Below are positions 1 through 34,669 of a stretch of DNA of 34,669 bases, in pieces. A program made the position numbers and the translations under genes. The number at the start of each line of letters is the position of its first letter. Position 1 is the stretch's first letter. The DNA comes from a virus, in IMG/VR virus record IMGVR_UViG_3300021959_005009, positions 1 through 34,669 of that record; one strand, 5' to 3'. The notes beneath the pieces are model-generated. The model saw only the letters and a program-made list of their open reading frames with translations, was not told the origin of the DNA and did not search any database.

Positions 1-1
1 C

Positions 2-397
2 AGATGGTTCCAGGTGTTCAGTGTAGGACCAACTATCAGAGAAAAGTTTGGCGACGAACTTAAACCAGGATACTGGGTAGTAGTCAAGCACGGTAGATGG
101 ACACCTAATATACAATTACCAATTGACAAATACAGAGAGCAACTCTCAGAAACAATTGGTGTGATGCCTGAAGATGTAGACAAACACGTTTCTTCAGGAG
201 CCAGATACAATGATAAATTTATGTTTTGGAAAGTAGACTATCATGACGGTGTACTAGGGTATTTCCCAGGAAGTGTACTGCCAACAGAATACTATGAAAG
301 CCAGCAAGTCACATCTTCGCTAAGAGATGACCAAAGAGTTTATACTGCTAAACAGACTGCTAAACAAGAAATTTACACTGAATCTGGTGAAGTGTGA
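2..397 (+). CDS. Hypothetical protein, 5' end cut by window
   Basis: An open frame enters from the left edge and ends at TGA 395-397. A GTG at 14 could serve as a start, but the frame is open back to the edge (it reads R-W-F-Q before that codon) and no Shine-Dalgarno is visible, so I treat the gene as truncated. At least 131 residues are present. The protein is soluble-looking, rich in aromatic and charged residues (for example YWVVVKHGRW, FWKVDYHDGVLGYFPG), without signal peptide or membrane segment. Its stop overlaps the GTG start of the next gene by four bases, which indicates co-transcription. I do not recognise a family. Confidence 0.7.
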   Translation, partial: RWFQVFSVGPTIREKFGDELKPGYWVVVKHGRWTPNIQLPIDKYREQLSETIGVMPEDVDKHVSSGARYNDKFMFWKVDYHDGVLGYFPGSVLPTEYYESQQVTSSLRDDQRVYTAKQTAKQEIYTESGEV

Positions 398-669
398 GTA
401 TAGATACACAGTCCTTAAAAGAATCAGTAGGCGACACAGCAATAGCATTGGTAATTAATTTTCCATTGAACATGTTGCTATTGTACATTGCCAATAGAAC
501 ATTTATACCTAATTTGGAAAGCGAAGGAGATATAATCTTTTGGACTTCTGTGTTCTTAACATTTTGGTTTACACTTGTAGCAATTACAAGAAAGTATTTT
601 GTCAGAGTGTGGTTCAAAAATAAAGAATTGAATAAAACTAGACTTAGGAGAGAAAGTGCCGTACATTGA
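394..669 (+). CDS. Small membrane protein, DUF7220-like
   Basis: This is a 91-residue protein starting at GTG 394. The layout is that of a small membrane protein family common in T4-like marine phages: an N-terminal SLKESVGDTAIALVINFPLNM-type segment, a second hydrophobic segment (about residues 47-67) and a basic end with YFVRVWF. Two membrane helices are predicted by eye (about 14-34 and 47-67), so it should sit in the host inner membrane. Its role is unknown. It overlaps both neighbours by a few bases. The resemblance to DUF7220-type proteins is from memory of the sequence pattern, not from a search. Confidence 0.75.
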   Translation: MSIDTQSLKESVGDTAIALVINFPLNMLLLYIANRTFIPNLESEGDIIFWTSVFLTFWFTLVAITRKYFVRVWFKNKELNKTRLRRESAVH

Positions 670-898
670 AAAGATAGGTAATAAAGCAATAGCAGAACAA
701 CTATGGCAATGGGAAGGAGTAATGCATGACCCAAACATTGATGGATTCAATGGTTGGGGTTGTAAGAAAAAGATTTATGAAGTTTACTTTCAAGCCAAAA
801 AAGCATTAGACAATGCACCGGTGTATGTTGATGAAGACAAATTTTTACATGAGCACAGAAAGAAAGAAATAGAAAACAAACTTAAAAGAAAAAGATAG
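656..898 (+). CDS. Hypothetical protein (80 aa)
   Basis: It starts at GTG 656 behind a good Shine-Dalgarno (AGGAGA at 645-650) and overlaps the preceding gene by 14 bases. The 80 residues are aromatic-rich in the first half (LWQWEGVMHDPNIDGFNGWG) and end in a highly basic helix-like tail rich in Lys, Arg and Glu. There is no membrane segment or known motif. The last base of its stop is the first base of the following gene, so it belongs to the same operon. I do not recognise it; a small nucleic-acid-binding or host-takeover protein would fit the basic tail, but that is a guess. Confidence 0.6.
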   Translation: MPYIEKIGNKAIAEQLWQWEGVMHDPNIDGFNGWGCKKKIYEVYFQAKKALDNAPVYVDEDKFLHEHRKKEIENKLKRKR

Positions 899-1686
899 TG
901 GAAATTATTGTAAGCAATAAGAATTATCCTAATCCCTTTATATTTGTTAAAGCAAGAAGATGTGGCAGTAATAGTCTAGACCGTTGGCTAGATGAAAACG
1001 TAGGACGTGATAATTATTGTGGTATAGCAGGGGATAATTGGAGTAATAATTACAGCCTGTTTAACATTGTAGAGGATGATATTCTAGCAGGCACCAAAGT
1101 AACATTCTGCCGTAATCCTTATTCAAGACTAATAGCAAGTTACCATGTAGACATTTGGCATCTTGCTAAAGACTTACCAGCCAATCCAAGTGACCTTACA
1201 CACCCTAATCAACCAGAACCAATGAATCCTGAAGTTCCTGTTGACCCAGAAACATATAAGATTACAGAGGACAAAGATATTCATATAGAAAACTTTACTT
1301 TCTTTATAGATACACTTATAGAATATCATCAAAGAGTAGACCCTACAAAGTCTGATTCCTATGTGTATACACCTAACAGGTACTGGTGGCAGAATACTAG
1401 TGTTACATTGCCCTTGTTTCATACAGTATTAGATAATAACAAAGACAATATACAATTCTTTGATCATATAATCAAGCAAGAAGAAATAGCAACAACGTTT
1501 CCTGTAGTCAGTAATAAAATACTAGGAAGTGAAGTACCGTTAAATAAAGTTAATACATTTAATGACAGGCACAAACAAACAACAACTAAGATAGATTTTA
1601 GTTATGTACTAGATTACAACAACAATAGAGAAAAGATTGCAGACTGTTGGAGCAATGATTTTGAATGTTTTGGATATGACAAATAA
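898..1686 (+). CDS. Sulfotransferase-like protein, copy 1
   Basis: This 262-residue protein has the two hallmark regions of PAPS-dependent sulfotransferases. Near residues 18-26 is a phosphosulfate-binding loop of the form KARRCGSNSL (compare K-x-x-K/R-x-GS-T/S in carbohydrate sulfotransferases). Near residues 70-80 is FCRNPYSRLIASY, the 3'-phosphate motif with Arg and Ser. Enzymes of this family move sulfate from PAPS to a sugar, lipid or protein hydroxyl; the substrate here is unknown. The GTG start is supported by alignment with the next gene, which begins MEILI in the same register. No signal peptide is present. The following paralogue overlaps by one base. Cell-surface or virion glycan sulfation is an inference only. 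Confidence 0.72.
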   Translation: MEIIVSNKNYPNPFIFVKARRCGSNSLDRWLDENVGRDNYCGIAGDNWSNNYSLFNIVEDDILAGTKVTFCRNPYSRLIASYHVDIWHLAKDLPANPSDLTHPNQPEPMNPEVPVDPETYKITEDKDIHIENFTFFIDTLIEYHQRVDPTKSDSYVYTPNRYWWQNTSVTLPLFHTVLDNNKDNIQFFDHIIKQEEIATTFPVVSNKILGSEVPLNKVNTFNDRHKQTTTKIDFSYVLDYNNNREKIADCWSNDFECFGYDK

Positions 1687-2444
1687 TGGAAATTTTAATT
1701 GGTAAGAAACAAGCACATCCATTTGTGTTTGTTAAAGCAAGACGTTGCGGTTCGAATTCACTAAATGTTTGGCTAGAAAATAATATTGGCAGAGACAATT
1801 ACATAGACTTGTCAGGCGACAATTGGTCTATAAACTTTGATTTGTTTGATGTCGTAGAAAATGACATACTAGATGCACCTAAAGTAACATTCTGTCGTAA
1901 CCCTTACACAAGAGTAGTAGCAGGTTATCTAGCAGACATATGGCACTATGCTCCTGCATTTCCTGTAAATGTAAGTGACCCAGATCACCCTAATCAACCA
2001 CCAGCCAATGCTGACTTTCAAACACAAATAGATATGTCTATGTACAAAATGACAGATGATATGGACAAACACATAGAAGCATTCACATTTTTCCTTGATG
2101 AAATGTGTGATTACTTAGGTGGTAATGAAGCAAGACATTGGTGGCAAGTTACTTTGGTTAATGAACCATTAATACATACTGTTCTCAACAATGATCCAAG
2201 TAATGTCGAGTTCTATGATTACATTGTCAAGCAAGAAGAAATAGGTAATGTGTGGCCAGAGATATCTAAAAAAGTTATAGGCAAGGAAACACCTTTCTAT
2301 CTAGCAAACAATTTTAAAGCAAGACACCCAAGTGATAAAAGATTAACAACAGACTTTATGCAATTATTAGATCATAACAACAACAGAGATAAGATTGCAG
2401 AATTTTGGAAACAAGACTTTGAATGTTTTGGGTACGAAAAATAG
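1686..2444 (+). CDS. Sulfotransferase-like protein, copy 2
   Basis: This 252-residue paralogue of the upstream gene is collinear over its whole length. Shared blocks are KARRCGSNSL, GRDNY, SGDNW/AGDNW, KVTFCRNPY-R, HPNQP, VKQEEI or IKQEEI, HNNNR-KIA and a C-terminal FECFGY. By eye about half of the residues match. Both PAPS-binding regions are intact, so both copies could be active. The middle (about residues 105-140) differs most and is shorter here, a plausible acceptor-specificity region. The ATG overlaps the TAA of copy 1. The gene ends just before an early promoter, so the pair closes the upstream operon. Confidence 0.72.
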   Translation: MEILIGKKQAHPFVFVKARRCGSNSLNVWLENNIGRDNYIDLSGDNWSINFDLFDVVENDILDAPKVTFCRNPYTRVVAGYLADIWHYAPAFPVNVSDPDHPNQPPANADFQTQIDMSMYKMTDDMDKHIEAFTFFLDEMCDYLGGNEARHWWQVTLVNEPLIHTVLNNDPSNVEFYDYIVKQEEIGNVWPEISKKVIGKETPFYLANNFKARHPSDKRLTTDFMQLLDHNNNRDKIAEFWKQDFECFGYEK

Positions 2445-2473
2445 TTGACTTTTATCTACATTTAGTTTATAAT
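2445..2473 (+). promoter_or_regulatory. Early sigma70-like promoter for the gp44 operon
   Basis: TTGACT (2445-2450) and TATAAT (2468-2473) are separated by 17 bp. The predicted start of transcription is about 2480, giving an 11-nt leader that contains an AAAGGAA Shine-Dalgarno before ATG 2491. Confidence 0.85.
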
Positions 2474-2490
2474 ACACAAAAGGAATATAT

Positions 2491-2727
2491 ATGAAACAAG
2501 GTAATTTATTTGATGAACTGTATGATGCACAGGAAACTGACGATTATACAGATAATACCAACCATGCAAATGCAAATGGTTTGTATCCAATAGCAAGTGA
2601 GGATGTTATCAAACAAGAGTTAGTTACATATTATAGAGTTGCTGGTGCTGTTAAGAAAGTAACAAAGTCTAGAAACTTTCTTTTTAATGAACATAGCGAC
2701 ACAACAACTATTGAGGTTTTTAAATGA
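2491..2727 (+). CDS. Hypothetical protein, first gene of the gp44 operon
   Basis: This 78-residue protein follows an early promoter and an AGGAA Shine-Dalgarno. The N-terminal half is acidic and rich in Asp, Asn and Thr (MKQGNLFDELYDAQETDDY). The second half is more basic (AGAVKKVTKSRNFLFNE). No known motif or membrane segment is visible. Its TGA overlaps the ATG of the clamp-loader gene (ATGA), so translation is coupled to gp44. The short N-terminal QGNLFDELYD resembles a clamp-binding peptide of the Q-x-x-L-F type, which would suit a partner of the replication machinery. This is a weak inference from a six-residue pattern. Confidence 0.7.
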   Translation: MKQGNLFDELYDAQETDDYTDNTNHANANGLYPIASEDVIKQELVTYYRVAGAVKKVTKSRNFLFNEHSDTTTIEVFK

Positions 2728-3650
2728 AAGAATTATGGGTAGAAAAATACAGACCTAATACAGTAGATGGTTATGTATTTAGAGATGCTAACCAACGTAA
2801 GCAGATTGAAGGCTGGATTAATGACGGAGCATTACCACACTTGCTGTTTAGTGGTGCACCTGGTACAGGTAAAACAACATTAGCAAAAGTATTGCTACAC
2901 AGTTTAAAAGTAGATCAATTTGATGTACTGGAAATTAATGCTAGTAACGAAAATGGTATTGACGTTATTAGAGATAGAATCACAAACTTTGTGAGTACTA
3001 TGCCGTTTGGGGAGTTTAAATATGTATTGCTAGATGAAGCAGATTATATTACTCCCAATGGTCAGGCGGCCTTGCGTGGTATGATGGAAATGTATCACAC
3101 TACTGCTAGGTTTATATTGACCTGTAACTACCCGCAAAGAATTATCCCGGCCCTTCATTCTAGGTCCCAAGGTTTCCATATTGAGAAACTAGACATAAAT
3201 GAATTTACGGCCAGGATAGCAACTATCTGTGTTGAAGAGGGCGTACAGATAGATTTAGAAACCCTTGACACTTATGTACAAGCAAGTTATCCAGATCTTC
3301 GTAAGAGCATCAACTTGGTACAGCAAAATGTAGTCGACGGTGTATTACAAAGTCCTCAAGATGGCGATGCCGCACAAAGCGACTGGATGCTATCTATGGT
3401 AGACTTGTTCAAAGCAGGCAAATACAAAGAAGCAAGAACACTTATTTGTGACCAAGCAAGGCCAGAAGAGTACGAAGATGTATTTAAGTTCTTGTATAGA
3501 AACTTAGAACTCTGGGGTAATGACCCATTAAAGCAAGATCAAAGCATTGTTATCATCAGAGACGGCATGGTCAAAAGTGTTTCCTGTGCTGATCCAGAGA
3601 TAAACCTCAGTGCAACTCTAGTAGAATTAGAAATGAATGCGGCAGGATAA
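2724..3650 (+). CDS. 44: Sliding clamp loader large subunit gp44
   Basis: This 308-residue AAA+ ATPase opens and loads the gp45 clamp on primer-template DNA during phage replication. It starts with the clamp-loader signature KELWVEKYRP. Walker A is GAPGTGKT at 44-51, Walker B is LLDEAD near 105-110, sensor 1 is TCNYPQR, and an SRSQG segment stands where the arginine-finger SRC motif lies. The C-terminal region (about 215-308) is the helical collar. Length matches T4 gp44 (319 aa). It is translationally coupled to the small gene before it. The usual small subunit gp62 does not follow; a radical SAM gene does instead. Confidence 0.93.
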   Translation: MKELWVEKYRPNTVDGYVFRDANQRKQIEGWINDGALPHLLFSGAPGTGKTTLAKVLLHSLKVDQFDVLEINASNENGIDVIRDRITNFVSTMPFGEFKYVLLDEADYITPNGQAALRGMMEMYHTTARFILTCNYPQRIIPALHSRSQGFHIEKLDINEFTARIATICVEEGVQIDLETLDTYVQASYPDLRKSINLVQQNVVDGVLQSPQDGDAAQSDWMLSMVDLFKAGKYKEARTLICDQARPEEYEDVFKFLYRNLELWGNDPLKQDQSIVIIRDGMVKSVSCADPEINLSATLVELEMNAAG

Positions 3651-3653
3651 ATA
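3646..3653 (+). promoter_or_regulatory. Late-type promoter octamer GATAAATA
   Basis: The octamer overlaps the stop codon of gp44 and lies exactly 5 nt before ATG 3659. This spacing recurs at 8247, 11473 and on the minus strand at 25018. Transcription from it would begin at or next to the ATG. Because it is partly within coding sequence, chance occurrence cannot be excluded. Confidence 0.45.
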
Positions 3654-3658
3654 TTGGT

Positions 3659-5176
3659 ATGGATGTCAAGGCTGTCATAATATCAGAATCTAATAGGCTT
3701 GACACTCCTAGTACTCCTGCTACTTTTCCTGTTAATTACAGATCTTTAGGCGCCCATATTATTAAAGGTGACCTTGCAGAATTAGGCATTGAATCTACTG
3801 TAATAGACTTTTGCTTTCATTTTGATCAAGATGAATTAGTCAAAGGTATTGTAAATTATTTTTCCAATACCAATACACAATATATTTGTATTAGTGCTAC
3901 ATTATCGCAAGGGTTAGATTCATATTATATAGATCTTGCAAAAAATATTAAAAAAGAATTACCTAATGCTAAAATTCTTTTTGGCGGCAAACGTAGAATC
4001 CAACGTAAAGTAATGACAGTATTTAATGATGTTGATGCAATTTTTTTAGGTAGAACAAAAGAAATGCTCAAGGACTATATCAATGGCAATGATATGTCTA
4101 AGTATATAGCAAACACAGAGTTTCCAAATATTTTTGTAAATAATAATTTAGATTACGATATAGAAAAAGCAGTTTCTTATACATTATTTAAAGAAGATGA
4201 CTTTTTAACATCAACAGATGTTATTGGCTTTGAAGTAGCATTAGGCTGTAAATTCAACTGCTCATTCTGTAATTACCCATTACGTGGTTCTAAAAATCTT
4301 TATATGAATTGCGAAGAGCAACTGTATTACACAATGCAACATGCCTATGACACATATGGCATTACTACTTTTTATGCTTCAGATGATACTGTAAACGAGT
4401 CTGATGAAAAGTTGCAGTTGCTAGTAGATGTTGTAAAACGTTTGAGTTTTAAACCAAACATAGCAGGATTTTTTAGATTGGATGTAATGGCAAAGAGATC
4501 ACATCAAATTGATATGCTCAAAGAAGCAGGCGTTAATTCTATAAATTTTGGTATAGAAAGTTTTGGCAAACAGGCTATCAAAGGCACATTTAAGAAAAGT
4601 ACTTTAGATGACTTAGAATATGTAGTAAAAAGATTAAGAACAGAAATTCCAGATTGCTGGGTTTCCAGTGGTTTTATTTGGGGACTGGCCAATGACGATT
4701 ATGACTTATTTGAGAAAAATTTACTACATGTAGAAAATTCAAAGTTAGTAGATAATGTAGGTTCTATTCCCTTAATCATTAATCCATTTAATTATTATAA
4801 AGAAGAGGAAGAATTTATTGCATGGGAAGAAGGTGCTTTTTCATCGCTAGATTTATATCCAGAGAAGCACGGATATTCCATAGATCCAAATACTAAAAAT
4901 TGGTCAAACACTTATACACACAAAAAAGAAGCAGACGTTAAAGCAGAAAAATATGTCAAAGCATTACATCAACGAGGTAAATTAACTGTCCATATAGAAG
5001 CATTTACATGGCAAAGTGTGATATCGCAAAACATAGCATCAAGCAGAAGCGACTGGTATACACAAATGAATGACTTATCAGGACGAGGATTGGTTCAAAA
5101 GGCCCGGTTTATAACTAATAGTAACATTACAAAATATATGGACAGTAAATTAAAATGGTTATACAATGAAATATAA
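3659..5176 (+). CDS. Radical SAM enzyme with N-terminal Rossmann-like domain
   Basis: This is a 505-residue protein. Residues 197, 201 and 204 are the three cysteines of a C-x3-C-x2-C radical SAM cluster site (GCKFNCSFCNYP), which binds [4Fe-4S] and SAM. GIESFG near 300 is a typical radical SAM beta-strand motif. Residues 1-140 look like the Rossmann-type domain of B12-binding radical SAM proteins (SATLSQGLDSYYIDLAKNIK, then ILFGGKRR), but the classic D-x-H-x-x-G cobalamin motif is not visible, so B12 binding is doubtful. The substrate is unknown. It sits in a tight cluster with a nucleotide-sugar dehydrogenase (11-bp overlap) and a SufE-like protein that could help supply Fe-S clusters. The start is the ATG after gp44. 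Confidence 0.85.
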   Translation: MDVKAVIISESNRLDTPSTPATFPVNYRSLGAHIIKGDLAELGIESTVIDFCFHFDQDELVKGIVNYFSNTNTQYICISATLSQGLDSYYIDLAKNIKKELPNAKILFGGKRRIQRKVMTVFNDVDAIFLGRTKEMLKDYINGNDMSKYIANTEFPNIFVNNNLDYDIEKAVSYTLFKEDDFLTSTDVIGFEVALGCKFNCSFCNYPLRGSKNLYMNCEEQLYYTMQHAYDTYGITTFYASDDTVNESDEKLQLLVDVVKRLSFKPNIAGFFRLDVMAKRSHQIDMLKEAGVNSINFGIESFGKQAIKGTFKKSTLDDLEYVVKRLRTEIPDCWVSSGFIWGLANDDYDLFEKNLLHVENSKLVDNVGSIPLIINPFNYYKEEEEFIAWEEGAFSSLDLYPEKHGYSIDPNTKNWSNTYTHKKEADVKAEKYVKALHQRGKLTVHIEAFTWQSVISQNIASSRSDWYTQMNDLSGRGLVQKARFITNSNITKYMDSKLKWLYNEI

Positions 5177-5963
5177 AATAGGAATTATAGGTAAAGGGTT
5201 TGTAGGAAGTGCTGTCAGCGATGGCTTTTCTAATATAGAACAGTATGTGGTGGATCCTAAAATTTCAGAGGACAACACAATTGATAAACTTGTCAATGAC
5301 TTTGATCCACCACTTACTTTTGTTTGTGTTCCAACACCACCTAATAAAGACGGTAGTGTTAATGTAGACATTGTTACTGAAGTTCTACAGGAATTGAACA
5401 ACAGAGAGTATAAAGGTATAGTTGTTGTTAAAAGCACAATTATACCTGACTACTTACATGTATTTAAAAAGAGTTATAAACTTAAAATAGTTTACAATCC
5501 AGAGTTTCTCACTGAAGCAAATGCTTCACAGGACTTTGTTAATCCAAACATGCAAGTACTCGGAGGGAAATGGAAAGACTGCGACACAGTTGAAAAAGCA
5601 TACAATAGGTATAGCAACGTGAGAGTAGTTCCGACATTTAAAGTAGACTTGAGTACTGCAAGTTTGATTAAGTACACTATTAATAGTTGGTTAGCAACTA
5701 AAGTTGTTTTCTTTAATGAACTATACAAACTACAACAAGCAAGTAGCAGTATGGTTAGTTGGGACCAGTTTACAGATATGCTAACAAGAGATCCACGCAT
5801 GGGCAATAGTCATATGAAAGTGCCTGGTACTGATGGCGAGTATGGATTTGGTGGGCATTGTTTTCCTAAGGACACAGAAGCATTAATACACTATGCACAG
5901 AGTAAAAACATAAAGTTATCACTGTTAGAAAAAGCAGTTAGCAAAAACAAGAAATTAAGATGA
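5166..5963 (+). CDS. UDP-glucose/GDP-mannose dehydrogenase family protein, short form
   Basis: This 265-residue protein has an N-terminal NAD-binding Rossmann fold (IGIIGKGFVGSAV, residues 4-16), the family block FVCVPTPPNKDGSVN, a KSTIIPDY block and YNPEFLTEANA. The catalytic Cys232 is in GGHCFPKD. Family members oxidise a UDP- or GDP-sugar at C6 to the uronic acid using two NAD+. Usual length is 400-450 residues; here the C-terminal UDP-binding domain after the central helix is missing, although the frame is intact with a normal stop. The sugar specificity or activity may therefore differ, or a partner may supply substrate binding. It overlaps both neighbours by a few bases, indicating an operon. 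Confidence 0.87.
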   Translation: MKYKIGIIGKGFVGSAVSDGFSNIEQYVVDPKISEDNTIDKLVNDFDPPLTFVCVPTPPNKDGSVNVDIVTEVLQELNNREYKGIVVVKSTIIPDYLHVFKKSYKLKIVYNPEFLTEANASQDFVNPNMQVLGGKWKDCDTVEKAYNRYSNVRVVPTFKVDLSTASLIKYTINSWLATKVVFFNELYKLQQASSSMVSWDQFTDMLTRDPRMGNSHMKVPGTDGEYGFGGHCFPKDTEALIHYAQSKNIKLSLLEKAVSKNKKLR

Positions 5964-6379
5964 TAGCAACCATAGAACCCATAGTAGAAACACTAGAAGC
6001 ATTAGAGACTGATCTAGATCGCTACGAATACTTAATAGAACTAGGCGATAGTTTAGCAGGTATTGGTGTTGTAGAAATGCTTAATGACGAAAACTATGTA
6101 GCAGGATGCCAAAGCGATGTTTGGCTTACTCACATACTAGACGAAAACAACACATTGCAGTTCTATGCACATTCAGACAGTAAACTTGTTAAAGGTTTAT
6201 TACATATTTTAGTAGAGGCATTCAGTGGTTACCAGCCAAATGATATGCTAAATTTTAACTCGTCTTCTGTACAAAAGATACCGTTAGGTGCTCAACTTAG
6301 TATGCAAAGACAAATTGGTATGATGAGCGTTTTTAATAAAATGAAATACATATCAAAACAATATACAGCATCAGCATGA
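5960..6379 (+). CDS. SufE-like Fe-S metabolism protein
   Basis: This 139-residue protein matches the SufE/CsdE family: an N-terminal helical part (RYEYLIELGDSL), then VAGCQSDVWL with the sulfur-accepting Cys50, and KGLLHILVEAFSG in the region corresponding to SufE's KGL-A-ll block. SufE proteins accept persulfide from a cysteine desulfurase (SufS/CsdA) and pass it on for Fe-S cluster assembly. No desulfurase lies in the window, so a host SufS would be the partner. Its position directly after a radical SAM enzyme and a dehydrogenase suggests it supports the radical SAM cluster under infection. The ATG overlaps the upstream TGA (ATGA). Confidence 0.88.
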   Translation: MIATIEPIVETLEALETDLDRYEYLIELGDSLAGIGVVEMLNDENYVAGCQSDVWLTHILDENNTLQFYAHSDSKLVKGLLHILVEAFSGYQPNDMLNFNSSSVQKIPLGAQLSMQRQIGMMSVFNKMKYISKQYTASA

Positions 6380-6624
6380 TTACAATACCCGATATAATAG
6401 GATTCACAGGTGTGGCATTACTTATAGTCACATACGCATTATTACAATTAGAACGCATTGACCCTAAAGGGTTTTGGTACAGTTTTAATAATTTAATTGT
6501 AGCAATTCTTGTAACAGTTAGTCTAGTTTACACACCTAACCTAGCAAGTTTGGTAATAGAATTCTTTTGGTTTATAATCAGTGCCTATGGAATCTACATG
6601 TACTTTAAAAGGAAGAACAGTTGA
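6376..6624 (+). CDS. CBU_0592-like small membrane protein
   Basis: This 82-residue protein has three hydrophobic segments (about 5-24, 33-52 and 56-77), so it is integral to the inner membrane. The pattern G-x-x-G near the start, Y-x-L-L-Q-L near residue 20, a loop with Asn-Asn before the second helix, and E-x-x-W-x-x-I-S-x-Y-G in the third helix fits the CBU_0592-like domain found in small bacterial membrane proteins. The function of that family is unknown. The gene is coupled to SufE before it and to a short-chain dehydrogenase after it by four-base overlaps, so it is part of the metabolic block. Confidence 0.78.
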   Translation: MITIPDIIGFTGVALLIVTYALLQLERIDPKGFWYSFNNLIVAILVTVSLVYTPNLASLVIEFFWFIISAYGIYMYFKRKNS

Positions 6625-7160
6625 AAATAGCAATTACAGGACATAGTAAAGGCATAGGTAAAGCATGTTTTGATTTACTTAGTAAAGAGCATGATGTCGT
6701 TGGTATGAGTAGAAGTAATGGATTTGATATAAATGAAATTAAACCTATTATAATGACAGCCAACTCATGCGATGTGTTTATTAATAATGCATACTCAGGT
6801 ACTAAGCAATCAGAATTATTTGATCAATTGTTTAACTTGTGGAGAACAGATGATACTAAAACTATTGTAAATATAAACAGCAGAAGCAAGTACGACGGTG
6901 TTAGAACATCATTATATGGAGCAGACAAAAAGCATTTAGATCACATAGCACAATCAAATGTGTTTAGTGATATGAATAAAAGGGTCAGAGTAATTAATAT
7001 AAATCCAGGCTATGTAGATACAGATATGGTGCCTCCACGTGCCAAGGACTATAATAAACTATCGCCTGAAACTGTAGCAGAAACAATTAAGTGGTGTTTA
7101 GATAAGCCACAAGAAATAGAAATCAATGAGTTATCAATATGGTCGACCTGGTTGCAGTAG
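6621..7160 (+). CDS. Short-chain dehydrogenase/reductase (SDR)
   Basis: This 179-residue NAD(P)-dependent oxidoreductase starts at TTG 6621 behind an AGGAAG Shine-Dalgarno. Residues 6-13 form the TGxxxGIG dinucleotide-binding motif (TGHSKGIG). NNAYSG stands for the NNAG motif, SRSKYDG supplies the serine strand, and Tyr99 and Lys103 form the catalytic YxxxK. NPGYVDTDM follows as in classical SDRs. It is shorter than the usual 250 residues, lacking part of the substrate-binding end. Substrate is unknown; neighbouring genes suggest sugar or lipid modification. No signal peptide is present. Confidence 0.87.
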   Translation: MKIAITGHSKGIGKACFDLLSKEHDVVGMSRSNGFDINEIKPIIMTANSCDVFINNAYSGTKQSELFDQLFNLWRTDDTKTIVNINSRSKYDGVRTSLYGADKKHLDHIAQSNVFSDMNKRVRVININPGYVDTDMVPPRAKDYNKLSPETVAETIKWCLDKPQEIEINELSIWSTWLQ

Positions 7161-7348
7161 CAGAAGAAATGATGCGTTTCGAACCCGAATTTAAAGAAGG
7201 TGGGTTTGTCCACACACATATCAAGCAAAACAAAAGTGATCCTTTGGTTGCTATTAAAAGTGCAGTAGATAGAATGACCGACTTGTATGATCTCGAGCAC
7301 TATCAAGTCGGCCAAGTAAGCGAAATTATTTTAAATAGGTTAGTTTAA
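7139..7348 (+). CDS. Hypothetical protein (69 aa)
   Basis: This 69-residue acidic protein overlaps the SDR gene by 22 bases and ends in a 9-base tail-to-tail overlap with phoH on the other strand. The sequence is mixed helical (AVAEEMMRFEPEFKEGG; SAVDRMTDLYDLEHYQVGQVSEIIL) with no membrane segment and no motif I know. It is the last rightward gene of the metabolic operon. The reading frame is kept because it is in line with the operon's overlap style, but the product is uncharacterised. Confidence 0.6.
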   Translation: MVDLVAVAEEMMRFEPEFKEGGFVHTHIKQNKSDPLVAIKSAVDRMTDLYDLEHYQVGQVSEIILNRLV

Positions 7349-8089
7349 GTCACCATATACACCTAATATCTCTACTACAGCAGGATGCCTTTCAACATCT
7401 TTTGAAGTAAATTCTACTACTTTTATGTATTCTGATTCGTTATCTTGTAATCTCTCTAGAAAATCTTTTAACCCATTGTCTCCATAACCTCTATCATGTT
7501 GACGTAAATCTCCTGTTATTACCATTTGACTTCCATTGCCTATTCTGGTAAGCAACATCTTCATTTGCTCTGTGGTTGCATTTTGCATTTCGTCTGCAAT
7601 AATAAAAGCATTTTTAAATGTTCTACCTCTCATGTATGCCAGTGGTGCAATCTCAATAATGTTTGCGTCTATCATATTTTCTATGTGACTGGGTGTAAAA
7701 TGTTCTTCAAATATATCTATAATAGGCCTAGTCCATGGCGCCATTTTTTCCTGTAATGTACCAGGTAAGAAACCATGTTGCTCATCAACACTGATGGCTG
7801 GCCGTGTAATAACTATCTTAGTTACCATTCCAGATGATAACGACTGTATGGCCTTTTTAGTAGTAATATATGTTTTACCCGTACCTGCTGGACCTACCGC
7901 AAATGTTATTGCCGTGCTCGTGTGTTCCAGTGAAGCAAGTAAATGATCTTGCGTTATGTTTCTTGGTACTACTGTACAATTAGCCGTCTTAGTGTTATAT
8001 CTGTTATCAAGTTTCAATATCAATTCCTCCGTTTGTAGTTGGCGTATGCTTGCCTTGAATTCTCTTTCTTTGCGTTTTTTTCTTGACAT
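7340..8089 (-). CDS. phoH: PhoH-like ATPase
   Basis: This 249-residue P-loop ATPase is of the PhoH family, widespread in marine phages and named for a phosphate-starvation-induced E. coli gene. Walker A is GPAGTGKT at 66-73 and Walker B is IIADEMQN, the family signature; RPAISVDEQHGFLPG and TGDLRQHDRG are further conserved blocks. Family members carry an ATPase/helicase core and may act on RNA. It is the only minus-strand gene of the left half. ATG 8089 has a strong Shine-Dalgarno (AAGGAGAT on the minus strand, 8100-8093). A terminator-like hairpin lies directly upstream, which suggests control of read-through. Its stop overlaps the convergent small gene by nine bases. Confidence 0.93.
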   Translation of the reverse strand: MSRKKRKEREFKASIRQLQTEELILKLDNRYNTKTANCTVVPRNITQDHLLASLEHTSTAITFAVGPAGTGKTYITTKKAIQSLSSGMVTKIVITRPAISVDEQHGFLPGTLQEKMAPWTRPIIDIFEEHFTPSHIENMIDANIIEIAPLAYMRGRTFKNAFIIADEMQNATTEQMKMLLTRIGNGSQMVITGDLRQHDRGYGDNGLKDFLERLQDNESEYIKVVEFTSKDVERHPAVVEILGVYGDLN

Positions 8090-8111
8090 GGTATCTCCTT
8101 TTTGAAGCCAT

Positions 8112-8144
8112 AAAAAAACCGTGCATGAGTACTCATGAACGGTT
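8112..8144 (-). terminator. Terminator-like hairpin in the phoH leader (possible attenuator)
   Basis: Read on the minus strand, AACCGT-T-CATGAGT pairs with ACTCATG-C-ACGGTT: 13 base pairs with one mismatch, followed at once by seven U residues. This is a canonical intrinsic terminator for leftward transcription, yet phoH (start 8089) lies just beyond it, with its Shine-Dalgarno only 12 nt after the U-tract. Confidence 0.75.
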
Positions 8145-8190
8145 GCTCTGTATATGTTGTCTACAACTTTTTGAATGGTTGTTAATCATC

Positions 8191-8219
8191 ATGTAATATT
8201 ATTTAGTATTAGATGTCAA
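8191..8219 (-). promoter_or_regulatory. Possible promoter for phoH
   Basis: On the minus strand a perfect TTGACA lies at 8219-8214. The -10 is poor: TTACAT with a 17-bp spacer, or TATTAC with 15. A late-like ACTAAATA (8206-8199) overlaps it. Either would start a leader of roughly 95-105 nt in front of phoH that includes the terminator hairpin. Confidence 0.4.
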
Positions 8220-8246
8220 TGTTAAAACAACTATGTTAATAACTTT

Positions 8247-8254
8247 GATAAATA
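8247..8254 (+). promoter_or_regulatory. Late-type promoter octamer GATAAATA
   Basis: GATAAATA (7 of 8 to the T4 late consensus TATAAATA) lies exactly 5 nt before ATG 8260. The transcript would begin at or next to the start codon. Confidence 0.65.
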
Positions 8255-8259
8255 CTTGT

Positions 8260-8808
8260 ATGTCAAAATATACATCGGAAGATATCAATAACACCATAAA
8301 GGCTATAAATCAAGATAGAACATTACTTGATATGCTATTAGAACTAGATGGTCTCTTTGAGCATCTAGGTATTTATGCGTTTAAGAACTGGAAAAAGGGC
8401 AAAATAGTGGAAGTAGGCCGCCCTAGTAAATACTGGATTGATCTAACATTAATGTACGATAAAGCAGATATGCCAGATCCAGAAGGTGCATTACGTTTAA
8501 CTAACAAAAATTGCAAAGTAAAATTTAATGAAGATGTATTCGAATATCCTAAAAAGATAACAGGTCCAGAAGATATTGAAGTTGAAATTAGAAGAGATAG
8601 AGTGTACAGAAAAACCAAAACAGAATCAGATCCTGTATGGTTAGTTGAGTTAAGAATACCAAGAAAGTATTTAGAGCATTATGACGAAGCAGAAACTAAA
8701 ATGAATGACGATAGTATTTCTACACAAGACGCAACTGATGGAGCAATGCTACAGCAAGGCGTAGATCCAACAGCACAAATACCAGCAGATCCAATGGCGG
8801 GCATATAA
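8260..8808 (+). CDS. Conserved phage protein, probably late
   Basis: The frame is open from ATG 8233, but I place the start at ATG 8260 (MSKYTSEDIN), 182 residues, because a late promoter octamer lies at 8247-8254 and would start the message at this codon. No Shine-Dalgarno precedes either ATG. The body holds blocks such as LLELDGLFEHLGIYAFKNW and KYWIDLTLMYD, with a low-complexity tail rich in Gln, Ala, Asp and Pro. No membrane segment or catalytic motif is seen. The late-type promoter and the following genes make a virion or morphogenesis role likely. I cannot name the family. Confidence 0.68.
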   Translation: MSKYTSEDINNTIKAINQDRTLLDMLLELDGLFEHLGIYAFKNWKKGKIVEVGRPSKYWIDLTLMYDKADMPDPEGALRLTNKNCKVKFNEDVFEYPKKITGPEDIEVEIRRDRVYRKTKTESDPVWLVELRIPRKYLEHYDEAETKMNDDSISTQDATDGAMLQQGVDPTAQIPADPMAGI

Positions 8809-8809
8809 T

Positions 8810-9565
8810 ATGAAGCATCTTGATTTAGTAGACTTGGTAATACCAAAAATTAGTCTAGATGAATTTTCTCCTAAAACTGGAGATAATAAAGATGTTATTG
8901 TTGTTGGCTTTTATGTTGATGATTTAGAACCTGCTAAAGACTTATCTAATTTCATAGAAGCAGGAGCATACCAAACACTAGACTGCGAGGCTTCTCCAGC
9001 CGCAAACGATGAAGGTCATTATATGGTGTTTGTGGAAATGAAAAGAAACGACGAGATTTATGAAAAAATAGATAAAATTTTACATGATGTAGAAAACTTA
9101 TCTGGTAAACTAGCATGGACAGTAAAGCCATACTATGCAGATGAAGACTTTAAACTACAGGAAGATACATGGAAAAGTTTTGTAATAGTGGACCCAGATA
9201 TGTATGTAGATAAAAAAACATTCCAACAGAATAAAATACAAGCAGAAGAATCTGCTTACAAAGAAAATTTAGGTAATTTTTTAATTGACAGTTTAATGTC
9301 AAACGTAAATTTAGATAAAGACACAGAAACAGATAAAATACAATTTCAAAGAGGTAAAAGAGTTTTTGAATTTGAATTAATTAACTTTGGTCAAAAAGAT
9401 ATATTAGAAGATATTTCATCAGAGCCTATCAGAAGTTTGTTAAGCGATGATTTAGCATTTGCAGATGCAATAGGTAAAACGTATGTAATTAACAACTTTA
9501 GTGAAGGAAGGTTTACACTTTCTAAAGAAGGCTGTGATGATGTTATGTTATTAAGAAAAATATGA
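8810..9565 (+). CDS. Hypothetical protein (251 aa), probably late
   Basis: This 251-residue acidic protein lies one base after the preceding stop and is certainly co-transcribed with it. It alternates beta-like stretches (VIVVGFYVDDLEPA; HYMVFVEMKR; LAWTVKPYYADEDF) with charged helices; the middle (about 130-165) is rich in Lys, Gln and Glu. There is no signal peptide, membrane segment or catalytic motif that I know. Its TGA overlaps the ATG of the acyl-carrier-like gene. Pairing with the upstream late gene suggests a structural or assembly role, which is inference. Confidence 0.68.
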   Translation: MKHLDLVDLVIPKISLDEFSPKTGDNKDVIVVGFYVDDLEPAKDLSNFIEAGAYQTLDCEASPAANDEGHYMVFVEMKRNDEIYEKIDKILHDVENLSGKLAWTVKPYYADEDFKLQEDTWKSFVIVDPDMYVDKKTFQQNKIQAEESAYKENLGNFLIDSLMSNVNLDKDTETDKIQFQRGKRVFEFELINFGQKDILEDISSEPIRSLLSDDLAFADAIGKTYVINNFSEGRFTLSKEGCDDVMLLRKI

Positions 9566-9792
9566 AAATAGAAATACTAGAAGTATTACAATCACACTTT
9601 GGTAAAGATAAAGAAATTACCTTAGACAGTCATTTAATGGATGACTTAGGCGGTGATGAATTTGACATAGTTGATGTATTTGTTCAAATAGAATCCAAAT
9701 TAGGTATATCCATACCAGAAGAAGAAACATTTGATATAATGACTGTGTCTGCACTATGCGAGGTAGTAGATAGACATGTTCAGTCAGATTAA
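9562..9792 (+). CDS. Acyl carrier protein-like, attachment serine replaced
   Basis: This 76-residue acidic protein matches the acyl carrier protein fold in length and pattern: TLDSHLMDDLGGDEFDIVDV, then IESKLGISIPEEE and a final helix. In true ACPs the start of helix 2 reads D-S-L, and the Ser carries 4'-phosphopantetheine; here residues 32-34 are D-E-F, so Glu33 stands at the Ser position and the protein cannot be loaded in the usual way. It may act as a structural or docking ACP homologue, for example binding ACP partners without acyl transfer. It overlaps the genes on both sides and lies before the spanin candidates. Confidence 0.72.
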   Translation: MKIEILEVLQSHFGKDKEITLDSHLMDDLGGDEFDIVDVFVQIESKLGISIPEEETFDIMTVSALCEVVDRHVQSD

Positions 9793-10261
9793 AATAATAC
9801 TTTTCTTTATAATGATCCTTGGCGCCGGCGGAGGATTGATGTATGTAAAACATTTACAATCAGAAAACGAAATCCTTACACTTAATAATGCAAAACTAAA
9901 TGATGCTGTTGAGCAACAACAAGCAGTCATTGAACAGCAATTACGTGATATAGAAACTAAGACCGAAATTAATAAACAACTAAGTAAAAACAATGCTAAA
10001 CTTACAGCAGACTTAAATCTTGCAAATGAAAAGTTTAATAAAGTAAATGCATCAGGCGAAAGAAGAGATGTAGGTGCCTTGGCAGTAGCAAAGCCTAAAA
10101 GCATAGAGCGAATAGAAGGTAAAAGAGAACAACAAAGAGCAAGATGTTTTGAAATAGCACAAGGCTCGCCACTAACAGAGGAGGAATTAAATGCAACTAA
10201 GAAATCGCAAATTAATGCAGAATGCACTAATATTGCCAATCCTAATTACGTTCCTTATTAG
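9776..10261 (+). CDS. Candidate inner-membrane spanin (Rz-like)
   Basis: This 161-residue protein has one N-terminal membrane helix (about residues 5-24) with a short cytoplasmic start, followed by a long coiled-coil stretch rich in Gln, Asn, Lys and Glu (about 26-95), as in i-spanins. The C-terminal part has two cysteines and a Pro/Tyr end. The next gene starts inside this one in another frame (71-bp overlap) and encodes a lipoprotein, the classical i-spanin/o-spanin arrangement that fuses inner and outer membranes in the last step of lysis. There is no sequence family I can name; the call rests on topology and gene order. The ATG overlaps the preceding gene by 17 bases. Confidence 0.65.
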   Translation: MFSQIKIILFFIMILGAGGGLMYVKHLQSENEILTLNNAKLNDAVEQQQAVIEQQLRDIETKTEINKQLSKNNAKLTADLNLANEKFNKVNASGERRDVGALAVAKPKSIERIEGKREQQRARCFEIAQGSPLTEEELNATKKSQINAECTNIANPNYVPY

Positions 10262-10637
10262 TGGTTGTGCAAGTACAAAGCAATTAGAAATCTTTACTAA
10301 AGAAGTAGAACGTATGCCGTTAGACTTAGAACTTCCTCCAGTTGTCATATTAGAACAAATAAATTGGAAGATTATAAATGAGGGTAATCAAGAAGAAGTA
10401 TTTGCTGAACTTAAAAAAGCAAACATAGATCCTGTGCTATTCTCGTTAACTGACGAAGACTACGAATTAATGCAGAAAAATAATGTACAGTTGCGTAATC
10501 AGATTATCAAATACAGAGCAATTATAGAAGCCTATAAATTATATTACGAACCCGAAGAACAGATAGGTACAGATAAAGATACTAATAAATTACTCAATTC
10601 AGAGTTTCAGCCAAAAACATTCAATAAAGACGATTAA
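10191..10637 (+). CDS. Candidate outer-membrane spanin lipoprotein (Rz1-like)
   Basis: This 148-residue protein begins at ATG 10191, chosen because a strong Shine-Dalgarno (GAGGAGG) lies just before it. A basic start, a hydrophobic stretch and the lipobox L-I-S-G-C with Cys26 form a type II signal peptide; Ser follows Ala at +3, with no inner-membrane retention Asp at +2, which favours the outer membrane. The mature part is charged and helical, longer than the Pro-rich Rz1 of lambda. Its overlap in a different frame with the membrane-anchored coiled-coil gene supports an o-spanin role. A plain phage lipoprotein is the alternative. It ends just before an early promoter. Confidence 0.65.
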   Translation: MQLRNRKLMQNALILPILITFLISGCASTKQLEIFTKEVERMPLDLELPPVVILEQINWKIINEGNQEEVFAELKKANIDPVLFSLTDEDYELMQKNNVQLRNQIIKYRAIIEAYKLYYEPEEQIGTDKDTNKLLNSEFQPKTFNKDD

Positions 10638-10640
10638 CAC

Positions 10641-10668
10641 TTGACTTTCTTGTCAATTCCTGTATAAT
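10641..10668 (+). promoter_or_regulatory. Early sigma70-like promoter for dnaJ-like gene
   Basis: TTGACT (10641-10646) and TATAAT (10663-10668) are 16 bp apart. The predicted start is about 10675, two bases before ATG 10677, and there is no Shine-Dalgarno. Confidence 0.82.
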
Positions 10669-10676
10669 TAAACATT

Positions 10677-11477
10677 ATGGATCACTATCAAATACTTGGT
10701 GTTAGCCGCGATGCTGACACTCGCGAAATTAAAACAGCATATCGTAAATTAGCAAGTAAGCATCATCCTGATAAAGGTGGCGACGAACAAAAGTTTAAAG
10801 AGATTCAGAATGCATACGAAACACTCAGTGATCCACAAAAACGTGCAGAGTATGATAATCCTAATCCGTTTGGTAGTGGCAATCCTTTTGGTGGACAAAG
10901 TAATCCATTTGCTGATATATTTGGTGATATATTTGGTCATAGACAGCAACGTAGGCAACAGAACATGGATGCCCAAACAGATTTAGTGTTACCATTAGAG
11001 CAAGTATACACTGGTACAACTCAACGAATAGATGTTGGTACTGGTATAATAGATTTACAGATACCAGCAGGTGTAAATGACGGTACTAGATTTACTATAC
11101 ATGGCAAAGGTCCGCAACGTGATCCTAATTTACCTCCAGGTGATCTATTTGTTAGAGTTAGACATCAACCACATAGAGAGTTTGCAAAAGATGGTAATGA
11201 TCTAATTGGTATAGCAGAAGTTGATTACTTTGAAGCAGTAACAGGCACAACCATAAGGGTAAGACATATAAGTGGCAGAATGTTATCAGTTAATGTACCT
11301 GCAGGAACAAGGCCTAATAGCAGACTTAGTTTGAGAGGCGAAGGATTTACAAATCCTAATAACAGTATTGTTGGCAATTTTATATTACAAATTAATGTAG
11401 AGCCGCCAAATAATATTAATAATGAACATTTAAGACTTATACAAAGAATTATACAAGAACGCAGGAGAAATAATTAA
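10677..11477 (+). CDS. DnaJ/CbpA-like co-chaperone
   Basis: This 266-residue protein has a full J domain at residues 1-65 with the HPD motif at 30-32 (KHHPDKGG), needed to stimulate DnaK ATPase. A Gly/Phe/Asn-rich linker follows ([11 protein letters not shown], about 66-100), then two beta-sandwich substrate-binding domains typical of DnaJ C-termini ([22 protein letters not shown]). The zinc-finger domain of DnaJ is absent, so it is class II, like CbpA. It would recruit the host DnaK to phage proteins. It is followed eight bases later by a ClpA-like unfoldase, making a protein-quality module. The promoter spacing predicts an almost leaderless mRNA. Confidence 0.92.
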
Positions 11478-11480
11478 ATA
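11473..11480 (+). promoter_or_regulatory. Weak late-like octamer (ATTAAATA) before clpA-like gene
   Basis: It matches the T4 late consensus in the last six of eight positions and lies 5 nt before ATG 11486, the same spacing as at 3646, 8247 and 25018 (minus). In an AT-rich genome this may be chance; the conserved spacing is the main support. Confidence 0.3.
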
Positions 11481-11485
11481 CTATT

Positions 11486-13663
11486 ATGAACATAGACGGA
11501 ATCATTGAAGAAGCATACGAAATATCTAATCAGTTTAATCATGAATATATGACTGTAGAGCATTTGGTCCTTGCACTAATTAAAGACAACGAGATTAAAA
11601 AAATACTTAAAGAATGTAATGTTGAAATTAAACAATTAGAAGCAGACCTTGTTACATACCTCAATGATGAACAATATAATAATTTAAAATCTGATGGCGG
11701 TGCTGTTGGTAAGCCTAGAAAAACCATGGCTGTAGAAAGAATATTTCAAAGAGCATTTGCACAAAGTATTTTTAATGGTAGAGATAAAATATCTGCAATA
11801 GATCTGTTAGTTAGCATTACAAATGAAGAAAATTCCCATGGTGCATATTTTCTCAGTGTCAATGGATGTCATAGAGAAAATTTACTAGACGTATTGGGAG
11901 AAGTAACTGACGGTGAACTAGTTGAAGAAGAACACGATTACATTAAAAACTTAAATGAAGAAGCACTCAATGGTGGCATAGATCCGCTCATTGGTAGACA
12001 AGAAGAAGTAACTGATGTTGTAGAAATACTTGCTAGACGTAAAAAGAATAATGTGTGTTTAGTAGGTGAGCCAGGCGTAGGTAAAACTGCAATAGCAGAA
12101 GGTATGGCTTGGAAAATTATTAATAAACAAGTACCTAAAACATTAGAAGATAAAACTGTATTTCAAATTGATGTAGGCACAATGTTAGCAGGTACAAAGT
12201 TTAGAGGAGACTTTGAAGAAAGACTCAAAGGCGTACTTGATCAAATATCAAAAAATGAAAATGCAATTCTTTTCATTGATGAAATACATATGATTATGGG
12301 TGCCGGTAGTGCTGGTAGCAGTCAAGTAGATGCGGCAAACATGTTAAAGCCAATGCTGGGCAAAGGTAAACTATTATGTATTGGTGCAACAACACCAGAT
12401 GAATTTGCTAGTACATTTGAGAAAGATAGAGCATTAATGCGTAGATTTGCTAGACTTGATGTAGAAGAAACCACACTCAAAGATACCATTGCAATATGTA
12501 AAGGGTTACAATCACATTATGAAGAGTTCCACAAAGTTAAGTATGAGGAAGGCACTATTGAAAAAGCATGTGAACTAGCAGATAGATATGTTAAAAACAA
12601 ATACTTTCCTGACAAGGCATTAGATATTGTGGATGCCGCTGGGGCAGTTGCTAAAGTATTAGGAAAAAAAGTTGTCAAACTAGACGGTGTTGTATTACAA
12701 GTATCTAAACTTGCAAAGATCAAAGAAGAAGTTGTTGACATCAAAGACACAAAAGGATTTAGGAATCTAGATAAAAAGATTAAAAAGAAAGTATTTGGGC
12801 AAGACGAAGCAGTAGATAAACTTGTAGAAAGTATTCTTGTTAGTAAAGCAGGACTTAGAGAGCCTAATAAACCAATTGGTACATTCCTATTTGTAGGACC
12901 AACAGGTGTAGGTAAAACAGAAACAGCAAGAGCATTAGCAGACGAATTAGATATTAAACTAGTTAAGTTTGACATGTCAGAGTATATGGAAAGACATAGT
13001 GTCAGCAAACTTATTGGTGCTCCTCCAGGTTACGTTGGACACGCAGAAGGCGAACTAGGACAAGGCATGTTGCTATCTGAAATAGATAAGAATCCTAATT
13101 GTGTATTGCTACTAGATGAAGTAGAGAAAGCCGCACCAGAAGTATTACAAGTATTGTTACAAGTAATGGATGATGGCAGGCTTACAGGTGCAACAGGTAA
13201 AACTGTAGACTTCAGTAATGTTACACTTATAATGACCAGTAACTTAGGTGCCGCAAAGGCAGAAACAAGCAAGATTGGATTTGGTGAAACATCACACACA
13301 GACACAGATATTAAAGCAGTTAAAAGTTTCTTCACACCAGAGTTTAGAAATAGAATAGACTCTTATGTTAAGTTTAATAAACTTGGCATGAAAGAAGTCA
13401 ATCTTATTATTGATAAGATTGTTAAAGAAACAAACGAATTACTTGCTAGTAATGACAGCAAAATTAGTATAGAACTAACCAAAGCGGCTAAGAAGTATAT
13501 TGCAGACAACGGATTTGAACCTAGCATGGGTGCAAGGCCTTTGAAAAGACTATTCGAAGATGTTGTTAAGAAACCTATTAGTAAAAAAATACTGTTTGAT
13601 AAAATTGAAGAAGGCACAGTACTTGTAGATTATATTGAGCAGTTTGAATTCACTGTCAAATGA
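11486..13663 (+). CDS. ClpA-like AAA+ unfoldase
   Basis: This 725-residue protein has the complete ClpA plan: an N-domain (1-150, EHLVLALIKD and EHDY), D1 with Walker A GEPGVGKT at 194-201 and LFIDEIHMI, then D2 with Walker A GPTGVGKT at 471-478, LLLDEVEKA and the sensor segment, ending with the FEPSMGARPLKR motif. There is no ClpB-type coiled-coil M domain. IGF at 597-599 lies in the loop before FFTPEFRNRID, where ClpA and ClpX carry the ClpP-docking IGL/IGF tripeptide. It should therefore thread substrates into ClpP; no clpP is in the window, so host ClpP would be used. The DnaJ-like gene precedes it. Confidence 0.93.
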   Translation: MNIDGIIEEAYEISNQFNHEYMTVEHLVLALIKDNEIKKILKECNVEIKQLEADLVTYLNDEQYNNLKSDGGAVGKPRKTMAVERIFQRAFAQSIFNGRDKISAIDLLVSITNEENSHGAYFLSVNGCHRENLLDVLGEVTDGELVEEEHDYIKNLNEEALNGGIDPLIGRQEEVTDVVEILARRKKNNVCLVGEPGVGKTAIAEGMAWKIINKQVPKTLEDKTVFQIDVGTMLAGTKFRGDFEERLKGVLDQISKNENAILFIDEIHMIMGAGSAGSSQVDAANMLKPMLGKGKLLCIGATTPDEFASTFEKDRALMRRFARLDVEETTLKDTIAICKGLQSHYEEFHKVKYEEGTIEKACELADRYVKNKYFPDKALDIVDAAGAVAKVLGKKVVKLDGVVLQVSKLAKIKEEVVDIKDTKGFRNLDKKIKKKVFGQDEAVDKLVESILVSKAGLREPNKPIGTFLFVGPTGVGKTETARALADELDIKLVKFDMSEYMERHSVSKLIGAPPGYVGHAEGELGQGMLLSEIDKNPNCVLLLDEVEKAAPEVLQVLLQVMDDGRLTGATGKTVDFSNVTLIMTSNLGAAKAETSKIGFGETSHTDTDIKAVKSFFTPEFRNRIDSYVKFNKLGMKEVNLIIDKIVKETNELLASNDSKISIELTKAAKKYIADNGFEPSMGARPLKRLFEDVVKKPISKKILFDKIEEGTVLVDYIEQFEFTVK

Positions 13664-14211
13664 ATTTAGGAAAACGTATTGCAGGCATAGATATACAGCC
13701 GTCTTTTAAACTTTGGTGGAACAAGTATCATATCAAAGTAGTTATTAAAGGCAATTGGCTAATACACGATGCTATGATAATGAACGACATTTATGCATTT
13801 CAAAATTTGCATTGTTGGGACACAATGAAATTTGCATGGAATAAAAATTTTACTACATATTTTGCAGACAGTAATGTAGCCAAAAAGTTTATTAAAAATT
13901 TTAAAGATAGTATTATTAGTGTAGAAGGTATACGTTCACCAGAAGAATATAATGTAGTTATTTCTGACACTAAATTATTAAGGCGTCAACTATTTTTTAA
14001 TAAATATAGATACATGACATATAAGATTATGCCGTCGAATAAGTTTTGCGATAAGGTACAAAATCTTAATATGGATGCTAGGATATCCACTACTAAAGAT
14101 AGATGGAAAACTACAATTTACATGAGCAACAAAAAAGATGTTGCCAAACTACAACTATCACTTGGTAAAACAGAGCAGATATATAAAGTTGTAACACTAG
14201 AGGAATTATAA
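13660..14211 (+). CDS. Hypothetical protein (183 aa)
   Basis: This 183-residue basic protein overlaps the clpA stop (ATGA) and ends one base before the lysozyme gene. It is rich in Lys, Asn, Trp and Tyr (KLWWNKYHIKVV; FNKYRYMTYKIM) and looks beta-rich with no signal peptide or membrane helix. I compared it by memory with gp62 (similar length, missing after gp44) and saw no convincing resemblance. Function unknown. Confidence 0.68.
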   Translation: MNLGKRIAGIDIQPSFKLWWNKYHIKVVIKGNWLIHDAMIMNDIYAFQNLHCWDTMKFAWNKNFTTYFADSNVAKKFIKNFKDSIISVEGIRSPEEYNVVISDTKLLRRQLFFNKYRYMTYKIMPSNKFCDKVQNLNMDARISTTKDRWKTTIYMSNKKDVAKLQLSLGKTEQIYKVVTLEEL

Positions 14212-14685
14212 ATGGGATTATTTGGAAGAGACACAAAATTAGATAGAGAAGCAGTTTTTGAGCAACTTAAAATAGACGAAGGAGTAGTCAATGAAGTCTA
14301 CCTCGACCACTTGGGATACCCAACTTTTGGAGTGGGCCATTTGGTCCTCGACACCGATCCAGAGAATGGAGCAGAAGTTGGAACACCCGTATCAGAAGAA
14401 CGTGTTAAAGAATGTTTTGAAAAAGACCTTGACACAGCAATATCTGAATGTGAGTTATTATACGAAGAAGGGGTATTTGGAGACTTACCAGACGAAGTCC
14501 AGCAAATCTTGGTTAATATGATGTTCAACATGGGTAGAACTAGACTAAGCAAGTTTAAGAAAATGCATGCCGCAATCATCAAGGAAGACTGGAAAACTGC
14601 CGCAATAGAAGGTAGAGATTCAAGATGGTACAAACAAGTGACTAACCGTGCTGAAAGGCTGATGACTCGACTCGAACAAGTTTAA
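14212..14685 (+). CDS. T4-type endolysin (lysozyme, GH24-like)
   Basis: This 157-residue muramidase cleaves peptidoglycan at lysis. The T4 catalytic triad is seen with exact spacing: Glu23 (IDEG), Asp32 (YLDHLGYP) and Thr38, corresponding to T4 Glu11, Asp20 and Thr26. GVGHL follows, as do the conserved NMMFNMG and SRWYKQVTNRAERL blocks near the C-terminus. The length matches T4 gpe (164 aa). There is no signal peptide, so a holin must release it; the small membrane proteins at 6376 and 27232 are possible candidates. ATG 14212 has a GAGGAA Shine-Dalgarno. Confidence 0.93.
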   Translation: MGLFGRDTKLDREAVFEQLKIDEGVVNEVYLDHLGYPTFGVGHLVLDTDPENGAEVGTPVSEERVKECFEKDLDTAISECELLYEEGVFGDLPDEVQQILVNMMFNMGRTRLSKFKKMHAAIIKEDWKTAAIEGRDSRWYKQVTNRAERLMTRLEQV

Positions 14686-14690
14686 CAACA

Positions 14691-14741
14691 TTCTCATAAG
14701 TGCCTTATTGAGATAAATACAATTGAGGCTACTTATGAGAA
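14691..14741. promoter_or_regulatory. 11-bp inverted repeat around a late promoter; translational switch candidate
   Basis: TTCTCATAAGT (14691-14701) and ACTTATGAGAA (14731-14741) are perfect inverted copies. Between them lie the late octamer (14712-14719) and a GAGG Shine-Dalgarno (14725-14728); the right arm covers ATG 14735. Read-through RNA can fold and hide the start codon; RNA begun at the late promoter lacks the left arm. Confidence 0.7.
14712..14719 (+). promoter_or_regulatory. Late-type promoter octamer GATAAATA
   Basis: This copy lies upstream of the first fibre-block gene. Transcription would start near 14725, at the GAGG Shine-Dalgarno, leaving a very short leader before ATG 14735. 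Confidence 0.72.
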
Positions 14742-15094
14742 GAACATTAGAAATGCTAGGAAACTCAAGTGATAATATGAGTTTAACTGGCGAAAAAATC
14801 AAAGCAGATAGTTATTTCGGTTATACGGACGGTATTCATTCCGTTAGTGTAAAGTTAAATGCTTTTGTGGGCAAGATTAAACTACAAGGCACACTATCTT
14901 TAACGCCAGAATCAGCCGATTGGGGCGATATTAAACTTATAGAAAAAGCATCTGCAACCACAGGCACAGAAATTCACACATTTAAAGGTAATTATGTATA
15001 CCTAAGAGCCGTTCTTGATAGAGCAGGAGTCGGCGATGGCAGTACATACGACTTATCATACGGTAGTATCTCACAAATTTTATTAAGCAATTAA
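14735..15094 (+). CDS. Small virion/fibre-associated protein
   Basis: This 119-residue protein is started at ATG 14735, not at the in-frame TTG 14723, because GAGG lies six bases upstream and the late promoter leaves little room before it. The sequence is beta-rich with small residues and resembles fibre or decoration modules: HSVSVKLNAFVGKIKLQGTL, a W-G-D-I turn, KGNYVYLRAVLDRAG. Position as first gene of the fibre block under a late promoter suggests a tail-fibre accessory or decoration protein. No closer family is recognised. Confidence 0.72.
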   Translation: MRRTLEMLGNSSDNMSLTGEKIKADSYFGYTDGIHSVSVKLNAFVGKIKLQGTLSLTPESADWGDIKLIEKASATTGTEIHTFKGNYVYLRAVLDRAGVGDGSTYDLSYGSISQILLSN

Positions 15095-15106
15095 ATCAAC
15101 TTTGTT

Positions 15107-15114
15107 GATAAATA
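15107..15114 (+). promoter_or_regulatory. Late-type promoter octamer GATAAATA
   Basis: It overlaps a small hairpin (ATCAAC-TTT-GTTGAT, 15095-15109) and precedes the collagen-fibre gene. The predicted start near 15120 gives a 25-nt leader with an AGGAA Shine-Dalgarno before ATG 15145. Confidence 0.72.
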
Positions 15115-15144
15115 CATTATAATTGCAATTAGAATAGGAATACT

Positions 15145-18100
15145 ATGCCAAATGTAACAGGAGATAATTTAACTTTTAATATAGACGGGATCACCGATAA
15201 TCAGATCCTAGTTTACGATTCTACGCAAGGAATTTTTGTAGCACAAGATAGTGTTTCTGCAGATGCAAACGCCGCCGTTACAGGTGGTAGCAATGTAGGT
15301 GCTTCTGGAATAGGCTTATTCTCAGCAAAAGACGGTTCGCAATTAAACTTTAAAAAGATTCAAGGTTCCGGTGCAACTACTGTAACTGAATCTGCAAACG
15401 TTATTACTGTTTCTTCAACAGCATATACACTACCAACACCATTAAGCATTCACAATGTGAATGGCAATACAAATATCTTCTCAGGTAGAAACTTTGGTGA
15501 TAATGCTAATATCACAGCATACGCAGGTGTATTTAATAACGCAAACTATCCTACTAACAGCCAAAGTGCAGGGTTTGATGCTAAAACAAGATTTGTTATT
15601 AGTTCAAACGATGCCGCAGATGTAGAACTCAGTTCACAACATAGTTTATTATTACAAACAAAAAGCAGTGATGGTCATATTGAAGTTAGAAGTGCAAACA
15701 GTACTGTATTTTATGTAGGTAGTGCAAGTAGCACAACACCTGCATTAAAGATAAACCAAAATAGAAGTTTAACAGTTGCAAATGTATTTACATTACCAAC
15801 TTCAGATGGTACAAACGGGCAAGTACTTGTAACCAATGGTTCAGGTGCAGTTAGTTGGACTACTCTAAATACAGGTGGTATAAGTCCAAGTCAACTTAGT
15901 GCCAACTTAGCAAATTATATACCTAAAAATGCTACTAGTATGCCAGATATCACAATGTCATATGACATTGGTAACAGCAATTACAAATATCTTAACATTT
16001 ATGCTAATAGATTTAGAGGTACAGCAGACTCGGCCGTTAATTTAGTTGATGGCGGAATAACTGTAACAGCGGCAACATTAGCAAATGCAGTTATTAAAAC
16101 AAATAATTTAAGTGACTTACCAAATGCCGCAACAGCAAGAACAAATTTAGGTGTTTACAGCAAAGCAGAAGTTGATGCCAATATTGCATCAGCACAATTA
16201 CAAAATGCTATAAGCACAGTTACTAGTGTGGGTTCAGCAAACACAATCAGTGCCGCAAGTGCCACCCACGCAATTAGATTTGAGGGTGGAACAGGCATTG
16301 GTATAAATCAATATACTGCGAACAATACTATACAGATTTCAAAAACAGATGCTGTCACAGGCGTATTTAAAAACGTTAGTGCAGATGGCACACTTATTAT
16401 TGCAGACAATAATAATGATACACTTAATTTAGTTAGCGGTAGCAATGTTAGTTTTACTGCTAACCCAGGAACAGATACAATTACAATAGATGCTACACTT
16501 AACGACAGTAGCATTGACAAGTATACTAAAGCAGAAGTTAATACAGCAGTTAGTTCTAATATATCTGCATTAAGATTTTATAAAACTTTTGTAGGTGACA
16601 CTGGTTCAACAGATGCCAGTGCCAAAGACGATACATTTAATATTGTCGGTGGAACAAATATTTCTACTTCATTATCTGGTGATACATTAACAATCAATCA
16701 AGTTAGTGTACAAGACGGTGTATTTAAAAATATTGCAGTAGCAGGTCAAAATACAATAATAGCAGAAAACAATAATGATACATTAAACATTACGGCAGGT
16801 AGTGGTATTTCTATAACATCTGATGCTAACAATGATACAATTACAATTTCTAACACAGGTGCAGGTGGTGGTGGCGGTAGTGTCAGCGAAGCATTTAAAA
16901 CTGTAAGTGTACAAGGTGGTAATAGTGTTGTAGCAAATGTAGCCGCAGACCAATTAACATTTATTGCAGGTGCTAATGCAACAATATTAGCAGATAGCAA
17001 TGCACAAACAATTACAATCGATGCTACTGGGGGCGGTGGTGCAGGAGTTAAGGGTGAAACTGGAGCAACTGGACCTGCAGGTAGTGACGGAGCAAAAGGT
17101 CAAAAAGGCGAAGTAGGAGATGCAGGCGCAACAGGAGCCACTGGACCGCAAGGTACTATAGGTAACACCGGTCCAGCAGGTGCCAATGGAGACAAAGGAT
17201 CAAAAGGAGACCAAGGAGCACAAGGTGTTGCTGGAAATACTGGAGATAAAGGTGATCAAGGCGATGCTGGTGCTACAGGACCAACAGGACCACAAGGATC
17301 AACAGGACCTACTGGAGCAAAAGGCGATATAGGACCACAAGGTGTTGCAGGTAATGACGGAGCAAAAGGCGAAGTTGGAACAACTGGGCCACAAGGCGCA
17401 ACTGGACCAACAGGACCACAAGGCCCAGCAGGTGCTACTGGAGATAAAGGACAGAAAGGAGATACTGGTGCTGATAGTACAGTAGCAGGACCACAAGGAC
17501 CAGCAGGACCACAAGGAGACAAAGGAGATACTGGTGCTGATAGTACAGTAGCAGGACCACAAGGACCAGCAGGAGCAACAGGACCAACTGGTGCAACTGG
17601 ACCAGCAGGACCACAAGGAGACAAAGGAGATACTGGTGCTGATAGTACAGTAGCAGGACCAACAGGACCACAAGGAGCCACTGGAGACAAAGGTGCCACA
17701 GGACCACAAGGCCCACAGGGTGATGCTGGTAATGATGGTGCAAAAGGACAAAAAGGAGAATTAGGACCTCAAGGTGCTACTGGACCACAAGGTGGACAGG
17801 GTACTAAGGGTGAAGTTGGACCACAGGGTTCAGCAGGTGCTACAGGGCCAACAGGGCCGCAGGGTAACGTAGGACCAGTAGGACCAACAGGTAGTAAGGG
17901 TGACAAAGGTGAATTAGGTGGCCCAACTGGACCAACAGGTGATAAAGGACAAAAAGGTGATACTGGACCACAGGGTTCAGCAGGTAGTGACGGTAATACA
18001 GGTCCAACAGGTCCACAAGGACCTGCAGGTGATAAAGGTGCTAAGGGCGATGCCAGTACAGTAGCCGGTCCAACAGGTCCAGCAGGATCAGATGGATCAG

Positions 18101-18564
18101 ATGGTGCCGCAGGTACTAAAGGTGACAAAGGTGAACCTGGAGCCGGCGGTGGCGGTGGTTCCGTAACACGCGGTAACACATATGAAAGATTAAAATTAAA
18201 CTACAACACATCAGGTGAATTAGCAAGTATATCTGATGCTACAGCAGGCATTAACGCAACAACAGTTACAAGTGCCGCAGGTGGCGAAATAGAAGTACAA
18301 TTTACAGGATTTGATTATCCGCCAGTAGCAATTATGGCTCATGGTTACAATTATTCACAAAATAAATATAACTTTAATGCTATCAGTAGTGATTGGACTA
18401 CAAGAACTGTTGACGGAGGTGGAAGTAGTGGATCACCAACTGCTTTTGGTAGTTTCTCAAGTGTTGCTAATGTAGACTTAAAAGTAAGTGAAGGTATTAC
18501 AGGAGCAAGTAGATCGTTTGGAACAAGCACCCATGCTTGGATAACGTTTGTGATGGCGGAGTAA
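15145..18564 (+). CDS. Tail fibre with collagen-like repeat domain
   Basis: This 1139-residue fibre protein has three parts. Residues 1-630 are beta-rich and repetitive, with three related units near 405, 524 and 581 (VFKN-x-S/A..., NNNDTL, DTITI). Residues about 634-1000 are Gly-X-Y collagen-like triplets (GPQGPAG, GDKGDTG, GAKGEVG), which form a trimeric triple helix and a flexible shaft. After a Gly-rich hinge, residues about 1010-1139 form a globular end that probably contacts the host or assists trimer folding. Phage collagen-like domains are known in tail fibres. The domain contains near-identical DNA repeats that could change its length. It is driven by the late promoter at 15107. Confidence 0.92.
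17450..17660 (+). repeat. Near-identical DNA repeats inside collagen region
   Basis: A segment encoding [12 protein letters not shown] occurs three times, with GATACTGGTG starting at 17461, 17527 and 17629 (66 and 102 bp apart). The first two copies are identical over roughly 50 bp. Slippage or recombination between them would remove or add whole triplets in frame. Confidence 0.85.
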
Positions 18565-18568
18565 TACT

Positions 18569-20581
18569 ATGTCTTATAAGACTAGTCAAATAGAACTCAA
18601 TGTACCAAATAAAGTTTTAGGTGTAAGTGTAAGTAGCATTACAGGTAAAAAGCAATGGGCACACGCAAATGGCTCAGCAGATAGATGGTACTCAGGTGGA
18701 TCATCACCAAAATTTTATCAATGGACTATTGTGTTTTCAGTTACATCTCAAGCACATGGTTCTCACTTAACTAGAAAAGACAGAGAGTTTAACGGACTTG
18801 ATGTAACAGTTGGTGACTGGATAGCAGGAGCAACCACAGGGCAATGTCTAAAAATTACTTCTGTCTCAAATAAAAGTGCTAGTTCAGTAACTTGTGTTGT
18901 TGAAGACGTAGCACGTTATAATACATTTAAAAGTAGTACAGGTACTGGTATATTTGGTACTGGTAGTGCTGTAGTATTCACACTTAATGAAAGTGGGCAC
19001 CCAATGTTAGATCCACTTCCAAGTGGTATTGTTAGTTCAGACTTTTATGCAAACGTAAACAGTAGATTCCAATACTTAAATCCACAATTAAATTACTTAC
19101 TAGAAAAAACCGCACATGGTTTTAGTGTAGGTGATGTTATTGCTGTTAGTGATACCGGTTCATTTGTTAAGGCTAATGCCGCTCTTGTTAGTAAGAGTTT
19201 TGGTGTTGTAGTTGAAAGCGGACCGGGTCCGGATGCGTTTATGGTTTCGCCTAACAATAGAATTATAGACTTTGTACCAGCAATACCTGGTTCAGCAGGA
19301 GATTTTATTTACGCAGATACAGATGGAGATTTAACTACATCTGATACAGGTAAAATAATGTTCTTAAAGATTGCTGATGCTGTAGAAACTAGCACAATTG
19401 GTACAGCAATAAACCCAACAATACCAGATGGTACAGTAGTTAAATTTAATGGTGTAAGTCACACATTTAATGGAGCAGGCTTTAGTAGTACATTATCAGA
19501 AACTGTAAGTCAAATAAACGGACTTAGTGGTACAAGTATCACAGCAAATACGTCACCAGCACCAACAACTGTGACTTCGAGTGCTAGTGGAACAGCATAC
19601 GGACTAGTTGGCGGTTATACAACCTTTAGTGCTATTTTTAATGGCGGTAGTGGTAATACAACAGTAAACTTTACTACTAATGCCGCAGGACAAAGTGCAT
19701 ACGGTATTGCAGTTGCTATCCCAGAAGACATGGCAACTGATATTAATGCCGCAAGTATTCCTAATTTAACTGCTACATTTACTAGTAGTGAATTAACACT
19801 TACAGAAGCAAACGGTAATGCTATTAACATATATAATAATTCAAATGATGTTAACGGTAATCCATTTGTAGGTAGTAGTAATGTTTCTGGGTTACCTTCT
19901 TTTACATCAGCAAGTACAGGTAGCAAACTAAAACTCACAAGAACCGACGGTGGACCAATTGACATCTTTGACAGCACAGGTAATTTTGAAAACAATGCAG
20001 GTATATTCAGTGTACACAACGGTATGTTCCCGTTAGCAATGAATGTAGAGCAAGGTATTAGAAGTGCTAGTGTTACAGTTGTTTCAGATATAAGTTCTAG
20101 AAACTCACTGTCACCTACAACAGGTGACCAAGCATACGTTATAGATAACGGTGTTGGTGAATGGGCATTGTATTTATGGGATGGTAGTAGTTGGACTAAG
20201 GTAAGTGACCAAGATAGTGCTAATACCGACGCACAGACGCTCACATACAACGTAACAGCACCTATAAGTGGGTTTGGTAACAGTCAAAATTATGACTTAG
20301 GTAACGTATCACCAGGTGGTAAAATACAAAGTGTTAGTGTAGAAGTACACACAGCATTCACAGGTGGTTCACAAGAGGCCACAATGGAAGTTGGTACCAC
20401 AGTAGATACAGATTTCTTACATGGTCAAGACGACAATGATCCTGGCTCAGCAGGTGGATACATAACAAATCCAGAGTATGTATGGCCTTCTTCTAATACA
20501 GATGAATTAGAAGTAAACTTCAGAATTAATCATTACGGCGCAACAGCCGGTAATGCCACCGTAAAAGTCACATATATTTAA
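18569..20581 (+). CDS. Large virion structural protein (fibre/baseplate-associated)
   Basis: This 670-residue protein begins five bases after the collagen fibre stop, with GGAG in good position. The composition is typical of beta-rich structural proteins: high Ser, Thr, Gly and Asn, few charges, no Cys-rich motif. Blocks include HSHL-like turns near the start (WTIVFSVTSQAHGSHL), a repeated VKFNGVSHTFNG region around 290-330, and an ALYLWDGSSWTK segment near 550, a pattern common in phage fibre and baseplate-wedge accessories. The C-terminus (FRINHYGATAGNATVKVTYI) resembles an ending seen in other marine phage structural proteins. Translation with the upstream fibre suggests a common tail-fibre complex. 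Confidence 0.82.
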   Translation: MSYKTSQIELNVPNKVLGVSVSSITGKKQWAHANGSADRWYSGGSSPKFYQWTIVFSVTSQAHGSHLTRKDREFNGLDVTVGDWIAGATTGQCLKITSVSNKSASSVTCVVEDVARYNTFKSSTGTGIFGTGSAVVFTLNESGHPMLDPLPSGIVSSDFYANVNSRFQYLNPQLNYLLEKTAHGFSVGDVIAVSDTGSFVKANAALVSKSFGVVVESGPGPDAFMVSPNNRIIDFVPAIPGSAGDFIYADTDGDLTTSDTGKIMFLKIADAVETSTIGTAINPTIPDGTVVKFNGVSHTFNGAGFSSTLSETVSQINGLSGTSITANTSPAPTTVTSSASGTAYGLVGGYTTFSAIFNGGSGNTTVNFTTNAAGQSAYGIAVAIPEDMATDINAASIPNLTATFTSSELTLTEANGNAINIYNNSNDVNGNPFVGSSNVSGLPSFTSASTGSKLKLTRTDGGPIDIFDSTGNFENNAGIFSVHNGMFPLAMNVEQGIRSASVTVVSDISSRNSLSPTTGDQAYVIDNGVGEWALYLWDGSSWTKVSDQDSANTDAQTLTYNVTAPISGFGNSQNYDLGNVSPGGKIQSVSVEVHTAFTGGSQEATMEVGTTVDTDFLHGQDDNDPGSAGGYITNPEYVWPSSNTDELEVNFRINHYGATAGNATVKVTYI

Positions 20582-20621
20582 TCTATTCTAATACGATTTT
20601 TGCCACTTATTCTGGCAGAAA

Positions 20622-20629
20622 GATAAATA
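20622..20629 (+). promoter_or_regulatory. Late-type promoter octamer GATAAATA
   Basis: It sits 97 bases before ATG 20726, after a hairpin (TGCCA...TGGCA, about 20601-20617). The message would have a roughly 90-nt leader containing two inverted repeats. Confidence 0.72.
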
Positions 20630-20651
20630 CTATTACACAATACATCAGTAC

Positions 20652-20701
20652 ACATTATTCCGGAACAATGTAAAAATTGAAAGAGGGAGTTGAATACCCT
20701 C
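20652..20701 (+). promoter_or_regulatory. Structured leader of the fibre gene at 20726
   Basis: ACATT-a-TTCC|GGAA-c-AATGT (20652-20671) is a nearly perfect inverted repeat. GAGGG (20683-20687) can pair with CCCTC (20697-20701). Both lie between the late promoter and the AAGGAG Shine-Dalgarno at 20711, so they would form hairpins in the leader. Confidence 0.55.
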
Positions 20702-20725
20702 AAACACTCCAAGGAGAAAATCAAA

Positions 20726-22471
20726 ATGGCAGATGTAAAGAATTTTGGTCTAAAAGGTATATCCAACGATGTACAACTTGGCAAAGGTGGTGGACGATTT
20801 AAGTGGGTAAGTGGTAGCGATAGATACGAATTCACAGGGTCAGATGGTTCAACACTAAAGGCTATTAGAGCCGCCAACGTTGACGTCCAAGGATCATTAA
20901 ATTCAGACGATATAACATCAAGTAGTGTTACTGTTAACGGTAGCGCCGTCATTACAGGTGACTTAACGGTTAATGGTTCAACCACAACTGTTAGTTCAAC
21001 TAATACAACAATCAGTGATGCCTTACTAGAATTAGGTACAGGCACAACTGGTACACCTTCAAACGATGTTGGTCTCGTTTTCGAAAGAGGCGACAGCGAC
21101 AACGTATTTGTTGGTTGGGACGAATCAGCAGATAAAGTAGTATTTGGAACAGGATCTTTCACAGGTTCTTCAACAGGTGCTTTAACTTTTACTGCGGCTG
21201 ACATGCAGGCGGCTGGAATCACAGGTTCTAGTTTTACTGGTGCCAGTGGTGCGTCAATTACAGCATTCCTAGATGAAGACAATATGGCTTCAGATAGTGC
21301 TACTGCTGTACCAACACAACAAAGTGTGAAGGCTTTTGTTGATGGCGAAGTTTCTACTTTAAACAGTACTATTACAACAGCAAACAGTAACATGCTCACG
21401 TATGTTAATACTGCAAACACCAATATGAAAGCATACGTCGATGGCTTAGACAGAGACGATGACTTAGCATTTACAGGTGACGACGGCACAGGAAGAACTC
21501 TAGACTTAGATAGTGGTACATTAACTATCGCAGGTGGAACTGGTATAACATCAGCCTCCGGCGCAAGTAGTGTAACATTAAACCTAGACAATACAGCCGT
21601 TACAGCAGGTGACTATGGTGATGCTTCTAATGTAGCAACTTTTACAGTTGATGCACAAGGTCGTATAACAGCGGCGTCAGAAGTATCAATCGCAACATCA
21701 TTGACTATCCAGTCAGATGACGCGGCGGATAACGTAGTTGCATTAGCAAGTGATAAGTTAAAATTATTAGGTGGCAGAAACATTACTTCAAGTAACTCAG
21801 CAGATGACGTTACTTTTGCAATGGATCAAACATTATCAGATATGACAGCGGCTACATTTAGTGGTCAGGTATCAGCAGGTACATTAACAGATGGAACTGC
21901 TTCTATTAGTTCTGGTAGTGCTACTGGATTAGTAAATGTCACAGCATCAGGAATTGTATCATTTGGTACATTAACTGACAGTGGTGAAAGCATTGCAATC
22001 ACTAAGTTTGTTGACGAAGCAGATGGAATTGGCAGTAACGATAACGATACTACTATTCCAACTTCAGCGGCAGTTGTTGACTATGTAGAAAATAACGGTG
22101 GCGATGGCCTTACATTAAGAGCAAGTTTCACAGCAAACAGCAGTGATGCTACTTTTAATATTGGTACAGTACCTAACGTTGCAGGAAGAACTTATTACGC
22201 AAGTAGAGTTATTCTAAATGTTACTACATTATTAGCAGGTGGCTCAGTAGACGGTATGTTAGTTAAAGACAACGCAGGTGCAGGTAATGTACTAGCGGCG
22301 GCTACAACTAACGACATTGCAGTTGGAACTTATGTTGTTGACTTACCTTTTGCAAGTTCGCTAACTAAAAATGCGGCAGTACAGGTTGAGTTCGTTCAAA
22401 GTGACGGATCAACAAGTGCTACACCAACTGGTGGTGTTGTAACAGGTGTTGTTGAATACAAATATGTATAA
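20726..22471 (+). CDS. Tail fibre / virion structural protein
   Basis: The frame is open from TTG 20690, but ATG 20726 with AAGGAG ten bases upstream is the clear start (MADVKNFGLKGI), giving 581 residues. Residues about 77-140 hold a module seen in marine phage fibres: DLTVNGSTTTVSSTNTTISD, then VGLVFERG and GWDESADK. The same module recurs in the fibre gene at 25125. The rest is beta-rich with many Thr, Ser, Gly and Asp, including a VDAQGRITAA-type block near 310. It is a late gene by its promoter and is followed by a strong terminator. Confidence 0.87.
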   Translation: MADVKNFGLKGISNDVQLGKGGGRFKWVSGSDRYEFTGSDGSTLKAIRAANVDVQGSLNSDDITSSSVTVNGSAVITGDLTVNGSTTTVSSTNTTISDALLELGTGTTGTPSNDVGLVFERGDSDNVFVGWDESADKVVFGTGSFTGSSTGALTFTAADMQAAGITGSSFTGASGASITAFLDEDNMASDSATAVPTQQSVKAFVDGEVSTLNSTITTANSNMLTYVNTANTNMKAYVDGLDRDDDLAFTGDDGTGRTLDLDSGTLTIAGGTGITSASGASSVTLNLDNTAVTAGDYGDASNVATFTVDAQGRITAASEVSIATSLTIQSDDAADNVVALASDKLKLLGGRNITSSNSADDVTFAMDQTLSDMTAATFSGQVSAGTLTDGTASISSGSATGLVNVTASGIVSFGTLTDSGESIAITKFVDEADGIGSNDNDTTIPTSAAVVDYVENNGGDGLTLRASFTANSSDATFNIGTVPNVAGRTYYASRVILNVTTLLAGGSVDGMLVKDNAGAGNVLAAATTNDIAVGTYVVDLPFASSLTKNAAVQVEFVQSDGSTSATPTGGVVTGVVEYKYV

Positions 22472-22510
22472 TATCATTTGAATAGTTTAGGCTAATCAAA
22501 AACAACTTAG

Positions 22511-22537
22511 AAAAGCGACTTCGGTCGCTTTTCTTTT
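22511..22537 (+). terminator. Rho-independent terminator after fibre gene
   Basis: AAAAGCGAC-TTCG-GTCGCTTTT (22511-22532) is a nine-base-pair hairpin with a stable UUCG tetraloop, followed by CTTTT. It ends the late fibre transcript just before an early promoter. Confidence 0.93.
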
Positions 22538-22540
22538 GAC

Positions 22541-22569
22541 TTGACACAGAGGATAAAAGAATGTATAAT
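22541..22569 (+). promoter_or_regulatory. Early sigma70-like promoter, leaderless start
   Basis: TTGACA (22541-22546) and TATAAT (22564-22569) are 17 bp apart. The predicted +1 is the A of ATG 22576. Confidence 0.87.
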
Positions 22570-22575
22570 ACATGT

Positions 22576-23172
22576 ATGAAAAATAAAATTATATTGACAG
22601 ATTGCGATGGCGTAGTATTGGACTGGGAGTTTGCATTCCATAATTGGATGGAACACAGAGGACACTTTCCAGTAGAAAATCACAGGTTACATTACAGCAT
22701 TAGAGAAAAGTTTGATCTAAGAAACGACTCTACTGGTGATCAAGTAATCAAAAACTTTAATGAAAGTGCGGCAATAGGATTCCTTCCTCCACTTCGTGAT
22801 GCTCAATACTTTGTTAAGAAGTTACACGAGCAACATCAATATCAATTTGTAGCAATTACAAGTTTGAGTTTAGACCCTTATGCACAAGAACTTAGAACTA
22901 AGAACTTGAATAAACTGTTTGGCGACGACTGTTTTAAAGAAGTTATCTGTTTAGATACAGGTGCAGACAAGGATGAAATATTACTAGAGTTTGGTAAAAA
23001 ATACCCAGGAGCATACTGGATAGAAGACAAACCACAGAATGTTGACTGGGGCATAGATGCTGGTCTAAAAGGTATCTTAGTTGAACATGGACACAATATG
23101 CATTACAAAGGTGATGCAAGTGTATGTAAAACTTGGGAAGAAATTTACAATTTAATTGTAAAAACCGGTTGA
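22576..23172 (+). CDS. HAD-superfamily phosphatase (deoxyribonucleotidase-like)
   Basis: This 198-residue HAD-family hydrolase starts at ATG 22576. The in-frame ATG 22561 is rejected because it overlaps the -10 box. The four HAD motifs are visible: DCDGVVLD at the N-terminus (nucleophile Asp and general acid Asp), AITSL with the motif II Thr or Ser, a Lys in the middle, and WIEDKPQN as the acidic motif IV. The small cap and size fit 5'(3')-deoxyribonucleotidases, which dephosphorylate deoxynucleoside monophosphates, but substrate specificity cannot be told from the sequence. It begins an early-type cassette between fibre genes. Confidence 0.82.
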   Translation: MKNKIILTDCDGVVLDWEFAFHNWMEHRGHFPVENHRLHYSIREKFDLRNDSTGDQVIKNFNESAAIGFLPPLRDAQYFVKKLHEQHQYQFVAITSLSLDPYAQELRTKNLNKLFGDDCFKEVICLDTGADKDEILLEFGKKYPGAYWIEDKPQNVDWGIDAGLKGILVEHGHNMHYKGDASVCKTWEEIYNLIVKTG

Positions 23173-23197
23173 CCTCGACCCTAGAATTTGCTATAAT
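23169..23197 (+). promoter_or_regulatory. Early sigma70-like promoter
   Basis: TTGACC (23169-23174) and TATAAT (23192-23197) are 17 bp apart. The predicted +1 near 23204 gives a 34-nt leader with a strong AGGAGG before ATG 23238, unlike the leaderless early promoters. Confidence 0.85.
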
Positions 23198-23237
23198 ATA
23201 TACATAATTTAGCAAAAACAGACGGTAGGAGGTCTTT

Positions 23238-23612
23238 ATGCAAAACTTAAATACAACAAATCAAAGCAAAGATAAAATTACAGCACCACTAGGTTACTGG
23301 ATTAGTTCGCTTACTTTGATTGACAAGGCATTGCCTAGTTACAATATCCAACTTACTGGATTAGAAAGCATGTGGTACAATCACGAAGAAAACATTGATC
23401 ACCCAGAAGGTAGCGAATACCCAACTGGTATCAATACTGCTCACAGAAATGTGATGGTAAAAAGAGTATGTGATAGTGTTTATACTAGAACAGGCATTAA
23501 CCCTGCAGATTACTCAAATGTTATTCATGCAAGTAAATCACCTGCTAGAAACAAAGACGGCAGTATTAGAGATGATGTTGTTGAAGGTAGATATGTTTTG
23601 AGGAATGTGTAA
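23238..23612 (+). CDS. Hypothetical protein (124 aa), early
   Basis: This 124-residue protein has its own early promoter and an AGGAGG Shine-Dalgarno, so high early expression is likely. It is mostly soluble, with aromatic segments (LGYWISSLTLIDKALPSYNIQ; ESMWYNHEENIDHPEG) and a charged C-terminus (KSPARNKDGSIRDDVVEG). No membrane segment or known motif is seen. It overlaps the frame of the next gene only at the very end. I do not recognise it. Confidence 0.75.
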   Translation: MQNLNTTNQSKDKITAPLGYWISSLTLIDKALPSYNIQLTGLESMWYNHEENIDHPEGSEYPTGINTAHRNVMVKRVCDSVYTRTGINPADYSNVIHASKSPARNKDGSIRDDVVEGRYVLRNV

Positions 23613-23613
23613 T

Positions 23614-24363
23614 ATGAATGTTGCTAAAGCAAAATCAGGCAAGTGGTTTGAAGATCAGTATAGTTTAACTGATCTTCTTTCTTTGTCAGTAGCCGTAAAC
23701 AGAGTAAATGGTGGTTATATCAAAAAGGATGCCAACATCGAAGAAGATGATAATGGTTATCAAAAGCAACTACCTAACCTTTTCATTATCAATAACCACT
23801 TAGGTATTGAAAAATTCAAAACATCTAGTATTAATAAAACACTAGATACATATTATAATGATATCTCAGTTATCGAAAGCGATAGTGAAAATGTTGATCA
23901 CATGGTTAAGTATTTCAAAGGACTTAGTCTTAAAGCAATCAAACGTGATATCAGTGACTTTGAAAAATCAATCTTAGGTCTTATCAATAAGGAATTTGTG
24001 CAATACAAAGATATTGGTATTATTGCAAGTTTACCTAGTGTTTATGAAAATGGTCAAAAGCAACGTGCATTTAATAAAATGGAAAAAGAACTTGCACAAC
24101 ATAGTCAATATGTTGGTACACTAAATGAACGTGAAACATTTAATCTTGAAATCCTTCATAAGAAATTTATATGGAGAAGTAACAGTTATTTGTATGTTGC
24201 CAAAGAAGGTGATTACAACATTGTAAAATTCTTTTCACATAAATCTAATGCTGATGTTGGTGATATAGTTTCACTCACAGCATTCGTTAAAGATCACACT
24301 ATTGGTAAAATGTCACGTGGGTGTGAAACTTACTTGAATAGAGTTAAGTTTTCTGAAGAGTAG
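23614..24363 (+). CDS. Hypothetical protein (249 aa), early
   Basis: The frame is open from ATG 23605, but ATG 23614 is preferred: GAGG at 23600-23603 lies ten bases from it and only one base from the first ATG. The 249 residues are basic and mixed (SGKWFEDQYSLTDLLSLSVAVNR; a helical IKRDISDFEKSILGLINKEF stretch). The C-terminal 45 residues (VKFFSHKSNADVGDIVSLTAFVKDH, then ETYLNRVK) look like a small beta-barrel, an OB-like pattern I have seen in phage nucleic-acid proteins, so a replication or recombination role is conceivable. Its end overlaps the minus-strand oxygenase by 20 bases. Confidence 0.72.
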   Translation: MNVAKAKSGKWFEDQYSLTDLLSLSVAVNRVNGGYIKKDANIEEDDNGYQKQLPNLFIINNHLGIEKFKTSSINKTLDTYYNDISVIESDSENVDHMVKYFKGLSLKAIKRDISDFEKSILGLINKEFVQYKDIGIIASLPSVYENGQKQRAFNKMEKELAQHSQYVGTLNERETFNLEILHKKFIWRSNSYLYVAKEGDYNIVKFFSHKSNADVGDIVSLTAFVKDHTIGKMSRGCETYLNRVKFSEE

Positions 24364-25012
24364 CAATTAAATAAACCATAACCCTTTGCATAGTGTCTGG
24401 CTCTAAAGTAAGGTCCGGACAACTATGCCAACCTTTACTGCTTCTTGGTAATATGTATGCCCTATTAGGAACATAAGGCATTTGGTGACCCATTCGTACT
24501 AATTTACTATCTTCGCCAAAAGTAGGATCTAATCCTTCGTCAATCGCTTGATCATAAGCACAATCAACTTCCCAAAACATAGTACCTGTGTGTGCAAATT
24601 CATCAGTATCTGCTAATGAATGCTGAACTGTATAGTAGTATGAAGGGTGGTCTACGTGAACATCATGTACAGAATTTTTGTTTGTGTCCATCCACATAAA
24701 CGGTTGATTGATATTTACTTTACTTGACATATTCATTACATTACCTATTGCATCTAAAACCTCTTGGTTTCTGTACACATATTCAGTGGCTATTTGTAAT
24801 GCTTCTTGTGACTCATCTGGTCCTATATGATACCCATGTCTGCCTGGTAATTCTTCATTTTGCCATTGATTCCATGGTATGCAGTTTTGTACCTGTGCGT
24901 ACAAATCAGGATGCATAAAGTTTTCTACATCCATTACATGTAGTTTGTCAGTTTCGATTGGTGATGTATCTAGTATTCTATCTACCGTCCATTTAGTGTA
25001 TTCTGTACTCAT
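24344..25012 (-). CDS. 2OG-Fe(II) oxygenase-like protein
   Basis: This 222-residue minus-strand protein has the marks of the 2-oxoglutarate/Fe(II) dioxygenase fold: an H-x-D pair in VHDVHVDHPSY, a distal His in SSKGWHSCPD, and an Arg before VMVYLI for 2OG binding. Such enzymes hydroxylate proteins, nucleic acids or small molecules; the target here is unknown. Related genes are frequent in marine T4-like phages. ATG 25012 is preceded five bases upstream by an exact TATAAATA late octamer and no Shine-Dalgarno, so a leaderless late message is predicted. It is transcribed toward a convergent early gene. Confidence 0.75.
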   Translation of the reverse strand: MSTEYTKWTVDRILDTSPIETDKLHVMDVENFMHPDLYAQVQNCIPWNQWQNEELPGRHGYHIGPDESQEALQIATEYVYRNQEVLDAIGNVMNMSSKVNINQPFMWMDTNKNSVHDVHVDHPSYYYTVQHSLADTDEFAHTGTMFWEVDCAYDQAIDEGLDPTFGEDSKLVRMGHQMPYVPNRAYILPRSSKGWHSCPDLTLEPDTMQRVMVYLIATLQKT

Positions 25013-25017
25013 ACATA

Positions 25018-25025
25018 TATTTATA
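25018..25025 (-). promoter_or_regulatory. Late promoter TATAAATA, minus strand
   Basis: An exact T4 late consensus octamer reads leftward, with 5 nt to ATG 25012. It lies five bases from the rightward octamer at 25031, forming a divergent late promoter pair. Confidence 0.72.
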
Positions 25026-25030
25026 AAAAA

Positions 25031-25038
25031 GATAAATA
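25031..25038 (+). promoter_or_regulatory. Late-type promoter octamer GATAAATA
   Basis: This octamer is upstream of the fibre gene at 25125, with a leader of about 80 nt that contains three inverted repeats. Confidence 0.72.
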
Positions 25039-25046
25039 TAGTTAAG

Positions 25047-25096
25047 TCCTAATAGGATTTGACTACATGTTTACATGTAGACTAGCAGAATGCTAG
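25047..25096 (+). promoter_or_regulatory. Three tandem hairpins in a fibre-gene leader
   Basis: TCCTA-A-TAGGA (25047-25057), CTACATGT-TT-ACATGTAG (25063-25080) and CTAGCA-GAA-TGCTAG (25082-25096) follow one another between the late promoter and the GGAGAG Shine-Dalgarno near 25110. Confidence 0.7.
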
Positions 25097-25124
25097 ACAA
25101 GTACATATTGGAGAGTAGTAACGA

Positions 25125-27218
25125 ATGGCAATCATAATGAATGCCAAAGGTACCTCGCAAAGCAGTTTTAGAATAGGCAAACGCGGTTCTAGACTGTACG
25201 GGACATCTGACGCACCCAGTGACGTTGATAATATCTCGACAGGTGATCTTTGGTTCGATTCAAGCAATACACTAATAAAAATTGCAACGGTAAGTGACGG
25301 TTCTGTAGCATGGAGCAAACTAACTGTAGGCGATGCTGATACACTAGATGGTATCAATAGTACAAGTTTTGCCAGAGTCGATACAGATAATACGTTTGCA
25401 AATGATGTTACCATAACAGGTAATTTAATTGTAAACGGTACTCAATCTATAATCAATACAGAAACTCTCAATATTGCTGACAATGAAATAGTTTTAAACA
25501 GCGACCTTCCTTCCAACCAACCCGCAACTGCAAACGCAGGAATATTAGTAAACAGAGGTAACGAAAGTAATGTGTACCTTCGTTGGGACGAAGATGAAGG
25601 CGAATGGACTGTTAATGGTCAAACATTTAGTGCTGGTGCTTTTGTTGGTAACCTAAGTGGTAATGTAACAGGAAGTATAGCACCCAATGGAGCACCTAAC
25701 GTTGTTAGAGCAAACACACTAATTGTAAACGGCTCTTACACTATGCCAACATCAGATGGGACTGCTGGACAGTTTTTACAAACTGATGGAAGTGGTGGCA
25801 TAACATTCTCAAGTGAATTTACAGATTTAAGCATCACAGGAACAGCAACATACAATACTGTTGAGTTCCAAAATTCAAACATAATGAAGTTTAACCAGAG
25901 ATACACTGGTGCTTCAAATGGTAGTTACTTTAGTAACGGTGAATATCAAAAAGTAGTAACAATTATACCAAGTGGCGCCAGCCAAAACTATCAAGTGGTT
26001 GGTCGTATGACGGCTCAAAATGCTGGTGAAACTCACACAGTTTATTTTAATGCCGCATTGAGAAGTAACACATTACCAGACCTTGACTGGACTATAACCT
26101 ATGATGAAGAATACAATGGTGGTAGATATCTAGATCCTCAACTGTGGACCAAAGAAACAACCACAGCAGGATTTATTTTTGCATTCAAAACATTAGGCAC
26201 AATTTATGGGTCTGTTACAATTGATATGGAAGTTATTCCAAGAGCCAGTTCACAAAAAGACAATGTAACTGTGAACACAGTTGTAAACAGTGAGCAATCC
26301 AGTGTTGATGCAGGATATACTGCTAATGATATGGTATTGGTCACAAGAAAACAAGGAACCACATTCAGTGTAAAAGATGTAAGCATAACAGGTAATATTG
26401 TTCCCACAGCAAACGAAGTTTACGATTTAGGAACAAGTTCAAACAGATTTAAAGATTTATATCTAAGTGGTAGTACTATCAATTTAGGCACAACAGCAAT
26501 CAGTATTAACAGTAATGACGAAGTTGATTTTACTGATTCTGCAAACAGCAGTATTAAAAGAAAACTTGTTGTAGACGAAATACATTTGGGTGACGGTGAC
26601 GATGCAGTTGTCCTCAAAAAAGGTTCTGACGGAAGATTCCAGTCCAAAACACAAAACAGAAGTTCAAAAGCAGAAAGTACCAACAAAGTTGATTTAGATG
26701 ATAACAATTCAGATGATTTAAGTGAAGGTTCAACAAATTTATACTTTACAAATGCAAGAGCAGATGCTAGAGTTACTTCTGTATTAGCAACACAAGATTC
26801 AGATGATATCAAAGAAGGTTCTACAAACCTTTACTTTACAGATGCAAGAGCAAATAGTGCCATAGATGCGAAACTTACTGGCAATTTAACATTCGGTGAA
26901 GTTGATGCAAGTATTGTATCATCGCCTATATTTGAAACAGTAAGCGATTACGGATTGATTACTAGTTCAACAACAAACACAATCGACTACGGTTTATTAA
27001 CTGATACCGTTGTAGCATTAGTAAATAGTGATTACGGTGTAGTTGAAACAAGTGGAGGACCAGTTGAGTTTCCACGATATGCAGTACTATCAGTACCTGA
27101 TGCATCTGCATACATTGGGCATATGATTTATGTAACCAATGACACAGGGGGTCCAGTAATGGCATTTAGTGATGGCACTAACTGGAGAAGAGTAACAGAC
27201 AGAGCAGTCATAAGTTAG
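25125..27218 (+). CDS. Tail fibre / virion structural protein
   Basis: This 697-residue late protein starts at ATG 25125 with GGAGAG upstream. Residues about 99-160 hold the same fibre module as the gene at 20726 (GNLIVNGTQSIINTETLNI, AGILVNRGNESNVYLRWDEDEG). Near residues 525-590 two copies of D-x-x-EGSTNLYFT-x-ARA are found, a repeat known in marine phage fibres. Residues about 415-460 carry a VPTANEVYDLGTSSNRFKDL block that typifies fibre shafts. The C-terminus (SVPDASAYIGHMIYVTNDTGGPVMAFSDGTNWRRV) resembles fibre-end domains of other phages. It is a structural protein, probably part of the tail-fibre or baseplate periphery. Confidence 0.87.
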   Translation: MAIIMNAKGTSQSSFRIGKRGSRLYGTSDAPSDVDNISTGDLWFDSSNTLIKIATVSDGSVAWSKLTVGDADTLDGINSTSFARVDTDNTFANDVTITGNLIVNGTQSIINTETLNIADNEIVLNSDLPSNQPATANAGILVNRGNESNVYLRWDEDEGEWTVNGQTFSAGAFVGNLSGNVTGSIAPNGAPNVVRANTLIVNGSYTMPTSDGTAGQFLQTDGSGGITFSSEFTDLSITGTATYNTVEFQNSNIMKFNQRYTGASNGSYFSNGEYQKVVTIIPSGASQNYQVVGRMTAQNAGETHTVYFNAALRSNTLPDLDWTITYDEEYNGGRYLDPQLWTKETTTAGFIFAFKTLGTIYGSVTIDMEVIPRASSQKDNVTVNTVVNSEQSSVDAGYTANDMVLVTRKQGTTFSVKDVSITGNIVPTANEVYDLGTSSNRFKDLYLSGSTINLGTTAISINSNDEVDFTDSANSSIKRKLVVDEIHLGDGDDAVVLKKGSDGRFQSKTQNRSSKAESTNKVDLDDNNSDDLSEGSTNLYFTNARADARVTSVLATQDSDDIKEGSTNLYFTDARANSAIDAKLTGNLTFGEVDASIVSSPIFETVSDYGLITSSTTNTIDYGLLTDTVVALVNSDYGVVETSGGPVEFPRYAVLSVPDASAYIGHMIYVTNDTGGPVMAFSDGTNWRRVTDRAVIS

Positions 27219-27231
27219 TAGGAGAACATAA

Positions 27232-27558
27232 ATGGCAGACGAAAGTAATACAGCAATACACCATCCGGCTGATACAAATGGAGATGGAAAGGTTTCAAAA
27301 GCAGAAGAGCAAATGTACCTAGAGTTCAAAAGAAAAGAACTTGAAGACTTAGATGCAATGAGAGATGCTCAACGTAGCATGGCTTGGTTTGCACTAAGTG
27401 GTATGTTGTTATATCCTTTTGCAGTAGTAATAGCAGTATTGGCTGGCTTAAATCAAGCAAGTGAAATACTAGGTGACATGGCCGCTACATACTTTGTAGC
27501 AGTAGCAGGTATTGTTGCCGCCTTCTTTGGTGCTCAAGCATTTAGTAAAGGTAAGTAA
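27232..27558 (+). CDS. Membrane protein with EF-hand loop
   Basis: This 108-residue protein has a canonical EF-hand calcium loop at residues 14-25 (DTNGDGKVSKAE: Asp, Asn, Asp, Ser and Glu at positions 1, 3, 5, 9 and 12). An acidic/basic helix follows, then two membrane helices (about 50-72 and 84-104). The N-terminus is probably cytoplasmic or periplasmic, which cannot be decided here. A Shine-Dalgarno (AGGAGAA) precedes ATG 27232, 13 bases after the fibre stop, so it is expressed late with the fibres. Two helices and late timing make it a possible holin; a calcium-responsive accessory is the alternative. Confidence 0.75.
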   Translation: MADESNTAIHHPADTNGDGKVSKAEEQMYLEFKRKELEDLDAMRDAQRSMAWFALSGMLLYPFAVVIAVLAGLNQASEILGDMAATYFVAVAGIVAAFFGAQAFSKGK

Positions 27559-27563
27559 TTACT

Positions 27564-27869
27564 ATGGTAGATAAGGTAAGAAAACATTTTGTAAGAATAG
27601 TCGTAGAGGATGAAATATCACGTGATGATATTGTAGACTTCTTTGACATAGTACAAAGTGTTGTTCCAACCAAAGTATTTTCATCATTTGATGGCAGTGG
27701 CAACAAAGTAAAAGCAGAAGTAGTCCACTATGAATCAGATGATGTACAAGTATACGAAGTATTAACTGAAGATGATATTAGTGCTGAAGAAGGTACACAA
27801 ATTGCAGAAATACTTGCAGAAGAATTAGATGTGGTCGATTGGGACTTTGAGGCCAGTACTGAATATTAG
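27564..27869 (+). CDS. Hypothetical protein (101 aa)
   Basis: This 101-residue, strongly acidic protein starts at ATG 27564, five bases after the EF-hand gene, with a weak AAGGTAAG Shine-Dalgarno. The sequence suggests two beta-alpha-beta units (RIVVEDEISRDDIVDFFDIVQ; VQVYEVLTEDDISAEEG) and an acidic tail. There is no membrane segment, Cys pair or metal motif. Its end is followed by an early promoter, so it closes the late operon. Function unknown. Confidence 0.72.
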   Translation: MVDKVRKHFVRIVVEDEISRDDIVDFFDIVQSVVPTKVFSSFDGSGNKVKAEVVHYESDDVQVYEVLTEDDISAEEGTQIAEILAEELDVVDWDFEASTEY

Positions 27870-27872
27870 TAC

Positions 27873-27901
27873 TTGACCACAATCTACTTTTTTAGTATAA
27901 T
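27873..27901 (+). promoter_or_regulatory. Early sigma70-like promoter for dsbA-like gene
   Basis: TTGACC (27873-27878) and TATAAT (27896-27901) are 17 bp apart. The predicted +1 is near 27908, giving a leader of about 29 nt with an AGGA Shine-Dalgarno before ATG 27937. Confidence 0.87.
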
Positions 27902-27936
27902 ACTTAGATAATTAATTACATACACACAGGATTAAT

Positions 27937-28203
27937 ATGGCGTTCAATAAAACATTCAATCAAGAAGAAGTCGCAAGACTTAAAAAACTAGTTCAGGAAG
28001 GAGACCAAGTCCTTTATGAAGTAGAATCACTCCAAGTAGGTTTAAGAGAAACTGTTAAAGCAATAGCAGAAGAAATGGACATTAAACCTGCAATCCTTAT
28101 GAAAGCAGTTAAAGTTGCTCATAAGGCATCATTTACCGATGAAACAGATAAGTTTGATGCACTAGAAACTATTCTAGCCGCAGTTGGTAAAGATCACTTA
28201 TAA
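27937..28203 (+). CDS. dsbA: DsbA-like double-stranded DNA-binding protein
   Basis: This 88-residue helical protein resembles T4 DsbA, a small double-stranded DNA-binding protein that enhances late transcription, and the same protein of cyanophages. Matching features are size, an N-terminal helix with EEVARLKKLVQEGDQVLYEV, a central RETVKAIAEEMDIKP segment and a C-terminal helix (TDKFDALETILAAVG). The name follows phage usage and is unrelated to the disulfide oxidoreductase. The call rests on remembered family pattern. It is monocistronic between two early promoters. Confidence 0.72.
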   Translation: MAFNKTFNQEEVARLKKLVQEGDQVLYEVESLQVGLRETVKAIAEEMDIKPAILMKAVKVAHKASFTDETDKFDALETILAAVGKDHL

Positions 28204-28229
28204 AACAGGACCAATAAACTAAAAACAGG

Positions 28230-28257
28230 TTGACAATATAGATCTATCTGTTATACT
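28230..28257 (+). promoter_or_regulatory. Early sigma70-like promoter for gp43 operon, leaderless start
   Basis: TTGACA (28230-28235) and TATACT (28252-28257) are 16 bp apart. The predicted +1 is the A of ATG 28264. Confidence 0.82.
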
Positions 28258-28263
28258 ACTAAT

Positions 28264-28524
28264 ATGAGTCTGACTATAGAAAAGGTATATTTATTTGACA
28301 TGCAATGGACAGATGATGCTGACTATGAGCACATCTTTGAAGATAGGTTGCATGACACAATGATTCCTTTCTTTGCATTTGGTGAAGAAGCAACCTTTTC
28401 TAAAGAAGTAGACTTTGAAAGCAGTTATAAACCAGTTGCAAAAGTATATGCAAAGTTTATAACAGAGGCAAGCAAATATAAATTTATGTTAAAATATTCG
28501 GACAAATTAAATGAGTTACGTTGA
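28264..28524 (+). CDS. Hypothetical protein upstream of DNA polymerase
   Basis: This 86-residue acidic protein begins at ATG 28264, exactly at the predicted transcription start. A later in-frame ATG (28300) has only a distant purine stretch. The sequence has aromatic and acidic residues (LFDMQWTDDADYEHIFEDRLHD) and a basic helical end (FITEASKYKFMLKYSDKL). It overlaps the polymerase gene by 14 bases, so its translation may be coupled to gp43. No known motif is seen. Confidence 0.7.
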   Translation: MSLTIEKVYLFDMQWTDDADYEHIFEDRLHDTMIPFFAFGEEATFSKEVDFESSYKPVAKVYAKFITEASKYKFMLKYSDKLNELR

Positions 28525-31216
28525 CGCAGTTTTTGAACAGAACAAAGGCATAGTAAGAGTCGTTGAACGTACTAAAGAGGGCGAACGCAAGATCATTGAT
28601 CACCCTATGCGGTACTACTTTTATGTAGATGATCCTAAAGGCAAACAGCATAGTGTATTCGGTGACCCAGTTAGCAAGATTACAGCAAACAACTGGAAAG
28701 ACTTTAAACGCAATGTAGCACTATATCAAAACAAACAAACATACGAAAGCGACCTAAAGCCTGTAAACAGAGTGTTAGCAGATCATTACTTGGGCATGGA
28801 TGCACCAGACTTACACAAATGCTTTTTTGATATTGAGGTAGACTTTGACCCTGAAAGAGGTTATAGTTCTCCTGAAGATGCATTTATGCCTATCACTAGT
28901 ATCAGTGTTTACTTAGACTGGATGGATAAAATAGTATGTTTAGCAGTTCCACCTAAAACACTTAATTGGGAACAAGCACAAAAGATTGCAGATAATGTAG
29001 GCGACACTATCTTATTTGGTAATGAAAAAGCAATGCTAGATGCTTTCCTTAGTCTTATAGATGATGCAGACATACTAAGTGGCTGGAACAGTGAAGGTTA
29101 TGATATTCCTTATACCGTAAACAGAATTATCAAAGTACTAGGTAAAAGCGAAACAAGGCGTCTGTGTTTACTTGATAAGAATATTGTTAAAAGAGAATAT
29201 GTTAATCATGGTAGAGAAACACAAACATATGACTTAGTAGGTCGTGTACACTTAGACTATATGCAACTGTACAGAAAGTATAACTATGAAGAACGCCATA
29301 GTTATAGACTAGACTACATTGGCGAAATGGAAGTAGGTGAAAAGAAAGTTGTGTATGATGGTAGTTTAGACAGACTATACAATCACGACTTTGAACTGTT
29401 CTTAGAGTATAACATACAAGACACAATGCTACTTAAGAAACTAGATGACAAGTTGCAGTTTATAAGTCTTGCCAGTGAGATTGCACATCAAAATACAGTA
29501 TTACTTCCAGTAACAATGGGTGCGGTACAGACTATTGACCAAGCAATAGTCAATGAAGCACACAGACGTGGCATGGTTGTTCCTGATAGAAATAGAACTA
29601 AAGATTCAGATAACCCTTGGGGGCATACAGTAGCAGGTGCCTATGTGGCATTTCCTAAGAAAGGTATGCATGAATGGGTAGGATCAATGGACATAAACAG
29701 TCTGTATCCAAGTGTGATTAGAGCATTGAATATGGCTCCTGAAACTATTGTAGGACAACTTAGGCAAGAATACACTAACGCAGAAATCAAACAAAAAATG
29801 CAATTAGAGAAAAAATCATTTGCAGATGCTTGGGCAGGTAAATTTGGCACTAATGAATACGAAATGGTTATGGCAAAAGATGTAGACAAGCCACTAATAT
29901 TAGACTTAGAAGACAAAAGAGAAGTTAGTGTAAAAGGTGCTGATGTGTATAACATGCTGTTTAACAGTGAAGAACCTTGGTGCATTAGTGCAAATGGTAC
30001 TATATATAGAACAGATGTGCAAGGTATTATCCCAGGCCTATTAGAGAAATGGTACTCAGAAAGACAAGAACTACAAGCAAAAAAGAAAGCCGCAACAGAT
30101 CCAGAAGAGATTGCATTCTGGGATAAGAGACAGTTAGTTAGAAAGATTTTACTTAACAGTACATATGGTGCTATTTGTAATCCAGGCAGTAGGTTCTTTG
30201 ACCATAGGATAGGACAAAGTACAACATTAACTGGCAGAGCAATTACTAGACACATGGGAGCAGAAACAAACAAAATGCTGACTGGTGAATATGATCACAC
30301 TGGCGACACTATTGTTTATGGTGATACTGACTCTGTGTATTTTAGTGCTCATGAAATAAGCAAAAAACAAAACATTGAATTAGATATGGATAGTGCTATT
30401 GCATTGTATGATAATATTTCAGATACAGTAAGTGCCTCTTTTCCAGGTTTTGCAAATAAGGCCTTTAATATATCAATCAGTCAAGGTAACATACTTAAAG
30501 CAGGTAGAGAAGTTGTTGGTAGAGCAGGTATCTTTATTACTAAGAAAAGATATGCTATCAATGTACTAGACTTAGAAGGTTGGCAACCAGAAGGTGGCAA
30601 ACTAAAAGTTATGGGGTTAGATCTCAAGAGGTCAGACACACCTGAGTTTGTACAAGATTTCCTAAGTGATATATTAGGACAAACACTAAACGGCGACGGC
30701 GAAACAAAGGTACTTGCAAGTGTTAGGGAGTTTAAGAAAGAGTTTAAAGCAATGGAACCTTGGAAGAAAGGTATGCCCAAAAGGGTAAACAACTTAACAT
30801 ATTACACAGAAACATACAATAAAGCATTCAGTATGAATAAGAGTGCCAGTCTATACAAGTTAGAAAAACTCAAAGACGAAAAGAAAGTAATGATTCCTGG
30901 ACATGTAAGAGCAAGTATTAATTGGAATAACATGCTAAAAGCAAATAGTGATCAATACAGTATGCAAATAACAGACGGTATGAAAGTTATTGTGTGTAGG
31001 TTAAAAAGCAATGCTATGGGATATACTAGTATTGCATATCCTACAGACGAAATGCATATACCAGATTGGTTTAAACAACTGCCTTTTGATGAGGATTCAA
31101 TGGAAGAAGCAGTAGTTGATAAGAAAGTAGAAAACTTATTGAATGTACTTAAATGGGATTTGTCAGCAACAGATACCAGCAATACATTCCATAGTTTATT
31201 TAATTTTAATGATTAA
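28511..31216 (+). CDS. 43: Family B DNA polymerase gp43
   Basis: This 901-residue replicative polymerase has intact 3'-5' exonuclease and polymerase domains. Exo I is DIE with Asp107 and Glu109, Exo II is SGWNSEGYDIPY, and Exo III is YNIQDTMLL. Polymerase motif A is DINSLYPS (Asp394), motif B is KILLNSTYG, and motif C is YGDTDS with Asp605 and Asp607. The length equals that of T4 gp43 (898 aa), with no intein or split. It extends primers with the gp45 clamp and gp44 loader. The gene is driven by the early promoter at 28230 and is followed by the clamp gene after a 90-base gap. Confidence 0.95.
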   Translation: MSYVDAVFEQNKGIVRVVERTKEGERKIIDHPMRYYFYVDDPKGKQHSVFGDPVSKITANNWKDFKRNVALYQNKQTYESDLKPVNRVLADHYLGMDAPDLHKCFFDIEVDFDPERGYSSPEDAFMPITSISVYLDWMDKIVCLAVPPKTLNWEQAQKIADNVGDTILFGNEKAMLDAFLSLIDDADILSGWNSEGYDIPYTVNRIIKVLGKSETRRLCLLDKNIVKREYVNHGRETQTYDLVGRVHLDYMQLYRKYNYEERHSYRLDYIGEMEVGEKKVVYDGSLDRLYNHDFELFLEYNIQDTMLLKKLDDKLQFISLASEIAHQNTVLLPVTMGAVQTIDQAIVNEAHRRGMVVPDRNRTKDSDNPWGHTVAGAYVAFPKKGMHEWVGSMDINSLYPSVIRALNMAPETIVGQLRQEYTNAEIKQKMQLEKKSFADAWAGKFGTNEYEMVMAKDVDKPLILDLEDKREVSVKGADVYNMLFNSEEPWCISANGTIYRTDVQGIIPGLLEKWYSERQELQAKKKAATDPEEIAFWDKRQLVRKILLNSTYGAICNPGSRFFDHRIGQSTTLTGRAITRHMGAETNKMLTGEYDHTGDTIVYGDTDSVYFSAHEISKKQNIELDMDSAIALYDNISDTVSASFPGFANKAFNISISQGNILKAGREVVGRAGIFITKKRYAINVLDLEGWQPEGGKLKVMGLDLKRSDTPEFVQDFLSDILGQTLNGDGETKVLASVREFKKEFKAMEPWKKGMPKRVNNLTYYTETYNKAFSMNKSASLYKLEKLKDEKKVMIPGHVRASINWNNMLKANSDQYSMQITDGMKVIVCRLKSNAMGYTSIAYPTDEMHIPDWFKQLPFDEDSMEEAVVDKKVENLLNVLKWDLSATDTSNTFHSLFNFND

Positions 31217-31306
31217 CTTGGTCGTTAGGTATCAAACGGCCAGGATTTATAAACTTTTTAGGTGTAAAGGCCTAAATAATAACTTTAATGTAAGAGGTGA
31301 CAACAT
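31217..31306 (+). promoter_or_regulatory. gp43-gp45 intergenic region with two hairpins
   Basis: TGGTCGTT (31219-31226) pairs with AACGGCCA (31235-31242), eight base pairs with one G-U. TTTAGG (31257-31262) pairs with CCTAAA (31271-31276). A late-like CCTAAATA (31271-31278; the last six of eight positions fit) overlaps the second. A GAGGTG Shine-Dalgarno precedes ATG 31307. No long U-tract follows, so termination is uncertain. Confidence 0.45.
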
Positions 31307-32050
31307 ATGATAAAAGATATATTTAAAGACATTCTAAGGCACACCCACGCCTTAGGCTTTATTGAACAGGTTAAAATTAGTGGTACTGCTGAAAGTACAA
31401 CTATAGAGGCCATGGATGCAGACAAAACTGTTATCCTGCAAGGTAAACTACACAATCCTGTAGCAGACTTTGTAGACCAAACAGTAGGTCTTAGTAGAAT
31501 GAGTGTACTAGATGGATACTTAAAGTTTCCAGGATTTGTAGATGAAGGTTCTACTGTAAATGTAGAAACACAAAGCAGGAATGGAGACGATATTCCTGTA
31601 CAGATTAGTTTCACAAGTGCAGAAGGACACACAGGTAGTTATAGATTTATGTTAGCAGATGTTATTAATCAGCAACTAAAATCTGTTACAATGAAAGAGA
31701 TACCATGGGACGTTACTATTACACCGTCACAGAAGAACTTAAAAGACTTAGGTTACTTCAATGGTGTGTTAGGTGGCTTTGAACCAGTGTTTTCTCCAAG
31801 TACAGAAGATGGTGCTTTATATTTTAGCATTGGTGAAGGTGCCGGTGATAAAGGTAAACTTCCTATTAATAATAATGTTGAAGGCGAACTGTCTGGCAAC
31901 TGGAAATGGGAAATAGACAAAGCATTAAGTATTCTAAGACTAAGCGATAGTGCAAATTGTACTGTTAGTTTTGCTAACGCAGGTGCAATGCAAATTGTGA
32001 TTGACAGTGGCTTAGGCGAATACAAATACATATTACCTGCTAAGAGTTAA
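31307..32050 (+). CDS. 45: Probable sliding clamp gp45
   Basis: This 247-residue protein directly follows the DNA polymerase. Its beta-rich composition, size (T4 gp45 is 228 aa), the block YLKFPGFVDEGSTV-like strand pattern and a C-terminal MQIVIDSGLGEYKYILPA match the clamp fold of T4-like phages, where a short final strand closes the ring. The clamp encircles DNA and tethers gp43, and in T4 also activates late transcription with gp33 and gp55. The identification is by position and pattern; sequence drift is strong, so another single-strand-binding or replication protein cannot be fully excluded. Its Shine-Dalgarno is GAGGTG. Confidence 0.72.
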   Translation: MIKDIFKDILRHTHALGFIEQVKISGTAESTTIEAMDADKTVILQGKLHNPVADFVDQTVGLSRMSVLDGYLKFPGFVDEGSTVNVETQSRNGDDIPVQISFTSAEGHTGSYRFMLADVINQQLKSVTMKEIPWDVTITPSQKNLKDLGYFNGVLGGFEPVFSPSTEDGALYFSIGEGAGDKGKLPINNNVEGELSGNWKWEIDKALSILRLSDSANCTVSFANAGAMQIVIDSGLGEYKYILPAKS

Positions 32051-32052
32051 AC

Positions 32053-33594
32053 ATGACAGAAGATTTAGGAAAGAAGCACCAGGATTGGGCAGTTTACCTG
32101 CCCGCCATTAGTGGGTTCTATGTAACGCAATTACAGAAAATGGATGCTAATCCAAGTGAATGGAGATGCCCTGAAGGCTTTGAAAAAGGCACACAAGGTA
32201 TGAACTTCCTTGATCCTGAGAACAGTTATTATCATTACCCATGGGGTCTTTACTCAGGTGGACATGCTCACTTAGATCCTGTTAAAAGCGATGAACGTGA
32301 GCCAATGATACAAGGTAGAGATCGTAGTAAAACTATGATACTAGGAGACTCAGGTGGTTTCCAACTTGCCACAGGTGTTATTAAAATGGACTGGAGCAAT
32401 GCTAAAGATCCTAATGATCCTGTAAGAACAGCATTTTGTAATAAGATACTTACATGGTTAGAGCATACAGCAGACTGGAGTATGACATTAGATGTTCCTG
32501 CTTTTGCGGCAGTTGGTAAACTAAGCGAAAGGACAGGACTTACAGAATTTCAAGACACACTAGACATTAGTCTACTTAATTTAGACTATTTTATGAGGAA
32601 CAGAACACCAGGTGCTACCAAGTTCTTAAATGTGTTAAGTGGTAGTAACGAAGAGAATAGCAAAATATGGTATGATGCAGTAAAGCATTTTTCCAATAAA
32701 AGTTTTGTGCAAGAAGCATACGGTGATGAGAATAGAACCTTAGAGGGTTACGCATTCGCTGGTATCAATATGAAACACATGTATAGTGTGTTAAGTAGAC
32801 TATTGGATCTTAGAGAAGATGGTTTACTTGAAGGTAAGGATTGGATACACTTCTTGGGTACTGGACGCCTTAATTGGGCATGTCACCTTACTAGTATCCA
32901 AAGACAGTTGAGAAAATATGACAATCCTAATGTTACACTTTCATTTGATGCGGCATCACCTTTTGTTAATACAGCATATGGCCAAACCTACACACATAAT
33001 GAGTTTAGAGCCAAGCGATTCGGATACTTTATGGATAGAGCATTCGATAACAAAGATCTCAAAGGATCAAAGATGCCTATGCCTTTTGCACATTCCCCTA
33101 TAATGAGTAGACTAACTGTTGGTGACATCTGTGTTTTAGGACATGGTGATGTTAATAGGAATGGTAAAGAGACTACAACTAGTTGGGACACACTAAGTTA
33201 TGCACTTTATATGGGTCATAGTGTTTACAATCACATTACAGCAACGCAAGAAGCAAATAGACTTGCTGATATGGAGAAACACAGAACACCTACACATTGG
33301 AAGAACTGGAAGAAAGTTAAAGGCAGTAGTGTAAGTAATGAAACTTCGCCTTATGTTCCAGGTACTATTTTAATGTTTGAAAGTTTTGCAGAAGAAGTAT
33401 TAGATCCTAATAACACAAATGCAAGACAGATGTTAGAAGATAACAAAGAGTTTTTAAAGGAGATTAGTTTCTCAGATGGTAGTGCAGAGCAATCTACATT
33501 TGGTGCTTTATTTGAAACTGACGAATATGAGTCAGGTGACAGTGAAGCGGATATGCAAGAAGACATAATGAGGGCCGACTATGACGGTGAGTAA
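32053..33594 (+). CDS. tRNA-guanine transglycosylase-like protein (DpdA candidate)
   Basis: This 513-residue protein carries the transglycosylase marks: ILGDSGGFQLATG with Asp99 in the DSGGFQ signature, a GYAFAGINM block like TGT's GYAIGG, FLGTGRL like the MGVGTP segment, and FDAASP with Asp299 where TGT has its nucleophilic Asp. TGT exchanges guanine for a 7-deazaguanine base in tRNA; the phage and bacterial paralogue DpdA does it in DNA. The Zn-binding C-x-C-x2-C after the nucleophile is not seen. It begins two bases after gp45. Its place beside gp43 and gp45 favours DNA modification; this is inference. No folE, queD, queE or queC homologue lies in the window. Confidence 0.75.
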   Translation: MTEDLGKKHQDWAVYLPAISGFYVTQLQKMDANPSEWRCPEGFEKGTQGMNFLDPENSYYHYPWGLYSGGHAHLDPVKSDEREPMIQGRDRSKTMILGDSGGFQLATGVIKMDWSNAKDPNDPVRTAFCNKILTWLEHTADWSMTLDVPAFAAVGKLSERTGLTEFQDTLDISLLNLDYFMRNRTPGATKFLNVLSGSNEENSKIWYDAVKHFSNKSFVQEAYGDENRTLEGYAFAGINMKHMYSVLSRLLDLREDGLLEGKDWIHFLGTGRLNWACHLTSIQRQLRKYDNPNVTLSFDAASPFVNTAYGQTYTHNEFRAKRFGYFMDRAFDNKDLKGSKMPMPFAHSPIMSRLTVGDICVLGHGDVNRNGKETTTSWDTLSYALYMGHSVYNHITATQEANRLADMEKHRTPTHWKNWKKVKGSSVSNETSPYVPGTILMFESFAEEVLDPNNTNARQMLEDNKEFLKEISFSDGSAEQSTFGALFETDEYESGDSEADMQEDIMRADYDGE

Positions 33595-33781
33595 TAAAGC
33601 ATACAGTGGTACATACACATTTGAAGGACATGACGTAAAATTTCATGTGTTGGAGAATGGTGCAACAATGGAAATAGTAGAAACTAAAGACGGTAAAACA
33701 ATGCCTGTTAGACTTGTAGACCTTGAAGAAGGTGTAGACTATCAAGATAAATTAATTGGTTGGGGATATGTCAGTTACTAA
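33581..33781 (+). CDS. Hypothetical protein (66 aa)
   Basis: This 66-residue protein overlaps the transglycosylase-like gene by 14 bases, with GAGGG six bases before ATG 33581. The N-terminal half is beta-like (YSGTYTFEGHDVKFHVLENG) and the rest acidic. There is no membrane segment and no motif I know. It in turn overlaps the oxygenase gene by 14 bases. Expression with the transglycosylase is certain from the overlaps; function is unknown. Confidence 0.68.
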   Translation: MTVSNKAYSGTYTFEGHDVKFHVLENGATMEIVETKDGKTMPVRLVDLEEGVDYQDKLIGWGYVSY

Positions 33782-34394
33782 TTACTTTAATGATAAAATT
33801 AACAATAAACCAGTAGCGATTATTGATAATTTTTTCAATGAAGATATATTAGATAAGTGGTTAGACTATTATCAGCATAAAGCAGACTTTAGATATGCAG
33901 TAGAAGAAGTAGAAAACGGTGAGGCTTTACTTTGTCATTGTTTGGAATTGTCAGATGTAGAAGATATATTTAATATGTCTGAAACTATTATGCCATTAGT
34001 AGAAGAATATAACAAACTCTATGGCACTGATCTAAGATACGTTGATTTATGCAGAGCACATATAAACTTAATAACAGCAAATGATAAATTTGTTGGCCAT
34101 ACAGATAGAAATAATGGTATGGTAGTTCTTTGGTTTGCTAACCCGCAGTTCAAAGATACAATGGGTGGGTTCTTTTTAGGCACATCTAAAGAAGACAGTA
34201 TACTTGTTGAGAATAGTTTCAATAGGTTAGTTGTATTTCCTGCTACAATGTGGCATTCTATACAGTCACTTGCTAGTACTGATGCATTTAGAATTACCGT
34301 ATACTTAGGTTTTTCTAGAGAAGTTAAAGATAGGAACTTTAAACAAAAAAATTTAGTTAATAAATTTAATAAAAGAGAAGTAGTAAATGGATAG
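33768..34394 (+). CDS. 2OG-Fe(II) oxygenase superfamily protein
   Basis: I place the start at ATG 33768 (MSVTNYFNDK), preceded by a GGGGA sequence, rather than at TTG 33756. The 208-residue protein has the double-stranded beta-helix signature: H-x-D in VGHTDRN, a distal His in TMWHSIQ and Arg in AFRITVYLGF for 2-oxoglutarate. Such enzymes hydroxylate diverse targets; prolyl-hydroxylase-like phage members are common in marine T4-like phages. It is translationally linked with the small gene before it and with the truncated gene after it. It is a different branch from the minus-strand oxygenase at 24344, with little visible similarity beyond the metal site. Confidence 0.85.
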   Translation: MSVTNYFNDKINNKPVAIIDNFFNEDILDKWLDYYQHKADFRYAVEEVENGEALLCHCLELSDVEDIFNMSETIMPLVEEYNKLYGTDLRYVDLCRAHINLITANDKFVGHTDRNNGMVVLWFANPQFKDTMGGFFLGTSKEDSILVENSFNRLVVFPATMWHSIQSLASTDAFRITVYLGFSREVKDRNFKQKNLVNKFNKREVVNG

Positions 34395-34669
34395 AGAAGG
34401 TCACGAGGATACAAAGTTTTTTATAGGCACTGAAGTAGAGCATACGCCTGCTTATGGTCAAAAGACTTTGTTTGTAGTTGGGTATCAACCAAAAGAGGAA
34501 ATACTTGCTAGGGCACTTAATAGCGGTTGTCCGCACATTTATCTAGGTGCTAACCAAAGTTTTAATCCACCAACTGAAAAAGATTGGCAGGGTTGGGACG
34601 AACTAGTTACAAGTCTACTAAAAGATGATATTTGGATTACACTAGACTTTGATGTAACTTTAGCAGAAC
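34387..34669 (+). CDS. Hypothetical conserved phage protein, 3' end cut by window
   Basis: An open frame begins at ATG 34387 (eight bases before the end of the oxygenase gene) and runs to the right edge, at least 94 residues. It reads MDREGHEDTKFFIGTEVE at the start, then TLFVVGYQPKEEILARALNSG, HIYLGANQSFNPP and WITLDFDVTL. The alternating beta and alpha segments suggest a TIM-barrel or Rossmann type fold. I believe this pattern occurs in other marine T4-like phages as an unnamed protein, but I cannot assign a function. The gene is part of the operon with the transglycosylase-like gene. Confidence 0.7.
   Translation, partial: MDREGHEDTKFFIGTEVEHTPAYGQKTLFVVGYQPKEEILARALNSGCPHIYLGANQSFNPPTEKDWQGWDELVTSLLKDDIWITLDFDVTLAE

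Follow-up and report, generated by a model that had tools for sequence, protein, structure and literature searches.

Promoters in a lineage of T4-related jumbo phages (giant aquatic phages known mostly as IMG/VR contigs) very probably, as judged from sequence, sit at a distance from their genes that makes the A of the start codon the first transcribed base, which yields leaderless mRNAs. We studied a 34,669-nt stretch of this lineage (IMG/VR record IMGVR_UViG_3300021959_005009, positions 1–34,669), hereafter the window, together with relatives reached through ClpA matches among viral contigs. Host RNA polymerase carrying a phage late sigma factor (a gp55 homologue) would read the octamer NATAAATA, mostly as GATAAATA, and start 6 nt downstream; the host sigma70 form would read TTGACA-N16/17-TATAAT and start about 7 nt downstream. 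At about one third of the octamer-driven genes (81 of the 249 with an octamer 5 or 15–45 nt before the ATG), the start base would then be the A of AUG. Since a +1 on the AUG leaves the mRNA without room for a Shine–Dalgarno (SD) sequence, translation is predicted to use the 5′-terminal AUG. A leader with an SD word precedes most of the other genes, so that two initiation modes would operate in one virus.

Promoter-to-start spacing in the window and its relatives

The original prediction named seven genes in the window with a −10 element or late octamer next to the ATG. When rechecked in the sequence, all coordinates of these elements and start codons proved correct (Table 1), with −10-to-ATG spacings of 6, 6 and 8 nt for the early genes and octamer-to-ATG spacings of 5 nt for all four late ones ('early' and 'late' refer to promoter type alone). 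Its view that chance was an unlikely cause also held: at 3 of the 12 NATAAATA sites in the window, a called gene opens with an ATG 5 nt downstream, a count that none of 20,000 random shifts of the octamers reached (mean 0.04). The proposed comparison with relatives was run, and both the late 5-nt and the early 6-nt spacings recur while the flanks diverge. The examples at 10677 and 11486 are individually weaker than the other five. The dnaJ gene at 10677 has a spacing of 8 nt in the window versus 6 nt in same-clade relatives; for the gene at 11486, the 5-nt spacing was found again in relatives, as ATTAAATA or GTTAAATA. At the 3659 gene, the 5-nt spacing is retained in relatives L004–L009 and L014, there with AATAAATA.

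Table 1. Promoter elements and associated genes in the window
Feature	Position	Strand	Remarks
Late octamer GATAAATA, leaderless type	3646..3653	+	5 nt before ATG 3659
Radical SAM gene, predicted leaderless	3659..5176	+	B12-binding domain match below Pfam cut-off
Late octamer GATAAATA	8247..8254	+	5 nt before ATG 8260
Virion structural protein, predicted leaderless	8260..8808	+	phrog_12928
Host-type promoter TTGACT-N16-TATAAT	10641..10668	+	8 nt before ATG 10677
DnaJ co-chaperone, predicted leaderless or 1–3 nt leader	10677..11477	+	Orthologues also short-spaced
Weak late octamer ATTAAATA	11473..11480	+	5 nt before ATG 11486
ClpA-like ATPase, possibly leaderless from weak promoter	11486..13663	+	Read-through from dnaJ could also reach gene
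Late octamer GATAAATA, leadered type	14712..14719	+	ATG 14735, 15 nt, SD-like GAGG
Late octamer GATAAATA, leadered type	15107..15114	+	ATG 15145, 30 nt
Late octamer GATAAATA upstream of ORF at 20690	20622..20629	+	Start >45 nt away, outside counts
Host-type promoter TTGACA-N17-TATAAT	22541..22569	+	6 nt before ATG 22576
NT5C-like gene, predicted leaderless early	22576..23172	+	Just under Pfam cut-off
Gene without PHROG or Pfam match, predicted leaderless	24344..25012	-	G015 has same layout
Late octamer TATAAATA	25018..25025	-	5 nt before ATG 25012
Late octamer GATAAATA	25031..25038	+	86 nt upstream of ATG 25125; divergent from 25018–25025; outside counts
Host-type promoter TTGACA-N16-TATACT	28230..28257	+	6 nt before ATG 28264
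86-aa gene, predicted leaderless early	28264..28524	+	Upstream of DNA polymerase gene

Across the window and six relatives, which are mutually related (G015 being close to the window), 73 of 483 NATAAATA sites are followed at 5 nt by the ATG of a gene called with a simple hexamer script; in 1,000 random shifts, the mean was 1.7 and the highest count 8. These 73 leaderless-type genes fall into 54 families in the seven records, 17 of them present in at least two records, and include terminase, head-tail adaptor, baseplate-wedge and PAAR genes. In a larger set of eight records with 601 NATAAATA octamers, the octamer-to-ATG distance was bimodal, with 81 genes at 5 nt and 168 leadered genes at 15–45 nt. 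Few lay elsewhere (5 at 0–4, 9 at 6 and 16 at 7–14 nt), which leaves the zone from 6 to 14 nt nearly empty (25 genes). The pattern ATAAATANNNNTATG had 160 matches in 49 records versus 15 for the backward control; with 3 nt added, it had 8 versus 14. Pseudomonas phage PA5oct has 3 genes with an octamer 5 nt before the ATG and Salicola phage SCTP-2 has 7; none of the 271 octamers in T4, Syn9, RaK2 and 400 kb of Atu_ph07 has this position. A control octamer, AGTAAATA, was also found at 5 nt in 4 of 90 sites and is read as a weak variant. Raw ATG spacing without gene calls, tried on the named jumbo phages among the matches listed, proved too noisy and gave way to the gene-call-based counts. A megablast search of window positions 3659–13663 against named phages gave no match, and a host search returned a single 6.4-kb contig in a gammaproteobacterial MAG and did not identify the host.

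The leadered promoters suggest where transcription would start. The sixth base after their octamer is A in 63% and the fifth is T in 57%, which, for genes of the 5-nt class, makes the A of AUG the predicted +1. The form of NATAAATA with G was the commonest in both classes (43 of 73 leaderless-type and 85 of 123 leadered sites), and the six bases upstream of the octamer, to which the profile was limited, had no strong preference. In T4, the late box spans −13 to −6, and late promoters have no −35 element and depend on gp55, gp33 and the gp45 clamp. Relative to the start, the box is found about one helical turn upstream and has a T at −13 (PMC2988020). The T-A positions of the leadered promoters agree with this box-to-start distance, which counts in favour of a start on the AUG, and the octamer would accordingly share the T4-type trait of lying one helical turn before the expected start. 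As in T4, an 8-bp A/T box would drive virion genes, and a late sigma homologue is present in the longer records of the lineage: gp55 homologues were found in 11 of the 16 records searched, including all those >203 kb (the window was too short and outside the search), with phrog_12791 and phrog_234 each in 11 of 16. No gp55 match was obtained in G007, G010, G012, G013 and G015, contigs of 88–203 kb. In contrast to T4, the commonest octamer is GATAAATA rather than TATAAATA, and T4 itself has none of its 65 NATAAATA sites 5 nt before the ATG of a gene. Together, the recurrence of the spacing, the nearly empty 6–14-nt zone and the T-A initiator support the predicted leaderless state of the seven genes in the window.

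Host-type promoters peak at 6 nt before the ATG (32 genes in eight records), less cleanly than the late octamers: 6 genes lie at 5 and 7 nt together, 13 at 0–4, 20 at 8–14 and 215 at 15–45 nt. The peak is thus blurred by scattered counts, and G004 has no early peak (1 gene at 6 nt versus 4 at 0–4 and 5 at 8–14). Recurring early genes with short spacing are dnaJ and primase; for dnaJ, the −10 box lies 5–8 nt before the ATG in 33 of 44 distinct upstream regions, and exactly 6 nt in 24.

Shine–Dalgarno words, start codons and alternative readings

An SD word of at least 4 nt precedes only 6 of the 73 leaderless-type genes versus 97 of 122 leadered genes in the same seven records (310 of 2,100 at random places). 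The two translation modes that had been proposed thus appear side by side in the same phages. No such word precedes the other 67 leaderless-type genes. The proposed absence of SD sequences is qualified at the 3659 gene of the window, where an AGGA overlaps the octamer 11 nt upstream of the ATG and could serve a read-through mRNA. Start codons at 5 nt were 73 ATG, 1 GTG and 0 TTG compared to 497, 42 and 32 at SD-supported starts (p 0.0015), a bias that is partly due to the preference for A at +1. No base bias was found in codons 2–6, where A makes up 43% in leaderless-type, leadered and other SD genes alike. Nor did ribosomal protein bS21 prove to be a discriminating factor: PF01165 was found in 12 of 22 records, among them some that use the 5-nt layout as well as Atu_ph07, where this layout is absent, and had no match in G005, the heaviest user.

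Orthologues switch between modes: directly after GATAAATAGTTGT comes the ATG in some and AACAGGAG, with the ATG further downstream, in others; those of the 8260 gene, for example, are partly leaderless-type and partly SD-led. In 251 of 270 leaderless/SD-led pairs the starts lie within 3 residues. Agreement is good in two large families, with 223 of 227 pairs, and poorer in the remaining ones (28 of 43): outside the two families, the majority of pairs agree in 9 of 16 families, and with one best pair per family 10 of 20 agree. The G003 tail-tube gene was dropped as an example, as an SD-like word overlaps its octamer and its start lies 21 residues upstream of that of its SD-led orthologue.

The less consistent families would also fit an ATG that is merely part of a promoter initiator motif (TATG), with the true start downstream or with the ATG opening nothing. 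In 7 of 16 families, the start is shared by at most half of the pairs, T is strongly favoured directly before the ATG (77%), and phiKZ late promoters have a TATG motif at +1 (excerpts of PMC4666361). We consider this very unlikely, since 73 of the 85 ATGs found 5 nt after an octamer open a called gene, the leadered promoters have T-A without any preference for ATG (T at position 7 in 36%, G at position 8 in 16%), and SD-led orthologues in the two best-sampled families share the start residues. Alternatively, the promoters could be real, but longer read-through mRNAs might provide most of the translation of these genes, and the spacing would simply reflect genome compactness. Such mRNAs would suit the 31 of 73 leaderless-type octamers that have an end of a called ORF, counting the extended ORF of the gene itself, within 60 nt and the six genes with SD-like words. 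Compactness, however, would spread distances evenly over 0–14 nt, yet 5 nt stands out, T4, Syn9, RaK2 and Atu_ph07 have no octamer there, and most of the genes lack an SD word, all of which makes this explanation improbable. Finally, the A/T-rich octamer sits at the usual SD position and might be a translational element that binds the ribosome or S1 rather than a promoter. This is hardly credible given that it also lies 15–45 nt before 168 genes, most of which have an SD word of their own (97 of 122 in seven records), that it resembles the T4 late promoter and that the early set carries a full −35/−10 pair. Promoters that start transcription on the AUG thus remain the most probable explanation. 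Some individual 5-nt genes could still be translated from read-through mRNA.

It is possible, if rather doubtful, that two-mode translation extends across the lineage, with the 81 octamer-driven genes at 5 nt and the recurring early genes made from mRNAs that begin on AUG. If so, such genes would be kept translated when SD-dependent initiation is altered, for example by a phage-encoded bS21 or host stress.

Relation to known leaderless systems

The textbook leaderless mRNA of phages is a single transcript, lambda cI, which begins on its AUG and is SD-independent. There, one repressor transcript is concerned, whereas dozens of early and virion genes, served by two promoter types, are predicted to be leaderless in the jumbo lineage. 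Excerpts of PMC3160421 mention the lambda leaderless mRNA, and those of PMC8138138 a cI reporter. Bacterial 'TA-led' leaderless genes similarly have a −10 box ∼10 bp before the start codon and no SD (Zheng et al. 2011, PMC3160421, excerpts), and the logic by which they were inferred is the same as ours. The differences are that the present genes belong to phages, that sigma70-type and late promoters both appear to be placed on the AUG, and that SD-led orthologues exist.

Among other jumbo phages, AR9 and phiKZ have mapped late promoters, whereas those of the jumbo lineage are read from sequence. Both use phage RNA polymerases, unlike the host enzyme proposed here. AR9 leaders of 26–491 nt (PMC5312081, excerpts) differ from the predicted leaderless genes, as does the phiKZ late start on the G of TATG (PMC4666361, excerpts) from the predicted start on the A of AUG. 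Our literature search, with most subscription journals outside its reach and sources seen partly as excerpts, found no paper describing late mRNAs without leaders for either T4-type or jumbo phages. The excerpted AR9 paper describes phage transcripts in general as 'often leaderless', citing an E. coli ribosome study (PMC5312081).

Orthologues that have or lack a leader immediately downstream of the predicted +1 form natural pairs, through which the conditions and reasons for losing an SD leader in a virus become directly testable. For these genomes, the spacings also offer a rule for annotating start codons, which are expected 5 nt after the octamer or 6 nt after TATAAT.

Distances between promoters and start codons

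All seven promoter elements and start codons named in the original prediction were found in the window, four with a late octamer (an 8-bp, A/T-rich, T4-late-like promoter box) and three with an early, host-type promoter. Three of the window's 12 NATAAATA sites lay 5 nt upstream of the ATG of a called gene, whereas 20,000 random octamer shifts gave a mean of 0.04 at this distance and never reached three, bearing out the claim that chance is an unlikely source of the uniform spacing. Relatives of the window's ClpA were encoded in 180 viral-contig stretches, the best 80 of which were retained as loci (1.52 Mb). Here, GATAAATA preceded an ORF-opening ATG by 5 nt in 35 cases and by any other distance from 0 to 13 nt in seven, followed by a broad hump starting at 15 nt. 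ATAAATAG and ATAAATAT, containing seven octamer bases each, peaked one base earlier, as expected, and permuted control octamers were rare at 5 nt (TAAATATA, 2; GAATAATA, 1; TAATAATA, 1; GATTAAAA, 0).

Because the 80 loci include near-duplicates, we fetched longer records. Across eight of them (the window and the related viral records G015, G013, G003, G005, G009, G004 and G002; 601 NATAAATA sites), the octamer-to-ATG distance was 5 nt in 81 cases, 0–4 nt in 5, 6 nt in 9, 7–14 nt in 16 and 15–45 nt (leadered genes) in 168. One control octamer, AGTAAATA, fell 5 nt before the ATG at 4 of its 90 sites (seven records, called genes); we read it as a weak variant. In a check independent of gene calls, ATAAATANNNNTATG matched 160 times in 49 records, at least once in 40 of them, versus 15 matches for the backward control; with the gap lengthened by 3 nt, 8 matches were left (control, 14). 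G003 had seven octamer genes at 6 nt beside 17 at 5 nt, the other seven records totalling two at 6 nt, which may reflect one-base flexibility of the start site.

Early promoters, defined as TTGACA/TATAAT pairs with at most one mismatch per box, lay 6 nt from the ATG in 32 cases in the eight records, compared with 6 for 5 nt and 7 nt combined, 13 for 0–4, 20 for 8–14 and 215 for 15–45 nt; G004 lacked this peak (one at 6 nt). The early layout was retained in orthologues: of 44 distinct sequences upstream of dnaJ, 33 have a TATAAT-like box 5–8 nt before the ATG (24 at exactly 6 nt), and the spacer sequence varied. Of the 11 lacking such a box, ten belong to proteins with at most 36.4% identity to the window's protein. 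Pairing by N-terminus further placed the early layout in two records each for primase (G003, G005), an ABC/SbcC-like ATPase (G003, G013) and small unknown genes.

Three of the seven cases have weak points. The dnaJ box is at its predicted position, but its gap is 8 nt in the window and 6 nt in relatives; the window transcript would perhaps carry a leader of 1–3 nt. The octamer at 11486 is weak, but is supported by relatives repeating the 5-nt gap, GTTAAATA versions included, and by NTTAAATA being slightly overrepresented at 5 nt (5 of its 485 sites, versus zero at 0–4 or 6–8 nt). At 3659 the 5-nt layout held, with an AGGA overlapping the octamer as its weak point. Paired and overlapping promoters were also seen (table below); the composite promoter in G005, before a gene labelled ferredoxin-like by eye, suggests a putative single site for early and late expression.

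Coordinates of promoter elements and associated features
Record	Position	Strand	Feature
Window	ATG 3659		Late octamer, 5 nt
Window	ATG 8260		Late octamer, 5 nt; structural gene, phrog_12928
Window	ATG 25012	minus	Late octamer
Window	ATG 11486		Late octamer ATTAAATA, 5 nt
Window	ATG 22576		Early promoter
Window	ATG 28264		Early promoter
Window	ATG 10677		Early promoter; dnaJ
Window	25018-25038	both	Divergent late octamers 5 bp apart, TATAAATA minus / GATAAATA plus; one leaderless-type
G009	near 73.4 kb		Close divergent octamer pair
G004	near 271.5 kb		Close divergent octamer pair
G005 (stretch L100)	about 3364	minus	TTGACA-N16-TATAAT overlapping late octamer AATAAATA, 5 nt before ATG
Window	898-2444		Two neighbouring genes

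Start codons, Shine–Dalgarno words and predicted transcription start

Of the 85 ATGs located 5 nt past an octamer, 73 open a called gene. Start codons at this distance were 73 ATG, 1 GTG and 0 TTG, versus 497/42/32 for Shine–Dalgarno (SD)-supported starts (p 0.0015). In line with the prediction, SD words were mostly lacking: a word of at least 4 nt preceded 6 of 73 leaderless-type genes (octamer 5 nt before the ATG), compared with 97/122 leadered genes, 800/1,523 other genes and 310/2,100 random places. Leaderless-type genes and their SD-led, non-leaderless homologues started within three residues of each other in 251 of 270 pairs aligned near the N-terminus (54 more fell short; pairs above 90% identity were excluded). 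Two families supplied 227 of the 270 pairs, and 223 of these agreed, which speaks against downstream starts there; elsewhere agreement was 28/43, with a majority in 9 of 16 families. Taking a single best pair per family, 10/20 agreed.

The usual T4 late box spans −13 to −6, which places +1 at the sixth base past the octamer. In 123 leadered late promoters, where positions 5 and 6 are free of start-codon constraint, position 5 was T in 57% and position 6 was A in 63%. The T4 late box is described as lying about one helical turn upstream of the start, with a T of the box at −13 (PMC2988020). These two lines agree in that the T(−1)A(+1) initiator would coincide with the A of the AUG in the 5-nt class.

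Most likely, host RNA polymerase with a phage gp55 homologue, or with host sigma70, would begin at the A of the AUG, and ribosomes would load at this 5′-terminal codon. Eleven of 16 records gave a gp55 homologue, the other five being contigs of 88–203 kb, and 70S ribosomes are described as able to initiate on leaderless mRNA (PMC8138138). The near-empty 6–14 nt zone would be expected if a short leader, leaving no room for an SD and an AUG that is no longer 5′-terminal, were worse than none. Ribosomal protein bS21 (PF01165; L233-L242) had a match in 12 of the 22 jumbo-phage records scanned, and its presence failed to separate users from non-users. We found no base bias past the start codon of leaderless-type genes.

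T4 late promoters are already known. Leaderless genes are known from bacteria, where they have been inferred from a −10 box placed at the start codon, and the paper describing them says that phage lambda, too, was found to initiate in this way (PMC3160421). Neither for T4-type nor for jumbo phages did the literature searched, which covers few subscription journals, yield a description of leaderless late genes. The AR9 paper calls phage transcripts often leaderless in a general remark, and gives leaders of 26–491 nt for AR9, unlike the 5-nt class (PMC5312081). Late RNAs of phiKZ begin at the G of TATG (PMC4666361), whereas the start predicted here is the A of AUG.

Gene content and putative mode switching

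Late leaderless-type genes numbered 73 in the seven records, and 69 of them encode 60 aa or more. They fall into 54 families, and for 17 of these the layout recurred in at least two records. A PHROGs scan matched 10 of 18 such proteins: terminase large subunit, head-tail adaptor, gp25-like baseplate wedge, PAAR, tail tube, NUDIX, radical SAM and families of unknown function. Starts agreed with SD-led orthologues in 6/6 pairs for the baseplate wedge, 2/2 for PAAR, 3/6 for terminase and 2/4 for the adaptor; the tail-tube gene is a doubtful candidate because of an SD-like word and start disagreement.

The two predicted translation modes also occur among orthologues of one gene. The clearest sequence evidence for putative switching is the window's own phrog_12928 gene, with octamer, 5 nt and ATG in the window, close relatives, L013, L017, L023 and L039, and a leader of 16–33 nt, in most cases including an SD word, past the octamer in L028, L040, L015, L033, L046 and many other loci. 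In L017, GATAAATAGTTGT is followed by the ATG; in L028, GATAAATAGTTGT is followed by AACAGGAG and onward to the ATG. Both layouts also occur in a second family, in which most proteins have 137 aa.

Distribution among phages

Octamers at 5 nt were absent from T4 (0/65 sites), Syn9 (0/38), RaK2 (0/66) and Atu_ph07 (0/102, over 400 kb), which have 25, 17, 28 and 40 leadered octamer genes, respectively (Fisher p about 1e-15; the records are not independent). PA5oct had 3/145 and SCTP-2 7/335, although SCTP-2 also has a background of 3 at 0–4 nt and 7 at 7–14 nt. Early pairs at 6 nt numbered 0 in each of the first four, 1 in PA5oct and 3 in SCTP-2. On a ClpA tree (81 rows), leaderless-type genes were most frequent in the 45-row clade with the window's relatives, where many ∼20-kb loci had no late one, and rare in other clades; the late type was absent from RaK2, Atu_ph07 and a 9-row outer clade. 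PA5oct sits on a long branch, its placement unsure. With SCTP-2 (L260-L279; seven genes) and PA5oct (L159-L173; three) as named isolates, the leaderless prediction is testable in culture.

The window, an IMG/VR record of 34,669 bases, encodes a DNA polymerase and a clamp loader of T4 type, a ClpA-like ATPase and DnaJ. The best named matches were jumbo phages for both polymerase (Phosso and Atu_ph07 over the full length, the PA5oct group over two thirds) and ClpA (PA5oct group, Phosso, Atu_ph07). The two neighbouring genes at 898-2444 of the window encode proteins that are alike at their N-termini and share a VKARRCGSNSL stretch, an apparent tandem duplication.
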